Assembly: GCF_015752315.1 (NCBI RefSeq)
Contig: NZ_JADOVJ010000001.1
Coordinates: 3,030,501-3,094,500, forward strand
Direction of reading: 5' to 3'
DNA length: 64,000 bases
DNA from: Nocardioides luteus
GTDB lineage: Bacteria > Actinomycetota > Actinomycetes > Propionibacteriales > Nocardioidaceae
The notes beneath the pieces are model-generated. The model did not search any database. It was given only the letters and a program-made list of their open reading frames with translations, and was not told the DNA's origin. Positions 1 through 64,000 of this stretch are shown here, piece after piece. The position numbers and the translations under genes are program-made. Within the stretch, counting starts at the first letter, position 1, and every line of letters begins with the position of its first letter.

Positions 1-1423
1 CCGTCTTCTCGGCCTCCGGCCTGGCCGCGTCGATCTGCTCCGCGCACGCGACGCCATGTCTGGAGAAGTCTGTCTTCTCCACAACGCCCCGACCCGTCGC
101 GGTCGACCGTATCCACGCCACGATCGTGCCGGTCTCATCCTCGCCGCCGCAGTCGTACGGCGCCGAGACGAGACCGACCAGCCTCGTGTCCTGCCAACCG
201 ACTCCACGCAGCAGCGTCATCACCTTCCGCAGCTCGTCAGGCCGGAAGGATCCTTCTGGCTTGGGATAGGCCAGGACGTACGGCCTTCGCTTGTCGACCC
301 CGACCAAGTCAGGTCCCCAGAGGATGACGTAGCCGAGCTTCGCTATCTCTGCCAGCCTCGGCGCAACCCGGGCCACCTCGGAAGGCCGGTCCACGATATG
401 TGCTGGGCCTGCGCTGTCGCCGTACCACTCGACCGGCTCCGGCCAGGTCACGGCGAGCTCGAGCTGGGGATCGATCTCGACCGCCGCCGCTCCGACGGCA
501 CCGACGTCGCTCAGTGTCGCGGTCTCGGCCGTGATCTCGGTGAGACCCATGTCGATCTCGATCACGGCCGTCGCCCCCGCACCACGGAGACTCCGGACGG
601 CAGCCAGAGCAGGCTCGATCCGCTGGCCTTCGGCACCCGAGTACGTGACGGCGTCGGGGTCCTCACCGACCTCGATCCGAGCGACCTCGTCCTTCTCGAG
701 GATGCTCTCGACGGCACTCCAGACCGCAGGCGCCTCTCGCTCATCGCCGACCGAAGTGCGAAGGTCGGAGATCCGACCGTCTCGACCCACCTCCAGCGTC
801 ACCGGCATCCGGAGGGCCTCGGCCAACCGGCCCAACCTGGTAGCTGTCTTGTCGGGATCGTCCAACGGCGAACGCCGGACCCAGACCGCATCTCCGCCCG
901 CCGAGTCCGCGCCGCCGCCGTTGACGAGGATCTCCCACGACCTCCTGGCCAGGCTCTGATCGGCAGCGACCAGAGCGAACAACTTCTGCGCGATCCCGAC
1001 CCGCGCGCTCGCATCGGCAACCGTCACGCGCGCCTGCAGCTGCAAGGATCGGTCCCGGAGCTCGATCCGCTCGACCTCGGCGTCGCGAAGCGCACCGTAC
1101 GTCACCAGGGCGGCCGCAGTATCGCGGCTGCCGGGAAGCGCCTCGACCTCGGCGACGCCAAGGCGAGCCACCCACCGACCGCGCGCCGGCCCAGCGTTCA
1201 AGCGCTCAAGGACCTTCGCGGCCTGCTCCACCGTGATCCCGTCGGCGAGCACGACTCGCTTGCCGTCGGCGTCGACGTCGCGTACGCCAGGCATCTGCGC
1301 GACCTCGCCCTGCAACCGCCGTTCGGCCTGCCCGTCCGAACCCCACCACCGCACACCGCCGGCAACAGCGCCCGCGATCAGCACAGCCACAGCAACCACC
1401 GCGAACCAACGCCCCCGAGTCAT
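1..1423 (-). CDS. membrane-anchored protein of unknown function, 3' end cut by window edge
   Basis: An open frame on the minus strand runs from an ATG at 1423-1421 to the left edge without a stop, giving at least 474 residues. The N terminus (about residues 5-25, rich in V, A, I and L after two Arg) is a single membrane anchor or uncleaved signal. The rest is a hydrophilic alpha/beta region with regular acidic strands, expected outside the membrane. I do not recognise a family. The frame has much better amino-acid composition than the Arg/Pro-rich open frame on the opposite strand, which I treat as its shadow. It lies 69 bp downstream of another membrane protein gene in the same direction, so the two may be cotranscribed. 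No Shine-Dalgarno sequence is obvious. Confidence 0.7.
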   Translation of the reverse strand, partial: MTRGRWFAVVAVAVLIAGAVAGGVRWWGSDGQAERRLQGEVAQMPGVRDVDADGKRVVLADGITVEQAAKVLERLNAGPARGRWVARLGVAEVEALPGSRDTAAALVTYGALRDAEVERIELRDRSLQLQARVTVADASARVGIAQKLFALVAADQSLARRSWEILVNGGGADSAGGDAVWVRRSPLDDPDKTATRLGRLAEALRMPVTLEVGRDGRISDLRTSVGDEREAPAVWSAVESILEKDEVARIEVGEDPDAVTYSGAEGQRIEPALAAVRSLRGAGATAVIEIDMGLTEITAETATLSDVGAVGAAAVEIDPQLELAVTWPEPVEWYGDSAGPAHIVDRPSEVARVAPRLAEIAKLGYVILWGPDLVGVDKRRPYVLAYPKPEGSFRPDELRKVMTLLRGVGWQDTRLVGLVSAPYDCGGEDETGTIVAWIRSTATGRGVVEKTDFSRHGVACAEQIDAARPEAEKT

Positions 1424-1492
1424 GGCCTGATGCTCGCACACCACGGTTGAGATGGGTCACGAGTCCCGGCTCGGCCATCTCCTGGACCCGGC

Positions 1493-2203
1493 TCACGCCC
1501 ACCGCTCTTGGAGGTCGGCGACCAGCTTCTCGGCTTCGCTGGTGTCGGGCGCGCGTACGGCATCGAGGCTGGACTGCGGCAGCACCACGTATCGCCCGCC
1601 GCCGTTTCGGCCGAGCTCGCTCAGCGCGTCGAGCACGCCGCTCTCGGACAGGTCCAGGACCTGGATGTCCTCGCCGATCCGGTCGAGGACATCTCGGCCG
1701 GAGCCGGCCTTCACCTGGTCGATCTGGGCGGCGAGCTGCGTAACGGCGGCACGCGCGTCTTGGGCAGCGAGCTCTGCGACCTTCATGTTGTTCTCGGCCG
1801 CCTGCATGTTCTGCATGGCTGCGACGTGCTGCTTCTCGGCTTCCTTCTTGTTCTGGTCGGCGGCGTTGGCGGCGCTCTTCGCCGCAGCGCCGGTCACCGA
1901 GACCCCGAGGAGCGCGCCGAGAACAAAGAGCGCGATGTTCTGGACCCGGTCGATGATGCCGAGCAGCTGCTCCCAGTCAGCCCGCTCCTGTGCCTCGTTG
2001 TGCTGGACGATGTAGGCCCAGCCGAGCGCCAGGACCAGCAGCACCGCGATCAGAGCCACCGCGGCGATGGCCGCCGACACCTGCCATGGCCACTTGCCGA
2101 CCGCCGGCGGGTTCTGCACGTCCGGGCTTTCCTCGACCGGCTCCGGCTCCTGGAGCTCGGTCGGGGCAGCTGCCTCGCCATCGACGTTCGCGTTCTGCGT
2201 CAT
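1493..2203 (-). CDS. two-TM membrane protein with coiled coil, unknown function
   Basis: The 236-residue protein has an acidic, Pro/Glu-rich cytoplasmic-looking N terminus (residues 1-35), a hydrophobic segment at about 40-67, a short loop with the acidic helix EAQERADWEQLL, and a second hydrophobic segment at about 88-108. An Ala/Gln/Lys-rich helix that should form a coiled coil follows (about 110-170), and the C-terminal region is mixed. This is a membrane-tethered coiled-coil architecture, but no named family is recognised. ATG at 2203 is preceded by AAGGG. It is upstream of and codirectional with the membrane-anchored gene ending at the left edge, so the two may form one unit. Confidence 0.75.
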   Translation of the reverse strand: MTQNANVDGEAAAPTELQEPEPVEESPDVQNPPAVGKWPWQVSAAIAAVALIAVLLVLALGWAYIVQHNEAQERADWEQLLGIIDRVQNIALFVLGALLGVSVTGAAAKSAANAADQNKKEAEKQHVAAMQNMQAAENNMKVAELAAQDARAAVTQLAAQIDQVKAGSGRDVLDRIGEDIQVLDLSESGVLDALSELGRNGGGRYVVLPQSSLDAVRAPDTSEAEKLVADLQERWA

Positions 2204-2325
2204 CGCGTCTACCCTTGGCTGTAGACGAAGTGGCGCCGACGTTCCTCCCCGGCGATCACCCGAGGCGAGAACCGCGAGGGTGGGTACCGAGTTTTCGGCA
2301 CCCCGAAACCGCGGCTCCCTGAGGA

Positions 2326-3561
2326 TCAGGCGAACTCGGGCGACAGAACCGCGCGGACCCCAGAGTCTGCGGTACGGGCGGTGGGGACGGGCACGTCTGA
2401 GAGGGCGGCGTCGAGGTCGGCCATCAGGTCCTCCGGGGACTCCAGACCGATGGAGAGACGTACGAGGTTCGCCGACGGCTTGGCGTGGGCGGCGACGGGG
2501 CGGTGGGTGAGGCCGGCGGGGTGCTGGATGAGGGAGTCGACGCCGCCGAGGGAGACGGCGTGGGTGAAGAGCCGGACCGAGGAGGTGACACGGGCAGCGG
2601 CTTCGTACCCACCGCGCAGCGCGATCGTGACCATCGCGCCGGGGCCGCTCATCTGCTTCCCGACCAGGCCGCGGTCGTCATCGAGACCCGGGAAGTAGAC
2701 CTGCTCGACCGTCCGGTGGGATCGCAGCCACGCCGCGATCGAGACCGCGCCGGCCTGCTGGGCGCGCATGCGCGTGGGCAGGGTGGCCAGGCCTCGGTGC
2801 AGGAGGTACGCACCCAGCGGATGCAGGAGGCCGCCGGTGACGGCGCGGACCTGACGCAACCGTGCGGCGGTCTCCTCGTCACAGGCGATCACGCCGCCGA
2901 CGACGTCGCCGTGGCCGCCGATGTACTTGGTGGCGCTGTGCAGCGACATCGCCGCTCCCAGGGTGAGCGGGTTCTGCAGGACCGGGGTGGCGAAGGTGTT
3001 GTCCACGAGCACCGGTACGTCCCCCGCGGCCGCGACGACACCGGCGATGTCGACGAGGTCGAGGGTCGGGTTCGCCGGCGTCTCCAGCACCACGAGCGCC
3101 GTGTCGGCCCGGACCCCGGCAGCGACCTCGGGCTCGGCACAGAACGTCACCTCCACACCCAACAGACCGGAGGCGAGCAGGTGGTCGGTCCCGCCGTACA
3201 GCGGCCGGACCGCGACGACGTGCCGCTTCCCGCTGAACGACGTGCTGGCGATGATCGCCGCGGTCATGGCCGCCATGCCCGAGGCGTAGGCGACCGACGT
3301 CTCGGCCCGCTCGAGCTTCGCCAGCGCCGACTCGAACCGGGCGACCGTCGGGTTCCACAGCCGCTGGTAGACGTACCCACCCTCGGGGTTCGGGTGACCG
3401 CCGGTCGCCATCGCCTCGTAGGACTCGCCGCCGCGCTCGATGTCGGGCAGCGGGTTGGTCGAGGACAGGTCGAGCGGGAGGGCGTGGACGCCGAGCATCG
3501 CCAGGTCCTCCCGACCGGCGTGGACGGCGAGTGAGTCGAGGTGAGGGTTGTGAAGCGGCAT
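2326..3561 (-). CDS. cystathionine gamma-synthase / methionine gamma-lyase family PLP enzyme
   Basis: A 411-residue fold-type I PLP enzyme of the Cys/Met metabolism family, acting in the cytoplasm on sulfur amino acids (C-S bond formation or cleavage). The PLP lysine is K212 in the motif SATKYIGGHGD; the ring-stacking Tyr is Y122 in PLYGGTDH and the pyridine-binding Asp is D187 in VDNTF. The ATG at 3561 (MPLHNPHLDSLAVHAG) was chosen because VHAG lies close to the N terminus in this family; upstream in-frame codons read into the regulatory region. The Cys found in classical methionine gamma-lyases near Y122 is not present (GGTDHLL), so substrate cannot be settled. It is divergent from an Lrp/AsnC gene, the usual arrangement for regulated amino-acid catabolism. 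Confidence 0.9.
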   Translation of the reverse strand: MPLHNPHLDSLAVHAGREDLAMLGVHALPLDLSSTNPLPDIERGGESYEAMATGGHPNPEGGYVYQRLWNPTVARFESALAKLERAETSVAYASGMAAMTAAIIASTSFSGKRHVVAVRPLYGGTDHLLASGLLGVEVTFCAEPEVAAGVRADTALVVLETPANPTLDLVDIAGVVAAAGDVPVLVDNTFATPVLQNPLTLGAAMSLHSATKYIGGHGDVVGGVIACDEETAARLRQVRAVTGGLLHPLGAYLLHRGLATLPTRMRAQQAGAVSIAAWLRSHRTVEQVYFPGLDDDRGLVGKQMSGPGAMVTIALRGGYEAAARVTSSVRLFTHAVSLGGVDSLIQHPAGLTHRPVAAHAKPSANLVRLSIGLESPEDLMADLDAALSDVPVPTARTADSGVRAVLSPEFA

Positions 3562-3601
3562 GCCAAGATGGTGGCGAGAATCACAAGTTCCGACCACATC
3601 G

Positions 3602-3649
3602 ATTGCTGAAGATCCCGGTGAACCCGCGATCTTGCCGCTTTCGAGCAAT
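3602..3649. promoter_or_regulatory. probable Lrp/AsnC operator region
   Basis: Nested inverted repeats lie between the divergent PLP enzyme and Lrp genes: ATTGCT (3602-3607) pairs with AGCAAT (3644-3649), and AAGATC (3609-3614) with GATCTT (3628-3633). The symmetry and position suggest binding of the adjacent Lrp-type regulator. A CATGAT hexamer five bases before the regulator's GTG could act as a -10 for a leaderless message. Confidence 0.45.
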
Positions 3650-3666
3650 GCGACCCATGATCAAGG

Positions 3667-4158
3667 GTGACCCAGTTGGCGAAAGCGCAACCGTCCCTCG
3701 ACTCCGTCGACCGCCGCATCCTGAGCGAGCTCGGCGACAACCCCGAGCTCACCAACAAGGCCCTCGCGGCGCGCCTCGGCCTGGCCGAGTCGACCTGCGC
3801 CTACCGGCTGCGCGCACTGCGCGACAGCGGCGTCATCACCGGCCGCCGCCTCGACGTCGACGTCCGCTCCCTCGGCTACCCGCTGCAGGCCGTGATCAAG
3901 GTCCGCCTCGGCAGCCACAGCAAGGAGCACGTCGAGAAGCTCTACGACGACCTGGCCACCACGCCCGGCGTGATCCAGGCCTTTCACGTCGCCGGGGCCG
4001 ACGACTTCCATCTCCACGTCGCCGTCGAGGACGCCGAGGCGCTGCGCGACTTCGTGCTGCAGCACGTGACCGTCCATCGCGTCGTACGGCAGACCGAGAC
4101 GCAGCTCGTCTTCGAGCTCCGCGAGGGCCCGGGAGTGCTGCCGCACGACAGCGTCTAG
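3667..4158 (+). CDS. Lrp/AsnC family transcriptional regulator
   Basis: The 163-residue protein has an N-terminal helix-turn-helix (about residues 10-60: LDSVDRRILSELGDNPELTNKALAARLGL and following) and a C-terminal RAM/ACT-like ligand domain (about 72-150, with VIKVRLGSHSK and the typical pattern IQAFHVAGADDFHLHVAVED). It is expected to sense an amino acid and control the divergent PLP enzyme. The GTG at 3667 is used because translation in this frame matches the family N terminus; there is no separate Shine-Dalgarno sequence, and a possible -10 lies only a few bases upstream. Confidence 0.92.
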   Translation: MTQLAKAQPSLDSVDRRILSELGDNPELTNKALAARLGLAESTCAYRLRALRDSGVITGRRLDVDVRSLGYPLQAVIKVRLGSHSKEHVEKLYDDLATTPGVIQAFHVAGADDFHLHVAVEDAEALRDFVLQHVTVHRVVRQTETQLVFELREGPGVLPHDSV

Positions 4159-4168
4159 CGCCCCCGGC

Positions 4169-4969
4169 TCAGTCGAGGAAGTCGAGCAGCAGCTGCGCCG
4201 TCTCGGCCGGTGCCTCCAGCATGGCAACGTGCCCCACGCCCGCGAGGTACGCGACGCGGCCGCCCGACGCGACGTCGTACGCGTGCGCGGACGCAGGATC
4301 CCAGCGCGGGTCCGCGTCCCCGAAGATCACGAGCGGCCGCCGCCCGATCCGGGTCAGCCGCTCGGGGATGCTCTGCTCGGCAAGGTAGTCGCGGTTCGCC
4401 CGCATGATCGCCCTGAAGGTCTTGAACGATGTGCGCCTCAGGTCGTCGACGGCCTCGTCGCTGATCGTCACCGGCCGCGCAGCGGTGGCGGCGATGCCCT
4501 TCCGGAGCAACGCGTCGGTGCGTAGCGGCCAGATCACGGCACCGAGCACGGCCCCGGTGAGCAGCTTGACCAGTGCCGGCTCCGGACGCAGTGCCTCCAT
4601 GCTCGGTCCGGTGCTGAGCAGCGCCAGCTGCCCCACCAGGTCTGGTCGTCGCTCGGCCAACGCGGTGGCGACGTACCCGCCGCTGGAATGGCCGACGACC
4701 GCCACCTTCTCGAGAGCGAGATCATCCAGCACGGCGGCGACCCGATCGGCCTGATCGGGGACGGCATAGGTCGTCGCCGTGCTCGACCTGCCGCAGCCCG
4801 GCAGGTCGATCCGGAGCACCCGGAACCGCTCCGCGAGGTCCGGAACCATCGGCTCCCACGTCGAGCCACTGGCTCCCGAACCATGGATGAGGAGCAGCGG
4901 TGGTGCGGTCTCCGGTCCGTCGTGGACGAGGTGGACACCATGGACGGTCGGAGTCTCGTACGCAGTCAT
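4169..4969 (-). CDS. alpha/beta-fold hydrolase
   Basis: A 266-residue alpha/beta hydrolase. It shows the oxyanion-loop motif LLIHGSGASGSTW (about residues 25-37), the nucleophile elbow GHSSGGYV (Ser near residue 95), a late acidic residue in GDADPRW and the catalytic His in GVGHVAMLEAP near the C terminus. Length and motif order fit small esterase/C-C hydrolase relatives; the substrate is not predictable. The ATG at 4969 has GGGAG upstream; a GTG six codons earlier (4987) is the alternative. Convergent with the Lrp gene, with only 10 bp between stops, and divergent from the AraC-type regulator at 5046, which may control it. Confidence 0.85.
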   Translation of the reverse strand: MTAYETPTVHGVHLVHDGPETAPPLLLIHGSGASGSTWEPMVPDLAERFRVLRIDLPGCGRSSTATTYAVPDQADRVAAVLDDLALEKVAVVGHSSGGYVATALAERRPDLVGQLALLSTGPSMEALRPEPALVKLLTGAVLGAVIWPLRTDALLRKGIAATAARPVTISDEAVDDLRRTSFKTFRAIMRANRDYLAEQSIPERLTRIGRRPLVIFGDADPRWDPASAHAYDVASGGRVAYLAGVGHVAMLEAPAETAQLLLDFLD

Positions 4970-5045
4970 GTTCCGACGATCTCCCACGGAGCGACGGGTC
5001 GTCTTGAACGATTGTCGGCCTTGCCCGCGGCCCTAGCCTGAAGCC

Positions 5046-5957
5046 ATGGACTGGTCGCGGGTGGACGTCACGATTCCCGATAGGTCAGGCGTCGCCACGT
5101 CCATCCCGGGCGTCCACATGGCTGGGTTCCGCTACGAGGGGACCGACCCCATCGACATCGCGATGGTCGCCCACCCGGCGGTCACTCTGCTCTTCGACCT
5201 CGGCGACCACGGCTGGGCCGTCCACGACAGGGCAGGAACGCGTGCGCCGGGCGACGCCGCGATCGGGCTGCTGCCGGGCCGCGTGAGTTTCTCCGGCTCA
5301 GCCGCCGGCGAGTGCCTCCAGGTGCGACTGTCGCCGGTTCTCGCCGCCCAGGTCCTGGACACCTCCGCGCTCGTCGGCAACGTCACCGAGCTCGACGACG
5401 TCCTCGGGCCCGCGGCAAGGCGGCTCGGCGCCGACCTACGAGACACCACCTCGTGGGAGGAGCGATTCGCTCTGGTCCTCCGCTTCCTCGGTGGCCGACT
5501 CGACACCCGTCGCACGGTCGACCCCGAGGTCGCGTACGTCTGGCAGCAGATCCACCTCCGACACGGCCGGTCCGGCGTTCATGCCCTCGCCGAGGAGACG
5601 GGTTGGTCCCGCCAGCGGCTGTGGTCCCGCTTCCGAGCCCAGGTCGGGCTCTCCCCCAAGCATGCCGCCCGACTCGTCCGCTTCGACCGGGCCGCGAGGC
5701 TTCTCGCCATGGGCGTCCCGCCCGCAGAGGCGGCGGCTCAGGCGGGCTATGCCGACCAGCCACATCTCAACCGTGAGATGCGCTCGATCGTGAACAGGAC
5801 GCCTCTGGACGTCGCCACCACGCCCTGGCTTGCGGTCGATCAGGAGGCGTGGCCGACTCTCATGCGCCGAGCCGCGGGCGGCCCCTCACCGGCTGAGGGT
5901 CTCACCGCCCCCGGCCGAGCGAGGCCCGGGCGAGCTGCGCCACGCGTACGTTGCTGA
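5046..5957 (+). CDS. AraC family transcriptional regulator
   Basis: The 303-residue protein has an N-terminal cupin-like effector domain (about residues 15-115) and a C-terminal AraC helix-turn-helix pair (about 165-262: VHALAEETGWSRQRLWSRFRAQVGLSPKHAARLVRF, then AAAQAGYADQPHLNREMR). The second helix-turn-helix is recognisable from GYADQPHL. It probably controls the divergent hydrolase gene. The last ~20 residues (Pro/Arg-rich) are read through the 3' end of the opposite-strand gene 5902-6300, a 56-bp tail-to-tail overlap, so the C terminus may not be functionally important. Confidence 0.9.
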   Translation: MDWSRVDVTIPDRSGVATSIPGVHMAGFRYEGTDPIDIAMVAHPAVTLLFDLGDHGWAVHDRAGTRAPGDAAIGLLPGRVSFSGSAAGECLQVRLSPVLAAQVLDTSALVGNVTELDDVLGPAARRLGADLRDTTSWEERFALVLRFLGGRLDTRRTVDPEVAYVWQQIHLRHGRSGVHALAEETGWSRQRLWSRFRAQVGLSPKHAARLVRFDRAARLLAMGVPPAEAAAQAGYADQPHLNREMRSIVNRTPLDVATTPWLAVDQEAWPTLMRRAAGGPSPAEGLTAPGRARPGRAAPRVRC

Positions 5958-6300
5958 TACCCGTCTCGGCCGCGATCCGTCCGAACGACCAGCCGCGACG
6001 GCGCAGCAGCCGGACGGCCTGCGCACTCTCCTCCTGCAGGTCCTCGAGGCGCTTGTCGACCGTGCAGCGCAGGCGCTCGAGGTCGCGGAGGGCAGCCACC
6101 GGGTCGTCGACGCCGGCAACCACCGGCAGCTCTGCCTCCAGCCTGCGCGTCGGGGACGCCCCCACGGCCAGCGCGGCCGGCGGGTTGAACGCCCACAGCG
6201 TGTAGTCGTCCGCCCAGCGGATGAATCGTGCCATGCGGGTCTCGCGGTGCACGGTGGACGGGACGTCGGTGTTCCCGGCGGGTCGTGTTTCGACTGCCAT
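5902..6300 (-). CDS. small HTH-containing protein of unknown function
   Basis: A 132-residue protein with a helical central region (about residues 60-95, LRDLERLRCTVDKRLEDLQEE, amphipathic) and a C-terminal helix-turn-helix-like segment (RLLRRRGWSFGRIAAETGISNVRVAQLARA) resembling minimal resolvase- or sigma-type DNA-binding tails. The ATG at 6300 has an excellent Shine-Dalgarno sequence GGAGG five bases upstream; an earlier in-frame ATG at 6354 lacks one. No family is assigned beyond the DNA-binding look. Its 3' end overlaps the AraC gene. Confidence 0.6.
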   Translation of the reverse strand: MAVETRPAGNTDVPSTVHRETRMARFIRWADDYTLWAFNPPAALAVGASPTRRLEAELPVVAGVDDPVAALRDLERLRCTVDKRLEDLQEESAQAVRLLRRRGWSFGRIAAETGISNVRVAQLARASLGRGR

Positions 6301-6441
6301 CTTCGCCTCCTTCACTTGAACTGCAGGGTCGGAAGGATCCTCGGTATCCAGCATGACCGGCAGCGATGACTGCGCCGTTGAGCGCTGGTAACGGGAAGGT
6401 AAGGACTCGATCGGTCAGCGTGTCGAACGCCACTCAGGGCG

Positions 6442-7011
6442 TCATCCGATGATCGCCAGCGTGATGGCGGCCGCACCGAAGACGACGTCCAGGGCGATGC
6501 AGAACTCGGCCATCGACCGCGGGACCACCGCGTCGCGGCGCCAGTGGACGTAGTCCCACGCCGCATGGCTGGCGAGCGCGACACCTGCCAGCGCCAGGCC
6601 GAGTCGAGGCGAGATCAACACGGCCGCGACCGCGAGGCCGCCGAAACCGATCATCGCGAGCCCTTCGGCGGAGAGCGGGCGGACGGGAGTTCGGCGCAGC
6701 AGCCCGACCACGACGAGAACCGCGGCGAAGACCGCGAGCCCGAGCCACCACGGAGCGCCGGCCAGCTCGCTCAGGATGGCCACGATCGAGCCGACGAGGA
6801 TGTTCGCCCAGGCGATCCAGCGCAGGCCGAGGGCGGCCGCGGCCAGGTAGCAGCTCGCGGCGACAGTGACGGTGAGGGCGACCGCGTCGGTCGCCACTCC
6901 CGTCACGATCTGGAACGTCGCCGCTGCCAGCCCGAGCGCGGCCGGCCAGTGTCCCCAGACCGGACGCTTCAGGTACGCCGGCGCAGCAAGAGCGGTCGTT
7001 GTCGGGTTCAT
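6442..7011 (-). CDS. multi-pass membrane protein, unknown function
   Basis: A 189-residue protein made almost entirely of six to seven hydrophobic segments with short loops, including LRWIAWANILVGSIVAIL and SHAAWDYVHWRRDAVVPRSMAEFCIALDVVFGAAAI. The start ATG 7011 follows AGGAG with a four-base spacer. It is divergent from the DHA2 exporter gene, and a 39-bp operator palindrome lies between them, so both are probably controlled by the TetR regulator at 9067. No catalytic signature is seen; a role linked to the exporter is inference from position. Confidence 0.75.
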   Translation of the reverse strand: MNPTTTALAAPAYLKRPVWGHWPAALGLAAATFQIVTGVATDAVALTVTVAASCYLAAAALGLRWIAWANILVGSIVAILSELAGAPWWLGLAVFAAVLVVVGLLRRTPVRPLSAEGLAMIGFGGLAVAAVLISPRLGLALAGVALASHAAWDYVHWRRDAVVPRSMAEFCIALDVVFGAAAITLAIIG

Positions 7012-7042
7012 GAGTCTCCTGCCGTCGTGATTCTCGGTTGTC

Positions 7043-7081
7043 GAACAGTGATGTTCGAGATAATCTCGAACATCACTGTTC
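7043..7081. promoter_or_regulatory. 39-bp perfect palindromic operator between exporter and membrane protein genes
   Basis: GAACAGTGATGTTCGAGA (7043-7060) is followed by TAA and its exact reverse complement (7064-7081). Each half itself contains GAACA-4-TGTTC, so it can be read as two overlapping operator dimers around a TCGAGA/TCTCGA core. TGATGTTC recurs at 9034-9041 just before the TetR gene, which supports TetR binding and autoregulation. Confidence 0.75.
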
Positions 7082-7104
7082 ATGTTAGCGGAGGAGAGAG
7101 CACC

Positions 7105-8523
7105 ATGACCGAAACCACACACGATCCCGCCACGGAGCAGCCCGCGGACCCTCGTCGATGGCGGCTGCTCGGACTGCTGGGCCTGGCCCAGTTCATGCTC
7201 ATCCTCGACGTCACGGTGGTGGCGATCGCGCTGCCGCACATGGGCGCCGATCTCGGGCTGGGGCGCGATGCGCTGACCTGGGTGGTGAGTGCCTACACGC
7301 TCGCGTTCGGCGGGTTGATGCTGCTCGGCGGCCGGTCCGCCGACCTGTTCGGCCCGAAGCCGGTGGTGCTGACCGGGCTGACCGTGTTCACCGTGGCCTC
7401 CCTGGCCACCGGCCTCGCCACCAGCGCGGAGCTGGCGATCGGCGGCCGGGTCGCCCAGGGCGTCGGGGCGGCGATGCTCTCCCCCGCCGCCCTCTCGACC
7501 GTGGTCCGGCTCTTCGACGGCGACGAGCGCAACCGCGCGCTCGGGATCTGGTCGGCGCTGGGCGCCGGCGGCGCGGCGATCGGCGTCCTACTCGGCGGAG
7601 CCCTCACCGCCGGCCCGGGCTGGGAGTGGGTGTTCCTGATCAACGTGCCCGTCGGCGTGGTCGTCGCGGTCCTGCTCGCCCGGCTGCTCCCGCCGCTGCC
7701 CGCATGGGGAGGCGATGTACGTCTCGACCTCGTCGGCGCCCTGATCGTCACCGTCGCCACCGGGCTCCTGATCCTCGGCTTCATCGAGGCCGGCGACGGC
7801 GGCTGGACCTCACCCCGCACGGCCGGGCTCGTCCTCGCCGGCATCGTCGGCTACCTCCTGCTGGCCGGCTGGCTGCGGCGTACGCAGCATCCGCTGATCG
7901 ACCCGGCGCTCGTCTCGCGGCGACCGGTGCTGTCCGGAACGTTCGTGCTCTTCGTCGCGACCGCGCTGATGGTGGCGGTCTTCTTCCTCGGCACGTTCTA
8001 CCTGCAGAGCTCCGCCGGGCACGGCCCGCTCACGACCGGGCTGCTGTTCCTGCCCGTCGCCGCGGCGACCATGGTCGGCGCACAGCTGGCCGGCAGGTTC
8101 ATCGGTCGCATCGGCGCCCGCACCCTCGGCGTGGTCGGGCTGCTCATCGCCGGCGCCGGGCTCGTCGTACCCGCGATCAGCATGAGCACGCTCACGACCG
8201 TGGTCGCGGTCAGCATCGGCTCGGCCGGCCTGGGCGTCCTCTTCGTGGTCGCCTCGGCGACCGCGCTGAGCCAGGTCGAGCCTCATCTCACCGGCGTCGC
8301 CTCCGGCATCCTGAGCACCTTCCACGAGCTCGGCGCCTCGCTCGGCGCCGCGGTGATGTCCGGCGTCGCCGCGGCCAGCCTCGTCGAGGGCACCACCACC
8401 GGCTTCGAGCGTGCCTACCTGGTCGCGGCGGTGATCGCGGCCCTCGCGGCCGTCCTCGCCGGAGCACTCATCCCCGGCCGACCTTCGGCAACCCTCGAGA
8501 CCCACCAGGAGACCGCGTCATGA
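7105..8523 (+). CDS. DHA2-family (EmrB/QacA-like) MFS drug exporter
   Basis: A 472-residue integral membrane protein with about 14 hydrophobic segments. Early motifs are typical of the family: LDVTVVAIALPHMGADLG in TM1 (motif D1), WVVSAYTLAFGGLMLLGGRSADLFGPK in TM2-loop 2-3 (motif A), and GRVAQGVGAAMLSPAALS (TM4/motif C region). It is expected to export drugs or dyes by proton antiport across the inner membrane. The ATG at 7105 has GGAGGAGAG upstream and lies 23 bp after the palindrome. Its stop overlaps the next start (ATGA), so translation is coupled to the small membrane protein at 8520. Repression by the TetR protein encoded at 9067 is inferred. Confidence 0.92.
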   Translation: MTETTHDPATEQPADPRRWRLLGLLGLAQFMLILDVTVVAIALPHMGADLGLGRDALTWVVSAYTLAFGGLMLLGGRSADLFGPKPVVLTGLTVFTVASLATGLATSAELAIGGRVAQGVGAAMLSPAALSTVVRLFDGDERNRALGIWSALGAGGAAIGVLLGGALTAGPGWEWVFLINVPVGVVVAVLLARLLPPLPAWGGDVRLDLVGALIVTVATGLLILGFIEAGDGGWTSPRTAGLVLAGIVGYLLLAGWLRRTQHPLIDPALVSRRPVLSGTFVLFVATALMVAVFFLGTFYLQSSAGHGPLTTGLLFLPVAAATMVGAQLAGRFIGRIGARTLGVVGLLIAGAGLVVPAISMSTLTTVVAVSIGSAGLGVLFVVASATALSQVEPHLTGVASGILSTFHELGASLGAAVMSGVAAASLVEGTTTGFERAYLVAAVIAALAAVLAGALIPGRPSATLETHQETAS

Positions 8524-9005
8524 CAAAGACCCGCCGCCCGAGATCGCGCGCACTCACGTTCGCGCTCCACTACCTGCAGATGATCATCGCGATGGTCGTC
8601 GGGATGATGGTGCTCTACCCGCTCTGGATGCTCGCCACCGCCGGCCTGTCCGCAGACGCATGGACACATCGCGCCGACGTCGAGTCGCTGGTCATGGCCA
8701 CCACGATGGTGATCCCGATGGCCGCCTGGATGCGCTTCCGCGGCCACGGCCGGCGGTCGGTCGTGGAGATGTCGGCAGCGATGTACGCAGGCTTCGTGGC
8801 CCTCTTCCCGCTCCTGTGGTTCGGAGTCATCGACACCGACGGCCTGATGCTGCTCGGCCACGTACTCATGCTGCTCCTCATGCTCGCCGCCATGCTCGCG
8901 CGCCCCGGCGAGTACTCCGGGAGCCACGGCCACCACGCCCATGGCCACATCCGGACTTCATCAGTCACCGACCAGGAGCCACGCCCGACGCAGCAGCGGG
9001 CGTGA
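8520..9005 (+). CDS. small membrane protein downstream of exporter
   Basis: A 161-residue protein with four hydrophobic segments (about residues 13-38, 50-66, 80-98, 102-120) and a His-rich tail (SGSHGHHAHGHIR) that could bind metal or simply be disordered. Met is unusually common (MIIAMVVGMMVLYPLWM, MLLGHVLMLLLMLAAMLA). It begins inside the stop of the exporter gene (ATGA) and so is translated with it. Function unknown; an accessory of the exporter is possible but not shown. Confidence 0.75.
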   Translation: MTKTRRPRSRALTFALHYLQMIIAMVVGMMVLYPLWMLATAGLSADAWTHRADVESLVMATTMVIPMAAWMRFRGHGRRSVVEMSAAMYAGFVALFPLLWFGVIDTDGLMLLGHVLMLLLMLAAMLARPGEYSGSHGHHAHGHIRTSSVTDQEPRPTQQRA

Positions 9006-9066
9006 GCCGATCCAGCGAACCTAACCTGTACTCTGATGTTCATCATCTCGTGGGAGGTTCTGGCCG

Positions 9067-9648
9067 ATGACGACCCTGAAGCGCGCCGACGCTCGCAAGA
9101 ACATCGAGTCGATCATGGACGCGGCGACGGCCTGCCTCGCCCGCGATCCCGACGTGAGCGTGGCCGAGATCGCCAAGGTGGCCGGCGTCGGCCGGGTCAC
9201 CCTCTACGGCCACTTCGAGTCCCGAGACACGCTGGTCACCCAGGTCGTCGAGCGCGCGATCCAGCAGTCCGACGAGGCGCTCGGCGCGATCGATCTCGAC
9301 GGCGACCCCCGCGCGGCGCTGACCCGGCTCCTCGAGGCGTCCTGGCAGCTGACGCAGCAGTACGGCGCGCTGATCGTCGCCGCCGAGCAGAGCATGCCCC
9401 ACGAGCGGTTCCAGGAGGTCCACGTCGGGCTGCTCGGCCGCTGGAAACCGCTCATGGAGCGGGGTCGTCGTGATGGCAGCTTCCGCGACGACCAACCGCT
9501 CGAGTGGCAGCTGACCTTGCTCCAGAGCGTCCTCCACGCCGCCTCCGGCGCCGTCTACCGCGGCGAGATCAAGACCGCGGACGCCGCCGACCTGATCGAC
9601 GGCACGATCCAGGCGGCCCTCACGGCTCCCGTCGCCGCCCGCGACTGA
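9067..9648 (+). CDS. TetR family repressor
   Basis: A 193-residue TetR-type regulator. The helix-turn-helix is at about residues 20-50 (DVSVAEIAKVAGVGRVTLYGHFESRDTLV), followed by an alpha-helical ligand domain with Trp-rich helices (LEASWQLTQQYGALIVAAEQ). A candidate operator half TGATGTTC at 9034-9041 matches the arms of the 39-bp palindrome at 7043-7081, suggesting autoregulation and control of the exporter and the divergent membrane gene. It is codirectional with the exporter operon. Confidence 0.9.
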   Translation: MTTLKRADARKNIESIMDAATACLARDPDVSVAEIAKVAGVGRVTLYGHFESRDTLVTQVVERAIQQSDEALGAIDLDGDPRAALTRLLEASWQLTQQYGALIVAAEQSMPHERFQEVHVGLLGRWKPLMERGRRDGSFRDDQPLEWQLTLLQSVLHAASGAVYRGEIKTADAADLIDGTIQAALTAPVAARD

Positions 9649-9654
9649 CCGAGC

Positions 9655-10917
9655 TCACTCCGGAAGGTTGCCCACCGACGCGTGCTCAGGGCCGAAGTAG
9701 CCGGCCAGCAGCGACTCGGCGTTGCGGTCGCCTCGCCTCTCCAGCCGAGCCCGGCCCCGCGCGGATCGGCCGAGGACCCGATACCTGACCAGGTTCATCG
9801 GCACCACGTACGCGTGCGCCCACGGCGGCCTCGTCGGCAGGCCGAGCTCGCGCATCGACCTGGGCCCGAGGAAGACGGTCAGCATCGAGAGGAGTCGCTC
9901 GGCCTCGTACCAGCCACGCACCCGGCGCAACGGCCCTGGCCAGCCCGGGTAGTGGCGCTCCCGCTGTGCCTCGACCGCGGCTTGTGCCAGCTGCGGCCCG
10001 GCCTCGGAGATCTCCGCCTGGGCGAGCAGCACGTGATAGTTGATCCGGTGCCGCTCCCACTCGTCGTCGACGAGGAAGTCCTCGTCGACGCCCATGAGCC
10101 AGCCGACGTACTTCCACAGATGCATCAGCGCTCGCGCGTCCCGCCGGGAGATCGGCACGCCCAGCGCCCGGCAGCCGATGATGAGTACGCCGTCGAACAG
10201 GCCCAGCGTGGCCGCCTGGTCGGCCTGGTTGATCGGCAGGCCCCATCGGGCGGTGTCCCACCGCTTCTCGAATCCCGCGTTGACCAGCGCATGCATGGCC
10301 CGTACGTGGACGGTCAGCCGCCACGCCTCCCCAGAGCTCGAACCCGGCTCCGGCGGTCGCAGCGCACCGGGCCGGCGCAGGCTCACCGCCCAGTGCTGGG
10401 TCTCGGCCAGGCGCCGGCGAGTGGTGCTGCCGGTCAGGCCGCCGGTGGCCACGAGAAGGTCCGGCGGGCCGCCGAACCGGTAGCCGCTGATGAGCGAGAG
10501 CTGCAGGAGCACGTCGGCCGCGTTCTGGCCGAGTCGCGTGAACACGCGACCGCCCTGGTCGACGAGGTCCCAGTCGACCCACTCCGGCGTGGCCTCGACC
10601 TGGGCGAAGAACTCGGCGAGCGCCGAAGGCGGCGACTCCACCGCCGCGACCCCGTGCTCCAGAGCCGTACGCAGCTGGCCCATCGTGACCTTGCCCGAGG
10701 TCCCGGCTCGCATCCGGATCGCCTCCGCGAGCCGCGCGCCGGCCTCGTCCCGCTCGCCGAAGGCACGCCCGATCCGCTCCAGCAGCTCCTCGTCGACCTC
10801 CTCGACACGCCCCAGGAGGCGCAACGGTCGGCCGAGACGGCGGCCGCGGGCCTCGCCTTCGCGGAAACGTGTGGGGAATCCGGTGGGTTCGGTGCCCTGC
10901 TGCGCGAGTGTGGTCAT
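9655..10917 (-). CDS. oxygenase MpaB / Lcp-type (DUF2236) protein
   Basis: A 420-residue helical protein that I place in the DUF2236 oxygenase MpaB / latex-clearing-protein-like family, haem-b enzymes that act on polyisoprenoid or related substrates. Evidence is the overall layout, the segment RLTVHVRAMHALVNAGFEKRWD, the repeated pattern of buried helices such as INQADQAATLGLFDGVLIIG, and HLWKYVGWLMGVDEDFLVD, which resembles family signatures. Haem ligation cannot be proved here. The ATG at 10917 (MTTLAQQG) is preferred over one 16 codons upstream because GGAG stands directly before it. It is divergent from a TetR gene at 10979, its likely regulator. Confidence 0.75.
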   Translation of the reverse strand: MTTLAQQGTEPTGFPTRFREGEARGRRLGRPLRLLGRVEEVDEELLERIGRAFGERDEAGARLAEAIRMRAGTSGKVTMGQLRTALEHGVAAVESPPSALAEFFAQVEATPEWVDWDLVDQGGRVFTRLGQNAADVLLQLSLISGYRFGGPPDLLVATGGLTGSTTRRRLAETQHWAVSLRRPGALRPPEPGSSSGEAWRLTVHVRAMHALVNAGFEKRWDTARWGLPINQADQAATLGLFDGVLIIGCRALGVPISRRDARALMHLWKYVGWLMGVDEDFLVDDEWERHRINYHVLLAQAEISEAGPQLAQAAVEAQRERHYPGWPGPLRRVRGWYEAERLLSMLTVFLGPRSMRELGLPTRPPWAHAYVVPMNLVRYRVLGRSARGRARLERRGDRNAESLLAGYFGPEHASVGNLPE

Positions 10918-10978
10918 GGCTCCAGCGTGATGCGAGCAGGAGCTCGCTTTCAATTCGCGTTCCACCTAGTCTGGGCCC

Positions 10979-11590
10979 GTGCGCAAGACACCCACCCAGG
11001 CCCGCTCGAAGGCGACGGTCGAGCGCATCCTGGCGGCCGGACGGCAGGTGCTGGTCGACGACGGCTACGAGTCGTTCTCGACCAACCGGGTCGCGGCCGC
11101 CGCGGGGATCAGCCCCGGATCGCTCTACCAGTACTTCTCCGACAAGGCCTCGATCCTCGACATCGTCATCAGCCGCTACTGGGAGGACGTCTCCGAGCGC
11201 ACCGCCTCGGCGTTGGCGCTGCAGACGAACACCATCGGCACGGCGGCGATCCGGTCGGTCGCCGACGCGCTGCTCGCCGGGCTGGAGCAGGATCCGACCC
11301 TCCTGCGCGTCCTGACCGAAGAGCTCCCCGCCTCCCGCAACCGGGACCGCCACGCGGCACTCGTCACCCGCGTACGCGATCTCACCGCCGCCTATCTGCA
11401 CGCCGGGGCGGTCGCGAGGACCCGCCCCGACGCGCAGCTCACCGCGTGGGTGCTGGTGGTGGCCATGGAGAACATCGCGCTGCGCTGGGTGCTCGACCGA
11501 CCGCCGTACCCGCGCGAGGCCGTGCTGGAGGAGATGGTGGCGCTCACCGCGGGCTACCTGAGCCAGACCGATCTCAGCGGCGTTCGGTGA
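10979..11590 (+). CDS. TetR family regulator
   Basis: A 203-residue TetR-type protein with a helix-turn-helix at about residues 25-60 ([31 protein letters not shown]) and a helical ligand domain. The GTG start at 10979 follows TAGTCT (10967-10972) by six bases, with no Shine-Dalgarno sequence, so the message may be leaderless. It is divergent from the MpaB-type oxygenase and presumably controls it. Its 3' end overlaps the opposite-strand DUF1905 gene by 17 bp. Confidence 0.9.
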
Positions 11591-11849
11591 GATGGATGGT
11601 GACGGGGTCGCCGGCGGACTTGCCCAGCGCCTCGCGGAGCTCGGCCTTGAGCGGCAGCTTGTGGGTGCCGTCGCCGAGGGCCATGAAGGAGGCCTCGAAG
11701 GGGTGGGCGTCGATCGTCCCGGCGACCCTGACGAGGCCGCGGGTGCCGAAGAACTCCGCGGTCCAGTCGGTGACCACGTAGGTCCAGCCGCCCTTCGCCC
11801 CGCTCCGGGTCAGCGTCGCGGTGAAGGTCTTGTCGATCGGGGTGCTCAT
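11574..11849 (-). CDS. DUF1905 domain protein
   Basis: A 91-residue protein matching the small beta-barrel DUF1905 type: [28 protein letters not shown], then [44 protein letters not shown]. The family is of unknown biochemical role and is often found beside SRPBCC or YdeI-like genes. Its start codon overlaps the stop of the VOC gene (ATGA), making it the last gene of the ArsR-SRPBCC / VOC / DUF1905 operon. Confidence 0.8.
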
Positions 11850-12214
11850 GACGCCTGCTCGATGATCACGAAGCGGTTCCCGTCAGGGTCGTCGAAGGTG
11901 AACATCGGCGGCACGCCCGGCCACCTCAGCAGCTCCCCCACGCTCACCCCGCCAGAGCTGAGTGCGTCCCGCTCGGCGGCCGCGTCGGGGACGGTGAAGC
12001 GGATCCCGGTCTCGCTGATCTCCCCCGCCGGGCGGTCCCCGGCCTCGAGGGCGAGCGAGACACCGCCACCGGGCGGGGCGACCTCGATCCAGCGGGTCGG
12101 TCCGTCGACGTCGAGTCGTACGTCGAAGCCCAGGGTGTCACGGTAGAAGGCGATGGCCTTGTCCTGGTCGGCGGTGGTGATGCCGACGGTGCGGATATCG
12201 GTGATGGTGCTCAT
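11846..12214 (-). CDS. VOC (glyoxalase/bleomycin-resistance) family protein
   Basis: A 122-residue single VOC protein with paired beta-alpha-beta-beta-beta modules: [27 protein letters not shown] (residues ~10-36) and the C-terminal [17 protein letters not shown]. The terminal Glu and the DPDGN turn are typical metal-site positions. The specific reaction is not predictable. ATG 12214 has AGGAA upstream. It follows the ArsR-SRPBCC gene by 35 bp and is translationally coupled to the DUF1905 gene. Confidence 0.87.
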
Positions 12215-12249
12215 CAGGGTTCCTCTCGGTCGATGACGTCGACGGGGCG

Positions 12250-13008
12250 TCAGCTGGGTCCGTACATCTGTGATCCTGGGGTGGTCAGGGTCTCCCCCGT
12301 CTCCAGCCACGTCTTGAGGCCGGACAGGATCATCGGCCAGCCGCCGTAGAGCTCCGGGGGCGCGTCGCCGCGCAGCTGGTCATGGGTCACGGTGAGGCGG
12401 CAGGAGTCGCCGACGGGCTCGATCTCCCAGGTCACCCGCGTGGTGCCCTGCTCCTCGGCGGCGTCGGACCAGAGCGTGCGCATCGACTGCACGAGTCGCC
12501 TCGGCGGCTCGACGACGACGTTCTCGCCCTCCGCGAGCGGCCGCTCGGAGCCGGGGTGCACCATGGTGAAGCCCGACCCCGGCGTCCAGTCGGAGTGGAC
12601 GCCGGCGCCGAAGTGATACTTCGCGCGGATCTGCGGGTCGGTGATCGCCTCCCACAGTCGCTCCGGGGTGGTGCGGATGTAGATCTCGAAGACTTTCTCC
12701 ATCGTGCGCTCCAGGTCTCGTTTCAGGTCGGCGAGGCCGCTCGCCCAGGTCTCGGTGTATTTCGTCACCCAGCGGTCATGGATCTCGCGGATCGGCACCA
12801 CGTTGAGGAAGTGGTGCTTCTCGCGTCCCCTGCGGGCGACGACCACCAGGCCCGCCTCCTCGAGGATCGCCAGATGCTTGGCGACTGCCGGGCGAGTCAT
12901 GGAATGGCGGCTCACCAGCGAGGACAGCATCTGTCCGTCCTCCAGCAGCAGGGCGTCGAGCAGCGCCCGCCGAGTCGGGTCACCAAGAGCTCGAAACACC
13001 TGTTCCAC
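12250..13008 (-). CDS. ArsR-type HTH fused to SRPBCC (AHSA1-like) domain
   Basis: A fusion: an N-terminal winged helix (about residues 3-90: EQVFRALGDPTRRALLDALL, then RHSMTRPAVAKHLAILEEAGLV) joined to a C-terminal SRPBCC hydrophobic-pocket domain (about 100-235: KVFEIYIRTTPERLWEAITDPQIRAKYHF). Such fusions act as autoregulated sensors of a hydrophobic ligand. I chose GTG 13008 (252 residues) because a textbook promoter TTGACA-18 bp-TATTGT ends six bases upstream, implying a leaderless transcript starting at this codon. An ATG at 13029 lies inside the operator and would be untranscribed. First gene of the operon with VOC and DUF1905 genes. Confidence 0.88.
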   Translation of the reverse strand: MEQVFRALGDPTRRALLDALLLEDGQMLSSLVSRHSMTRPAVAKHLAILEEAGLVVVARRGREKHHFLNVVPIREIHDRWVTKYTETWASGLADLKRDLERTMEKVFEIYIRTTPERLWEAITDPQIRAKYHFGAGVHSDWTPGSGFTMVHPGSERPLAEGENVVVEPPRRLVQSMRTLWSDAAEEQGTTRVTWEIEPVGDSCRLTVTHDQLRGDAPPELYGGWPMILSGLKTWLETGETLTTPGSQMYGPS

Positions 13009-13014
13009 AACCCC

Positions 13015-13044
13015 ACAATAGGAAACCATTTGGTTTCCTGTCAA
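13015..13044 (-). promoter_or_regulatory. promoter with embedded 18-bp palindromic operator
   Basis: Read on the minus strand: TTGACA (13044-13039), the perfect palindrome GGAAACCAAATGGTTTCC (13038-13021) filling the whole 18-bp spacer, and TATTGT (13020-13015). A repressor bound here would exclude RNA polymerase. The natural candidate is the ArsR-type protein it drives. Confidence 0.85.
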
Positions 13045-13082
13045 GGAAAACGGCGATCCCGAAGCCCACGGAGCCGCAGCGC

Positions 13083-13574
13083 CTACGGCGCCTCGGGCCG
13101 ATACAGGGCCGTCATCTTGCCCTTCGGGTCGAGGCGCGCGAGCAGGGCGTCGCCGACCTCCGTCAACTGCCGGACCTGCTCCGCGGTCAGCCCGTCGAGC
13201 ACATGGCTGCGTACGTTGGCGACATGGCCGGGCGCAGCCGCGACCACCGCGTCCCAGCCGGCGGCGGTGAGCCGGGCGTTGGTCGCGCGCGCATCCTCCG
13301 GGCACGGGAACCGCTCCACGAGACCCCGCTCCTCGAGCCGGCGCACCACATGGGAGAGGCGCGCCAGGGTCGCGTTGGTGCGATGAGCCAGGGCGGTCAT
13401 CCGCAGCGTCCGGTCGTCGGCCTCGGAGAGCACTGCCAGGACGAAGTACTCGAAGTGGGTCAGGCCGGCATCTCGGCGCAGCTGGGAGTCGAGCACGCCG
13501 GGGAGCAGCTCCACGATCGCGATCAGCCGCAGCCAGGCGGCCATCTCGTCGTCATCCAGCCAGACATCGTCCAC
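13083..13574 (-). CDS. MarR family regulator
   Basis: A 163-residue MarR-type winged-helix protein: N-terminal dimer helix (AAWLRLIAIVELLPGVLDSQLRRDAGLTHFEYFVLAVLSEADDR) and recognition region (RMTALAHRTNATLARLSHVVRRLEERGLVERFPCPEDARATNARLTAAG). It is divergent from the operon beginning at 13682, with repeated CGCTACAACC elements between the two, so it probably represses that operon and itself. Confidence 0.92.
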   Translation of the reverse strand: MDDVWLDDDEMAAWLRLIAIVELLPGVLDSQLRRDAGLTHFEYFVLAVLSEADDRTLRMTALAHRTNATLARLSHVVRRLEERGLVERFPCPEDARATNARLTAAGWDAVVAAAPGHVANVRSHVLDGLTAEQVRQLTEVGDALLARLDPKGKMTALYRPEAP

Positions 13575-13600
13575 GGGTCCATGGTAGCCCGCCAGCTTGT

Positions 13601-13661
13601 CGCTACAACCAAAAACTTGACGCTACAACCATTCCGTGAGAGTTTTGTTGTAGCAACAACC
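13601..13661. promoter_or_regulatory. repeated CGCTACAACC operators between MarR gene and divergent operon
   Basis: CGCTACAACC occurs at 13601-13610 and again at 13621-13630, exactly 20 bp apart, and an inverted copy of the core (GTTGTAGC) occurs at 13647-13654. A TTGACG at 13617-13622 may be the -35 of the divergent operon, placing the repeats over the promoter. Confidence 0.65.
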
Positions 13662-13681
13662 TTCCATCTGAGGAGTGCGAC

Positions 13682-14257
13682 ATGACAGACATCTCGATCA
13701 TCGGCACCGGCAACATGGGTCAGGCCATCGCGACGGTCGCCGCACGCGGCGGCCACCCGACCCAGCTGCTCGGCAAGGCGGACGCCGCCACCCCCGCGAC
13801 CGGCGACATCGTCGTCCTCGCCGTCCCCTACCCCGCCCTCGGTGAGGTCCTCGCCCAGCGTGGCGCCGAGCTGGCCGGCAAGATCGTCGTCGACATCACC
13901 AACCCGGTGGACTTCGAGACCTTCGACTCCCTCACTGTCCCCGCCGACAGCTCCGCCACCGCCGAGCTCGCGGCGGCGCTGCCGGACTCCCGCGTCCTGA
14001 AGGCGTTCAACACGACCTTCGCCGCCACCCTGGCCGAGGGCACCGTCGGTGACCTGGCGACGGCCGTCCAGATCGCCGGCGACGACGCCGACGCCAAGGC
14101 GGCGCTGTCCGAGGTCGTCACCTCCGCGGGTCTGCGGGCCGTCGACGCCGGCGCGCTCAAGCGGGCCCGCGAGCTCGAGGCGCTCGGCTTCCTGCAGATC
14201 TCCCTGGCCGCCGCCGAGCAGATCCCCTGGACCGGCGGCTTCGGCGTCGTCGCCTGA
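13682..14257 (+). CDS. NADP/F420-dependent reductase-like NAD(P)-binding protein
   Basis: A 191-residue Rossmann protein of the F420-dependent NADP reductase type (COG2085 style). GTGNMGQAIATVAARGGH near the N terminus is the dinucleotide loop, followed by IVVLAVPYPALGEVL and VVDITNPVDFETFD, and a C-terminal LEALGFLQISLA stretch. The arrangement suggests hydride transfer between NADP(H) and F420 or flavin, but short homologues also serve other reductive roles. ATG 13682 is preceded by AGGAG. First gene of the MarR-linked operon. Confidence 0.85.
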   Translation: MTDISIIGTGNMGQAIATVAARGGHPTQLLGKADAATPATGDIVVLAVPYPALGEVLAQRGAELAGKIVVDITNPVDFETFDSLTVPADSSATAELAAALPDSRVLKAFNTTFAATLAEGTVGDLATAVQIAGDDADAKAALSEVVTSAGLRAVDAGALKRARELEALGFLQISLAAAEQIPWTGGFGVVA

Positions 14258-14282
14258 TCGCCCCTCACCTGAGGAGTCCACG

Positions 14283-14792
14283 ATGACCGTCAACCCGGTA
14301 CGTCTCAACCACGCCGTCCTGTTCGTCGCCGATCTCGAACGCAGCATCGCCTTCTACGAGGCTGCGTTCGGGATGACGGTCATGGCTCGCGAGCCGCGTG
14401 CCAACGCCGCGTTCCTGCGGCTGCGCCGGTCCGGCAACCACCACGACCTCGGACTGTTCGGGGTCGGCGCCCAGCCGCCGCGACCGCGCGGCTCGCTCGG
14501 TCTCTACCACCTCGCCTGGCAGGTCGACACGATCGACGAGCTCGAGCAGGCCCGGATGACCCTGGCCGAGCTCGGCGCGTTCACCGGAGAGTCCAGCCAC
14601 GGCGCCACCAAGAGCGTCTACGGCGCCGACCCCGACGGCAACGAGTTCGAGGTCATGTGGATGCTGCCGCGGGCCGAGTGGGGCGACTTCGAGAACGCCG
14701 CTCCCGTCGACCGGCTCGACCTGGCCAAGGACGTCGCCCGCTGGAGCGGCGTCCGTACGGCCGCCGAGCTGAACCGGACGGAGGACCGATGA
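14283..14792 (+). CDS. VOC family (extradiol-dioxygenase-like) protein
   Basis: A 169-residue VOC protein: LNHAVLFVADLERSIAFYEAAFGM (first metal His in LNHAV), YHLAWQVDTIDELEQAR (second His position) and YGADPDGNEFEVMWM (Glu). These three residues fit the metal triad of glyoxalase/dioxygenase relatives. The C-terminal tail (~35 residues, DFENAAPVDRLDLAKDVARWSG) resembles catechol-2,3-dioxygenase-like small proteins. ATG 14283 has GAGG upstream; the stop overlaps the next start (ATGA). Confidence 0.87.
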   Translation: MTVNPVRLNHAVLFVADLERSIAFYEAAFGMTVMAREPRANAAFLRLRRSGNHHDLGLFGVGAQPPRPRGSLGLYHLAWQVDTIDELEQARMTLAELGAFTGESSHGATKSVYGADPDGNEFEVMWMLPRAEWGDFENAAPVDRLDLAKDVARWSGVRTAAELNRTEDR

Positions 14793-15415
14793 GCACCTCG
14801 GTGCGCACCGCGACCCACGGCAGCACCGATCCCGAGGCTCCCCTGGTCGTCCTGCTGCACGGCCGAGGCTCGCACGAGCACGAGATCATCGGGCTGGCCG
14901 AGCACCTTCCCGACGGTCCGGCCTATGTGGCCGTGCGGGCGCCGATCGCGGAGGGCAGCGGGTACGCCTGGTTCGCCAACCGCGGGATCGGCCGCCCGGT
15001 CGCCACCTCGCTCGCGGAGACGACGACCTGGTTCCGGGAGTGGCTCGACGGCATCGCGCCGGAGGGCCGCCCGGTCGTCCTCGTCGGCTTCAGCGGCGGC
15101 GCCGCCTTCGCCGGCGGGCTCGCGCTTCAGGAGCCCGGACGCTTCGCCGGCGTCGCCGTCCTCCACGGCACGCTTCCCTTCGACGCCGGCGTCCCCGTCG
15201 AGGCCGGTCGCCTCGCGGACCTGCCGGTCATGGTCGCCCAGGGCGACTCCGACCAGGTCATCCCCCGCGAGCTGCTGGACCGCACCTGGCACTACCTGCT
15301 CGAGGAGTCCGGCGCACCGACCGTGGCGCACCGGGACCCCGGCGGACACGGCATCACCCCGGCCGCGCTCCACGAGCTCGCATCGTGGGTCACCGCCCGC
15401 GTACCTCACGCCTGA
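14789..15415 (+). CDS. phospholipase/carboxylesterase-type alpha/beta hydrolase
   Basis: A 208-residue small serine esterase: VVLLHGRGSHEHEIIGLAEHL (oxyanion strand), VGFSGGAAFAGGLAL (nucleophile Ser in GFSGG), MVAQGDSDQVIPRELL (catalytic Asp) and GGHGITPAALHELASWV (catalytic His). This matches the compact carboxylesterase/YpfH-like family. It is translationally coupled to the VOC gene before it, so it may hydrolyse a product of the same pathway under MarR control. Confidence 0.9.
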   Translation: MSTSVRTATHGSTDPEAPLVVLLHGRGSHEHEIIGLAEHLPDGPAYVAVRAPIAEGSGYAWFANRGIGRPVATSLAETTTWFREWLDGIAPEGRPVVLVGFSGGAAFAGGLALQEPGRFAGVAVLHGTLPFDAGVPVEAGRLADLPVMVAQGDSDQVIPRELLDRTWHYLLEESGAPTVAHRDPGGHGITPAALHELASWVTARVPHA

Positions 15416-15447
15416 ACCAACCCCCGCACAACGAGAGAAGGAACCCC

Positions 15448-15885
15448 ATGAAACTCGGACAGTCGCTCCCTGCTCCCGCCACCGACCTCGGTCTGCTCGC
15501 AGCCCGGCTCCTCGTCGGAACCGTCCTCATCGCCCACGGCTGGCAGAAGTTCGCCACCTACACGCTCGACGGGACCGCGCAGTCCTTCGAGGCGATGGGC
15601 GTCCCGGCCGCCCAGGCGGCCGCGACCTTCGCCGCCCTCGTCGAGCTGGCCGGCGGTGCGCTGCTCCTGCTGGGTCTCCTCACGCCGGTCGCCGCCGCCC
15701 TCGTCGTGATCGACATGATCGGCGCCTTCTGGTTCGCCCACCGCAGCTCCGGCGTGTTCGTCGACCAGGGCGGCTGGGAGCTGGTCGCGGTCGTCTCGGC
15801 CATCGCGATCGCCCTCGCCGTGGCCGGTCCGGGCCGCGCCAGCATCGACCACGCCATCGGCGGGCGGGTCCGGGCCGAGGCCTGA
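15448..15885 (+). CDS. DoxX family membrane protein
   Basis: A 145-residue four-helix membrane protein with the DoxX N-terminal pattern LGLLAARLLVGTVLIAHGWQKF and ALVELAGGALLLLGLLTPVAAALVVIDMIGAFWFAH. DoxX proteins are linked to thiol/sulfur or oxidative-stress metabolism, but most, like this one, lack a proved reaction. ATG 15448 follows AGAAGGAA. It is the last gene of the MarR-controlled operon and is followed by a strong hairpin at 15905-15955. Confidence 0.88.
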   Translation: MKLGQSLPAPATDLGLLAARLLVGTVLIAHGWQKFATYTLDGTAQSFEAMGVPAAQAAATFAALVELAGGALLLLGLLTPVAAALVVIDMIGAFWFAHRSSGVFVDQGGWELVAVVSAIAIALAVAGPGRASIDHAIGGRVRAEA

Positions 15886-15904
15886 GGATCACCTGCTGAC
15901 CATC

Positions 15905-15955
15905 CCGCCGTGCCTCCGTCATGCGCGCGCTCGTCGCGCCGCGGAGGCACGGCGG
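15905..15955 (+). terminator. long GC hairpin after DoxX operon
   Basis: CCGCCGTGCCTCCG (15905-15918) pairs perfectly with CGGAGGCACGGCGG (15942-15955) around a 23-base loop. It lies in the 115-bp gap between convergent genes, so it can serve both strands. No U-tract follows except TT, as is common in actinobacteria. Confidence 0.7.
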
Positions 15956-16000
15956 TTCCGTGACCGTTGCGTCGACCCGGAACGCGCTCGGCTCTCCGGG

Positions 16001-16966
16001 TCAGGGAACCAGCACGATCCGCCCGAACACCGTGCCGTCGTCCATCTGCCGGTGCGCCTCGGCGGCCTTCTCGAGGGGCAGTACGTCATGGACGACCGCA
16101 TGCAGGTCGCCTCGGCCGAGCGCGGCGAACTGCTCGGTGCGGACGACGTCGCGGGCCGGGACCGGGATGGTGTCGAGACTGAACGTGGCGAAGCTGCGGG
16201 ACTGCTGGAAGGCGCCGATCAGTCGAGCGGAGACGTCCGTGGGCGGCATCCCCGCGACCGCGCCGACGACCACGAACCGGCCGTTGGGCGCGAGCCGATC
16301 CACGAAGTCAGGCGTCGCCGGACCTCCCACGATGTCGACGATCACGTCATAGGCGGCGGGGGCGTCCTGGCCGCCGCGGCCGGAGCGGTCGAGCACGTGG
16401 GTCGCACCGAGTCCACGCAGCCGCTCGCCCCGTTCGGGCGAGGAGGTGGTCACCGCGACAGCGCTCGCACCGCGAGCCGCGGCGATCTCGACAGCGGCGA
16501 TGCCGATGCTCCCGGCCGCGCCGCGTACGAGCACGGACTCTCCCGGCGCGAAGTGGGCGTGGGCGAGCGCGAAGTGGGCCACCGGCCCGGAGCTGCCGAT
16601 CGTCACCGCGTCGACCGGGGTGATGTTCACGGGTAGGGGGCTGACGTGCTCGGCCCGGGCGAGGGCATGCTCGGCGTAGCCGCCGAGCAGCGTGAACGCC
16701 CAGACCCGGCGCCCCACCCACGATGCGTCCACGCCGGCGCCGACCGCCGTCACCGTGCCGGCGACCTCGCTGCCGGGGATCAGCCCCGGCTCGAACCCCA
16801 TGCCCTGGATGGTGCCCCGCCGGATGACGGCATCGACCCCGCCGACGCCGATCGCATCGGTGGCGATCACCACCTGGTCGGGCCCCGGCGTCGGCACGTC
16901 GACCTCGGTCACCACCATTCCGCCCGGATCCCCGAACCGCTCGACCCGCACTGCTCTCATCGTCAT
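16001..16966 (-). CDS. zinc-free MDR-type NADPH:quinone oxidoreductase
   Basis: A 321-residue medium-chain reductase of the quinone oxidoreductase subgroup. Catalytic-domain motif GLIPGSEVAGTVTAVGAGVD; nucleotide motif LVRGAAGSIGIAAVEIAAARGA; no Cys zinc ligands, which separates it from alcohol dehydrogenases. It should reduce quinones or enones with NADPH in the cytoplasm. ATG 16966 or the second ATG two codons later could be the start. It is divergent from the TetR gene at 17042, its likely repressor. Confidence 0.88.
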   Translation of the reverse strand: MTMRAVRVERFGDPGGMVVTEVDVPTPGPDQVVIATDAIGVGGVDAVIRRGTIQGMGFEPGLIPGSEVAGTVTAVGAGVDASWVGRRVWAFTLLGGYAEHALARAEHVSPLPVNITPVDAVTIGSSGPVAHFALAHAHFAPGESVLVRGAAGSIGIAAVEIAAARGASAVAVTTSSPERGERLRGLGATHVLDRSGRGGQDAPAAYDVIVDIVGGPATPDFVDRLAPNGRFVVVGAVAGMPPTDVSARLIGAFQQSRSFATFSLDTIPVPARDVVRTEQFAALGRGDLHAVVHDVLPLEKAAEAHRQMDDGTVFGRIVLVP

Positions 16967-17041
16967 CTCCGTCTGGCTCGTGTGAGGCGTACGCTGGCGA
17001 AGCTAACGGACGCCCGCGTCCACTTCCAGAAAGTGAGAGAC

Positions 17042-17680
17042 ATGTCCGAGACGTTGCCTCACAAGCTCCGCTCCGACGCCCGGGACAACCGCGACAGGAT
17101 CCTCGCGGCGGCCAGGTCGCTCTACGCCGAGCGCGGGCTGGAGGTGACCATGCGCGACGTCGCCCGGCGCGCCGGAGTCGGCCCGGCGACGCTCTACCGC
17201 CGCTTCCCTTCTCGGCAGGCGCTCCTCGACGCCGTCTTCGCCGACGAGCTGCACGCATGCGAAAGGATCGTGGACGACGGCTGCGCCGATCCCGACCCAT
17301 GGCGTGGCTTCACCTCGGTCATCGAGCGGATCAGCGTGCTCAACGTCGGGAACCAGGGGTTCGTCGACGCGTTCATGGCGGAGAAGCCGCTCGACTCGTT
17401 CACCGAGCATCGCACCGCGGCGCTCGCCAAGCTCGCCGATCTCTCCCGGCGCGCCAAGGCCGACGGCAGGCTTCGGCGCGACTTCGTCATCGACGACCTC
17501 GTCCTCGTGCTCCTCGCCGGCCGCGGCCTCGCTGCCAGCCCCGCCGCCCGTAGCGTCCCGGCGGCGAGCCGCTTCGCCGCTCTGGCCATCGATGCGTTCC
17601 GGTCCTCCGAGGCGAACGACCCGCTGCCGAACGGCGCCGTGGTTCCTTCCTATCTGGCTTCACGCCGCGTCGGCGGATGA
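17042..17680 (+). CDS. TetR family regulator
   Basis: A 212-residue TetR-type protein: LYAERGLEVTMRDVARRAGVGPATLYRRFPSRQALLDAVF (about residues 28-67) is a classical TetR_N helix-turn-helix, followed by a C-terminal domain with ALAKLADLSRRAKADGRLRRDFVIDDLVLVLLAGRGL, typical of the SbtR-like/TetR_C class. The 75-bp region shared with the divergent quinone oxidoreductase gene is the probable operator site, although no clear palindrome was found there. Confidence 0.9.
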   Translation: MSETLPHKLRSDARDNRDRILAAARSLYAERGLEVTMRDVARRAGVGPATLYRRFPSRQALLDAVFADELHACERIVDDGCADPDPWRGFTSVIERISVLNVGNQGFVDAFMAEKPLDSFTEHRTAALAKLADLSRRAKADGRLRRDFVIDDLVLVLLAGRGLAASPAARSVPAASRFAALAIDAFRSSEANDPLPNGAVVPSYLASRRVGG

Positions 17681-17753
17681 CCACGAGTTCCTCGTGCCCG
17701 CGACACGCCTGAAAGCGTTCGACAGCCGAACCCGGTCGTGACAGGTTCCGTCC

Positions 17754-18269
17754 ATGCACCTCAGAGACGGGTCCGTCAGCGACCTCCCCGCCGCCATGAG
17801 CCTCCTCGACGCCGCCGTCGCCTGGCTCGCCTCGCAGGGTCGCACCGGGCAGTGGGGTGAGGAGCCGTTCTCCGCGGTCGAGGCCCGGGTGGTGCAGATC
17901 CGGCAGATGCTCTCCGAGCGCATCGCCCGGATCGCCGAGGATGACGGGGAGGTCGTCGGGCTCTGCGTCGTGGCCGACGAGCCGCTGCCGTACGTCGAGC
18001 CCGCACCGGTCCCCGAGCTCTACCTGCAGCTCCTCGTCACCGACCGGGAGCGCAGCGGCTCCGGGATCGGCCGGGTGCTGGTCGACGACGCCGTCGAGAT
18101 CGCCCGGCAGCGGGGTGTGGAGCAGATGAGGCTCGACTGCTACGCCGGTGACGACGAGGCGCTGATCGGCGTCTACGAGCGGTTCGGGTTCACGCTCGAG
18201 CGACGGTTCACCGTCGACACCGGGCAGGCCGAGCCGTGGCCCGGCGCGGTTCTCCGCAGAGACATCTGA
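17754..18269 (+). CDS. GNAT family N-acetyltransferase
   Basis: A 171-residue GNAT protein. The acetyl-CoA-binding beta4-alpha3 region is ELYLQLLVTDRERSGSGIGRVLVDDAVEIARQRGVEQMRLDCYAGDDEALIGVYERFGF, with RSGSGIG as the pyrophosphate loop and YERFGF as motif B. The substrate is unknown. The start ATG 17754 has only a weak upstream signal. It stands alone, 73 bp after the TetR gene and ~75 bp before pucR. Confidence 0.88.
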   Translation: MHLRDGSVSDLPAAMSLLDAAVAWLASQGRTGQWGEEPFSAVEARVVQIRQMLSERIARIAEDDGEVVGLCVVADEPLPYVEPAPVPELYLQLLVTDRERSGSGIGRVLVDDAVEIARQRGVEQMRLDCYAGDDEALIGVYERFGFTLERRFTVDTGQAEPWPGAVLRRDI

Positions 18270-18345
18270 GCGTCCTCTCCCAGCCACGGCCCCGGGATCG
18301 GCCTTTGTAAACTGCCCGGAACCGAGGCGGCGAAGGGGGTGGGCG

Positions 18346-19575
18346 ATGACCGAGATCAGTGCCTGGTTGGCGGCATTCGCCGAGGACCAGCGGCGGCCCG
18401 AGGAGGTGGCCCGCTGGGCCGCGTCGACCGCTGACGCGATCCTCGCCGACGGCGAGGTCGACGTCGCCGATCTCAGACCGCTGATCCTGCAGGCCGTCGA
18501 GCAGCACTGGTACGCCTTCCTCGACCGCATCACCCTGCCGGAGGCTCCGTTCGAGCTGGTCCCGTCGGCGCAGGCCGTGGCCCTCGAGGCCGCCCGCCGC
18601 CATATCGGCCTCCCGCTGCTGCTCAAGGTCTATCAGCGAGCGCAGGAGGCGAGCTGGGACTTCGCGGTGCAGGTCGTCCAGCAGGCACCCGACGACCTCG
18701 ACCACGAGGCCTTGCTGGTCTGGTTCTGGACGAAGGCCAACGCCTGGTTCGGCTCCTCGGTCGAGCAGTCCGTGCTGATCCACCAGGCCGAGACGAACCG
18801 GATCCGGCAGCGTGGGGACGCCCGTCGCTTCGAGATCGTCTCGGAGGCGTTGGACACCCGGAGCGTCTCCCCCGCCGAGCTGTCCGCCGCGCTCGCCGGC
18901 CATCCGGTCAACATCCCCGGCCACGTCGCCCTGGTCGCGCACGCGCTCACCGCCGACTCCATCGAGCAGCTCGAGCCGGCCCTCACCGCCGTGACCCGCC
19001 GGGCGGGGCACGTCCGGTCGGTCCTGGTCCGTCCCGGCGGCAGGGACGTCTGGGCCTGGCTGGCGCTGGGCGAGCTGCCGGACGCCGTGACCGACTCCGG
19101 CATCGACGCCGGCATCGACCCCGCCGCCGTCCGCGTGACGATCGGCGTCGGTGGAAGCGGCCTCGACGGTTTCGTCGCAGCTCATCTGGACGCCCAGGCG
19201 GCCCAGCGGGTCGCACTGGCGCCAGGGCGCCACGAGCCGGTGACGGCCTACGACGACGTGGCCGCCCTGGTCCTCGTCTCGCACGACCCCGACGCCGCCG
19301 AGCGGTTCACCCGGACGACGCTGCGCGGGCTGGCCGACCCGTCCCAGAGCCGGCTCCGCGAGACCGTACGCGAGGTGCTCACCTCCGCGGAGACGGCGGA
19401 CCGGATCGCCGAGCGGCTCGGCGTCCACAAGAACACCATCCGCTACCGCGTGGCCCAGGCCGAGCGGCTCCTCGGGCGCCCGTTGCGCGAACGGGCCGGC
19501 GACCTGCTGCTGGCGCTCGACTATCACGACACCTTCCTCGTGAGCACGACTGTGAAAATGCACAGGAATTCGTGA
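18346..19575 (+). CDS. PucR/CdaR family transcriptional regulator
   Basis: A 409-residue regulator with an N-terminal RsbRD-like helical sensor region (about residues 10-165), a degenerate GGDEF-like middle domain (about 170-300) and a C-terminal PucR helix-turn-helix (about 335-390: RETVREVLTSAETADRIAERLGVHKNTIRYRVAQAERLLG). It lies 86 bp upstream of alkB in the same direction, the position expected of an alkane-cassette activator. ATG 18346 is preceded by AAGGGGGTGGG. Direct repeats TGATCGA at 19573 and 19587 downstream could be its binding site. Confidence 0.9.
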   Translation: MTEISAWLAAFAEDQRRPEEVARWAASTADAILADGEVDVADLRPLILQAVEQHWYAFLDRITLPEAPFELVPSAQAVALEAARRHIGLPLLLKVYQRAQEASWDFAVQVVQQAPDDLDHEALLVWFWTKANAWFGSSVEQSVLIHQAETNRIRQRGDARRFEIVSEALDTRSVSPAELSAALAGHPVNIPGHVALVAHALTADSIEQLEPALTAVTRRAGHVRSVLVRPGGRDVWAWLALGELPDAVTDSGIDAGIDPAAVRVTIGVGGSGLDGFVAAHLDAQAAQRVALAPGRHEPVTAYDDVAALVLVSHDPDAAERFTRTTLRGLADPSQSRLRETVREVLTSAETADRIAERLGVHKNTIRYRVAQAERLLGRPLRERAGDLLLALDYHDTFLVSTTVKMHRNS

Positions 19576-19661
19576 TCGATTCGGCCTGATCGACCAAAGA
19601 CTCCTGCGGCCACTACGTCCATTCTGACAAGGGACGTAACCGGCATCACAGGAGGAAGCAG

Positions 19662-21077
19662 ATGACACTCGACGCCAGCGGCACTGTCGACCGGGGCTCC
19701 ACCGAGAGGTGGCGCGACAGGAAGCGCTATCTGTGGCTCCTCGGCCTCGTGGTCCCGTCGTTCGCCTTCATCGCCGTGGGTGGCTACGTCCTGACCGGGT
19801 GGGGCGCGTTCCTGTGGACGGGGCCGATCGTCGTCCTCCTCATCGTCCCGGCCATCGACTTCGCGGCGGGCCTGGACCGCTCCAACCCGCCCGACGACAT
19901 CATCGAGGAGCTCGAGGAGGACCGGTACTACCGCTACATCACCTTCGCGTTCCTCCCGATCCAGTACGCCGGGTTCGCCTTCGCGATGTACCTGATCGCG
20001 ACCCAGGACTGGCCGTTGGCGCACAAGATCGGCCTGGCCCTCACCATCGGCTTCATCGGCGGCATCGGCATCAACACCGCCCACGAGCTCGGCCACAAGA
20101 AGGAGAGCCACGAGCGCTGGCTGTCCAAGATCGCGCTCGCGCAGAGCTTCTACGGACACTTCTACATCGAGCACAACCGTGGCCACCACGTACGGGTCGC
20201 GACGCCCGAGGACCCGGCCTCCTCCCGGATGGGTGAGAACCTCTACGGCTTCTGGTTCCGGACCGTGTCGGGGTCGCTCAAGAGCGCCTGGGGCCTGGAG
20301 GCCAAGCGCTACCGGCGCAAGGGCACCCACCCGTTCCACCTCGGCAACGACGTCCTCAACGCCTGGCTGATGAGCGTGGCGCTGTGGACCGCCATGACGC
20401 TCTGGCTGGGCGTCGGGATCCTGCCCTACCTGATCCTCCAGGCCGTCATCGGCTTCTCCCTGCTGGAGATCGTCAACTACCTGGAGCACTACGGGATGCT
20501 GCGGCAGAAGACCACCTCCGGGCGCTACGAGCGGGTGCTGCCGATGCACTCGTGGAACTCCAACAACATCGCCACCAACGTGCTCCTCTACCACCTGCAG
20601 CGGCACAGCGACCACCACGCCAACCCGACCCGGCGCTACCAGACCCTGCGTGACTACCGGGAGTCCCCGGCCCTGCCGACCGGCTACGCCGGGATGATCG
20701 TCCTGGCCCTGATCCCGCCGCTGTGGCGCCGGGTGATGGACAAGCGCGTGGTCGCGCACTTCGACGGCGACGTCCGGCTGGCCAACGTACGCCCCGGCCG
20801 GCTCGACACGCTGCTCGCGAAGTTCCCGCCTCCCGCCGATCCTGCTCACGAGGAGCTCGGGGCGATCGACGACGTCACCCGGCAGACCTTCGACGACGAG
20901 GTCGCCGCCGGCCGGTGCCCCGGCTGCGGCTACGTCTACGAGGTCGCGGTCGGCAACGAGCTGGAGGGCTTCGCGGCCGGCACCGCCTGGCGAGACATCC
21001 CCGACGACTGGTGCTGCCCGGACTGCGGCGTACGCGAGAAGGTCGACTTCATCCCGCTGAAGGAGTCAATGCTGTGA
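19662..21077 (+). CDS. alkB: alkane 1-monooxygenase AlkB fused to rubredoxin
   Basis: A 471-residue fusion. Residues 1-375 are the membrane-bound di-iron alkane hydroxylase with six hydrophobic segments and all histidine boxes: HELGH (141-145), HNRGHH (171-176), H276 in NYLEHYG, and HSDHH (315-319). Residues 415-466 form a rubredoxin with paired CxxC ligands (C419/C422 and C452/C455). It oxidises terminal C-H bonds of alkanes in the inner membrane, and the fused rubredoxin delivers electrons. GGAGGAAG precedes ATG 19662. The stop overlaps the ferredoxin start. Such fusions are typical of Actinobacteria and usually prefer medium to long alkanes. Confidence 0.95.
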   Translation: MTLDASGTVDRGSTERWRDRKRYLWLLGLVVPSFAFIAVGGYVLTGWGAFLWTGPIVVLLIVPAIDFAAGLDRSNPPDDIIEELEEDRYYRYITFAFLPIQYAGFAFAMYLIATQDWPLAHKIGLALTIGFIGGIGINTAHELGHKKESHERWLSKIALAQSFYGHFYIEHNRGHHVRVATPEDPASSRMGENLYGFWFRTVSGSLKSAWGLEAKRYRRKGTHPFHLGNDVLNAWLMSVALWTAMTLWLGVGILPYLILQAVIGFSLLEIVNYLEHYGMLRQKTTSGRYERVLPMHSWNSNNIATNVLLYHLQRHSDHHANPTRRYQTLRDYRESPALPTGYAGMIVLALIPPLWRRVMDKRVVAHFDGDVRLANVRPGRLDTLLAKFPPPADPAHEELGAIDDVTRQTFDDEVAAGRCPGCGYVYEVAVGNELEGFAAGTAWRDIPDDWCCPDCGVREKVDFIPLKESML

Positions 21078-21268
21078 GTGCCATCGAAGCGGACAAGACG
21101 GTGTGCGAGGGCATCGGCATGTGCGAGGCCCAGGCCGACACCTACTTCCAGATCGGCGACGACGGCCTCGTCGAGGTGCTCAGCGACGAGGTGCCCGACC
21201 CGGACCGCGCCTACGTCAAGGCCGCCGTCGACTCCTGCCCGGTCTCCGCCCTCCGCCTGAAGGGATGA
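21074..21268 (+). CDS. 3Fe-4S-type ferredoxin
   Basis: A 64-residue ferredoxin starting with GTG (21074) inside the AlkB stop codon. The cysteines are C10-x5-C16 (VCEGIGMC) and a single C-terminal CPVSAL Cys; the fourth ligand is missing, the pattern of a [3Fe-4S] protein as found with cytochromes P450. It is coupled to AlkB before and to the reductase after, so it probably carries electrons from the reductase, to the fused rubredoxin or to another oxygenase. Confidence 0.9.
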   Translation: MSAIEADKTVCEGIGMCEAQADTYFQIGDDGLVEVLSDEVPDPDRAYVKAAVDSCPVSALRLKG

Positions 21269-22473
21269 GCATGTCCTCCGACCACGACCGTCACCTCCTG
21301 GTCGTCGGCGCCGGCCTGGCCGGGCTCCGTGCGGTCGAGGGCGCACGGCAAGCCGGCTGGACCGGACCGATCACGATCGTCGGCGACGAGCGGCACCCGC
21401 CCTACGACCGGCCACCGCTGTCCAAGGCGGCGCTCTCCGGCGAGGAGCAGCCGGCCGTGCCGGTGCTGCGGTCGAGCGAGGTGATCCAGGAGCTGCGGGT
21501 CCGGCATCTCGCCGGGGTGCGGGTCCACGGTCTCGACACCGAGCGTCGCACGGTCGCCACCAGCGCCGGGGAGCTCGACTACGACGCGCTCGTCATCGCC
21601 ACCGGCAGCACGGCGACGACGCTGCCCGGGCTGACCGGCCTCCCCGGTGTCCACGTGCTCCGTCGCTACGACGACGCGCTCGACGTACGCGACTCCCTGG
21701 CCCGCTCACGACGGATGATGATCGTCGGGGCCGGGTTCATCGGCTCCGAGATCGCCTCGGCGGCCCGCGCCCGTGGCATCGAGATCACCATCCTCGAGGC
21801 GGGCAGCCGCCCCCTCGAGCGCGCGGTCGGTCCGCACGCGGCCGGGCGGCTGATGGAGCTGCACGCCGAGGCCGGCGTCCGGCTGCTCACCCGGACCACC
21901 GTGTCCGGCGTACGCACCTCCGACCGTGGCGTCGACGCGGTCGAGCTGAGCACCGGTGAGACCCTGACGGCCGACGCCGTCGTCCTGGGCATCGGCGCCC
22001 GCCCGGCGACGGCATGGCTCGCCGGCAGCAACGTCGCCCTGGACGTACGCACCGGCGGGGTCCTCTGCGACCGCACGCTGGCCACCAGCGCTCCCGGGGT
22101 CTGGGCCGCGGGCGACGTGGCGTGCATCGACGGCGAGCGCGGCGAGCACTGGACCGCCGCCGGCGAGCAGGGCCGGGTCGCCGGCGCGAACGCCGCCGGG
22201 GCGGACGAGGTCTTCGCCTCCGTCCCGTTCGCCTGGTCGACCTGGCACGGTCGCCGGATCCAGGTCGTCGGGGAGACGACGGCGGCCGACGAGGAGGAGC
22301 GCGAGCCCGGGTTCATCGTCTACCGGCGCGGCGGAGACGAGGTGGGGGCGGTTGGCATCGACAGCCCCGGCCCCGTCGCCCGGATGCGCCGCGCCCTCGC
22401 CGCACAGGCTCCGGACCGACGCGCTCAGACGGCGGTGGCCGGGGGCGTGTCGGCGCGCGAGTCGCGGGAGTAG
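21265..22473 (+). CDS. FAD-dependent NAD(P)H:ferredoxin/rubredoxin reductase
   Basis: A 402-residue FAD reductase of the BphA4/rubredoxin reductase type. FAD site LVVGAGLAGLRAVEGARQAG at residues ~11-30, NAD(P)H site MMIVGAGFIGSEIASAARARGIEITILEAG (~150-180), and the second FAD motif TSAPGVWAAGDVA. It should transfer electrons from NAD(P)H to the adjacent ferredoxin or the AlkB rubredoxin domain. The start overlaps the ferredoxin stop (ATGA). The last ~16 residues are encoded over the 3' end of the convergent universal stress protein gene (49-bp overlap). Confidence 0.93.
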   Translation: MSMSSDHDRHLLVVGAGLAGLRAVEGARQAGWTGPITIVGDERHPPYDRPPLSKAALSGEEQPAVPVLRSSEVIQELRVRHLAGVRVHGLDTERRTVATSAGELDYDALVIATGSTATTLPGLTGLPGVHVLRRYDDALDVRDSLARSRRMMIVGAGFIGSEIASAARARGIEITILEAGSRPLERAVGPHAAGRLMELHAEAGVRLLTRTTVSGVRTSDRGVDAVELSTGETLTADAVVLGIGARPATAWLAGSNVALDVRTGGVLCDRTLATSAPGVWAAGDVACIDGERGEHWTAAGEQGRVAGANAAGADEVFASVPFAWSTWHGRRIQVVGETTAADEEEREPGFIVYRRGGDEVGAVGIDSPGPVARMRRALAAQAPDRRAQTAVAGGVSARESRE

Positions 22474-23318
22474 GCGGACGGCACCACCGCGACCACGCTG
22501 TGCGCATGGTCCAGGAGGTGGCCGGACACCCCACCGGGACCGCCGGTCACGACCATGTGCATGGTCCGGGACTGCTCGGCGAGGACGTGGGCGAGGCTTC
22601 CGGAGTGGATCCGGAGGCGTGGGTTCAGGTCCGGGTAGCGTTCCCGGAGCCCGGCGACGCACTCGGCGACCAGGGCCCGGTCGTCGTCGGTGCTGTCCGG
22701 GCCGCCGGCGCGGTAGCAGTACAGCACCGTGACCGGCAGGTTGCGCTGGGCGGCCTGGTCGAAGGCGAACTCGAGGGCCGGGATCGAGTCACCCGTCCCG
22801 TCGATGCCGACGAGGACACCCCGGCCCACTCCTCCGCCGCCGGGGCGCAGCACGACCACCGGGCAGCGCGCGTCCTTGACGGTCGACCGGCTGACCGAGC
22901 CGAGGATCCGGCTGCGGATCGGGCCTCGGCCCCGCGACCCGAGCACCAGCAACGACGCGTGGGCGGAGGCGGCGTCCAGCACGCGTGCCACGGATCCGGC
23001 CTCCAGCTCCACGCTCACGTCCGGGCGCCGGTGGCCGGCGAACCCGGGAGCCCTGGAGAGCTCGTCGAGGCGGCGGTCGGCATAGCGGCGGGCGCTGGCC
23101 AGCACGGTCGCCCCGTAGTCCTGCTCGGGCTCCGAGGGCGCACCTGCCCGGAATCCGGGCGGGGTGTCCAGGGTCGAGGCGGAGACCACGTGGAACAGGC
23201 ACATGTCGCGCCCGTCCCGGAACGCCTGCTCCGCCGCCCACGACACGCTCTCGGTCGCATCCGGCCAGTTCTCGACGCCGACCAGGACGGCACCCTCGGG
23301 GATCGCTGCGTACGTCAT
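22425..23318 (-). CDS. tandem universal stress protein (USP)
   Basis: A 297-residue protein with two UspA domains. Domain 1 (about residues 8-160) carries the canonical ATP-binding loop G-2x-G-9x-GS as GSRGRGPIRSRILGS; domain 2 (about 165-285) begins VLVGIDGTGDSIPALEFAFDQAA and is degenerate (GGPGGVSGHLLDHAHS). Probably an ATP-binding stress signalling protein. The ATG at 23318 has GGAG upstream. It is the last gene of an operon with the PNPOx-like and USP genes upstream, served by the DosR-type box at 24814. Confidence 0.9.
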   Translation of the reverse strand: MTYAAIPEGAVLVGVENWPDATESVSWAAEQAFRDGRDMCLFHVVSASTLDTPPGFRAGAPSEPEQDYGATVLASARRYADRRLDELSRAPGFAGHRRPDVSVELEAGSVARVLDAASAHASLLVLGSRGRGPIRSRILGSVSRSTVKDARCPVVVLRPGGGGVGRGVLVGIDGTGDSIPALEFAFDQAAQRNLPVTVLYCYRAGGPDSTDDDRALVAECVAGLRERYPDLNPRLRIHSGSLAHVLAEQSRTMHMVVTGGPGGVSGHLLDHAHSVVAVVPSAYSRDSRADTPPATAV

Positions 23319-23356
23319 CTCGACTCCTTCGCCTCTTCTCGTCTGCCACGTACTGC

Positions 23357-23773
23357 TCAGGTCGGCACGACGCGCCGGCCGGTGATCTCGGTCGGCGTGA
23401 TGCACACGAACAAGGTCCTTCGGCCGTTGGCCCAGGGCTCCGGCTCGAGGTCGTGGGCCTTGAGCCAGACGCCGTCGACGAACTCCGCGGTCCCACGAGC
23501 CAGCACGCTCCAGCCCGAGGAGGTGTAGGTGTCGAACTCGTCGATCTGGTACGACACCGGCCCGATGCCGACATGGTTGGAGATCGCGGTGCGCGGGGCG
23601 GTGCGGAAGACGATCCGGTCACCCACCATGACGTGGTTGACCGGCAGGACCAGCGGCCCGTCCGGGTCGCCGAAGGCGACGCGGCCGACCTCGTAGCGGT
23701 CCAGCAGCTCCAGGCACTCGGTGCGGTCCATCTCGGTCAGGTGACCGGGGAACCATCGTGCTGCGAGGTACAT
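23357..23773 (-). CDS. pyridoxamine 5'-phosphate oxidase-like flavin-binding protein
   Basis: A 138-residue split-barrel protein. ECLELLDRYEVGRVAFGDPDGPLVLPVNHVMVGDRIVFRTA near the N terminus is the standard opening of PNPOx-like FMN/F420-binding proteins, followed by VSYQIDEFDTYTSSGWSVLARGTAEFV. It could reduce a small molecule with a flavin or act as a haem or nitro-compound protein; the substrate is unknown. GGAG lies eight bases before ATG 23773. Located between two USP genes in the same operon. Confidence 0.88.
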   Translation of the reverse strand: MYLAARWFPGHLTEMDRTECLELLDRYEVGRVAFGDPDGPLVLPVNHVMVGDRIVFRTAPRTAISNHVGIGPVSYQIDEFDTYTSSGWSVLARGTAEFVDGVWLKAHDLEPEPWANGRRTLFVCITPTEITGRRVVPT

Positions 23774-23787
23774 CGTCGTCTCCTTCG

Positions 23788-24762
23788 TCACCGGCGTCCG
23801 GCTCCGGCCGACCGGTTGTTCGCTGTGGTGGGGCCGACCGTCGCCCCGGCGTCCCCCTCGAACGCCGGGGCCACGTGCGGGTCGATCTCGACGGGGCAGC
23901 TGCTCTCGCGGAGCACCGCCCGGGCGGTGCCGCCTAGGTGTCCGAAGCCGAGGAACTGACGGGCGCGGCCCAGGATCAGCAGCTCGGCCCGGCGCGACGC
24001 CTCCACCAGCGCGTACGCCGTCTGGGCGTGCACCACCTCGATGCGGGCGTCGACCGCTGCGGCCTCCGGGCCGCACTCGGCACGAGCCGTCTCGAGGGCC
24101 ACGCTGAGCTCCCGCTCGGCCCGCTCCGTCCAGGCCTGCTCCTCGCTGCCGACGGTCAGATAGTCCTGGTACGCCCCGAAGGTGTGCCACGCGTGCAGGA
24201 GGCGCAGCCTCGCGCCGCGCGCCGCCGCCACCTCCAGCCCACGGCGTACGAGGGCGATGGACGCGGCCGGGTCGTGGACCCCCACGACGATCTCGTGGGG
24301 CGAGCCCTCCCGCGGCCAGGCCGCCGGGACGACGACCATGGGCACCGGCGAGTGGGCCGCGACCGGGCCGATGATCGAGGAGGTGATGATCCGGTCGAAC
24401 CGGGCTCGTGGCTGGTCACCGAGCACGAGGAGGCGGGCTCTGGCTGCCTCCTGGGCCAGCACCGCCGACGGCTTCCCCAGCAGCAGGTACGTGCTCACGA
24501 CCGCGCCGCTGTTCGCCACCGCTTCCTCCGCCTCGGCGAGGATCGCGCGGCCGAGCTTGCCCATCCTCGAGTCGGGGTCGGTGTGCGCCGGCGGCCAGGT
24601 CGGCAGCGGCGGCGCGTACGGGTCGACCACGTAGACCAGGTGCAACGCGGAGCCGGACCGGACCGCCTCTGCGGCGCCGTAGCGGGCGGCAGCGATGCCG
24701 GCCTCGGTGCCGTCGACTCCTGCCAGGACGAGGTTCCTGGTTCCCTTGATTACTTCAGCCAT
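23788..24762 (-). CDS. tandem universal stress protein
   Basis: A 324-residue protein with two UspA domains: NLVLAGVDGTEAGIAAARYGAAEAVRSGSALHLVYVVDP starts domain 1, and HEIVVGVHDPAASIALVRRGLEVAAARGARLRLLHAW starts domain 2. The ATP loops are partly changed (LGDQPRARFDRIITSSIIG; LGRARQFLGFGHLGGTARAVL). The C-terminal ~30 residues are low complexity. ATG 24762 stands two bases after GGAG. First gene of the operon; the 74-bp upstream gap contains a DosR-type palindrome, so hypoxic DevR induction is inferred. Confidence 0.9.
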   Translation of the reverse strand: MAEVIKGTRNLVLAGVDGTEAGIAAARYGAAEAVRSGSALHLVYVVDPYAPPLPTWPPAHTDPDSRMGKLGRAILAEAEEAVANSGAVVSTYLLLGKPSAVLAQEAARARLLVLGDQPRARFDRIITSSIIGPVAAHSPVPMVVVPAAWPREGSPHEIVVGVHDPAASIALVRRGLEVAAARGARLRLLHAWHTFGAYQDYLTVGSEEQAWTERAERELSVALETARAECGPEAAAVDARIEVVHAQTAYALVEASRRAELLILGRARQFLGFGHLGGTARAVLRESSCPVEIDPHVAPAFEGDAGATVGPTTANNRSAGAGRR

Positions 24763-24791
24763 GGCTCCAGCGTCGCTCTGCGGGGCCCTCC

Positions 24792-24833
24792 CACGACAGG
24801 GACCGTCGGCCCCGGCCAAGGGCCTTTGGTCGC
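24792..24833 (-). promoter_or_regulatory. DosR/DevR-type box pair upstream of USP operon
   Basis: Box 1 on the plus strand is GGCCAAGGGCCTTTGGTCGC (24814-24833), reading GACCAAAGGCCC toward the gene. A weaker second box with GACAGGGACCGTC lies at 24794-24806. Both fall in the short gap before the USP gene at 24762. Confidence 0.6.
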
Positions 24834-24836
24834 TCA

Positions 24837-27206
24837 TCACGACTCCTCCTCGGCCGCGAGCACCGTCTGCGTCACGGCGACCACCGAGTCCGGGGTGACA
24901 CTGATGGAGTCGATCCCGAGTCCGACCAGGACACGGACGACCTCCGGATGGTCGGAGGGCGCCTGGCCGCAGATGCCGGAGTGGATGCCATTGCGCCGGC
25001 AGCCCTCGACGGCGAGGCCGATCATCCGCTGCACCGCCGGGTCGCGCTCGTCGTAGTCGAAGGCGACCAGCTCGCTGTCGCGGTCGACGCCGAGGGTGAG
25101 CTGGGTCAGGTCGTTGCTGCCGATGGAGAAGCCGTCGAACCGCTCGGCGAACTCGTCGACCAGGATGACGTTCGAGGGGATCTCGCACATGGCGTAGACC
25201 TTCAGCCCGTGCTCGCCGCGCCGCAGGCCGAGCTCGGCCATCCGCGCCAGCACGCGATCGGCCTCGTCGAGGCGGCGCACGAACGGCACCATCACGACGA
25301 CGTTGTCCAGACCCATCTGCTCCCGGACCCGGCGCAGCGCGGCGCACTCGAGGGCGAATCCCTCCGTGTAGGCGGGGTGCGCGTAGCGGGCGGCGCCGCG
25401 AAAGCCGAGCATCGGGTTCGCCTCGCCCGGCTCGAAGGCCGCGCCGCCGAGGAGGGTGGCGTACTCGTTGGTCTTGAAGTCGGAGAGCCGCACGACGACG
25501 GGCTTGGGATGGAAGGCGGCGGCGATGGTGCCGATGCCCTCGGCCAGCCTCTCGACGACGTACGCCGCACCGTCCCCGCCGACGAGACGCTCGACCTCGG
25601 CGCGCTCCCCGGCATCGGTGATGCGCTCGGGGTGGAGCGCGGCGAGCGGGTGCACGCGCACGTGCTCGGCGAGGATGAACTCCATCCGAGCCAGGCCGAC
25701 CCCGTCGTTGGGCAGGAAGGACGACTCGAACGCGATCCCGGGGTTGCCGAGGTTGAGCATGACGTGCGTCCGCGGGCGCGCCGTCAGCGCGGTCGCGACG
25801 TCGTTCGCGTGGAAGTCGGCCAGGCCGCGATAGACGTGGCCCTCGTCGCCCTCGGCGCAGGAGACGGTGATCTCCTCGCCCTCGGTGATCGTGCTGGTCG
25901 CGTCACCGGTGCCGACCACGGCCGGGATGCCCAGCTCGCGGGCGACGATGGCGGCGTGGCAGGTGCGGCCGCCGTGCTCGGTGACGACCGCGGAGGCGAT
26001 CTTCATCAGCGGTTCCCAGTCCGGGCTGGTGCTGGGCGCGACCAGCACGTCGCCGGAGGCGAAGCCGTCGTCGTCCCCGATCCCGCGGACGATCCGGGCA
26101 CGGCCCGCCGCGACCCTCGCACCGACGGCGCGGCCGGTGGTGATCAGGTCTCCGTGGGCCTCGACCACGTACCGGGTCGTCGCGGTCGGCCGTCGCCGGG
26201 CAGCGACCGTCTCGGGGCGTGCCTGGACGACGTACAGCAGGCCGTCGGTGCCGTCCTTTGCCCACTCGATGTCCATCGGCTTGTCGTAGTGGCGCTCGAT
26301 GGTCATCGCCGCGCCGGCCAGCTCGAGCACCTCCTCGTCGGTGAGGCAGAAGCGGCCGCGGTCCTCGGGCGGCGTGGGCTCGTTCCGCACCGGCTCCTCC
26401 AGCGCCGTCTCCCCCAGCACCATCCGCACCGCCTTGCTCCCCAGGCGGCGGCTCAGCACGGCACGGTGGCCGGCTGCGTACGTCGGTTTGTGCACGTAGA
26501 ACTCGTCGGGCTCGACCAGCCCCTGGACGACGTTCTCGCCGAGGCCGTAGGAGCCGGTCACGAAGACGACGTCGCGGAATCCCGACTCGGTGTCGAGCGT
26601 GAAGGAGACCCCGGAGCAGGCGAGGTCGGAGCGCACCATCTTCATCACCCCGACCGACAGCGCCACCGACAGCTGGTCGTAGCCGTGCCGGGCGCGGTAG
26701 TCGACGGCCCGGTCGGTGAAGATCGAGGCGAAGCAGCGGCGTACGGCGTCGAGCAGTGCCTCCTCGCCCTGGACGTCGAGGAACGTCTCGTGCTGCCCGG
26801 CGAAGCTCGCGTCCGGCAGGTCCTCGGCCGTGGCCGAGGACCTGACCGCGAGCGCGACGTCGCTGCCGTACTCCTCGCGAAGGGCCTGGTAACCCGTCCG
26901 GATCTCGTCGACCAGGTCGGCAGGCAGCTCCGCGGAGAGCAGCAGCCTGCGTGCCCGGGCGGCGTGCTCGGCGAGGTTCTCGCGGTCGTCGACGTCGAGG
27001 TCGGCGAAGACGGTCGCGAGGGCCGAGTCGATGCCCGCGGCACTCAGGAAGCGGCGATAGCCGTCGGCCGTGACGGCGAACCCGTCGGGCACGCGGATGT
27101 CGCGGTCGTGGAGGCGGCGATACATCTCACCGAGAGAGGCGTTCTTGCCGCCGACCAGGGGCACGTCGTCGATGCCGATCTCGCCGAAGGTGCGTAGGTA
27201 GCTCAT
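24837..27206 (-). CDS. ppsA: phosphoenolpyruvate synthase
   Basis: A 789-residue enzyme, the usual length for PEP synthase (pyruvate + ATP + water to PEP + AMP + phosphate). The N-terminal ATP-grasp domain has VPLVGGKNASLGEM and SSATAEDLPDASFAGQHETFL; the phospho-histidine is in the central domain motif GGRTCHAAIVARELGIPAVVG; the C-terminal TIM barrel holds MLGFRGAARY, SIGSNDLTQLTLGVDRDSE and the catalytic Cys of SGICGQAPSD. No accessory PPDK domain was seen. It starts 10 bp after the DoxX-like gene, in the operon driven from the box pair at 27880-27917. A role in keeping PEP pools during hypoxia is inferred. Confidence 0.95.
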   Translation of the reverse strand: MSYLRTFGEIGIDDVPLVGGKNASLGEMYRRLHDRDIRVPDGFAVTADGYRRFLSAAGIDSALATVFADLDVDDRENLAEHAARARRLLLSAELPADLVDEIRTGYQALREEYGSDVALAVRSSATAEDLPDASFAGQHETFLDVQGEEALLDAVRRCFASIFTDRAVDYRARHGYDQLSVALSVGVMKMVRSDLACSGVSFTLDTESGFRDVVFVTGSYGLGENVVQGLVEPDEFYVHKPTYAAGHRAVLSRRLGSKAVRMVLGETALEEPVRNEPTPPEDRGRFCLTDEEVLELAGAAMTIERHYDKPMDIEWAKDGTDGLLYVVQARPETVAARRRPTATTRYVVEAHGDLITTGRAVGARVAAGRARIVRGIGDDDGFASGDVLVAPSTSPDWEPLMKIASAVVTEHGGRTCHAAIVARELGIPAVVGTGDATSTITEGEEITVSCAEGDEGHVYRGLADFHANDVATALTARPRTHVMLNLGNPGIAFESSFLPNDGVGLARMEFILAEHVRVHPLAALHPERITDAGERAEVERLVGGDGAAYVVERLAEGIGTIAAAFHPKPVVVRLSDFKTNEYATLLGGAAFEPGEANPMLGFRGAARYAHPAYTEGFALECAALRRVREQMGLDNVVVMVPFVRRLDEADRVLARMAELGLRRGEHGLKVYAMCEIPSNVILVDEFAERFDGFSIGSNDLTQLTLGVDRDSELVAFDYDERDPAVQRMIGLAVEGCRRNGIHSGICGQAPSDHPEVVRVLVGLGIDSISVTPDSVVAVTQTVLAAEEES

Positions 27207-27216
27207 GACCCTGCCG

Positions 27217-27804
27217 TCACCGCAGCCACGGGTGGTGCATGACGACCGGCATCCGTGCCCACTGCTTGCCGAAGCCCCAGGTGTCACCGGCGTACGTCAT
27301 GGCCAGGACGCCCACGGTGAGCGCACCGAGCAGGTGGTCGTCGATGATCGGGTTGTTGTCGAGCGGGAAGCTCGCGAACCACATCAGCACGTACATCGCC
27401 GCGCCGGCGATGGCGCCGACCCGCATCCCGATGCCGAACGTGAGGGTGAGCCCGACGCCGAGCAGGCCGAGCATGAACAGCCCGTCGACCCACCACTGAC
27501 CGGCCATGTCGTTCCACATGCCCTGCAGCCAGTTGTTCTCGGGCACGTTGGACAGGAAGCCGTCGGTGGGGCTGCCGCCGTTGACCCAGGCCGCATCCTT
27601 GGCGAAGAAGTCGATGCCCGTGCGGGTCCCGGCCTCGTTGGTGATCGCACCGGTGTGGAAGCCCAGCGCGAGCAGCTTGTCGAAGAAGGCCCACAGGAAC
27701 GTGAGCCCGAAGGCGATCCGCAGCGCCGCGAGCAGCCGCGCGGCGGGCATCGGGAAGTGCCCGGGCAGCGTCGTCGTGGAGCCGGGTGTGGAGATTGAGG
27801 TCAT
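27217..27804 (-). CDS. DoxX/DoxD-like membrane protein
   Basis: A 195-residue membrane protein with four hydrophobic segments: LLAALRIAFGLTFLWAFFDKLLALGF (about 22-47), GLFMLGLLGVGLTLTFGI, MRVGAIAGAAMYVLMWFASF and DHLLGALTVGVLAMTYAG. The first helix with its FDKL and a large periplasmic loop (GTRTGIDFFAKDAAWVNGG) resemble thiosulfate:quinone oxidoreductase DoxD relatives. The reaction is not proved. GGAGG precedes ATG 27804. First gene of an operon with ppsA. Confidence 0.82.
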   Translation of the reverse strand: MTSISTPGSTTTLPGHFPMPAARLLAALRIAFGLTFLWAFFDKLLALGFHTGAITNEAGTRTGIDFFAKDAAWVNGGSPTDGFLSNVPENNWLQGMWNDMAGQWWVDGLFMLGLLGVGLTLTFGIGMRVGAIAGAAMYVLMWFASFPLDNNPIIDDHLLGALTVGVLAMTYAGDTWGFGKQWARMPVVMHHPWLR

Positions 27805-27849
27805 GATTCCTCCAACGGTCTCGCCGGCCCGTCTTGGCCGGACACCTCC

Positions 27850-27917
27850 AGCCAACCGCCGACGATGCCGTCGCGGCGAGGGAACGGGGTCCGCGCGAAG
27901 CGGGCCCTTCGTCCCCG
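27850..27917 (-). promoter_or_regulatory. paired DosR-type boxes and conserved -10-like TTGGCT (doxX-ppsA promoter)
   Basis: Plus-strand box 1 is CGGGCCCTTCGTCCCCG (27901-27917) and box 2 GGGAACGGGGTCC (27880-27892), with centres 22 bp apart. TTGGCT on the minus strand (27855-27850) lies 24 bp after box 2. The same layout recurs at 49785-49853 and 60762-60828. Confidence 0.65.
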
Positions 27918-27945
27918 CAGCGTCAGGACGGTCGACCGTCAGGCC

Positions 27946-28890
27946 TCACGAGCCGGTCACCTCCGCCGGCTGTGACCCCGACAGCTCGTCCGCCTCCACG
28001 ATGTCGAGCACCGGAGGCAGCACCTCGACAGGACAGCGGCTCACTCGCAGCAGCGCCCGGCCGGTGCTCCCGAGGCGACCCGCGGGGAAAGCGTGCCGGC
28101 GGCGGCCGATGACCAGCAGGTCGGACTCGGCCGCCGCGGCGGCGATCACCTGCGCCGGCTGCCCCTGGCGCACCTCGATGCGTACCTCGACCAGCGCCGC
28201 AGGCGCAGACCGATGACGTCGGGCCCGTTCGAGCGTGTCCTCGAGCTCGTGCCGCAGCGCGGCATCCCACTCGGCCAGGTCGCGCTGCGAGAGCGACAGG
28301 CCGTCGTACGGGGTGGGCACCTGCCAGACGTGCAGGATGACCAGCTCGGCGCCGCGATCGGCCGCTTCGCTCATCGCACGGGCGACCAGCCCGGCGGCGT
28401 CGTCGCAGTCCTTGACCGCGACGACGACACGGTCGGCGCCGGCGCCCGCGGGCCACGGCTCCGGGACGACGGCGACCGCCACCGGGGCGTACCCGGCGAC
28501 CCGGTTGACCACGGAGCCCGTGAAGATCCGCTCCAGGGCGGAGTGGTGGTGGCCGCCCAGCACGACGAGCCGCGTCGCGGCCGCCATCTGCACGAGCCCG
28601 TCGGCGGCGTCACCCCGCACGAGCGTCGAGGTGACGCGGTCGGCCGGCGCCAGCGTCATCGCCTCCTTCACCGCCCTCTCCAGCAGCCCTGCCCCGAGCT
28701 CACGGTCGTGGCCGACGGGCGTCGGCGCGATGTACGGGTAGACGACGCCGGGGACGGTCGGAGGCGGCGCTACGTGGACCAGCCACAGCTCGTCTCCGCT
28801 GCGTTCGGCGTCGGCCGCCGCGTATCTGAGCGCCGCCCGACCACCCTCCCCACCGTCGATACCGACCAGGATCCGTGCTGTCTCGGACAT
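27946..28890 (-). CDS. tandem universal stress protein
   Basis: A 314-residue double UspA protein. Domain 1 starts RILVGIDGGEGGRAALRYAAADAERSGDELWLVHVA; domain 2 starts RVVVAVKDCDDAAGLVARAMSEAADRGAELVILHVW. The nucleotide loops are LGGHHHSALERIFTGSV and IGRRRHAFPAGRLGSTGRALL, so the second Gly is replaced in both. GGAGGAGG stands before ATG 28890. It is close in sequence to the USP at 32915-33865 (same GIDGGEGGRAA, HAF/HSFP-GRLGSTGRALL and SRCPVE motifs), suggesting a local duplication. Driven by the box at 28984. Confidence 0.9.
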   Translation of the reverse strand: MSETARILVGIDGGEGGRAALRYAAADAERSGDELWLVHVAPPPTVPGVVYPYIAPTPVGHDRELGAGLLERAVKEAMTLAPADRVTSTLVRGDAADGLVQMAAATRLVVLGGHHHSALERIFTGSVVNRVAGYAPVAVAVVPEPWPAGAGADRVVVAVKDCDDAAGLVARAMSEAADRGAELVILHVWQVPTPYDGLSLSQRDLAEWDAALRHELEDTLERARRHRSAPAALVEVRIEVRQGQPAQVIAAAAAESDLLVIGRRRHAFPAGRLGSTGRALLRVSRCPVEVLPPVLDIVEADELSGSQPAEVTGS

Positions 28891-29289
28891 GTCCTCCTCC
28901 TTCGGCACGGACACCCCTGGCCCGGCCCGCTCCGACTCTCACGGGGACGGCGGGGCCGAGGACAGGGGCATCGGTGCTGATCTCCGGGACCTTGGTCCAC
29001 GCCGGCCGAGCTCGGAGACCCGGAAGCCGATCCGACCCGAGCAGGTGCCATCCGCTCGATCAACGAACTGCCTGGTGGGGGCTGATGCGTGATCCTCCCC
29101 CACCAGGCGTCTTCCCCGGCTCCCGCCCACCCCCATGTGGCGGGCTCCCGGAGGCTCTTCGCAGCCCGGCGGTCGAGTCCGACCTCCTCCGGATCATGCT
29201 CTCGGACCTCTCCAGCCAACCTTCACCGGCCGTTCCCCCGGAGAGGCCATGGTCCGGAGATGTCGGGATCAAGGTCCATGACCACGCCC
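28891..29289. other. 399-bp intergenic region with DosR-type promoter
   Basis: No convincing gene is seen here. The left part is the promoter of the USP gene at 28890. The right part (29005-29289) is GC-rich with no open frame of natural composition; it holds the 3' flank of the USP at 29290 and may contain its terminator, but no strong hairpin was picked out. Confidence 0.5.
28935..29001 (-). promoter_or_regulatory. DosR-type boxes upstream of USP (28890)
   Basis: Box 1 CCGGGACCTTGGTCCACG (28984-29001) is a nearly perfect palindrome. A second, weaker box GGACAGGGGCATC lies at 28960-28972. ACTCTC at 28935-28940 reads GAGAGT on the minus strand, the -10-like element also found before the USP at 33865 and the gene at 30967. 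Confidence 0.7.
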
Positions 29290-30237
29290 TCAACGGTCGC
29301 GGCCGGTGGGCGCGGCGGGACAGGGCACCACGGCGACCGGCACCTCGGCCTGGTGGATCACTTCGCGCGCGACCGGTCCGAGACCCCAGGTGCCTCGCCC
29401 GTCGTGGCGCCTTCCGAGCACGATCAGCTGCGCGCCGATGGACCTCGCCAGGATGATGCCGGCGGCACGGCCCCGGTCGCGTTCGATCGTGACCCGAACC
29501 GCTGGATACTCCTCACGCAACGGCTTGATCACGGATTCCAGGTCCATGCTGCTGTGCTCCTGACCGTCGCGCACCAATGGTGCGTTGACGGTCGGGTCCC
29601 AGATGAGCACCGGACGAAGGTTGACCGCGTGCAGCACCACCAGCTCGACCCGGTCGCGCCGGGCCCGTTCGAAAGCCGCGCGCAGCACCGGCTCGTAGTG
29701 GCTGTCCGGGTCGACACCCACGACGACCGGCTCCTCCACGTGCTCCGCGGGACGCCACCCCGGTGGTACGACCACCACCGTCCCGAGCGAGCGTCCGGCG
29801 ACCCTCATCGCCGTCGACCCGACCAGCAGCCGGCGACCACCCCCGAGGCCGCGTTTGCCGACGACGAGCAGATCCTCCACGTCGGCGTACCCGAGCAACG
29901 CCGGCACGGGGTGGTCGAACTCGATGAGCGACACGGTCCTCATGCCGGGGTGCTCGGCCTCCACCTGCCGCTCGATCTCGCCCAGCACGGACCAGTGACG
30001 CCCGTCCAGGGCGTCCTCCTCGTGTCGCACCAGATGCTGAACGGCACCGACCGGTACGAGCGGCCGGCCTGCGGCGGCCGCTTCGGCGATGGCATAGGCC
30101 ACCGCGGCCCGGTTGGGCTCGGAGCCGTCCACGCCGACCACGACCCTGGGTTCGAGCGGCGGTATCGGACGGGTCGGTCGGTCCATGGGGTCTTGGCCCG
30201 CCACGGTTGGCGAGCCAGGACTCGAGGTTGCGGTCAT
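29290..30237 (-). CDS. tandem universal stress protein
   Basis: A 315-residue double UspA protein with a Pro-rich N-terminal extension (~28 residues). Domain 1 begins RVVVGVDGSEPNRAAVAYAIAEAAAAGRPLVPVGAV and has the canonical ATP loop GKRGLGGGRRLLVGS; domain 2 begins PVVVGVDPDSHYEPVLRAAFERARRDRVELVVLHAV with LGRRHDGRGTWGLGPVAREV. A short ATP-binding signalling or protection role is assumed for the family. ATG 30237 follows GGAGGGG. It lies 10 bp downstream of the membrane protein gene at 30248, in one operon served by the box at 31024. Confidence 0.9.
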   Translation of the reverse strand: MTATSSPGSPTVAGQDPMDRPTRPIPPLEPRVVVGVDGSEPNRAAVAYAIAEAAAAGRPLVPVGAVQHLVRHEEDALDGRHWSVLGEIERQVEAEHPGMRTVSLIEFDHPVPALLGYADVEDLLVVGKRGLGGGRRLLVGSTAMRVAGRSLGTVVVVPPGWRPAEHVEEPVVVGVDPDSHYEPVLRAAFERARRDRVELVVLHAVNLRPVLIWDPTVNAPLVRDGQEHSSMDLESVIKPLREEYPAVRVTIERDRGRAAGIILARSIGAQLIVLGRRHDGRGTWGLGPVAREVIHQAEVPVAVVPCPAAPTGRDR

Positions 30238-30247
30238 ATCCCCTCCA

Positions 30248-30967
30248 TCAAGAGATCGGGTCGTCGCTCCAGTGGCTCAAGTGCGCGCCTCGACGCTGTC
30301 GGGGCGGTACGCCCCTGAGGTAGCGATCCGGCCAGCCTGCCGCGCGGGCACCCGAGCGGAACCACGCCTCCAGCCCCGGTGCGTCGCGGCGCCCGAGCTC
30401 GTCGAGGAGCACCTCTCTGATCTGCACGGCCCGCAGCTTCTCGCCCGGGTCGGCAGCCCGGTCGAGGGCGACGTAGCTCGAGCGCCAGGCCATGCACAGG
30501 TCCGAGTCGGTCACCTCGTCGGTGACCTCCAGGACGGCCTCGGCCGGGTCCACGATCCACGGGCCGATCACTGCTGTCGACGAGACGCTGCTACCGGCCC
30601 GGGCGCGCCGCCCGAACGGACGTGTGGTCCTCCCCGGCTGGTTCTCCCGGATACGTCGGTCGAGCCATCCCGCCTCCCAGGCCGCAGCCAGCCCCGTCGC
30701 CGTGACCAGCAGGCCGGTCACGAATCCGAGCGCCAGGACGAGTCCCCCGGCGGCCAGCGGGACCGTCGGCCACGGCAGGCTCCTCAGGAGCACCACACGC
30801 CACTGGATCGGATGCTTCTCGGGCCACTGACACACCCACAGCGCCACCGCGACCAGCCAACCCGCCAGCCACCAGGCGACCGTCGCCGCCACCGACCACG
30901 ACATGAGCGCGACCAGACCACAAACGCCGACCATGCCGGCCACCACGCACCAGATCCAACGTCTCAT
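30248..30967 (-). CDS. membrane protein of unknown function
   Basis: A 239-residue protein with three to four hydrophobic segments in the first 100 residues (WIWCVVAGMVGVCGLVALM; ATVAWWLAGWLVAVALWVC; TVPLAAGGLVLALGFVTGLLVTATGLAAAWEAG) and a soluble C-terminal half (RRAR...VLEVTDEVTDSDLCMAWRSSYVALDR). No family recognised. ATG 30967 has no near Shine-Dalgarno sequence; a GAGAGT hexamer sits seven bases upstream, so a leaderless start is possible. It is first in the operon with the USP at 29290. Confidence 0.75.
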   Translation of the reverse strand: MRRWIWCVVAGMVGVCGLVALMSWSVAATVAWWLAGWLVAVALWVCQWPEKHPIQWRVVLLRSLPWPTVPLAAGGLVLALGFVTGLLVTATGLAAAWEAGWLDRRIRENQPGRTTRPFGRRARAGSSVSSTAVIGPWIVDPAEAVLEVTDEVTDSDLCMAWRSSYVALDRAADPGEKLRAVQIREVLLDELGRRDAPGLEAWFRSGARAAGWPDRYLRGVPPRQRRGAHLSHWSDDPIS

Positions 30968-30974
30968 GAGAGCC

Positions 30975-31042
30975 ACTCTCCACAGCGGCGCGATCCGCGC
31001 GAAGGGGCGACGATCCCCTCGGCGTGGGACCAAGGCCCCGAC
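30975..31042. promoter_or_regulatory. DosR-type boxes between divergent membrane-protein operons
   Basis: Box 1 GTGGGACCAAGGCCCCGAC (31024-31042) and box 2 GGGGCGACGATCCCC (31004-31018), centres 21 bp apart, lie between the gene starting at 30967 (minus) and the SHOCT gene at 31129 (plus). ACTCTC at 30975-30980 is the GAGAGT element for the minus-strand gene. Confidence 0.65.
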
Positions 31043-31128
31043 TCCCCCAGCCGTTGGCCACTCGCCGCACCGGACGGCTCGGGCGCACTGTCGAGGCGTA
31101 CACACAGCCATGCTCCGTGGAGGTCACG

Positions 31129-31392
31129 ATGATGTACTGGTACGGCTCGGGGATGAACGGCTGGGGCTACGCCCTGATGACCATCAGCATGGTCCTGTTC
31201 TGGGGACTGGTCATCACGACCGCGGTCGTGCTCGGGCGCAGGCTGCTCCGCGAGGACCGGCCGATCGGCGGAGGCCCGATCACCCCGGAGGACGTCCTCG
31301 CCATGCGGCTGGCTCGCGGCGAGATCGATGAGGACGACTACGAGCGGCGGATGACGGTGCTGAGGACACGCGAGATCACCGGACCGCGCTGA
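31129..31392 (+). CDS. small membrane protein with SHOCT domain
   Basis: An 87-residue protein: one transmembrane helix (about residues 12-36, WGYALMTISMVLFWGLVITTAVVLG) and a C-terminal SHOCT motif (about 51-78, ITPEDVLAMRLARGEIDEDDYERRMTVL). SHOCT segments are short oligomerisation-type helices found at protein ends; this one should face the cytoplasm. ATG 31129, with a second ATG directly after, follows GGAGG. It lies upstream of the SDR gene in the same direction, 50 bp away, and next to a DosR-type box. Confidence 0.87.
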   Translation: MMYWYGSGMNGWGYALMTISMVLFWGLVITTAVVLGRRLLREDRPIGGGPITPEDVLAMRLARGEIDEDDYERRMTVLRTREITGPR

Positions 31393-31442
31393 CCACGCTG
31401 ACCACGCAGAGAGCTGATCGATACCCACAGAGGGAGTGCACG

Positions 31443-32258
31443 ATGAAGCAGGAGCTGCGACCGATCGACGACCTGATCGCCCTGACGGGCAAGGCCGCCA
31501 TCGTCACCGGTGGTGCGATGGGGATCGGCCTCGGGATCGCCTACCGGCTCGCCGAGGCGGGCGCACGGGTGGCGGTGGCGGACATCGAGGAGGACGCCGC
31601 CGCGTCGGCTGCGAAACAGCTGGTCGCCGACGGCTTCGAGGCCATGCCCGTGGCCGTCGACGTCTCCGATGAGACGAGCGTCCGGCAGATGGTCGACACC
31701 GTGATCGAGGCCTACGATGCGATCGACATCCTCATCAACAACGCCGGGATCTATCCCAACATCCTGGTCATGAACATGACGCCCGACGACTTCCGGCGGG
31801 TGCTCGACATCAACCTGAACGGCGTGTTCCTGTGCACGAAGCTGGTGGCCGAGCGGATGATCGAGCGCGGGCAGGGCGGCCGGATCATCAACGTCACCTC
31901 CATCGACGCCCTGCACCCGTCCTCCGCCGGACTCGCCCACTACGACGCCTCGAAGCACGGCGAGTGGGGCTTCACGAAGAACGTCGCTCTCGAGCTCGCC
32001 CCCCACGGCATCTGGGTGAACGCGATCGCTCCCGGCGGTATCACCACCCCCGGCGTCAGGCATGCGCAGGAGGGCGCGCAGCTGCCCACAGGCGTCGACA
32101 TGGCGGAGCTGATCGAGCGGTTCACCGCCCGGATCCCGATGGGCCGCTTCGGAGAGCCGGACGACATCGGACGCGCCGCGCTCTTCCTCGCCTCCGACCT
32201 GTCCTCCTACATGACCGGCACGCAGATCGTGGTGGACGGCGGCGTACTCCTGTCCTGA
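31443..32258 (+). CDS. short-chain dehydrogenase/reductase
   Basis: A 271-residue classical SDR. Cofactor loop TGGAMGIGLGIA (residues ~23-34), VAVADIEEDAA suggesting NAD preference (Asp after beta-2), NNAG at ~97, catalytic Ser in NVTSIDAL and the Y-x3-K pair in YDASKHGEWGF, and C-terminal GGVLLS. Length and motifs fit the 3-oxoacyl/alcohol dehydrogenase group; the substrate is unknown. Shine-Dalgarno sequence GAGGGAG before ATG 31443. Probably cotranscribed with the SHOCT protein gene from the box at 31024. Confidence 0.92.
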   Translation: MKQELRPIDDLIALTGKAAIVTGGAMGIGLGIAYRLAEAGARVAVADIEEDAAASAAKQLVADGFEAMPVAVDVSDETSVRQMVDTVIEAYDAIDILINNAGIYPNILVMNMTPDDFRRVLDINLNGVFLCTKLVAERMIERGQGGRIINVTSIDALHPSSAGLAHYDASKHGEWGFTKNVALELAPHGIWVNAIAPGGITTPGVRHAQEGAQLPTGVDMAELIERFTARIPMGRFGEPDDIGRAALFLASDLSSYMTGTQIVVDGGVLLS

Positions 32259-32270
32259 CGGGCCGATGGC

Positions 32271-32882
32271 TCACCGTCGAGCCGCCTCCACGGGCCGGGA
32301 CAGCAGCCGGACCAGCCACCATCCGGTCAGCGCTGCCTGGACGAACGCCATCACGAGTCCGGCACCGACCCCGATCAGGACGGTGACCCAGAGCCGCTGC
32401 CCCTCGTGCCACAGCGGGGTGGCGATGGCGAGGAACGCGCCGAGCGCCAGGAGCCATGCGACCGCGGTCACCGGAGCCCAGCTGGCGGCGTGCGGCACGT
32501 GGTGGCGCAGCTCGAGCCACTGCGCAGCGCCGATCGAGAGCACGAGGAGCAGCCCGCAGAGGATCGGTAGGACCACCTGCATCCAGCCCGACGTGGTCGC
32601 GGTGAGTGCACTGGCCGTGCCGAGCAGGTACGCCACCACGGCTGCGCCCGAGGTGAGCATCACCCAGCGGTGCCCGCGCACGCCGGGCAGCACGCCCCGG
32701 AGCACGACCGACTGCGCCCAGCCGAGGACGGCGCCCTCGACCGCGCCGGCGCCGAGCAACGCCGGCAGGCCGACGTACCAGGGCCGGTCCACCATCGTGG
32801 TGCCGACGGCGACGGGAACGAGGAAGCCCACGCTCTCCGCCATCGTGACCGCGGTCGTCCAACGGACGAGCAAGGTCGCCAT
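32271..32882 (-). CDS. six-TM membrane protein, unknown function
   Basis: A 203-residue polytopic membrane protein: about six hydrophobic segments, with few charges and a conserved-looking WAQSVVLRGVLPGVRGHRWVMLTSGAAVVAYLLGTA core, also seen in families of small actinobacterial membrane proteins without function. GGAGGCGGCG precedes ATG 32882. It starts 32 bp after the USP gene at 32915 and so is probably read from the same DosR-box promoter. Convergent with the SDR gene (12 bp between). Confidence 0.8.
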   Translation of the reverse strand: MATLLVRWTTAVTMAESVGFLVPVAVGTTMVDRPWYVGLPALLGAGAVEGAVLGWAQSVVLRGVLPGVRGHRWVMLTSGAAVVAYLLGTASALTATTSGWMQVVLPILCGLLLVLSIGAAQWLELRHHVPHAASWAPVTAVAWLLALGAFLAIATPLWHEGQRLWVTVLIGVGAGLVMAFVQAALTGWWLVRLLSRPVEAARR

Positions 32883-32914
32883 CGCCGCCTCCGTCGTCCT
32901 CCGGTCCCCGGATC

Positions 32915-33865
32915 TCAGAATGCGTGCGTCTCCTCGGCCTTCTCGATCCGGCCCTCGTGCTCGAGGACGAGGTCCTCGACGGTGATGAGGTCAGGAACGG
33001 GAGGGTGGATCTCGACCGGGCAGCGGCTCTCGCGGAGCAGCGCACGACCCGTGCTGCCCAGGCGACCCAGCGGGAAGGAGTGGCGACGGCGGCCGATGAC
33101 CAGGAGATCGGCGTTCGCTGCCTCGTCGACGATCACCCGAGCAGGCTGGCCGTGGCGGATGTCGATGCGTACGTCCACCCCGGACGCGCGCGGCACGCGC
33201 CGGCGGGCTCGGCCGAGTCCCTCGTCGAGGGCGCGCCGGGCTGCCTTCTCCCAGCCGGTCACGTCCAGGTGCGACAGCGTCATGTCGTCATAGACCGTGT
33301 CCAGCTGCCAGGCGTGGATCACGACCAGCTCCGCGTCGCGGTCGGCCGCGTGCCTGAGGCCCTGAGCGATCAGTCCGGCCGAGCTCTCGCAGTCCTTGAC
33401 CGCGACCACGACCCGGCGAGCGGGTTCCTCCCCCGACCAGTCGCTCGGAACCACGACGACCGGGACCGGCGCGTGGCCCGCGACCCGGTGGGTGATCGAG
33501 CCCGTCACGATGTGTTCCAGGCGGTGTCCGCGGTCGTCGCCGAGCACCACCAGGCGTGCCTTCGCGGCGGCGTGGACGAGTCCGGGGACGGTCCTCCCCT
33601 CCAGGAGGGTCCCGCTGACATGATCGGCCCCCACGTAGGCGCCGGCCTCGTCCGCTGCCTTCCGCAGCACCTGCATCCCGGAGTTTCGGCTGTCCTGCGA
33701 GAGCCACGGGTAGGGATGGACCACGTCGGCGGGCTCGCTCAGGGTCACGTGCATGAGCCAGAGGTCGGCGTCGTCGAGACCGGCCTCGGCCGCGGCGTAG
33801 GCGATCGCCGCCCGTCCGCCCTCTCCCCCGTCGATCCCGACCAGGATCCGGTTGTTCTCGGACAT
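32915..33865 (-). CDS. tandem universal stress protein
   Basis: A 316-residue double UspA protein. Domain 1 starts RILVGIDGGEGGRAAIAYAAAEAGLDDADLWLMHVT; domain 2 RVVVAVKDCESSAGLIAQGLRHAADRDAELVVIHAW. Loops: LGDDRGHRLEHIVTGSI and IGRRRHSFPLGRLGSTGRALL. It is the closest relative in this window of the USP at 27946-28890. Shine-Dalgarno sequence GGAGGAG before ATG 33865. The promoter upstream holds two DosR-type boxes and a GAGAGT element, strongly suggesting DevR control. Confidence 0.9.
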   Translation of the reverse strand: MSENNRILVGIDGGEGGRAAIAYAAAEAGLDDADLWLMHVTLSEPADVVHPYPWLSQDSRNSGMQVLRKAADEAGAYVGADHVSGTLLEGRTVPGLVHAAAKARLVVLGDDRGHRLEHIVTGSITHRVAGHAPVPVVVVPSDWSGEEPARRVVVAVKDCESSAGLIAQGLRHAADRDAELVVIHAWQLDTVYDDMTLSHLDVTGWEKAARRALDEGLGRARRRVPRASGVDVRIDIRHGQPARVIVDEAANADLLVIGRRRHSFPLGRLGSTGRALLRESRCPVEIHPPVPDLITVEDLVLEHEGRIEKAEETHAF

Positions 33866-33910
33866 GTCGTCTCCTCCTGGGCGCGGCACGTCCGGCCGCT
33901 CCCAGGGTCC

Positions 33911-33977
33911 ACTCTCATCCGCCGGAACGCGGGAGGGCAGGGACGTCGGGGCCCCGCCCCGAGGACCTTGGTCCGTC
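33911..33977 (-). promoter_or_regulatory. DosR-type boxes upstream of USP (33865)
   Basis: Box 1 CCGAGGACCTTGGTCCGTC (33959-33977) and box 2 GAGGGCAGGGACGTC (33933-33947). ACTCTC at 33911-33916 gives GAGAGT on the minus strand. Box 1 ends four bases before the sulP stop codon. Confidence 0.7.
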
Positions 33978-33980
33978 AGG

Positions 33981-35642
33981 TCACCGCTCGCGACGGCGGT
34001 ACGCCTCCACGGCTGTCGGAAGGGTGGGGAAGAGACGCTCCTCGCCGATCCTGTCCAGGATCCCGGAGGGTGCCAGCGACTCGCGCAGGTCCTGCTTGAT
34101 CCGGGCGATCGCGAGGACGACACCCCGTTCGGCCAGCGCCCGGCGCAGCGACTCGAGCGCGTCGACCGCGGTGATGTCCACCTCGACGTTGGCCTCGACG
34201 TTGAGCAGGAACCACTCCACCGGCCACTCGGCTGCGTCGACCGCGGCGAGCGCGCGGGTGCGGAAGTCCTCCGCGTTGGCGAAGAAGAGGGGCGAGTCGT
34301 AGCGGTAGACGAGCAGGCCCGGCACCTCCTCGGCGTCGGGGTAGTCGTCGACGTCGTGCATGCCGGCCAGACCGGGGACGAGCCCCAGGACCGCGTCGTG
34401 CGGGTGCGCGACCCGGCGCAGCAGGTCGAGCACGGAGAGCCCGACCGCGATCAGCACGCCCCACATCACCCCGGCGGCGAGCACCGCCACCGTCGCGACC
34501 AGCGCCAGGACGAGCTCGCTGCGCCGGAACCGGGCGAACCGGCGCAGCTCGCCGACCTCGACCAGCTTGGTGGCCGCATAGACGACGACCGCGCCGAGCG
34601 CGGCCTCGGGGAAGGCCTCCAGGACCGGCGCCAGGAACAGCACCGCCGCCACGGTCGTGGCTGCGGTGACGTAGGAGGTCAGCTGCGTGCGCCCGCCGAC
34701 GGCATGACCGATGGCGGTCCGGCTGCCGCTGCTGCTCACCGGGAACCCGTGCAGGAGCGCGGAGCCCACGTTGGCCCCACCCAGCGCCAGCAGCTCCCGG
34801 CGCGCGTCGACGCGCTCGTCGCGGCCGGCGAAGGCGCGACCGGTGAGGATGTTGTCGGTGTAGCCGACGAAGGCGACCCCGAGCGCCGGGGCGAGCATCG
34901 CGACGATGCTGCCCAGCTCCAGGTCCGGCAACCCGGGCGCCGGCGGCCGGATCGAGATCTCGCCGACGAGACGGAGCCCGTGCCCCTCGCCGAGCAGCGC
35001 GACCAGTCCGGTGGCGGCGAGCATGCCGAGCAGCGCGACCGGCGCCCGTGGAGCGAGCACGGAGCCGAGGATCATCGCGGCGGCGGCGCCGACACCGAGC
35101 AGCAGGGTCGGGAGGTGCACCTGGTCGAGGTTGCGTACGAAGCTGGCGAGCTCGGTCAGCACATCGTCGCCCTCGATCCGGACGCCGGTGAGGTTGTCGA
35201 GCTGGGAGACGACCATCAGCGCCGCGATGCCGGCCATGTAGCCGACCAGCACCGGCCGGGAGAAGAGCTCGGCCAGCACCGAGACGCGGGCGAGCCAGCC
35301 CGCGAAGCAGATCGCCGCCACCACCAGCGCCAGCGTCGCCGCGAACCCGGCCGGATCGCGTGCCGCGCCGGGGGTGGCCCCGATCGCGGCCGCGGTCATC
35401 AGCGCCGTGGTCGACTCCGGGCCGACCGAGAGCAGCCGGGACGTACCCAGCAGCCCGTAGACCAGCATCGCCCCGACGCAGGCCCACAGCCCGGTCTCCG
35501 GCGGCAGACCGGCCAGCTCGGCGTACGCCATCACCTGCGGCACCAGGTAGGCGGTGATCGTCACGCCGGCGAGGAGATCGGGCCACAGCCAGCTCCGCTG
35601 GTAGCCGCGGCTCCACGACGGCATCACCTGGCGTACGTCCAT
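33981..35642 (-). CDS. SulP family anion transporter with STAS domain
   Basis: A 553-residue SulP (SLC26-type) transporter: 10-12 hydrophobic segments over residues 20-425, beginning [37 protein letters not shown], the sulfate-permease signature region, and [26 protein letters not shown]. The cytosolic C-terminal STAS domain runs from about 435 to 545 ([24 protein letters not shown]...[16 protein letters not shown]). It should carry sulfate, bicarbonate or dicarboxylate into the cell. It starts 42 bp after devS in the same direction, so it may be cotranscribed with devR-devS. Confidence 0.93.
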
Positions 35643-35684
35643 GGCAGCACCTTGGCACGAGACGCCGAGGAGGGGTACGACCGG

Positions 35685-37436
35685 TCAGCTCAGCGGCACC
35701 GACCACTCCACCACGGTCCCCTTGGGCTTCGCCGTCTCGACGGTGCACCGACCGCCGTGGGCCTCGGCACGGTGACGCATGTTGGCCATTCCGCTCTCCA
35801 CCGCGTCGTCGGGGATCCCGACCCCGTCGTCGCTCACCCGGAGCACGAGCTCGTCGCCGGCGGTCAAGGACACCTGCACCTCGCTGGCGCGCGCGTGGCG
35901 AGCCGTGTTCGAGAGCGCCTCGCCGAGGACCGCGACCACGTCCTTGGCCACCTCAGGAGGCGTCCGCAGGCGGATCGGACCGTCGAAGGCGAGCTTGGGG
36001 CGGAACTTGAGCGACGCCGCCGCGCGGTTGACCAGCTCGGTGACCTGCGACTGGATGTCGCCGCTGTGGTCGGGGGCGCCGAGCTCGAAGACCGCCCGGC
36101 GAAGGTCGCGAATCGTGTCGTCGATGTCCTCGACAGCCTGGTCCAGGCGGCCGCGAAGCTTGGGGTTGTCGGCCAGGTTGAGGCCGCCCTGCAGACGCAG
36201 ACCGATGACGAAGAGTCGCTGGATCACGATGTCGTGCAGGTCGCGGCCGATCCGGTCGCGATCGTCGTAGACGGCCAGGCGCTGGCGTTCTTCTCGGTTC
36301 TGCGCCAGCCGGATGGCAAGCGCGACCTGCCCGGCGAAGGCGTCGGCGACTGCTAGGTCGACGTCCTGGGCCTGCTCGGCGTTGGCTCGCCGCCATGCCA
36401 GCGCCAGCGCACCCACCGCGTTCATCTCCTCCGACGGGTCGGTGCGCCCCAGCGGAACCAGGACACCCGGCCCGATGTCGCTCAGATCGATGACCGCTGC
36501 CGCGCTTCCTCCCTCGGCCGCCCCCGCGATGTCCTCCACGATCATCGGTACGCCGTCCCTGATCGCCTGGCCCGCGACCGACCCGCGCAGCGGGGCGTGC
36601 TTCAGGACATCGATGTCGACGTCGGCACCGGAGACCACCTCCACCCGTAGCCGGTCGGCCGCCGGACCGGTGACGATCCAGGCGACGTCGGCGCCGGAGA
36701 CCTCGCGGGCCCGGTCGACCACGAGCTGGAGAGCCGAGGTGCGGTCGATGTCGCCCATCAGCGCGCTGGTGATCTCGGCACGTGCGTCGAGCCAGCGTCC
36801 GCGACGGGCGGCCTCCTCGGCCAGCAGCGCGTTCTCGATCGCGACGCCGGCGGCCGCGGCCAGCGCGACCACGATGCGCTCGTCCTGTTCGGTGAAGTCC
36901 TGACCGTCGCCCTTCTCGGTGAGATAGAGGTTGCCGAACACCTTCTCGCCGATGCGCACAGGCACACCGAGGAAGGAGCGCATCGGCGGATGATGCTCGG
37001 GGAACCCGTAGGAGACCGGGTGCTCGTTGATGTCCTGCAGGCGGACCGGCTCGGGGTGGTCGATCAGCAGCCCGAGCAGGCCGTGGCCGGTGGGCAGGTC
37101 TCCGATCCGAAGCTGCTGCTCGGCGGTGAGACCTCGGGTGATGAACAGGCGTAACCGCCGCTCGCCCCCGCTCGCCAGGACGCCGAGCGCCGCGTACTTC
37201 GCCCCGGCCAGCGCCTGGGCGACCTCGACGATCCGGTCCAGCAGGTCGTCGATCGAGAGACCCGCACCCATCGTGACGATGGCATCGAGCAGCAGCCGCC
37301 AGCGCACCTGCTCGTCTCGCGCGTCGGTGACCCGGTCGAGGACCTCGGTCAGCAGCTCGTCGAGAGGTGTGCTGCGCAGTGTTGTTTCCGCCGTGTCATC
37401 TGGTGAACGGCGCTGTCGGGGTGGCGTACGTCCCAC
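35685..37436 (-). CDS. devS: DevS/DosS-like double-GAF sensor histidine kinase
   Basis: A 583-residue kinase with GAF-A (~60-205), GAF-B (~230-375) and a HisKA_3/HATPase core; the phospho-acceptor is H401 in [16 protein letters not shown], with N box [12 protein letters not shown] and G box [13 protein letters not shown] contains [12 protein letters not shown], with H149 and, 22 residues later, Y171 in GNLYLTEKG; these correspond to the haem ligand and distal Tyr of M. tuberculosis DevS. Haem-based sensing of O2, NO, CO or redox state is therefore expected. GTG 37436 follows GGAGGGGG. It lies 43 bp downstream of devR. Confidence 0.93.
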
Positions 37437-37479
37437 GTCGACCCCCTCCGTCGCAGGAGTGGTACATCCCCCGAATCTA

Positions 37480-38148
37480 TCAACCCTGCAGCGTCTTGGT
37501 CACCAGAATCGCAGCCTGGGTCCTGCTCTCCAGGCCCAGCTTGGCGAGGAGGGAGGAGACGTAGTTCTTCACCGTCTTCTCCGCCAGATGCATCTCCTTG
37601 CCGATCTGCCGGTTGGTCAGGCCCTCGCCGATGAGCTCCAGGATCCGGCGCTCATGGTTGGTGAGGTTCTCGAAGACCGAGTTGGTCTTGGGCCCGCTGC
37701 GGATACGCTCCAGCACCTGCGCGGTGACCGCCGGGTCCAGCATCGACTTGCCCGCCGCGACCTGGCGCACGGTCTCGACGAGGTCGGCGCTGCGGATCTG
37801 CTTGAGGAGGTAGCCGGCGGCGCCCGCCATGATCGCGGAGAACAGCGCGTCGTCGTCGTCGAAGGACGTCAGGATCAGGGCGGCGATGCTCGGGTCCACG
37901 GAGCGTACGTCGCGGCACACGTCGATGCCGGACCCGTCGGGGAGCCGGCCGTCGAGGATCGCGACATGAGGCCGCAGGGCGGGGATCCGCCGGCGCGCCT
38001 CCTCGGCGAGGCCGGACTCGCCGACGACGACGATGTCGTCCTCGTCCTCGAGGAGGTCCTTGATCCCGCGGCGGATCACCTCGTGGTCATCGAGCAGGAA
38101 GACCCGGATGGGCTCGGTGGCGCCCTCAGGCGCTGCGGATTCGGTCAC
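37480..38148 (-). CDS. devR: DevR/DosR-like NarL-family response regulator
   Basis: A 222-residue receiver plus LuxR-type helix-turn-helix. Phospho-acceptor D66 (AILDGRLPDGSG), switch T94, and K116; recognition helix in LTNRQIGKEMHLAEKTVKNYVSSLLAKLGLESRTQAA, with K191, K194 and N195 matching the DNA-contact residues K179, K182 and N183 of mycobacterial DosR (a constant offset of 12). It should bind the palindromic boxes across this region. It starts with GTG 38148. A perfect box at 38206-38222 lies upstream, so autoregulation is likely. Pairs with the sensor kinase at 35685. Confidence 0.95.
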   Translation of the reverse strand: MTESAAPEGATEPIRVFLLDDHEVIRRGIKDLLEDEDDIVVVGESGLAEEARRRIPALRPHVAILDGRLPDGSGIDVCRDVRSVDPSIAALILTSFDDDDALFSAIMAGAAGYLLKQIRSADLVETVRQVAAGKSMLDPAVTAQVLERIRSGPKTNSVFENLTNHERRILELIGEGLTNRQIGKEMHLAEKTVKNYVSSLLAKLGLESRTQAAILVTKTLQG

Positions 38149-38184
38149 CTGATCAACCTACGACCATGAACGACGCCCGCCAAT

Positions 38185-38223
38185 GCACGTCTTACCCGTG
38201 CGCCGAGGACCAAAGTCCCTCGA
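38185..38223 (-). promoter_or_regulatory. DosR-type box upstream of devR
   Basis: GAGGACCAAAGTCCCTC (38206-38222) is the most canonical box here: on the minus strand it reads GAGGGACTTTGGTCCTC, very close to the mycobacterial core GGGACTTTNGTCCC. A weaker inverted repeat GCACG-7-CGTGC (38185-38201) sits 21 bp away. Confidence 0.75.
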
Positions 38224-38242
38224 CGCACGCGTGACACCCCGA

Positions 38243-38995
38243 TCACGGCTGTCCGGTTCCCACCGGGTCTGCCGGAACCGGCGGCGTCGCCGCCGCTCCC
38301 GCCGGAGCCGACGGCTCCGGAGCCACGGGCCGGGTCGGGTCGCTCCCACCCTGATCGAGCCGGAAGGGAGGGTAGGTGTCGGTCATCAGGAAGACGTACG
38401 CCGCCACTCGTGCGGCCCATCTGTCCATCCCGAGCACCAGGTCGAAGATCCCTCGCGGGTAGCCACGTCCGAACAGCATCGCGACGCCGGCGAAGAGGAC
38501 CAGGAGCCCGACGATCCCGCTCCCCCAGGTCCAGGTGTCGGGGTCGTTGCTGGCCTGCGTGACGTACAGCCCACCGCCCACGAAGAAACCGAGGACCAGC
38601 AGGTGCGGGATCGCCAGCAGCCAGGACTTCACCAGGACCAGACCGCGTGAGAGCCGCTCGGGATAGGCGATGTGGAGGCGGGCCGGGTAGTCGGCCACGT
38701 CGTCGAGGGTGAACGGCGGGTAGGCGTCGGTGCCGAGCGCGGCGTAGCCGTAGAAGTCCACCCGCCAGGTCCAGCGCAGCACACCGAGGTTGAAGTCGAA
38801 GATCGCCCGCGGGTAGCGGCCGGTGAACAGGATCGCGAACCAGGCGACCACGCTGAGCACCGTGAAGGCGACCCAGAGGAACAGCAGGATGATGTAGTGC
38901 GGGATCAGCAGCAGCCACTTGACCAGCCACAGGGCTCGACTGACCCGGGTGTCGAGTTGCCCCTCGAGCACCACCGGGGATTCGGTTGAGTTCAT
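38243..38995 (-). CDS. DUF4389 tandem-domain membrane protein
   Basis: A 250-residue protein with two copies of the DUF4389 unit: first at about residues 22-105 (LWLVKWLLLIPHYIILLFLWVAF...FTGRYPRAIFDFNLGVLRWTWRV), second at about 118-215 (LVLVKSWLLAIPHLLVLGFF...FGRGYPRGIFDLVLGMDRWAARV). Each has two TM helices followed by the conserved RYPR/GYPRxIFD motif. The C terminus is Pro/Ala-rich. Function unknown. It follows a DosR-type box pair at 39031-39056 and lies upstream of devR in the same direction. Confidence 0.85.
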   Translation of the reverse strand: MNSTESPVVLEGQLDTRVSRALWLVKWLLLIPHYIILLFLWVAFTVLSVVAWFAILFTGRYPRAIFDFNLGVLRWTWRVDFYGYAALGTDAYPPFTLDDVADYPARLHIAYPERLSRGLVLVKSWLLAIPHLLVLGFFVGGGLYVTQASNDPDTWTWGSGIVGLLVLFAGVAMLFGRGYPRGIFDLVLGMDRWAARVAAYVFLMTDTYPPFRLDQGGSDPTRPVAPEPSAPAGAAATPPVPADPVGTGQP

Positions 38996-39030
38996 GGCTT
39001 CAGCCTCTGCGCCCCGTCGGCCGGCCGCAT

Positions 39031-39056
39031 CGGACCTAGGTCCTCGGGTCCGGGAC
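39031..39056. promoter_or_regulatory. DosR-type boxes between DUF4389 and flavodoxin genes
   Basis: CGGACCTAGGTCCTCGG (39031-39047), with a perfect GGACCTAGGTCC core, partly overlaps a second box GGGTCCGGGAC (39046-39056). Divergent genes at 38995 and 39148 both could use it. Confidence 0.65.
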
Positions 39057-39092
39057 GTGCGCCACTGCCCGGTCTCCTCCGTTCGGCCGAGG

Positions 39093-39111
39093 GTGGTGCC
39101 ATCGGCACCAC
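39093..39111. promoter_or_regulatory. short perfect palindrome upstream of flavodoxin gene
   Basis: GTGGTGCC (39093-39100), ATC, and GGCACCAC (39104-39111) form a perfect inverted repeat about 37 bases before the flavodoxin start. It may be an operator for a different regulator, or a leader hairpin. Confidence 0.4.
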
Positions 39112-39147
39112 GCAGGGGGCGTGGCGCGCAGAAAGGACGTGAACCAG

Positions 39148-39675
39148 ATGCGAGCAGCCGTCGTCTACGAGTCGATGTTCGGCAACACCGCCACCATCGC
39201 GACCTCGGTCGCCAACGCTCTTCGGCGCACCGGGATGGAGGTCAAGGTGATCCCGGTGGCGCTCGCCGGCGCCGACGTGCTCCGCACGAACGACCTGGTG
39301 GTGATCGGGGCCCCGACCCATGCGCTCGGCATGAGCAGGCCCAGCACGCGAGCCGACGCCGTGCTGCGGGGTGCTCCGGCGGAGGTCGAGGCCCGCGGCG
39401 TACGCGAGTGGCTCGAGGAGCTGGACGACCTCGAGGACCCGGGGTCGGTGCGCATCGCCGCCTTCGACACCCGGTCCCGGGCGATGCGCCATCTGCCCGG
39501 CTCTGCCGCCAAGCACGCGGCCCACCTGCTGCGGCGCCGCGGCTACGACGTCGCCCCGTCGGTGAGCTTCTACGTCGGCGGCCTGGAAGGTCCCCTCGGC
39601 CCCGACGAGGAGGCCCGCGCCGGCGACTGGGCCGCCGATCTCGGCCGCCAGCTGATGCGACGGGTGGTGGTCTGA
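39148..39675 (+). CDS. flavodoxin-like protein
   Basis: A 175-residue flavodoxin-fold protein. AAVVYESMFGNTATIATSVANAL is the FMN phosphate loop (S-x-F-G-N-T), DLVVIGAPTHALGMSRPSTR the second FMN-contact loop. It should carry electrons through FMN; it is next to a nitroreductase gene one base downstream, so the two may work as a pair. ATG 39148 was chosen because the loop must start close to the N terminus; a GTG nine codons earlier is possible. Boxes at 39031-39056 suggest DevR control. Confidence 0.88.
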   Translation: MRAAVVYESMFGNTATIATSVANALRRTGMEVKVIPVALAGADVLRTNDLVVIGAPTHALGMSRPSTRADAVLRGAPAEVEARGVREWLEELDDLEDPGSVRIAAFDTRSRAMRHLPGSAAKHAAHLLRRRGYDVAPSVSFYVGGLEGPLGPDEEARAGDWAADLGRQLMRRVVV

Positions 39676-39676
39676 G

Positions 39677-40660
39677 ATGTCGACCCTTCCCGACGAGCCG
39701 ACCCTGCGGGCGATCCTGGGTCTGGCATCGCGCGCGCCGTCGGTCCACAACACCCAGCCGTGGGCGTGGGCCGTACGCGACCAGATGCTGCTGCTCCGGG
39801 CCGACCCGCACCGCAAGCTCCTCCACGCGGACCCCAACGAGCGTGACCTGGTGATGAGCTGCGGCGCCGCGCTCCACGAGCTCGTCGTGGCCGCCGCCGG
39901 CACCGGGTGGGCGTGCACGGTGCACCGCACTCCCGAAGGCGGCCGCACCGATCTGCTCGCGGTGGTGACGTTCACGCCGCGTGAACCCGACACGGCCGAC
40001 CTCGGCAGGCTCGCCGCCATCGAGCAGCGCCACACCGACCGGCGCCTGGTCTCGTCCTGGCCGGTCCCGCGCGAACGCCTCGACCACCTCGCCGAGCTGG
40101 TCCGTGACCACGCCGTCGTGGCGACCACGGTCCCCGACCACCTCCGTCCGGTCGTGCTGTCGGCACTGGAGACCGCTCGCGCCCACCAGTCGACCGACGA
40201 GGCCTACCTCGCCGAGCTCTACTCCTGGACCCGCGGAGGAACCGAGGACGGCATCCCGGAGTCCAGCCTGCTCGCTGCCGGCAGCGATCCCTCGTCCTAC
40301 TCCCGGTTCCCGGGCGGGACGCTCGCCGACGACTACGGCGACACCGGCGGGTCCGCCGAGGAATGGCTCGTCCTGGCGACCGCCTCGGACGACCCGCTCT
40401 CCTGGCTTCGCGCCGGTGAGGCGCTGGACGCCATCTGGCTCTCGTGCACCACCTCGGGCCTGGCCCTGGTGCCGTACACGCAGCCGATCGAGATCGGGTC
40501 CACCCGGCGTACGCTGCAGCACGACCTGCTCGGTGACAACTCCTGCCCGCAGGTGCTCGTACGGATCGGCTGGCCGCAGCGCCACCAGGCTCTCCTGCCA
40601 CCGACCCCGCGGCGCGCCGTCGACGACATCCTGCACCACGAGAGCGCCGCCTCGTCCTGA
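39677..40660 (+). CDS. Acg-type nitroreductase family protein
   Basis: A 327-residue protein of the Acg/Rv3131 nitroreductase group: RAILGLASRAPSVHNTQPWAWAV at the N terminus binds the flavin, IEQRHTDRR... is the mid-domain signature, and SCTTSGLALVPYTQPIEI...LLGDNSCPQVLVRIGWPQ the C-terminal half. Acg proteins sequester or use FMN and belong to the mycobacterial DosR regulon. It lies one base after the flavodoxin gene and convergent to the DUF1876-USP/Hsp20 operon, an arrangement like the M. tuberculosis hspX-acg locus. Confidence 0.9.
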   Translation: MSTLPDEPTLRAILGLASRAPSVHNTQPWAWAVRDQMLLLRADPHRKLLHADPNERDLVMSCGAALHELVVAAAGTGWACTVHRTPEGGRTDLLAVVTFTPREPDTADLGRLAAIEQRHTDRRLVSSWPVPRERLDHLAELVRDHAVVATTVPDHLRPVVLSALETARAHQSTDEAYLAELYSWTRGGTEDGIPESSLLAAGSDPSSYSRFPGGTLADDYGDTGGSAEEWLVLATASDDPLSWLRAGEALDAIWLSCTTSGLALVPYTQPIEIGSTRRTLQHDLLGDNSCPQVLVRIGWPQRHQALLPPTPRRAVDDILHHESAASS

Positions 40661-40667
40661 GCCAGCC

Positions 40668-40706
40668 GGGCGATCAGCCCGGGCGATCAGCCCGGGCGAT
40701 CAGCTC
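40668..40706. repeat. three tandem 13-bp hairpin-forming repeats
   Basis: GGGCGATCAGCCC repeats at 40668-40680 and 40681-40693, with a third copy at 40694-40706 changed at one base. Each can fold (GGGC-5-GCCC). It fills the space between two convergent genes and includes the stop of the USP gene, so it may act as a bidirectional terminator. Confidence 0.65.
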
Positions 40707-41911
40707 GGCAGATGACGGGGCATCGCGCTTGACAGGGCGTGCCAGTCCGTCGGGACGACCGCGACCGGGACCGTCGCGCGGTGAAGCAGGCGCCGGCTCA
40801 CCGAGCCCAGCGGCATCCGCCAGTGCCGGCCGTGTCCCGGCCGGCCGACCACGAGCAACGATGCCCTCTCGGCAAGGCCGAGGATCACCTCCGCGGGCGG
40901 GCCGTGCGGCGAACGCTGGCTGACCGCCACGTCCGGATAGAGCGCGCGCAGCGGGCCCACCGCGGCGTCCAAGCCGTCGGCGATCCGCTCCATCCACTCC
41001 TCCTCGCTGTTGAGCAGCATCGGCGTACCGGAGGTCGCCGGCGTATCCCATGCCGCAACGGCGAGGAGCGGGAGACCGCGCCAGTGCGCGTACGCCAGCG
41101 CGAACTCGACCGCCTCCAGGTGCGGCTCCAGCGCGTCGATCGCCACCATCACCGGTCCCTCGGCGTCCGGGTGGGGTGACCAGCCTGACGGCACGACCAC
41201 GATCGGCACCTCCGCGTTCTGCGCGATGGTCATCGCCGTCGCGCCGACGTAGGCGCCGTCGCCCCCATCGACATCCGCACGCCCGATGACCACCAGCTCC
41301 CGGTCTCGCGAACGGGCCAGCAGGGCACTCTCGGAACCGACCAGGACCGAGGACGTCAGGCTCGTGCTCGGGTGCTCCTGGCGAACCGCATCGACCAGCT
41401 CGGCCATCTCCTCCTCGGCCTCCGAGACGGAACCACGCAGCGTACGCTCCCACGACGGCCCGGCGTCGTCGACGACGTGGCACAGCTCGACCCCGAGACC
41501 GCCCGGCTCCGTGTGCGCCACCGCCCAGTCGATCGCCGGCGTGCGGCGCAGCGGCCGGTCGGTGCCGACGAGCATCCTCGGCGCGGACCTCAGCGGGCGT
41601 GCGCGACGCGCGGAACCCTCCCGACCCGGCGGTTCCGGCTCGTCGACCTCACGACGTGCGTCGGTGAGCAACCCGGCGGCGAGCCGCTCCAGAGCGCGGC
41701 TCGCCGCGAGCCGTTCACCGACCGTGCGGTCCTGACCGGGACACAGACCTGCGGCGCCGGTGCCGACCAGTGCCGGGCGGCCGTCGGCGAAGAGCTTGGC
41801 CACGGCGTGCACGGTGCTCTCGTCATGGTCGAGGAACACGTCCACCGCCCACACGGTGGCGGCGCGCCGCTCCAGCTCGGACGCTGCCTGTGATGACCCG
41901 TCGGACCGCAC
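40700..41911 (-). CDS. DUF1876 (Rv1738-like) domain fused to tandem universal stress protein
   Basis: A 403-residue fusion. Residues ~15-92 match DUF1876 as in Rv1738/Rv2632c: WAVDVFLDHDESTVHAVAKL, LVGTGAAGLCPGQDR, then LAASRALERLAAGLL. An Arg-rich linker leads to two UspA domains (~110-245, MLVGTDRPLRRTPAIDWAVAH; ~252-395, PVMVAIDALEPHLEAVEFALAYA), the second with the canonical GRPGHGRHWRMPLGS loop. Rv1738 resembles ribosome hibernation factors, so this could couple ATP sensing to ribosome binding; that is inference. GTG 41911 follows GGGAG, three bases after the hsp20 stop, in the same operon. Confidence 0.87.
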   Translation of the reverse strand: MRSDGSSQAASELERRAATVWAVDVFLDHDESTVHAVAKLFADGRPALVGTGAAGLCPGQDRTVGERLAASRALERLAAGLLTDARREVDEPEPPGREGSARRARPLRSAPRMLVGTDRPLRRTPAIDWAVAHTEPGGLGVELCHVVDDAGPSWERTLRGSVSEAEEEMAELVDAVRQEHPSTSLTSSVLVGSESALLARSRDRELVVIGRADVDGGDGAYVGATAMTIAQNAEVPIVVVPSGWSPHPDAEGPVMVAIDALEPHLEAVEFALAYAHWRGLPLLAVAAWDTPATSGTPMLLNSEEEWMERIADGLDAAVGPLRALYPDVAVSQRSPHGPPAEVILGLAERASLLVVGRPGHGRHWRMPLGSVSRRLLHRATVPVAVVPTDWHALSSAMPRHLPS

Positions 41912-41914
41912 CGA

Positions 41915-42337
41915 TCAGCTCCCGTTGTGCTCGATGGCGACGCGTGTGGTCTTCGGCTCCTCGACCGCGTACGGCACCCGGACCTCGAGCACGCCGTTGG
42001 TGTAGGTCGCACGGACCTCCTCGGCCTTGGCACCGCTGGGCAGCGGAAGCGTTCGCTCGAAGGACCCGTAGTGCAGCTCGCGCCGGTTGCGGTCGTGCTC
42101 CTCCTCGCGGCGCTCACCCCGGATCGTCATGAGGTCGCCGGCCACGTCGATCTGGATGTCCTTGTCCGGGTCGACCCCCGGCATCTCGGCGCGGACGACG
42201 TAGCTGCCGTCCTCGACGAAGTCCTCCACCCTGATGTAGGGCGCCGTTCCGAACGAACGCATCGCCGTCGACTCGGTCTCCAACCAGCCCAGCAGGTCCG
42301 CGATCGGGTTGGTCGGGCGCTTGATGATCGTGCTCAT
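41915..42337 (-). CDS. HspX-like small heat-shock protein (Hsp20/alpha-crystallin)
   Basis: A 140-residue small heat-shock protein. The alpha-crystallin domain (about residues 36-135) includes VRAEMPGVDPDKDIQIDVAGDLMTIRGERREEE, YGSFERTLPLPSGAKAEEVRATYTNGVLEVRVP, closest in style to M. tuberculosis HspX (Rv2031c). It holds unfolding proteins during stress. ATG 42337 has GGGGAGGA upstream. It is the first gene of a two-gene operon with the DUF1876-USP protein and is divergent from pfkB with the shared box pair at 42413-42443. Confidence 0.92.
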   Translation of the reverse strand: MSTIIKRPTNPIADLLGWLETESTAMRSFGTAPYIRVEDFVEDGSYVVRAEMPGVDPDKDIQIDVAGDLMTIRGERREEEHDRNRRELHYGSFERTLPLPSGAKAEEVRATYTNGVLEVRVPYAVEEPKTTRVAIEHNGS

Positions 42338-42412
42338 CTGTCCTCCCCTGGTTCGTCGGGTGCCCGTCGCACCCCTTGTCCACAGTCTTGTTGTCGCTCG
42401 GCGGCGGCTTCA

Positions 42413-42443
42413 CGAGACCTTGGTCATCTGGTCCGGGACCTCT
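42413..42443. promoter_or_regulatory. DosR-type boxes between hsp20 and pfkB
   Basis: CGAGACCTTGGTCATC (42413-42428) and TGGTCCGGGACCTCT (42429-42443) lie side by side in the 176-bp divergent region, with centres about 16 bp apart. Both operons can be served. TTGCCT at 42472-42477 may be the pfkB -10, like TTGGCT elsewhere. Confidence 0.65.
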
Positions 42444-42513
42444 GCCACCTGCCGTGCCCGGCCGGCGATGGTTGCCTGAGGACGAACCCACACGACAGCA
42501 GGAAGGGCCGCTG

Positions 42514-43488
42514 ATGCTCACCTCAGCCGACGTCGTGACCATCACCCTGAACCCGGCGCTGGACGACTCCTTCTCCGTGCCTCGGCTCGTGCCGGGGAGC
42601 AAGATGCGGTGCAGCGCCCCACGGATCGACCCCGGCGGCGGTGGCATCAACGTGGCACGGGTGCTGCACGTGCTCGGCGTTCCCACGCTGGCGATCTTCC
42701 CCGTGGCGGGTCACATCGGGCGCGCCCTCACCGAGCTGCTCCAGACCGAACAGCTGCCGTTCGAGGCGATCGACGTCCCCGGGGAGACCCGACTGAGCCA
42801 TCATGTGACCGAGCGGGACACCGGACTGGAGTACCGCTTCGTGCTGCCCGGCACGCCACTGTCCGGCGACGATCTGGACCGGTGTCTCGAGGCGGTGAGG
42901 CGTGCGGGGCGCCACGCCGGGTACGTCGTGCTCAGCGGCAGCCTGCCGCCGGGCGTCTCCGCCGACATCGTCCCTCGGGTGCGGTGCCTGACCGATACCC
43001 TCGGCGCCCGGCTCGTCGTCGATGCCTCCGGTGTCGCCCTCGCGCAGGCGCACGGGGCCTACCTGATCAAGCCGAGCGTGCGCGAGCTGGAGGAACACCT
43101 GGGTCATGAGCTGGCGACGGCAGCCGAACAGCTTGCGGGAGCGCGTCAGCTGCTGGAGTCCACGCGCGCGGGCGTCGTCGTGCTCTCCCGTGGCCATCTG
43201 GGCATCGCCCTGATCACCCCGACGCGTACGCAGCTGCTCCCCGCCGTCTCCGGCGACCTGGTCAGCGGCGTCGGCGCCGGTGATGCCCTCGTCGCGGGGA
43301 TCGTCGCCGGGCTGACCCAGGGCTGGGACCTCCCCCGGGCGGCGCGGCTGGGCCTGGCCTGCAGCGCGGCGATGATCGCGACGGCGGGCACTTCGGTGTT
43401 CACCCGCGACCGTCTCGCCGAGCTCACCTCGGACCTTCCCATGGAGCGTTCCGGAGGCGGACCGCTCTCGGCGGCGGGACTCGGGTGA
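42514..43488 (+). CDS. pfkB: PfkB-family sugar-phosphate kinase (phosphofructokinase-like)
   Basis: A 324-residue ribokinase/PfkB-fold kinase. ITLNPALDDSFSVPRLVPGS and GGGGINVARVLHVLG form the N-terminal sugar-phosphate site; the C-terminal signature SGVGAGDALVAGIVAGL contains the catalytic Asp. It phosphorylates fructose-6-phosphate or fructose-1-phosphate/tagatose-6-phosphate. Its divergent partner is the HspX-like gene, and in M. tuberculosis pfkB (Rv2029c) lies beside hspX. AGGAAGG stands about 10 bases before ATG 42514. Confidence 0.9.
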   Translation: MLTSADVVTITLNPALDDSFSVPRLVPGSKMRCSAPRIDPGGGGINVARVLHVLGVPTLAIFPVAGHIGRALTELLQTEQLPFEAIDVPGETRLSHHVTERDTGLEYRFVLPGTPLSGDDLDRCLEAVRRAGRHAGYVVLSGSLPPGVSADIVPRVRCLTDTLGARLVVDASGVALAQAHGAYLIKPSVRELEEHLGHELATAAEQLAGARQLLESTRAGVVVLSRGHLGIALITPTRTQLLPAVSGDLVSGVGAGDALVAGIVAGLTQGWDLPRAARLGLACSAAMIATAGTSVFTRDRLAELTSDLPMERSGGGPLSAAGLG

Positions 43489-43614
43489 CTCGATGATCCG
43501 GCCTCACCGAGCAGTCCCCTGGTGATGCCTTCCTACCCCGCCCGCGGGGACCTTCGACACTGAGCGGCAGGGCGCGCGCGGCGAAGACTGAAGAAGAAGA
43601 GAAAGGGGCACACC
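43489..43614. promoter_or_regulatory. intergenic region with element shared with 49870
   Basis: Starting at 43541, CCCGCGGGGACC followed by TTCGACACTGAGCGGC is closely similar to 49870-49898 (CCCGCGGGGGCC, then TTGACGCTGAGTGGC), both ~150-200 bp or less before plus-strand genes. GGGGACCTTCGAC resembles half of a DosR-type box. Confidence 0.45.
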
Positions 43615-44733
43615 ATGTTTGCCCACGTAGCCCACCGAACGCCCGTCTCCCGCCCCGCGAAGCCGAATGCCGACGATCCCGTGCCGCTCGAGTCGCTCGT
43701 CGAGGGCTGGGTGGCTGATCGGCTGATCACCCGCCAGCAGGCCGCCATGATCATGGCTCGCGACGTGATCGTCCAGCGGGCTGCCGCTGCGCAGAAGGGC
43801 CCCCACCAGCGTTCCTCGCTCGTCACCGAGGCACTCGGCTACCTGGGCGGCGTCATCATCCTGGTCGCCTCGATCCTGATCGCTTCGCTGTACTGGGACC
43901 AGGTCGGCACCGCCGCCCGGCTGGTCATCGTCGGAGGTGTCGCCGCGGTGCTGCTCGCCGCCGGGTTCGCCGTCCCCGCGCGTATCGGTGAGGTCGGCGA
44001 ACGACTCCGCTCGATCCTGTGGCTGGCCTCGACCGGTGCGCTCGCCGGGTTCCTCGGCCTGCTCGGCGGGGATGCGCTGGACCTCGCGGGCAAGCACGTC
44101 TTCCTGCTGGTCAGCGCCGGCATCGCCGCCTACGCCGCCGGCCTCTGGCTCGTCGGCCGTACGCTCCCCCAGCAGCTCGTCACCATGATCGGCGTCATCC
44201 TGACCGCCGCGGCTCTCACCAACGAGCTCGACGTCGGGGACGCCCTGCCCGGGTTCGCCGCCTGGGGCGCCGCCCTGATCTGGTCGCTGCTCGGCTGGGG
44301 TGGGGTCCTCGAACCGAGGCGCTTCGTCATGGTGTTCGCGGCCGCCGGGATGTTCGCCGGAGCCCTGACGACGATCCCCGCCACCGGCGGCATCGTCCTG
44401 GCTCTCGCGACGTCGGTCGCCGTCATCGCGACCTCGGTCCTGTTCCGTGACCTTCTGCTCCTCGCCGTCGGCGCCCTCGGCACCCTGCTCGTGCTTCCGT
44501 CGTCCGTCATCGAGCTGTTCCCCGGCGATCTGGCGGCGCCGACCGTCATGCTCGTGGTGGGCGCGCTCCTCGTCAGCGCCGGGCTGTTCATCGCACGGCG
44601 ACGTCACACGGCCCCCGAGACGGCAACGCCCGGTCACGATTTCTCCGTCGGCACCCCCGCGGCCGCAATCGCGGCGTCGGGAGTCGCCGGAGCGATCGTG
44701 GCGATCGTGATCGTGACGATGGCGGCGATCTGA
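43615..44733 (+). CDS. DUF2157-like multi-pass membrane protein
   Basis: A 372-residue protein: a cytosolic N-terminal helical segment (about residues 20-70, LESLVEGWVADRLITRQQAAMIMARDVIVQRAAAAQ, typical of DUF2157 N termini) followed by about ten hydrophobic segments (LGYLGGVIILVASILIASLYWDQVG and onward). No transporter signature is seen. GAAAGGGG precedes ATG 43615. Its stop overlaps the start of the orphan ABC ATPase gene (TGATG), so the two products are made together and may form one complex. Confidence 0.8.
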   Translation: MFAHVAHRTPVSRPAKPNADDPVPLESLVEGWVADRLITRQQAAMIMARDVIVQRAAAAQKGPHQRSSLVTEALGYLGGVIILVASILIASLYWDQVGTAARLVIVGGVAAVLLAAGFAVPARIGEVGERLRSILWLASTGALAGFLGLLGGDALDLAGKHVFLLVSAGIAAYAAGLWLVGRTLPQQLVTMIGVILTAAALTNELDVGDALPGFAAWGAALIWSLLGWGGVLEPRRFVMVFAAAGMFAGALTTIPATGGIVLALATSVAVIATSVLFRDLLLLAVGALGTLLVLPSSVIELFPGDLAAPTVMLVVGALLVSAGLFIARRRHTAPETATPGHDFSVGTPAAAIAASGVAGAIVAIVIVTMAAI

Positions 44734-45488
44734 TGGCCGAGCCGCTGCTCCGCCTGGAGCATCTGTCCAAGAACTTCGGGGCTGTCCACGCGCTCACCGA
44801 CGTGACCCTCGACATCCCCGCCGGTCAGGTGACCGCGCTCGCCGGTGACAACGGTGCCGGCAAGTCGGTGCTGATCAAGTGCGTCGCCGGCATCCACCGG
44901 CCCAGCAGCGGGCGCATCCTGTGGGAAGGCAGGCAGGTCGAGCTGCGAACCCCACGTGAGGCTGCCGATCTCGGCATCGCCACCGTCTACCAGGACCTCG
45001 CTCTCTGCGACAACCTCGACGTCGTGCAGAACATGTTCCTCGGGCGAGAGCGGCTCCACCACGGGCTGCTCGACGACGAGGACATGGAAGGCGCGGCCAG
45101 GGAGACCCTGCGTGGACTCGGCGTGACCACGATCCGCTCGGTGCGGCAACCGGTCGGCTCGCTCTCCGGCGGTCAGCGCCAGTCGGTGGCCATCGCCAAG
45201 TCCGTGCTCTGGCACGCCAAGCTCGTGATCATGGACGAGCCGACCGCGGCCCTGGGCACCGCTCAGACCGAGGTCGTGCTCGACCTGATCCAGCAGCTCG
45301 CCCGTCGGGGAATCGGCGTCATCGTGATCTCCCACAACATGAACGATGTCTTCCGCGTCGCCGACCGGATCGCGGTGTTCTACCTCGGTCGCCTCGTCGC
45401 CGTGCGGCCGGCCGCCGAGCTCGACATCCGCAGCGTGGTCCAGCTCATGACCACCGGCAAGGTCGTCGACTCCTCACCGGTCGCCTGA
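44733..45488 (+). CDS. sugar-type ABC transporter ATP-binding protein, single domain
   Basis: A 251-residue ABC ATPase of the carbohydrate (CUT2, FrcA/XylG) type: Walker A GDNGAGKS (normally GENGAGKS), signature LSGGQRQSVAIAKSV, Walker B LVIMDEP, H-loop SHN; EHLSKNFGAVHALTDVTLDIPAGQVTALAGDNGAG is the standard opening. It has only one NBD, as in FrcA. No permease or binding protein gene adjoins it; instead it is coupled to the DUF2157-like membrane gene. Its 3' end overlaps that of the formate dehydrogenase gene by 15 bp. Confidence 0.9.
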   Translation: MAEPLLRLEHLSKNFGAVHALTDVTLDIPAGQVTALAGDNGAGKSVLIKCVAGIHRPSSGRILWEGRQVELRTPREAADLGIATVYQDLALCDNLDVVQNMFLGRERLHHGLLDDEDMEGAARETLRGLGVTTIRSVRQPVGSLSGGQRQSVAIAKSVLWHAKLVIMDEPTAALGTAQTEVVLDLIQQLARRGIGVIVISHNMNDVFRVADRIAVFYLGRLVAVRPAAELDIRSVVQLMTTGKVVDSSPVA

Positions 45489-48179
45489 CTCGTTCGGCAG
45501 CGGTGACCTCGGCCGGTCGGCCTGCTCCAGTCGAACCGCCGTCACCTTGTACTCGGGGCAGTCGGTGACCTCGTCGGTGTTCTCGGAGGTCAGCACGTTT
45601 GCAGGCACGTCGGGAAAGTGAAAGCTCATGAAGACCTCACCGGGCGAGACGTCGTCCGTGCGCCGGACGCGGGCGACGATCGATCCGCGCCGACTGGTGA
45701 CCCGGACACCGGAGCCCTCGTCCAGACCGAGACGCGCGGCGTCCTCGGGATGGATGTCGAGGTGCTCCGCCGGAGCGATCTCGACGTTCGGGGTGCGCCG
45801 GGTCATCGTGCCGGCGTTGTAGTGGACGAGCCGGCGTCCGGTGATGAGGGTGTACGGGTAGCCGCTGTCCGGCTCCTCACCGGGAGGCAGCCACTCGCGT
45901 GCGTAGAGCTCGGCCCGTCCCGACGGGGTCGCGAAGGAGTCCTGGTAGAGACGTGCCTCGCCAGGGTCGTCATCGGTACGGCACGGCCAGTGCAGCCCGC
46001 CGTCACGATCGAGCCGGCGGTGCGAGATGCCGGCGAACAGGGGGGCGACCCGTGCGCACTCGTCGAGTGCCGCCGCCGGGGTCGCCGGGCCCAGGTCGCT
46101 GCCCAGGGACGAGGCGACGGCGCGGAGGATGTCGAAGTCGGTACGCGCCTCCCCCGGCGGGGACAGTGCCGGCCGGACTCGCTGGAAGCGCCGGTCGAAG
46201 TTGACGAACGTGCCGTCCTTCTCCACGAACGTCGCGGCGGGGAGGACGACGTCGGCGAGACGTGCGGTCTCGGAGAGGAAGATCTCCTGGCAGACGAGCA
46301 GCTCGCACGCCTCCAGGGCAGCCCGGACATGACCGGAGTCGGGGTCGGTCTGGGCGACGTCCTCTCCCTTCACGTACAGCGCCCGCACCCGACCGGCCAC
46401 CGCGGCGTTGAACATCTCGGGGATCCGCAGGCCGGCGCTCTCCGGGACAGCCGTCCCCCACGCCACGGAGAAGCGGCGGCGTACATCTGGGTCTGCGACC
46501 TTCTGGTAGCCGGGCAGGAGGTCAGGCAACGCACCCATGTCGGACGCTCCTTGGACGTTGTTCTGGCCTCGGAGCGGGTTGACGCCTCCACCGCGGTCGG
46601 TTCCCACGGCGCCGCGCAGGATCGCGAGGTTGGCCAGCGTCCGGACGCCATCGGTGCCGTGAGCGTGCTCCGTCACGCCGAGGCCGTAGACGATGGCCGG
46701 TCGCTCCGCGCGCCCGTACAGCTCGGCTGCCCGCCGCAGCAGCTCGGCGGGGATGCCGCTGATCTGCTCCACGCGTTCGGGCGGGAAGGCCGAGAGCAGC
46801 TCGCGGAGAGCGTCCAGGCCGTTCGCACGATCGGCCAGGAAGCCCAGATCCGCCCAGCCTCCCTCCAGGAGCAGCCGGGCGAGACCGTTGAACACAGCGA
46901 CGTTGGAGCCGGGGCGGCCACGTAGGTGCACGTCGGCCAGCCGGGCGAGCTCGGTGCGGCGCGGATCGATGACGACGAGTGCGGCGCCCCGCAGCGCTGC
47001 CTGCTTGATCCGTGCGCCGATGACCGGATGGGCCTCGGTCGTGTTGCTGCCGGCGATCAGGATCATGTCGGCGCCGTCGATGTCCTCGGCGCTGTTGGTG
47101 CCCCCGGAGAGGCCGAAGGCCGCGGTGAGGCCTGCCGCCGACGGTGCGTGGCAGATCCGCGAGCAGTTGTCGACGTTGTTGGTGCCGATGACGGTGCGCA
47201 TCAGCTTCTGCATCAGGTAGTTCTCCTCGTTGGTGGCACGGGCCGAGGAGATCGCGGCGATCGCGTCCGGACCATGGCTGCCACGGATCCGGGTCAGCTC
47301 CGAGGAGACGTAGGAGAGCGCGGTCGGCCACGAGGCCGGTTCCAGCCGGCCGTCCCGACGCAGCAGCGGTGTGGTCAGCCGCTCCGGGGAGCGGACATAG
47401 GCATGGGCGAAGCGACCCTTCACACAGGCATGGCCGCGGTTGACCGCGCCGTCGAGCGCTGGTGTCACCGACGTGACCCGATCCGCTGCCGTGTGTACGT
47501 CCAGGGTGCAGCCGACCCCGCAGTAGCCGCACGTGGTCCGGGTGATCCTCGCGTCCGGGACCGCCTCGGCTGTCGTCGGCCGTTGTGAGATCGCCCCGGT
47601 GGGGCAGGTGTCGGCGCAGCCCCCACAGCTGACGCAGGCCGACTCGACCCACGGTCCCCCGGCACCGGCGGTGACGGTCGTCTCCGCACCACGACCGACC
47701 AGCGTGAGCGCGAAGGCGCCCTGCACCTCGTCGCACATCCGCACGCACCTGCCGCACGCGATGCACAGGTCACGGTCCAGGAGCAGGTAGGGATGGGAGT
47801 CGTCGGCGGCCAGTCCACGCCCGTCACGACCGAGGGCGTCAGCACCGACGCCGAGGCTCCCGCACAGATCGGCGAGCTCGGAGGTCCGGTCCAGCGCTCG
47901 ACCGGGTAGCCGCTCGACGGTGAGCTCGAGCAGCAGACGAGCCTGGTCGGCCAGATCGGGATCACCGGTGCGGATCTGCATCCCCTCGTGCGCAGGCGTA
48001 CGACACGCGGCGACCGGTGTCTCGTCGGCGCGCACCATGCACAGCCGGCACGCACCCTGAGGGCTGAGCCGGTCGTCGTGACACAGCGTGGGCACGGCGG
48101 CTCCGGCGACCCTCGTCGCGTCCAGCACCGAGGCTCCGTCCGGGACCGTCACCAGGCGGCCGTCGACTCTCAGGTCCAT
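45474..48179 (-). CDS. NAD-linked formate dehydrogenase alpha subunit (Mo/W-bisPGD)
   Basis: A 901-residue molybdo/tungsto-formate dehydrogenase. The N-terminal [2Fe-2S] domain has C33, C44, C47 and C59; two ferredoxin-type [4Fe-4S] sites have C139/C142/C145/C149 and C182/C185/C188/C192; the catalytic module starts with CGYCGVGC (C217-C224) and C252. C343 in NCSRICHAPSAAG is the active-site ligand, Cys in place of selenocysteine. It oxidises formate to CO2 (or the reverse) and passes electrons to the NuoEF-type partner encoded 4 bp upstream. ATG 48179 was chosen from the ferredoxin-domain N terminus. No FdhD or cofactor gene is nearby. Confidence 0.93.
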   Translation of the reverse strand: MDLRVDGRLVTVPDGASVLDATRVAGAAVPTLCHDDRLSPQGACRLCMVRADETPVAACRTPAHEGMQIRTGDPDLADQARLLLELTVERLPGRALDRTSELADLCGSLGVGADALGRDGRGLAADDSHPYLLLDRDLCIACGRCVRMCDEVQGAFALTLVGRGAETTVTAGAGGPWVESACVSCGGCADTCPTGAISQRPTTAEAVPDARITRTTCGYCGVGCTLDVHTAADRVTSVTPALDGAVNRGHACVKGRFAHAYVRSPERLTTPLLRRDGRLEPASWPTALSYVSSELTRIRGSHGPDAIAAISSARATNEENYLMQKLMRTVIGTNNVDNCSRICHAPSAAGLTAAFGLSGGTNSAEDIDGADMILIAGSNTTEAHPVIGARIKQAALRGAALVVIDPRRTELARLADVHLRGRPGSNVAVFNGLARLLLEGGWADLGFLADRANGLDALRELLSAFPPERVEQISGIPAELLRRAAELYGRAERPAIVYGLGVTEHAHGTDGVRTLANLAILRGAVGTDRGGGVNPLRGQNNVQGASDMGALPDLLPGYQKVADPDVRRRFSVAWGTAVPESAGLRIPEMFNAAVAGRVRALYVKGEDVAQTDPDSGHVRAALEACELLVCQEIFLSETARLADVVLPAATFVEKDGTFVNFDRRFQRVRPALSPPGEARTDFDILRAVASSLGSDLGPATPAAALDECARVAPLFAGISHRRLDRDGGLHWPCRTDDDPGEARLYQDSFATPSGRAELYAREWLPPGEEPDSGYPYTLITGRRLVHYNAGTMTRRTPNVEIAPAEHLDIHPEDAARLGLDEGSGVRVTSRRGSIVARVRRTDDVSPGEVFMSFHFPDVPANVLTSENTDEVTDCPEYKVTAVRLEQADRPRSPLPNESGDR

Positions 48180-48183
48180 GACC

Positions 48184-49731
48184 TCACCCCCACCGCACCG
48201 CGGACAGGCTGCGGATCGCAGCGGGGACACGGCGGCCGAAGGCACACAGGCTCGCCTGCTCCATCGTGGCGAGCAGGGGGTCGTCGAGCGCTGTCGTCTG
48301 GGGGTCGGCGGCCCCTCGACGCGTACCCTCGCGGCACGGAGTGCACTCCCCGCAGCTCTCGCTCGCGGCGAACCGCCACAGATGCTGCAGGAGGGAGGCG
48401 GGTGAAGTCCGGTCGTCGACGGCGACCATGCCGCCGTGGCCCAGCGACACCCCCACCGCCTCCAGCTCCGAGGTCGACAGCGGGACGTCGAGCTGGTCCG
48501 GCCCCAAGAAGCCGCCCAACGGACCTCCCACCTGCACCGCCCGCAACGCAGCCCCGTCTCGGAGGCCACCGCCGAGGCCCTCGACGATGACACGCAGCGG
48601 AGTGCCGAACTCGACCTCGAACACACCCGGTCGGAGGAACCGCTCGTTGAGGCTCACCAGGAGGGTGCCGGTCTCGGCTCCTCTGCCCAGGCGGGCGTAG
48701 TCCGCGCCGCCGCTGGACACCACGGCCGGCACCGTGGCCAGCGTCTCGACGTTGTTCACCGCGGTCGGACGCCCGAGCAGTCCCTGCTGGGTCGGATAGG
48801 GCGGGCGCGCGGCGACCGTGCCCCTCAGCCCGGCGAGCGAGCGCAGCAGCGACGTCTCCTCACCCGCGACGTACGACCCGTGGCCGGAGACGACGTCGAC
48901 GTCGAAGTCGAGCCCGCTTCCGTGGACGTCGGCCCCCAGGTGCCCGGCCGCCCGGGCCTCGGCGACGGCCTGGCTCATCGCCGCGCGGGCACGCGGGTAC
49001 TCCGAGCGTACGTAGACGTATCCCGTTGATGCGCCGCAGGCCAGGCCGGCCAACGCCAGCCCCTCCAGGACCAGGTCCGGGCGAGACTCCATCAGCATCC
49101 GGTCCGCGAACGAACCGGGGTCCCCCTCGTCGCCGTTCGCCACCACGAACCGTGGGCCGCCGTCGCTCGAGGCCGTCACCGACTCCCACTTGCGCGCCGT
49201 CGGGAACCCGGCACCGCCGCGGCCACGCAGCCCGGCCCGGTCGACCTCGTCCCGAACCCGCTGAGCTCCATCCGGCACGCCCACCATCACCGGCCACACC
49301 TGCCACGACGCTCGTCGCTCGTCCAGCAGCACCGACCGGAGTCCGGGCGTCACGGGAAGAGGTGGGTCCTGCGGGGCTTTCCGTCCGGCGAGCTGCCCCG
49401 CCAGATCCGGGCCGGCACACGGACGGTCACCGTCGAGCGCGGCGGGGCCGCCGTAGCAGTAGCCGAGGCAGTGCGCCGTCTGCAAGGAGACGCGGCCGTC
49501 GGCCGAGCGCTCGCCGACACCCACCCCCAACGCCGCCTCGACCTCCTCGACGTGGCGTCCGGCGGAGGCGACGAAGCAGTCGGTGCCGATGCACACCCGC
49601 ACGTGCCGGTCGCCACGAGGTGCCCGGCTGTCGGCGAAGTACGTCGCCGCGCCGTAGGCCGCCGCCTCGGGAAGGCGACCGCCGCGCAGCAACAGCTCCT
49701 CGACCGGTCTGGGTGACCTCTCCGGACTCAT
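48184..49731 (-). CDS. formate dehydrogenase beta subunit (NuoE-NuoF fusion)
   Basis: About 515 residues: an N-terminal thioredoxin-like [2Fe-2S] domain (C-x4-C in CIGTDC, then C-x3-C in HCLGYC) fused to a NuoF-like flavoprotein with [16 protein letters not shown] (FMN), [13 protein letters not shown] and [14 protein letters not shown] (NAD), and [4Fe-4S] motif [11 protein letters not shown] with a distal Cys in SLCAFG. This gives NAD+ reduction for the alpha subunit, like the FDH1B type of Methylorubrum. The start is uncertain: ATG 49731 is used; GTG 49779 is also in frame and sits next to a possible -10. Upstream boxes at 49815-49853 suggest DevR control. Confidence 0.9.
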
Positions 49732-49784
49732 CGAACCCACAGACGCATCTCGGGGTCCTCTCTCGTGGTCGGCGGACACCCCCC

Positions 49785-49853
49785 AGCGAACCGTCCTCGA
49801 CGCCGTCGCGGCGAGGGAAGGGAGTCCGCGCGTACCGGGCCCTTCGTCCTTCG
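49785..49853 (-). promoter_or_regulatory. paired DosR-type boxes and -10-like TTCGCT before formate dehydrogenase operon
   Basis: Box 1 CCGGGCCCTTCGTCCTTCG (49835-49853), box 2 GGGAAGGGAGTCC (49815-49827), centres 22 bp apart; AGCGAA at 49785-49790 reads TTCGCT on the minus strand, 24 bp after box 2. The layout matches 27850-27917 and 60762-60828. Confidence 0.65.
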
Positions 49854-49869
49854 GCGGCTTCGTGCCCCA

Positions 49870-49985
49870 CCCGCGGGGGCCTCTTGACGCTGAGTGGCGT
49901 GCTCACCGATGGCTCACCAGAGGCAACTCTCAGCGGCCACGCGGTGCCCGTGACCAAAGCCCTTCCCCGGTCCCACTTTCGGCCC
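49870..49985 (+). promoter_or_regulatory. promoter region of acyl-CoA synthetase / dehydrogenase operon
   Basis: The 269-bp divergent gap carries, on the plus-strand side, a copy of the 43541-type element (49870-49898) and two DosR-type boxes: GTGACCAAAGCCCTTCCC (49950-49967) and GGTCCCACTTTCGGCCC (49969-49985), centres ~19 bp apart. GAGATTCG at 50008-50015 may be near the -10. Confidence 0.55.
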
Positions 49986-50048
49986 TGCCGCTCCCACCCG
50001 GCCTGGACGAGATTCGTCACAGACAGACGCGTCGTGAGGAGACTGGGC

Positions 50049-51793
<1,745 letters not shown>

Positions 51794-51797
<4 letters not shown>

Positions 51798-52845
51798 CCA
51801 CCCGTCGCCGGTCTCCACAGACCAAGGCTCCGCAGACCAAGGCTCCACAGACTCAAGCTCCGCAGACTCAGGGCGGCGCAGCCGCCAAGCACCGCGCCGA
51901 GCTGCTTCGTACGATGCTGGTCATCCGCCGCTTCGAGGAGCGGTGCGCCGAGCTCTACAGCGCCGCGAAGATCCGCGGCTTCCTGCACCTCTACGTCGGC
52001 GAGGAGGCGATCGCCACCGGCGTCGTCTCGGCGCTGGCCGGGGACGACGCGATCGTGTCGACGTACCGAGAGCACGGTCACGCACTCGCCCGCGGCGTCC
52101 CGATGGACGCAGTGATGGCGGAGCTCTTCGGCAGGCAGACCGGCTGCAGCCGTGGCCGCGGCGGGTCGATGCACCTGTTTCACCGGCCGACCTCGTTCGT
52201 CGGAGGGAACGCGATCGTCGGCGGCGGAATCCCGTTGGCCGTCGGCCTGGCCCTCGCCGACAAGCTGCAGGGACGTGACCGGGTGACAGTGTGCTTCTTC
52301 GGCGAGGGCGCCGCGGCGGAGGGCGAGTTCCACGAGGCACTCAACCTCGCCAGCCTGTGGCAGCTGCCGGTGCTCTTCTGCTGCGAGAACAACCGCTACG
52401 CGATGGGCACCGCGATCGCGAAGGAACACGGCCGGACCGATCTCGCGCTTCGTGCCTCGTCCTACGGCCTCGTCGCGGCTCCGGTCGACGGCATGGACGT
52501 CCTCGGCGTCGAGAGCGCGGCCCGACGGGCGGTCGACGGCATCCGGTCCGGCGGCGGTCCGCACTTCCTCGAGCTGGAGACCTACCGCTTCCGGGCGCAC
52601 TCCATGTACGACCCGGACCGCTACCGCGACAAGACGGAGATCGCGACCTGGAAGGGACGGGACCGATCGACGCCCTCGAGACGACGATGCGAGCCGACGG
52701 CCAGCTCACCGACGAGGCACTGACCGCGATGGAGGCCGAGATCTCCGCCGAGATCGACCTGGCTGTCGCCGCCGCCGAAGAGGGCCCGCTGGAGCCGGTC
52801 GAGGAGCTGACCCGATTCGTCCGGTCGGACGAGGAGGCGTCATGA
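51794..52845 (+). CDS. 2-oxoacid (pyruvate/acetoin) dehydrogenase E1 alpha, frameshifted near 52665
   Basis: A ThDP-dependent E1 alpha: [52 protein letters not shown], and the ThDP motif [31 protein letters not shown]. After TWKGRD the frame breaks: a continuation [11 protein letters not shown]... down to [12 protein letters not shown] at 52845 is in the -1 frame, as if one C were lost near 52664. In the original frame the protein ends at 52723 (309 residues, last ~19 unrelated). The original frame starts with a [10 protein letters not shown] repeat. The C-terminal frame ends in an ATGA overlap with E1 beta, so the intact gene should cover the whole span. Confidence 0.85.
51813..51870 (+). 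repeat. 15-bp tandem coding repeat (QTKAP units)
   Basis: Within the start of the E1-alpha gene a 15-bp unit (CAGACCAAGGCTCCG and variants) repeats about four times, encoding Q-T-(K/Q)-A-P. It makes a flexible N-terminal linker of ~20 residues, which is unusual for E1-alpha and probably arose by slippage. Confidence 0.85.
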
Positions 52846-53831
52846 CGACGGCGACCGCGCTGGAGACCACCTATCGCGACATGCTCCGGGAGGCGCTGCG
52901 CGAGGCGCTCCGCGAGGACGACCGGGTGTTCCTGATGGGTGAGGACGTCGGCGACTACGGCGGCTGCTTCGCGGTGAGCCTCGGTCTTCTGGAGGAGTTC
53001 GGTCCTGAGCGGATCCGGGACACCCCCCTCTCCGAGTCGGCGTTCGTCGGCGCCGGGATCGGAGCGGCGATCGGGGGGATGCGGCCGGTCGTCGAGATCA
53101 TGACCGCCAACTTCAGCCTGCTCGCGCTGGACCAGATCATGAACACCGCGGCATCGCTTCTCTACATGTCCGGCGGGCAGTACAACGTACCCCTGGTGAT
53201 CCGGATGACCACCGGCGCCGGACGGCAGCTGGCCGCGCAGCACTCGCACAGCCTCGAAGGGTGGTACGCCCATATCCCGGGCATCCGCGTGCTCACGCCG
53301 GCCACGCTCGAGGATGCCCGCGGCATGCTCTCCCCCGCGCTCGCCGACCCCGACCCCGTGCTCATCTTCGAACACGGCTCGTTGTACACGCTGAAGGGGA
53401 CGATCGCCGCCGATGCCGGCCCGGTCGACATCGACCACGCCGCCATCCGCCGACCAGGCACCGACCTGTCGTTGATCACCTACGGCGGCACCTTGCAGAA
53501 GACGCTCGAGGCGGCCGAGACCCTGGCCGGGGACGGGATCTCCGCCGAGGTCGTCGACCTACGCACCCTGCGCCCGCTCGATGACGCGACGATCCTCGAC
53601 TCGGTGCGCCGTACGCACCGAGCCGTCGTCGTGGACGAGGGCTGGCGCAGCGGCAGCATCTCCGCCGAGATCAGTGCCCGGATCATGGAGCAGGCCTTCT
53701 ACGACCTCGATGCTCCGGTGCAGCGGGTCTGCACCACCGAGGTGCCTCTCCCGTACGCCAAGCACCTCGAGGATGCCGCGCTCCCGCAGCCCGAGGGCAT
53801 CGTCGCCGCCGCTCGCAGGCTGATGAGGTGA
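52842..53831 (+). CDS. 2-oxoacid dehydrogenase E1 beta
   Basis: A 329-residue E1-beta subunit (transketolase pyrimidine-binding plus C domain): [104 protein letters not shown]. With E1-alpha it decarboxylates a 2-oxoacid (pyruvate or acetoin-like). The start overlaps the E1-alpha stop (ATGA). E2 follows three bases after its stop. E3 is not in the window. Confidence 0.94.
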
Positions 53832-53834
53832 GCC

Positions 53835-55055
53835 ATGGCCGACTTCACCATGCCCTCGCTGGGAGCCGACATGGACGAGGGCACGCTCCAGGAGTGGCTG
53901 GTCAAACCCGGTGACACCGTCCACAAGGGCGACATCGTCGCCGTGGTGGACACCGCCAAGGCCAACATCGAGGTGGAGTCCTTCGTGGAAGGCGTCGTCC
54001 AGCAGCTGCTCGTCGAACCGGGGACCACCGTCCCCGTCGGACAGGTCCTCGCGGTCCTCGGGAACGGAGTCGCCACGGCGTCTTCCGCTGAGGAACCTGC
54101 CGAGCCGCCGGCCCCGGCCGAAGCACCACCTACCCCGCCGCCCACCTCCCCACCTGTCGCGTCGGAGAGCGCCCCGGAGGAGGCCAGGGTGGCTGCCGAG
54201 CGGCCCGGGTCGGTCCGCGTCACGCCGCTCGCACGACGCCTGGCAGCCGAGCTGGGTGTCGACCTGGGAACGGTGACGACGACGGACGACGCGCCGATCC
54301 GCGCGAAGGACGTACGCGCCGCCGCAGCCGTCCTGCGCCCGGCTCCGGAGCCGACCTCCGAGGAACCCGGCCCCGCGCAACAGCCGTCGAAGGCGGAGGC
54401 GATGCGCACCGTGATCGCCAACCTGATGAGCCGTTCGAAGCGCGAGGTTCCCCACTACTACCTCTCGACGACGGTCGATCTGGCACCGGCGATGGCATGG
54501 CTGCATGAGCGCAACCGTGCCCTCGACGTCAGCCACCGGCTGGTGCCGGCGGCACTGATGCTGAAGGCGACAGCGCTCGCCGCGCAGGCGACGCCGGCGC
54601 TGAACGGCTTCTGGGTCGACGGCGGCTTCACCCCCGGCGGCGCGGTGCACCTGGGCATCGCGATCTCCCTTCGCGGCGGTGGACTGGTAGCCCCCGCGCT
54701 GCACGACGCGGCCGACCTCTCCGTCGAGGAGCTGATGGCGGGGATGCGAGACCTGGTGACGCGCGCCCGCGCAGGGCGCCTGCGTGGCAGCGAGCTCAGC
54801 GACTCGACCATCACGGTCACCAACCTCGGCGAGCAGGGCGTGGAGGCGGTGCACGGGGTCATCTACCCGCCGCAGGTGGCGCTGGTGGGCTTCGGCCGCG
54901 TCGTCGAACGGCCCTGGGCGGTGGACGGCCTCATCGGCGTACGTCCTGTCACCACTCTCACTCTCGCGGGCGACCACCGCGCCACCGACGGCTTCACCGG
55001 CGCCCGCTTCCTCACCGACATCGAGCAACGACTCCAGCACCCGGAGGAGCTATGA
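53835..55055 (+). CDS. 2-oxoacid dehydrogenase E2 (dihydrolipoyl acyltransferase)
   Basis: A 406-residue E2: one lipoyl domain (residues 1-75) with lipoylated K42 in DTAKANIEVES, an Ala/Pro linker (~76-120), an E3/E1-binding domain (~125-165, VTPLARRLAAELGVDLGTV), and a catalytic trimer domain with H381 in DHRATDGFTGARFL. It transfers the acyl group from lipoamide to CoA. Its stop overlaps the ACP start (ATGA). The single lipoyl domain fits acetoin- or short PDH-type complexes. Confidence 0.94.
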   Translation: MADFTMPSLGADMDEGTLQEWLVKPGDTVHKGDIVAVVDTAKANIEVESFVEGVVQQLLVEPGTTVPVGQVLAVLGNGVATASSAEEPAEPPAPAEAPPTPPPTSPPVASESAPEEARVAAERPGSVRVTPLARRLAAELGVDLGTVTTTDDAPIRAKDVRAAAAVLRPAPEPTSEEPGPAQQPSKAEAMRTVIANLMSRSKREVPHYYLSTTVDLAPAMAWLHERNRALDVSHRLVPAALMLKATALAAQATPALNGFWVDGGFTPGGAVHLGIAISLRGGGLVAPALHDAADLSVEELMAGMRDLVTRARAGRLRGSELSDSTITVTNLGEQGVEAVHGVIYPPQVALVGFGRVVERPWAVDGLIGVRPVTTLTLAGDHRATDGFTGARFLTDIEQRLQHPEEL

Positions 55056-55330
55056 CCCACGACGCCACCATGTCTCCCGCTGCCGCCCGGGCCGCGATCG
55101 CCGCCGTGATCCGGCGGATCGTGCCCGACGCCGACCTCGACGGGCTCGCCGACGACGACCCCATCCGCGCCGAGCTCGAGCTCGACTCGCTGGACTTCCT
55201 CTCCTTCGTCGAGCTGCTCAGTGACGCGACGGGCATTCGTATCGACGAGTCCGACTACCCGGACCTCTCGACGATGGCGCGCGCCATCTCGTTCCTGACG
55301 GCTCGCGGCACCGTCCACGGAGACGGATAG
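55052..55330 (+). CDS. acyl carrier protein
   Basis: A 92-residue ACP: four-helix pattern with the phosphopantetheine site S46 in LELDSLDFLSFVELL, and acidic composition. It begins inside the E2 stop codon (55052), so it is made with the dehydrogenase complex. An ACP here could receive the acyl group from E2, or serve lipoate/octanoyl supply, instead of the usual fatty-acid role. No ketosynthase or acyltransferase genes adjoin it. Confidence 0.88.
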   Translation: MTHDATMSPAAARAAIAAVIRRIVPDADLDGLADDDPIRAELELDSLDFLSFVELLSDATGIRIDESDYPDLSTMARAISFLTARGTVHGDG

Positions 55331-55431
55331 CCGCGCCCCGGGTGATGGGGGCGGTCCGCGGCCGGAGTCGACCGGCCGGAGTCGACCAGCCCGAACAGCT
55401 CCTGGGCCAGGGGCCGTCGCTCGCCGACCTG
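55331..55431. repeat. convergent intergenic region with 14-bp direct repeat
   Basis: GGCCGGAGTCGACC occurs twice in tandem (55360-55373 and 55374-55387) in the 101-bp space between the ACP gene and the convergent kinase-fusion gene. The site may be a terminator area; no long hairpin stands out. Confidence 0.5.
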
Positions 55432-56919
55432 TCAGAGCCCCATCGTGCCGATCACGGTCTCCAAGGTCTCGGCGACAGGGGCGTCGGTGGACACCGCCAA
55501 GGCTCCCCGCCAAGGCGTCTCGGCGCGGCTCATGCTGGCTGCGATCTTCTCGTCGGCATCCGAGATGTCGTCGCGAGCCGCGATCCGGGCGGCCGCCATC
55601 TCGGGGGCTACCTCGCAGTGCAGGACGCTGAGGGTGCTGTACGTCGTGCGCGCGGCCTCCTCGACGAGGACCCGGTGTGCCGGGTCCGTCCAGGAGGCGT
55701 CGAGCACGACGGACTCTCCGTGGGCGAGCAGTGTCGTCGCCCGCTGGAGCAGCTCGGAGTACGTCTTGGCCGTCCATGCGGGGCTGTAGATGCCCTCTTG
55801 CCACCCAGCCGCAGCATGGTGTTCCGGGTCGATGCCGGCGATCTCCTTGCGCAGCTGGTCGCTGCTGAGCACGACCATGCCCAGTCGGGCGGCAAGCCCT
55901 CGGGCCAGGGTCGACTTCCCCGTTCCCGGGGATCCTGCGACGGCGACGAGTCTGACCTCTCCACGGCGCAGGTGGTCGCGGGCGAGCTCTGCGAGGCGTA
56001 CGGCCTCGCCGGCGGAGTCCCGGGCTCGCTGCCAGGAATGAGCCTGCTCGGTGCGCAGCGCCGTCACCTTGGCCCGCATGAACGCCCGGTACGCGATGTA
56101 GTGGTCCGCGAGGGACTCGGGGTAGATGTCCGCCCCGAACTCACGGTAGGCGGCCATCAGCTCCGCCGCGAGGTGGGCTCCTCCGAGCCGCTCGAGATCC
56201 ATCGCCAGGCAGGCGACGTCATCGAGGCCGTCGAGGCGGCGCAGACGGTCGTCGAACTCGAGGCAGTCGAGGATGCGCGGACCGTCGGGCAGGCAGAAGA
56301 TGTCGTCGGCGAGGAGATCTCCGTGGCCGTCGATGACTCGCCCGGTGTCGACCCGCTCGGCGAACAATGGCTCGCGGCCCTCGATGTAGCGGCTGCTGAG
56401 CCGCTCGACCTCGTCGACGAGGCCGTCGTCGAGAAGCCTGCCTCGAAACCGGGCCACCTCGTCCAGATTGTGCCGCCAGCGCGACCTGAGGGCCGACACG
56501 CCACCCTCGTCCGCGATCTCGGGTCCTCGCTCGGCACGAGCGTGGAAGGCGGCGACGACCCGCGCGATCCTGCGCACCTCCTCCGCGACGGGCTCCCCCT
56601 GGCGCACCAGCGTGGCAAGACGCCGGTCGTCGGGCATACGCCGCATCACGATCCCGGGCTCGGACGAACCGTCGGCCAGCGGCAGCTCGACCAGGCCCAC
56701 GTACACGTCCGATGCGAGCCGGCGGTTGAGCTCCAGCTCCCGACGACACACCTGGCGCCGCACCTCCTGCTCGCGAAAGTCCAGGAACACCAGGTCGACG
56801 GGCTTCTTCAGCTTGTACGCGGTCTGCCCGACGAACACGACGAGCCCCGAGTGGGTCTCACGCACCCCTCCGTATGCCTCACCGTCGATCCCCACCGGCA
56901 TCGGCTCGGTCTCGGTCAC
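55432..56919 (-). CDS. aminoglycoside phosphotransferase-like / AAA kinase fusion (Rv2004c-like)
   Basis: A 495-residue protein. The N-terminal ~320 residues look like a phosphotransferase/kinase fold (VVFVGQTAYKLKKPVDLVFLDF as the Lys-containing strand, VIDGHGDLLADDIFCL as the HGD catalytic motif, LDCLEFDDRLRRLD as the metal motif). The C-terminal ~160 residues are a P-loop kinase (VAVAGSPGTGKSTLARGLAARLG, SSDQLRKEIAG). Mycobacterial Rv2004c, a DosR-regulon protein, has this architecture. Its start overlaps the alcohol dehydrogenase stop (ATGA). Last gene of a three-gene operon from 60754. Confidence 0.87.
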   Translation of the reverse strand: MTETEPMPVGIDGEAYGGVRETHSGLVVFVGQTAYKLKKPVDLVFLDFREQEVRRQVCRRELELNRRLASDVYVGLVELPLADGSSEPGIVMRRMPDDRRLATLVRQGEPVAEEVRRIARVVAAFHARAERGPEIADEGGVSALRSRWRHNLDEVARFRGRLLDDGLVDEVERLSSRYIEGREPLFAERVDTGRVIDGHGDLLADDIFCLPDGPRILDCLEFDDRLRRLDGLDDVACLAMDLERLGGAHLAAELMAAYREFGADIYPESLADHYIAYRAFMRAKVTALRTEQAHSWQRARDSAGEAVRLAELARDHLRRGEVRLVAVAGSPGTGKSTLARGLAARLGMVVLSSDQLRKEIAGIDPEHHAAAGWQEGIYSPAWTAKTYSELLQRATTLLAHGESVVLDASWTDPAHRVLVEEAARTTYSTLSVLHCEVAPEMAAARIAARDDISDADEKIAASMSRAETPWRGALAVSTDAPVAETLETVIGTMGL

Positions 56920-57938
56920 AACGGCACCGAGGTTCTGGTCAGACCGTTCATCTCGAGGACCGCGACGCCGCGTACCCGGTCCTCGGCGAGGTCTGCGAGT
57001 GCCCGGTCGGCATAGCCCATGGGGTAGCGGGTCACCTCGGCGTGGAGCCCCAGCCGACCAGCGAGCCGGAAGAGCTCGGCCCCGTCGGCCCGGGTGTTCG
57101 AGGTGACGCTGGTGAGCGTCCGCTCACGAAAGAGATCGTGCTGGTAGTCGAGCGGCGGGATGTCGGAGAGGTGGATACCTGCTACCGCACAGGTGCCACC
57201 GGCTTCGAGACCGGCGAGCGCCTCACGAACGACCTCACCGGCCGGCGCGAACACGATCGCCGAGTCGAGCGGCGGCACGACACCGCCAGGACCGACCGCG
57301 GTGACCGCGCCGAGTTCGAGCGCGAGCCGGCGCGCCTCCTCGCCGCGGGTGACGACATGCACCTCGGCGCCCTGATGGATCGCGATCTGCGCGGTCAGGT
57401 GGGCGCTCGCCCCGAACCCGTAGAGGCCCAGCCGGCCTCCCGGTGGGAGCGCCGAACGGCACAAGGCGCGATAGCCGATGATCCCCGCGCACAGCAGCGG
57501 CGCCGCCTGGACCGGAGTCAGCGGCTCCGGGATCACGTAGGTGTAGTCGATCGGCGCCACGGCATACTCGGCATAGCCCCCATCGGCGTCCCAACCGGTG
57601 TAGCGAGACTGCTCGCAGAGGTTCTCGGCGCCGCTCCGGCACCATCGGCACCGACCGCAGGTGGAGCGCAGCCAGGGCACCCCGACCCGGGCACCGACCT
57701 CGGGCGCACCCACCTCGTGGTCGCCGCGAGCCAGCACCCGGCCCACGATCTCGTGTCCCGGCACCACCGGGCTGCGGTGGCGGGGAAGGTCACCGTCGAC
57801 GACGTGCAGGTCCGTCCGGCAGACTCCGCACGCCTCCACCGCGATGAGGACCTCCCCTGGGGCCGGTTCAGGCACCTTGATCTGGCCGGCCGACAGGCGG
57901 CCCTCGCCGGCCGTTCTCCATCCGAGCATGGTCGCCAT
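56916..57938 (-). CDS. zinc-dependent alcohol dehydrogenase (medium-chain)
   Basis: A 340-residue MDR alcohol dehydrogenase. Catalytic zinc ligands C and H/E in VEACGVCRTDLHVVDGDLP and VPGHEIVG; structural zinc Cys set in STCGRCRWCRSGAENLC; nucleotide loop LGLYGFGASAHLTAQIAI. The AdhA-like length fits aldehyde reduction in fermentation. ATG 57938 overlaps the stop of the GNAT-ligase gene (TGATG). It is the middle gene of the operon, so hypoxic NADH disposal is a likely role. Confidence 0.92.
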   Translation of the reverse strand: MATMLGWRTAGEGRLSAGQIKVPEPAPGEVLIAVEACGVCRTDLHVVDGDLPRHRSPVVPGHEIVGRVLARGDHEVGAPEVGARVGVPWLRSTCGRCRWCRSGAENLCEQSRYTGWDADGGYAEYAVAPIDYTYVIPEPLTPVQAAPLLCAGIIGYRALCRSALPPGGRLGLYGFGASAHLTAQIAIHQGAEVHVVTRGEEARRLALELGAVTAVGPGGVVPPLDSAIVFAPAGEVVREALAGLEAGGTCAVAGIHLSDIPPLDYQHDLFRERTLTSVTSNTRADGAELFRLAGRLGLHAEVTRYPMGYADRALADLAEDRVRGVAVLEMNGLTRTSVPL

Positions 57939-60754
57939 CAGGTGCCCACGTCCGACCCGCCCGGCCCGATCGGAGGGCGCAGTCGCCTCAGGTCCGGGTC
58001 GGGTGCCTGCGCGGCCGGGTGCAGTCGAACCTTCGCGTCGACGACCGAGACACCGCGCTCGTGCACGATCACGGGATTGAGGTCGATCTCGGCGACCTCC
58101 GGAAGATCGTCGGCAAGACGGCCGAGACACACGAGGAGGTGCTCGACGGCGGCTGCGTCGGCCGCCGGCGCGCCGCGGTAGCCGGTGAGCAGCGGCGCGG
58201 TGCGCAAGTCCGCGATCGCAGCGGCCGCGTCGGCACGGCAGAGCGGCGTCAGGAGGAAGCTGCGGTCCTCGATCAGCTCGGTGTACACACCGCCGTACCC
58301 CACCATCACCAGGGGCCCGAAGACCTTGTCCTGGGTGACGCCGGCGATCAGCTCGACGCCGGCGGGGACCTGACGCTGGACGAGCAGGCCCGGACGCTCG
58401 GCCGCGATGCCGAGGAGCTCGTGCGCGGCGAGACGCACCTCGTCGGGACTCCTCAGACCGAGTCGTACGCCGCCGACGTCGGTGCGATGCGCGAGCGGGT
58501 CGGCGACCTTGACCACCACGGGATACCCCACCCACTCTGCGGCGTCGACCGCCTCCTCCGCACCGTCGGCCAGGACGCTCGGCAGCACCCCGATCCCGTA
58601 CGCAGCGAGCAGCTGCCGAGCGTCCGGCTCGGGGAGCCGGCACCCCTCGGGGGCCACCCGCAGCGTGCGGGCGACCACCTCACGGGCAGTCGCCCGGCTC
58701 CCGGCAGGCGCCTCGGAGACCGGGGTGTGGGGCTCGGCGCGCCACTCGGCGTAGCGGGCGATCGGGCCGAGGGCACGGGCGGCGTCCTCGGGGAACGAGA
58801 ACACGGGCACACGATGGTCACCGGCGCTGATCGGGCGGCTCGGGCCGTGCGGGTCGAGCATCACCGCGATGGTCGTCACCGGGGGTGCGTCCTCGTCCGA
58901 GCCGGCTCGCAACGCGGTGCGCAGCGCGCGGGTGAAGGATGCGTAGGAGAGGCCGGGCAGCGGGGTGCGCAGCGCGATCAGCATGTCGATCTCACCGCTG
59001 CGGGCGATCGTCGAGACCACCTCGGAGTAGGCCTCCCAGCCGACGTCGGAGCCGAGGTCGACGGGCATCTGCACGGACGAGGCGTCCGGCACGATCTCCC
59101 GGATCGCGGCCATGGTCTCGGCGCTCAGCGTCGTGAGCCGCAGCCCCTCGCTCGCGCAGGCGTCGGCGGCCAGGATCCCCGGGCCACCGGCGTTGCTGAC
59201 GATCCCGACCCGGCGACCGCCGGGCAGGGGCTGGTTCGCGAGCACACTGGTGGTCTGCAGCAGCTGCTCGAGGCCGTGCACGCCGATCACCCCACACTGC
59301 CGGAAGAGCGCGTCCACCGCGTCCGCGGACGTCACCGCCGAAGCGGTGTGGCCGAGAGCTCCCTGCCGGCCCGCATGGCTGCTGCCGCCCACCAGGGCGA
59401 CGACCGGCTTGTGTGCGCCCAGCCGCCTGGCCAGACGGGAGAACTTGCGCGGGTTGCCGAACGACTCCAGGTAGAGCGCGACCACGTCGGTGGCGTGGTC
59501 CTCGGCTGCGTACATGAGGAGGTCGTTGCAGCTGACGTCGGCCTTGTTGCCGGAGGAGATGAACGCCGACAGGCCCACGCCGAGCTCTTCGGCCCGCTGC
59601 AGCGCCGCGATCCCCACCGCGCCGGACTGGGTCATCATCGCCACCCGTCCGCGTCCTGCGCTCATGGGCGAGAAGGTGGCGTCCAGCCGGACGTCGGGAT
59701 CGGTGTTGGCGACACCGAGGCAGTTGGGACCCACCACACGCATCCCCGATCCGCGGGCGATCGCCAGGACCTCGTCCTGCAGACGCTGCCCCTCCGGGCC
59801 CGCCTCGGCGAAGCCGCTGGAGAGGATCACCACGTCGCGCACGCCGCCCTGGGCGCACTCGCGTACGACCTTCGGCACCTCGGCGGCGGGCACCGCGAGG
59901 ACCGCCAGATCCACCGGTGCGACATCGAGTATCGAGGAGTGGCAACGCATCCCCAGCAGGTAGTCGCAGTGCGGGTTGACGGGATGGACGGTGCCGGTGA
60001 ACCGGGCCCGCAGCAGGTTGCGCACGACCTGGTGGCCGGGGTGGGACTCGCGCCGGCTCGCACCGATCACGGCCACCGAGCGTGGCCGCAGCAGGGTGCC
60101 GATCGAGTCGGCGTCCGCGCGTTGTTCACGAGCGGCCATCGCCGCCAGCACGCGCTCGGTGAGCCGCACCGGGAAGCGCACCTCGACGGTCTCCCGGTGC
60201 GGGGACGAGGTGAGCTCGAACCCGGCATGGTGAAGCACGTCGAACGCGGCGGCGTTGTCGGCCATCACGTACGTCACCAGATCGGTCACGCCCGCCTCGG
60301 ACGCCGCGACCGCCAGATGCTCGAGGAGCAGGGTGGCCACGCCGCGATGGACGTACCGGTCGGCGACGACCACCGCCAGCTCGGCCTCCCCATCTCCTGC
60401 CGCCCTCGTGCAGCTCGCCAGTCCGGCGATGTGACCGTCGACGACCGCGACCTTCGCGACCGCCTCGCCGTCGGCAAGCCGTGGCAGCAGACCCTCGACG
60501 AACCGCGCGGCGTCGAGGTCGCCGACGTGGAAGAACCGCTCGTAGCGATGCCGGTCGGAGAGCTCCTCGTGGAGGTGGACCAGCCGGTCCCGGTCCCCTG
60601 GCGCCGCGTCACGTACGCGGGCGATCGTGCCGTCGCGCAGGAGCACGTCCTCGCCCGCCGGCCCGGTGCCCACCTCCGACCGTCCGATCACCCTGCTACC
60701 TCCTGCTGTCGATCCCTCTGCTGCCGATCTCTCTGCTGTCGGTCTCTGCACCAT
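57938..60754 (-). CDS. GNAT domain fused to acyl-CoA synthetase (ADP-forming)
   Basis: A 938-residue fusion. N-terminal GNAT domain at about residues 40-205 (RVRDAAPGDRDRLVHLHEELSDRHRYERFFHVGD, VADRYVHRGVATLLLEHLAVAASEAGV); CoA-binding and ligase domains at ~225-690 (SVAVIGASRRESHPGHQVVRNLL, MTQSGAVGIAALQRAEELG, and phospho-His motif GALGHTASAVTSADAVDALFRQCG); ATP-grasp domain at ~720-920 (YPVVVKVADPLAHRTDVGGVRL). The ligase half can form ATP from acyl-CoA; the GNAT half is as in Pat-type protein acetyltransferases. Start may be ATG 60754 or GTG 60760. First gene of its operon, behind the box pair at 60791-60828. Confidence 0.92.
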   Translation of the reverse strand: MVQRPTAERSAAEGSTAGGSRVIGRSEVGTGPAGEDVLLRDGTIARVRDAAPGDRDRLVHLHEELSDRHRYERFFHVGDLDAARFVEGLLPRLADGEAVAKVAVVDGHIAGLASCTRAAGDGEAELAVVVADRYVHRGVATLLLEHLAVAASEAGVTDLVTYVMADNAAAFDVLHHAGFELTSSPHRETVEVRFPVRLTERVLAAMAAREQRADADSIGTLLRPRSVAVIGASRRESHPGHQVVRNLLRARFTGTVHPVNPHCDYLLGMRCHSSILDVAPVDLAVLAVPAAEVPKVVRECAQGGVRDVVILSSGFAEAGPEGQRLQDEVLAIARGSGMRVVGPNCLGVANTDPDVRLDATFSPMSAGRGRVAMMTQSGAVGIAALQRAEELGVGLSAFISSGNKADVSCNDLLMYAAEDHATDVVALYLESFGNPRKFSRLARRLGAHKPVVALVGGSSHAGRQGALGHTASAVTSADAVDALFRQCGVIGVHGLEQLLQTTSVLANQPLPGGRRVGIVSNAGGPGILAADACASEGLRLTTLSAETMAAIREIVPDASSVQMPVDLGSDVGWEAYSEVVSTIARSGEIDMLIALRTPLPGLSYASFTRALRTALRAGSDEDAPPVTTIAVMLDPHGPSRPISAGDHRVPVFSFPEDAARALGPIARYAEWRAEPHTPVSEAPAGSRATAREVVARTLRVAPEGCRLPEPDARQLLAAYGIGVLPSVLADGAEEAVDAAEWVGYPVVVKVADPLAHRTDVGGVRLGLRSPDEVRLAAHELLGIAAERPGLLVQRQVPAGVELIAGVTQDKVFGPLVMVGYGGVYTELIEDRSFLLTPLCRADAAAAIADLRTAPLLTGYRGAPAADAAAVEHLLVCLGRLADDLPEVAEIDLNPVIVHERGVSVVDAKVRLHPAAQAPDPDLRRLRPPIGPGGSDVGT

Positions 60755-60761
60755 GACCACC

Positions 60762-60828
60762 AGCCAACCGCCGCCGCTCCTCGACCGTGAGAGAAGTGAG
60801 TCCGGACGCGTCGGGCCCTTCGTCCCGG
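60762..60828 (-). promoter_or_regulatory. paired DosR-type boxes and -10-like TTGGCT before GNAT-ligase operon
   Basis: Box 1 CGGGCCCTTCGTCCCGG (60812-60828), box 2 GAGAAGTGAGTCCGGA (60791-60806), centres ~22 bp apart; AGCCAA at 60762-60767 reads TTGGCT on the minus strand, 23 bp after box 2. Box 1 ends just before the ABC permease stop at 60833. Confidence 0.65.
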
Positions 60829-60832
60829 ACGC

Positions 60833-61996
60833 TCACCCGGTGAGGATCCGGCGGCGGAGCGCCCACGAGCCGATGCCGAAGAGGGCCGCGGCGAACCCGG
60901 CGAGCACGCCCAGCTGCGGGAGGACGTCGAGGACGGTGCCGTCGTGGCGTACCAGCGTCGCGAAGCCGTCGGCGGCCCACGCGTGCGGCGTCAGGTGGGC
61001 GATGGTGAGCATCGTGGGCGAGTAGAACTCCAGCGGCATCATGGAGCCGCCCAGGGCGGAGATGCCCAGGCCGGCCAGCAGGCCGACCGCGGTGGACTGC
61101 TGGGCGTTCGTGGCGGCTGCTCCGAGCACCATGCCCGCTCCCCCGGCGACGGTCGCGAACAGCAGCATCATCAGCGCCGCGGCGATCGGGGCGCCCCACG
61201 AGACACCGAACAGCAGGGCGGCACCGATCATGATGACGAGGCCCTGGACGACCGCGATCGCGATGCGTCCGAGAGCCTCCCCCGCGACGATGGTCGCGAC
61301 CCGGGTGGGGGTGGCGAACATCCGGCGGGCGACGCCGAGCCGCCTGGTCTCGATCAGCGACGCCGCCGTCGTCATCGACGTGACGAACGTGAACAGCAGC
61401 AGCTGGCTGCTCGCGCCGAGGTCGAAGCGGCCCAGATCCTCGGGAAGCGGCGCGGACCCGACCGTGGTGGTCGACACCGCGACGTCGGCGACCCGGCCCG
61501 CGAACGCGTCCCCACGGACGAGGTTCGCCCGGAACTCGCCGCCGAGCTCGTGCTGCAAGGTTCTGGCCACTCGGTACCGCCCTGCTTGGTCGTCGACGAC
61601 GGCCCGGACGATCATGCCGATCTGCTGGGCGCTCCGGTCGGACCGCGAGAGGTACTCGACCGTGGTGTCCCGCCCGCCCTCGACCCGGTCGTCGTACGCC
61701 TCCGGGACGACGACCGCTGCTTCGAGGCCGCCCTCCTCGACCGCTTCGACCGCCTCGGCGCGGCTCTCGAAACGACGTACGTCGATGCCCTCGGCGTCCT
61801 CGAGGGCGGCCACCAGGTCGCCGGAGAGCGCCCCCGCGGCCGGCTGGGCCACCCCGACGCGGGGCTCGTAGTCGCCGCCGAACGCGATGCCCAGCACGGT
61901 GATCATCAGCAGCGGGAAGAGCACGAAGAAGAAGGCGTTGGTGCGGTCCTTCAGGGAGCGACGCAGGTTCGTCCAGGCGATCGTGATCGCGGTCAT
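60833..61996 (-). CDS. ABC-2 type transporter permease
   Basis: A 387-residue ABC-2 permease: one N-terminal TM (AFFFVLFPLLMITVLGIAFGG), a ~170-residue extracytoplasmic domain and five C-terminal TM helices (QLLLFTFVTSMTTAASLIETRRLGVARRMFATPT...). It is the last of a three-gene exporter operon and overlaps the previous permease stop (ATGA). The partner ATPase is at 63171. It probably exports drugs or lipids; substrate unknown. Confidence 0.92.
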   Translation of the reverse strand: MTAITIAWTNLRRSLKDRTNAFFFVLFPLLMITVLGIAFGGDYEPRVGVAQPAAGALSGDLVAALEDAEGIDVRRFESRAEAVEAVEEGGLEAAVVVPEAYDDRVEGGRDTTVEYLSRSDRSAQQIGMIVRAVVDDQAGRYRVARTLQHELGGEFRANLVRGDAFAGRVADVAVSTTTVGSAPLPEDLGRFDLGASSQLLLFTFVTSMTTAASLIETRRLGVARRMFATPTRVATIVAGEALGRIAIAVVQGLVIMIGAALLFGVSWGAPIAAALMMLLFATVAGGAGMVLGAAATNAQQSTAVGLLAGLGISALGGSMMPLEFYSPTMLTIAHLTPHAWAADGFATLVRHDGTVLDVLPQLGVLAGFAAALFGIGSWALRRRILTG

Positions 61997-63168
61997 GGCG
62001 CCACCACCTTCCTGATCCGCAGCAGCGCGATCCCCATCGTGACCGCCGCCATGCCCAGCAGTGCCGCGACGGACGGGAGTGCCTGCTCCGCCCCGCCACC
62101 GCCGGCGAGGTCGCCCAGACCGCCGAGGAACCAGGCGTGGGGTGTCACCAGGCTGAGGTTCGCGATCAGCTCGCCTCCTTGCTGCACCGGGAAGAACGAG
62201 CCGCCGAGAAGGCCGAGGGTGACCGCGACGACGGCCTGCCAGGTGCCCGCCTGCTCGGAGGTTCTCGCCAGCGACGCGATGACGGAGGTGATGCCGGTGC
62301 CGGCCAGTACGCCGGCGAGGACCAGGAGTCCCACGCCGAGCGGATCACCCCAGTCGGCGCCGAGCATGAGTGCGCTGGCCACCATCAGGACCGTGAGGCT
62401 GACGATGCCGAGGACGACGCTGGTGAGCAGCTTCCCGACGAGGATCGCCCATGGCGGCACCGGTGCCGCCAGCAGGCGGGCCAGGGTGCCCTCGCCGCGC
62501 TCGTCGATCAGCGAGGAGACGCCGAACTGCACCGTGAACAGCAGGAAGAAGACCGCCATCGCTGCCGCGAAGTACGTCTTGACGTCGAGCACCCGAGCGG
62601 TCGCCGAGGCATCCTCGAGCGCCACGGGAGGGACACCGTGCACCGTCTCCTGCGCGACCCGCTCGATCTCGGCGGGGGTCAGTCCCGGCCGGGACGCGCC
62701 GACCGCTGCGACCGCCACGCGTACCGCGTCGAGGCCTCCGACGTAGGACCGAGCCACCGAGCGCGCCACCACGGTCGCCGTCGGCGCGTCGGCGCTGCCC
62801 ACCACGCGCAGCTCGGCGGGACGGGGGCTCGCGACGTCCGCGGCGAAACCCCGCGGCAGCACGAACGCCGCGTCCAGATCGCCGTCACGGACACCGGCGC
62901 GGGCCTCATCCTCGTCGAGCTCGCTCACCGCCGCGACGCCCTGCTCCTGCAAGGCGCCGAGAACCTCCTCGGTGAAGGCCCGGGAGACGGCGCTGCGGTC
63001 CTGGTCGACGACGGCGTACTCGAAGGCTCGCGGTGTCGCCGCAGGCCCGAACAGCAGGCTGAAGATGGCCGCGAGCGTGAACGGCACCACGATCGCGAGC
63101 AGGAAGGCGGAGCGGTCGCGGGCGCGCTGTCTCAGATCCTTGGCCGCGATCAGCAGGCTGGGATGCAT
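61993..63168 (-). CDS. ABC-2 type transporter permease
   Basis: A 391-residue ABC-2 permease with the same layout as the next gene: TM1 AFLLAIVVPFTLAAIFSLLFG, an extracytoplasmic domain (~45-210), then TMs in FAAAMAVFFLLFTVQFGVSSLIDERGEGTLARLLAAPVP, ILVGKLLTSVVLGIVSLTVLMVASALM and onward. The two permeases form a heterodimer. It starts two bases after the ATPase stop, so the operon order is ATPase, permease, permease. Confidence 0.92.
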   Translation of the reverse strand: MHPSLLIAAKDLRQRARDRSAFLLAIVVPFTLAAIFSLLFGPAATPRAFEYAVVDQDRSAVSRAFTEEVLGALQEQGVAAVSELDEDEARAGVRDGDLDAAFVLPRGFAADVASPRPAELRVVGSADAPTATVVARSVARSYVGGLDAVRVAVAAVGASRPGLTPAEIERVAQETVHGVPPVALEDASATARVLDVKTYFAAAMAVFFLLFTVQFGVSSLIDERGEGTLARLLAAPVPPWAILVGKLLTSVVLGIVSLTVLMVASALMLGADWGDPLGVGLLVLAGVLAGTGITSVIASLARTSEQAGTWQAVVAVTLGLLGGSFFPVQQGGELIANLSLVTPHAWFLGGLGDLAGGGGAEQALPSVAALLGMAAVTMGIALLRIRKVVAP

Positions 63169-63170
63169 GG

Positions 63171-64000
63171 TCAGTCCCGCAGCCGCTTGCCGGTGAGACG
63201 GAGGAAGACCGTCTCGAGGTCCGGTTCCTCCACCGTGGCCGAGCGCACGGTCGCGTGGCCGGCGGCGACCTGGATCACCCGCGGGAGCGTCGACTCGGCA
63301 TCCGGCACGAGCACGTCGACCACGTCGCCCGTCCCGGTCACGCCGGTGACGGGCGCGAGCTCACGCAGTGCCGCGACGGCGCGGGCGGGGTCGCCGTCGA
63401 GGGTGAGCCGGATGTGCTCGGCATCGCCGAGCTGTGCGGTCAGCTGCCGCGGCGTCCCTTCGGCGATCAGCCGCCCGAGGTCCATGATCGCGACCCGGTC
63501 GCAGAGTCGCTCCGCCTCCTCCATGTAGTGGGTCGTGTAGAGCACGCCCATGCCCTCGCTGCTGAGCCGCTCGACGCTGCTCAGGATCGCGTTCCGGCTC
63601 TGCGGGTCGACTCCGACCGTGGGCTCGTCGAGCACCAGCAGGCGTGGCCGGTGGATCAGGCCGACCGCGATGTTGAGCCGGCGCTTCATGCCGCCGGAGT
63701 ACTTCTCGACGCGTTCGCCCGCGCGCTCGGTCAGGCCGACGACGTCGAGGACCTCCGCGACCCGGTCGCGGGCCTGACGTCGGCCTATCCGGTACAGCGA
63801 CGCGAAGAAGAGCAGGTTCTCCCGACCGGTCAGATCCGGGTAGAGCGCGACGTCCTGGGGCACGTACCCGATGGCCGCCTTGGCCGCGAGCGCACCGGGA
63901 TGCATCTCGACACCGTCGACCTGCACCGAGCCGGAGTCGGCCTCCAAGACCCCCGAGACCATCGAGATGATGGTCGTCTTCCCGGCCCCGTTGGGCCCGA
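63171..64000 (-). CDS. ABC transporter ATP-binding protein, 5' end cut by window edge
   Basis: The frame runs off the right edge; the visible part begins with the Walker A GPNGAGKTT at the edge and covers about 276 residues. Other motifs: Q-loop GYVPQDVALYPDLTGRENLLFFASL, signature YSGGMKRRLNIAVGL, Walker B LLVLDEP, H-loop TTHYMEEAERLCD. DrrA/CcmA-type exporter ATPase, with a C-terminal DUF4162-like extension (~190-270). Only the first ~35-40 residues are missing. Confidence 0.92.
   Translation of the reverse strand, partial: GPNGAGKTTIISMVSGVLEADSGSVQVDGVEMHPGALAAKAAIGYVPQDVALYPDLTGRENLLFFASLYRIGRRQARDRVAEVLDVVGLTERAGERVEKYSGGMKRRLNIAVGLIHRPRLLVLDEPTVGVDPQSRNAILSSVERLSSEGMGVLYTTHYMEEAERLCDRVAIMDLGRLIAEGTPRQLTAQLGDAEHIRLTLDGDPARAVAALRELAPVTGVTGTGDVVDVLVPDAESTLPRVIQVAAGHATVRSATVEEPDLETVFLRLTGKRLRD

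Follow-up and report, generated by a model that had tools for sequence, protein, structure and literature searches.

A contiguous DevR/DevS-type gene island in Nocardioides luteus, probably responsive to low oxygen, that includes a box-headed arginine deiminase operon

Our analysis covered a window of 64,000 nt from the Nocardioides luteus genome (5.82 Mb) and its continuation past the window end, labelled L001, in which L001:1133 corresponds to continued position 65133. A block of genes of the low-oxygen-survival type is contiguous over ~55 kb, from 22425 to 77051 in continued coordinates (L001:13051). The window stops inside this island, which overruns it by ~13 kb; the part beyond contains two USPs, two P-type ATPases, a CBS protein and an arginine deiminase operon. 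The sequence-only reading had bounded the block at 22425-60828, but 60828 is the final base of a box that starts at 60811, and the island runs on to ~77051. Genes were called with a home-made codon-usage caller, which places start codons and the limits of units only approximately. By box we mean a predicted 18-bp DevR-type palindrome, placed with a motif trained on the window and with a motif learned on the devR promoters of 80 other loci (the other-genome motif).

The leftmost unit (22425..24762, minus strand) encodes two two-domain USPs flanking a pyridoxamine-oxidase-like protein (USP2-PNPOx-USP1, by Pfam), with one box at 24818..24835 (fraction of background promoters at or above its score with the other-genome motif, 0.000) and a second, weaker box at 24797. 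It is followed by a minus-strand unit of a DoxX-like protein, whose match lies under its cut-off, and a PEP synthase (24837-27206) that exceeds its NCBIfam cut-off (24837..27804); the box at 27900..27917 was found in the window, other-genome and external-pattern scans. USP3 (27946..28914) and USP4 (29290..30141), both on the minus strand, have two USP domains each by Pfam, and a box with an exact GGACCTTGGTCC core lies at 28984..29001. No box of USP4's own ranks in the top 5% with the window-trained or the other-genome motif, and this gene is perhaps transcribed by read-through from 30248..30967 (minus strand), which encodes a protein without a Pfam match. The same three scans found a box at 31024..31041 in the divergent promoter between that gene and a plus-strand unit of a SHOCT-like protein and an SDR oxidoreductase (31129..32258). 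USP5 (32915-33865) and a 203-residue protein without a Pfam match share a minus-strand unit (32271..33865), and a box with an exact core lies at 33960..33977.

The regulatory genes lie in the minus-strand unit devR-devS-SulP transporter with STAS (33981..38148; devR 37480-38148, devS 35685-37307, SulP 33981-35642), with a box at 38204..38221, 65 bp upstream of devR, that suggests possible autoregulation. A DUF4389 gene (38243..38995, minus strand) is separated by a divergent box with exact core GGACCTAGGTCC (39029..39046) from a plus-strand unit of a flavodoxin-like protein and an Acg nitroreductase (39121..40660; nitroreductase 39677-40660). Hsp20 (41915-42337) and an Rv2632c/USP fusion (40700-41911) form a minus-strand unit (40700..42337) that shares a divergent box (42412..42429) with a plus-strand PfkB phosphofructokinase (42514..43488). 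Another box, at 43545..43562, precedes a plus-strand unit of a DUF2157-like protein, its match under the cut-off, and an ABC ATPase (43681..45488).

A minus-strand formate dehydrogenase (45474..49731) comprises an alpha subunit (45474-48179) and a NuoE/F-type partner (48184-49731), and is divergent from a plus-strand unit (50049..55330) that encodes an AMP-binding acyl-CoA synthetase, what we take to be E1alpha, E1beta and E2 of a 2-oxoacid dehydrogenase, and a small carrier protein; boxes lie between the two at 49835..49852 and 49948. For E1alpha, E1beta-E2-carrier and USP8, even the window-trained motif places no separate box in the top 5%. The box at 60811..60828 heads a minus-strand operon (55432..60691) for a GNAT + ADP-forming acyl-CoA synthetase (57938-60691), a zinc alcohol dehydrogenase (56916-57938) and an AAA_33 kinase protein (55432-56919). 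ABC-type genes at 60833..64000 (minus strand), presumably an ABC exporter, are the downstream portion of a unit headed by USP7 (L001:160-1047, minus strand). Further on are a box with an exact core at L001:1133, a P-type ATPase (L001:1317-3914, plus strand), the minus-strand unit antiporter-arcA-OTC-arcC-P-type ATPase (L001:3938-11075), two boxes at L001:11162 and L001:11184, a CBS protein (L001:11308-11937, plus strand) and USP8 (L001:12134-13051, plus strand). In most units the box is 43-130 bp upstream of the start codon.

Domain or family matches bear out the sequence-only assignment of devR, devS, an Acg-type nitroreductase, PfkB, PEP synthase, formate and alcohol dehydrogenases and an ADP-forming acyl-CoA synthetase. 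The formate dehydrogenase alpha subunit scores 800 bits against TIGR01591 (cut-off 666), and the nitroreductase has Acg (2ymv) as its sole PDB match at E <= 0.001. Six USPs in the window do have two USP-domain matches each (22425-23318, 23788-24762, 27946-28914, 29290-30141, 32915-33865 and 40700-41911), but they are spread through the block rather than being six adjacent genes, as "tandem" had implied; likewise, an Hsp20 is present, but by domain match it is a generic one, and a specific likeness to HspX is not supported. The fusion protein has an N-terminal Rv2632c-like domain and two USP domains; its predicted structure (mean pLDDT 62) was judged too weak for a fold search. The island's 54.6 kb, 0.94% of the genome, contains 16 of the 22 USP-domain matches genome-wide, the clustering around devRS expected of a contiguous OsdR-type island.

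DevR combines a receiver and a GerE domain with a phosphorylatable Asp and the recognition-helix residues K179, K182 and N183, consistent with the DevR/DosR class, and is 52% identical to M. tuberculosis DevR (3c3w; 106/205 aligned). All nine residues that we assumed to be the relevant ones to check are kept (D8, D9, D54, T82, K104, K179, K182, N183 and T205). DevS has two GAF stretches followed by HisKA_3 and HATPase domains, and the top structural matches of GAF-A are 2vzw, presumably DosT, and DevS structures. In an alignment read by eye, DevS keeps the heme His (H149) and the distal Tyr (Y171); at the position of DevS-E87 it has Gly, as does DosT. By homology, DevS would bind heme and sense O2. 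The roles of these heme residues in DevS and DosT are described in part of a review (PMC4082495), which associates Gly at the E87 position with stable binding of O2, though this is disputed.

Because de novo motif discovery did no better on the island than on control sets (likelihood 60.3, against a median of 54.8 and a maximum of 65.8 for 40 matched sets), we dropped it as proof and relied on motifs and patterns from outside the window: the M. tuberculosis core, the other-genome devR motif, an S. coelicolor matrix and the Rhodococcus equi consensus core. The window-trained matrix placed 19 of the 23 island units in the top 4%, a circular result that we do not count; under leave-one-out scoring, intergenic regions reached the top 5% in a modest 7 of 24 cases. 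With the other-genome motif, 15 of the 23 units (11 of 17 distinct promoter regions) fall in the top 5% of background promoters, and sites scoring at least 10 number 10 in the island's 3.17 kb of intergenic DNA, versus three in the 37.06 kb of intergenic background. Two promoters, USP7/P-ATPase and arginine/CBS, fall short of the 5% line (0.072 and 0.068), the former value being reached at a site other than the box at L001:1133. The S. coelicolor matrix passes 10 of the 23 units. The M. tuberculosis 14-bp core, at up to three mismatches, occurs seven times in 54.6 kb versus seven in 400 kb, and the R. equi consensus core three times in the island versus once in 400 kb; the S. coelicolor consensus string, at up to four mismatches, is little enriched (seven in the island, one of them intergenic; 33 in 400 kb). 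The literal M. tuberculosis 20-mer gave just two matches, both at the set limit of five mismatches, and was rejected. In the 80 devR loci of other genomes, the window-trained motif is ~10x denser between genes than inside them.

These palindromes, of the GGGAC-N4-GTCCC class, might be bound by another regulator or be driven by base composition, with the genes merely clustering. The de novo likelihood inside the control range fits such an explanation, as do scattered high scorers elsewhere (12 sites at 14 or above in 400 kb of background, two of them intergenic, versus seven in the island, all intergenic). We nonetheless regard it as very improbable. The exact GGACCWWGGTCC pattern, although picked after the island motif had been seen, has five copies in the genome, four of them in the island; with up to one mismatch it occurs 54 times genome-wide, seven in the island, and is rarer than its reversed control (144). 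The other-genome devR-promoter motif recovers largely the same sites, and devR itself is preceded by a box. A one-mismatch site near a second devR (4281261) falls within an adjacent gene call and was discarded as a promoter. Boxes are therefore not equally frequent elsewhere, for one pattern on the whole genome and for the matrices on 400 kb. The sequence-only reading had proposed a similar palindrome ahead of most operons and a single regulon throughout; both proposals rest on the 15 units above, the remaining units having weaker boxes or depending on read-through if they are to be included.

We consider it likely that the island brings together at a single chromosomal site a DevR/DevS (DosR/DosS-type) regulon responsive to low oxygen. 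What the sequence itself shows is the gene content, the residues of regulator and sensor, the enrichment of boxes, the box at devR and recurrence in relatives; from homology we infer heme binding, O2 sensing and activation, together with hypoxic induction, dormancy and the physiology that follows. The first GAF domain of DevS would carry heme, and O2 bound there would silence the kinase. When O2 drops, DevS would phosphorylate DevR, which would bind the GGGACC-WW-GGTCCC palindromes and switch on the island, whose products may keep the cell non-growing at low oxygen. ATP-sensing USPs and the chaperone would be part of this state; non-respiratory ATP could come from carbamate kinase in the arginine deiminase pathway, the ADP-forming acyl-CoA synthetase and glycolysis (PfkB), redox balance from formate dehydrogenase, alcohol dehydrogenase and nitroreductase, and ion balance from the P-type ATPases. 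A less probable alternative is that DevR controls a general stress and redox island through the same boxes in answer to a signal other than oxygen, such as NO, CO, redox state or stationary phase. Indeed, according to excerpts of the respective reports, OsdR governs stress and developmental genes in S. coelicolor (PMC5069765), PolR of Microlunatus phosphovorus, DevR-like by its authors, binds more weakly without oxygen than with it (PMC6754071), and the DevS/DosT sensor class responds to several ligands (PMC4082495). On the other hand, Gly in place of E87 corresponds to the DosT-like state, with its disputed link to stable O2 binding, and the presence of arginine deiminase with formate and alcohol dehydrogenases gives the cargo a fermentative look. 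A low-oxygen-responsive regulon of this kind would be a contiguous non-mycobacterial dormancy regulon open to unit-by-unit deletion of regulator, boxes and cargo, and arginine fermentation could be a programmed part of the DevR response as an ATP supply.

The arginine module has the arcA, catabolic OTC, carbamate kinase and antiporter genes that together mark a fermentative arginine deiminase operon. ArcA exceeds the cut-off of NF002381 and lies under that of TIGR01078, OTC exceeds that of TIGR00658, carbamate kinase exceeds that of NF009008 and lies under that of TIGR00746, and the best match of the antiporter is TIGR00905, under its cut-off. This operon might be a chance neighbour that answers to acid or arginine rather than to DevR, which we think rather unlikely. 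In the promoter ranking its box is only in the top 6.8% with the other-genome motif and 13.5% with the S. coelicolor matrix; and outside the family, inspection by eye of the matches listed for 197 genomes across the class turned up no arcA within 35 kb of devR. Such linkage nevertheless recurs in 7 of the 61 Nocardioidaceae genomes. Among relatives, six of the eight scored devR-linked operons have a box above the 95% line with the other-genome motif, against 2 of 18 unlinked ones, and the N. luteus operon, left out of these counts, scores 7.7 against a line of 7.1. The two linked operons under the line are L139 and L024; genes of L139 are poorly called, and a higher site further upstream (14.0 at 9296) was not counted. 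Two operons at a locus edge (L030, L103) were not scored, L085, whose devR promoter had trained the motif, was left out of this test only, and 18 of 20 unlinked operons remained after two that start off their locus (L151, L158) were dropped. Both boxed unlinked operons (L150, L157) have the full ArcA-OTC-ArcC set, and their ArcA proteins pair with those of devR-linked operons; L163, a third complete operon of the unlinked group, lacks a box. The N. luteus genome itself has an unlinked arcA as well (5370430). At least two arcA genes are present in 15 of 35 genomes with DevR versus 3 of 26 without (p 0.01), an association on which we do not lean because genome size, completeness and kinship are uncontrolled.

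On balance, we lean towards the view that in Nocardioidaceae the DevR switch has more than once recruited a dedicated arginine-fermentation operon, several times beside a P-type ATPase and separate from the other arginine deiminase, such that entry into low-oxygen dormancy would directly turn on substrate-level ATP synthesis, and that the Rv2632c-USP fusion joins two dormancy protein classes in one chain. Titles and abstract beginnings in the open-access literature yielded no report tying arginine deiminase to DevR control. The novelty of the module is lower because M. tuberculosis arcA is already associated with anaerobic arginine use, by the title of a cited reference, and raised in a potassium-starvation dormancy model (PMC5071874, PMC8044303, PMC4221891), although direct DosR control of this gene is not stated in the available portions of those three reports.

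The island resembles several known systems. With the M. tuberculosis DosR/DevR regulon it has in common the regulator and sensor residues, the length and spacing of the box core, and, among the commonly listed regulon members, the USP, Acg nitroreductase, Hsp20, PfkB, CBS and P-type ATPase classes. It differs in having C/G at inner box positions where M. tuberculosis has T/A, and in being contiguous, the M. tuberculosis genes being scattered. Microlunatus phosphovorus belongs to the same order of bacteria as Nocardioides. Its PolS-PolR, as excerpted, is a DevS/DevR-like pair that its authors tie to oxygen, but PolR has a different motif, GTTCACnnnnnGTTCaC, and phosphate targets (PMC6754071). 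The core of the Rhodococcus equi DosR consensus, quoted as NNNGGGHCNWWNGNCCCBNN in part of the report (PMC2947987), fits three island sites exactly. A similarly contiguous layout is that of the S. coelicolor OsdR/OsdK island (SCO0167-SCO0219), which, in the excerpted account (PMC5069765), has devR-devS homologues in a USP-containing region (8 of 11 genomic USPs), a pyruvate dikinase-type enzyme, a nitroreductase, a zinc alcohol dehydrogenase, a pyridoxamine oxidase and predicted palindromes ahead of many units, all in common with N. luteus; its box, AGGGCCGATCGGCCCT, differs from GGGACC-WW-GGTCCC. It also has nitrate reductase and nitrate transport, whereas we noticed neither across 22425-77051, with family scans that excluded the E1/E2 and ABC genes; we regard nitrate genes as variable cargo of OsdR-type islands, not a core feature. 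The N. luteus island instead carries arginine deiminase, formate dehydrogenase, 2-oxoacid dehydrogenase and ADP-forming acyl-CoA synthetase. The sequence-only proposal that an island of the DevR type exists outside mycobacteria, in one contiguous block like that of S. coelicolor, is upheld by the residues of regulator and sensor, by box enrichment within the genome and by motif transfer from other genomes. The island type itself is known from the Streptomyces OsdR island and the M. tuberculosis DosR regulon; the new elements are the box-headed arginine module and the USP/Rv2632c-like fusion.

Gene calling and Pfam/NCBIfam scans bore out, with reservations, the gene list that a sequence-only reading had given for this presumed low-oxygen island (window at G000:C1:3030501-3094500, in a source genome that is a single contig of 5,821,697 bases). 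The Acg nitroreductase is well supported, with 2ymv as its only PDB match, and all six universal stress proteins (USPs) described as tandem are present, but as two-domain proteins dispersed across the block rather than adjacent; the Hsp20, thought to be HspX-like, is by sequence a generic Hsp20. The island was said to end at 60828; it instead runs from 22425 to about 77051, where positions beyond 64000 are those of the DNA continuing to the right (L001) plus 64000. Sixteen of the 22 matches in a genome-wide USP domain search fall within these limits. The 30 kb to the right of the window encode USP7, two P-type ATPases, carbamate kinase (arcC), ornithine carbamoyltransferase (OTC), arginine deiminase (arcA), an APC antiporter, a CBS-pair protein and USP8, after which comes what we take to be a sugar transport operon. 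An ABC exporter at the right window edge lies downstream of USP7, in one unit (predicted operon) with a DevR-type palindrome (box) upstream. The genes adjoining the island at 18346-22473 presumably encode an alkane hydroxylase with rubredoxin, a ferredoxin and a ferredoxin reductase, behind a PucR-like regulator. The frame of the E1alpha gene (51914-52845) is broken near 52650, its apparent final ~50 residues lying in another frame, which may reflect either an assembly error or a real break. The 2-oxoacid dehydrogenase genes (52842-55330) end with a small carrier-like protein (PP-binding), and E1/E2 genes also adjoin devR in Kitasatospora, Embleya and Yinghuangia loci (L082, L094, L099, L100).

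The intergenic regions of the island yield, de novo, the palindrome aGGACCTWGGTCCt, spaced as in the mycobacterial box. Because 40 control sets gave similar likelihoods (median 54.8, maximum 65.8, versus 60.3 for the island) and the leave-one-out result was modest (7 of 24 regions reaching the top 5%), this discovery proves little alone, and the case for candidate DevR sites is carried by other tests of the sequence. A check of box frequency elsewhere in the genome, which the earlier reading had proposed, found four of the five exact copies of GGACCWWGGTCC, a pattern picked after the motif was seen, in the island; the fifth (L023:5117, G000:C1:1394617) lies between what we take to be HemW-like and PspC-like genes. 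Allowing one mismatch gives 54 genomic sites, seven of them in the island, versus 144 for the reversed control pattern. A matrix was built solely from devR upstream regions of other genomes (nCGGGACctagGTCCCGn, 80 loci; the other-genome matrix). Ranked with it against 207 background promoters, 15 of 23 island units reach the top 5% and nine the top 1%; when shared divergent regions are counted once, 11 of 17, devR included, reach the top 5%. At scores of at least 10 this matrix finds 10 intergenic sites in the island (3.17 kb) versus three in the background (37.06 kb of 400 kb, from 20 evenly spaced places); with coding sites included, the counts are 12 and 25. Allowing up to three mismatches, the core of the M. 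tuberculosis box occurs seven times in the 54.6 kb of island versus seven in 400 kb, the R. equi consensus core (as given in the accessible part of its paper) at three island sites versus one in the background, and 10 of 23 units pass with an S. coelicolor matrix. Across the 80 devR loci, a matrix trained on the island (the window matrix) finds 0.43 sites per kb of intergenic and 0.04 per kb of genic sequence. By the window matrix USP4, E1alpha, E1beta-E2-carrier and USP8 are without a top-5% box; each follows, on the same strand, either a boxed unit or another of these four. A protein at 30248-30967, with a DevR-type box upstream, has no Pfam match, and no match to it was shown in the 80 devR loci (E 1e-10, half coverage).

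The closest named relatives of the island DevR are from Nocardioides (76% to N. ferulae), so that the host is probably of that kind. The best PDB match of this DevR is M. tuberculosis DevR (3c3w; 220 bits, 106 of 205 residues identical), with D8, D9, D54, T82, K104, K179, K182, N183 and T205 of that protein all present. A second devS/devR pair (L134:7798-16099, G000:C1:4278798-4287099), whose DevR stands at 59% to the first, adjoins genes that we take to encode cytochrome bd oxidase subunits and a CydDC-type exporter. GAF-A of the island DevS matches 2vzw (163 bits), presumably DosT, and DevS structures; counted by eye on the alignment from a 540-residue start, His106 corresponds to the heme ligand His149, Tyr128 to Tyr171 and Gly42 to Glu87. 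Glu87 of DosS and the Gly of DosT reportedly differ in oxygen access, a point that is also reported as disputed (PMC4082495). From protein families, we infer that low oxygen would free DevS to phosphorylate DevR, which would bind the boxes and switch on the island, devR itself included; carbamate kinase, ADP-forming acyl-CoA synthetase and glycolysis might then supply ATP, with USPs, chaperone and ion pumps maintaining the cell meanwhile.

One island USP (40700-41911) has, ahead of its two USP domains, an Rv2632c-like domain (Pfam 2.2e-11). Searching with the Rv2632c-like domain recovered at least 12 such proteins, query included, among the best 8000 candidates scored; the 12 have 392-407 residues and both Pfam families, and the two with source names are from Nocardioides. 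Among PDB sequences the fusion matches 2jax (TB31.7, which we take to be Rv2623) and, weakly (E 0.007-0.008), Rv1738 (4wpy) and Rv2632c (2fgg).

The arginine deiminase operon runs antiporter-arcA-OTC-arcC-P-type ATPase with gaps of at most 23 bp, and has boxes at 75184 and 75162 (L001:11184 and L001:11162). Counting against the model, the operon's own box is of moderate strength under the other-genome matrix (top 6.8%) and misses the top 10% under that from S. coelicolor. Elsewhere in the genome, at 5370430, a second arcA has no OTC or arcC match in the surrounding 8 kb. In the family, arcA lies within 35 kb of devR in seven of 61 genomes, source genome included. Among the 80 devR loci, the fetched flanks of L024, L028, L030 and L085 contain arcA, and that of L103 contains OTC and arcC. 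L028 and L103 also have P-type ATPase genes next to these, and in the operon of L140 such genes come first. With the other-genome matrix, six of eight linked operons (the source genome's own, at 7.7 versus a line of 7.1, and L085 being left out) exceed the 95% line versus two of 18 unlinked ones (Mann-Whitney p 4e-5, a rough value because genomes are not independent samples); the exceptions are L139 and L024, linked and below the line, and L150 and L157, unlinked and above it. Scores of at least 10 with the window matrix are reached by seven of nine linked versus two of 18 unlinked operons, namely L157 and the source genome's own unlinked arcA (L165), which scores 11.2 here versus 2.3 with the other-genome matrix. 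In an arcA tree that carries a long-branch warning, 10 of 11 linked genes group with L157 in one clade, on two deep branches, and the one remaining, L136, is paired with L150 in a different clade, so that linked genes span at least two separate clades. Box and kinship thus mostly agree. L150 and L157 have the full arginine deiminase gene set and lie far from every devR listed; a DevR-type box is nevertheless present in both, and each ArcA pairs with one that is devR-linked. L163, also complete and unlinked, has no box. Class-wide, arcA of comparable similarity occurs in 43 of 197 genomes; outside the family, inspection by eye found, among the places listed, no arcA within 35 kb of a listed devR. 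Two genomes of another family have adjacent arcA pairs (G080:C207:24715-27175 and G101:C70:11846-14308).

A contiguous island of the same kind has been published for S. coelicolor; the words "arginine deiminase" are absent from the main text of that paper (PMC5069765). PolR of Microlunatus, for which the accessible part of the report describes a different motif and weaker binding without oxygen (PMC6754071), counts against our model of the island. The use of arginine in dormancy has precedent, since M. tuberculosis arcA has been reported, in the parts of the papers available, for anaerobic arginine metabolism and as raised in a potassium-starvation dormancy model (PMC5071874, PMC8044303, PMC4221891). 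In the literature on DosR/DevR, Nocardioides, dormancy and hypoxia, no listed title or opening of an abstract links arginine deiminase or arcA to DevR/DosR; at this level of the literature, what appears to be new relative to these systems is an arcA operon behind DevR-type boxes within the island.
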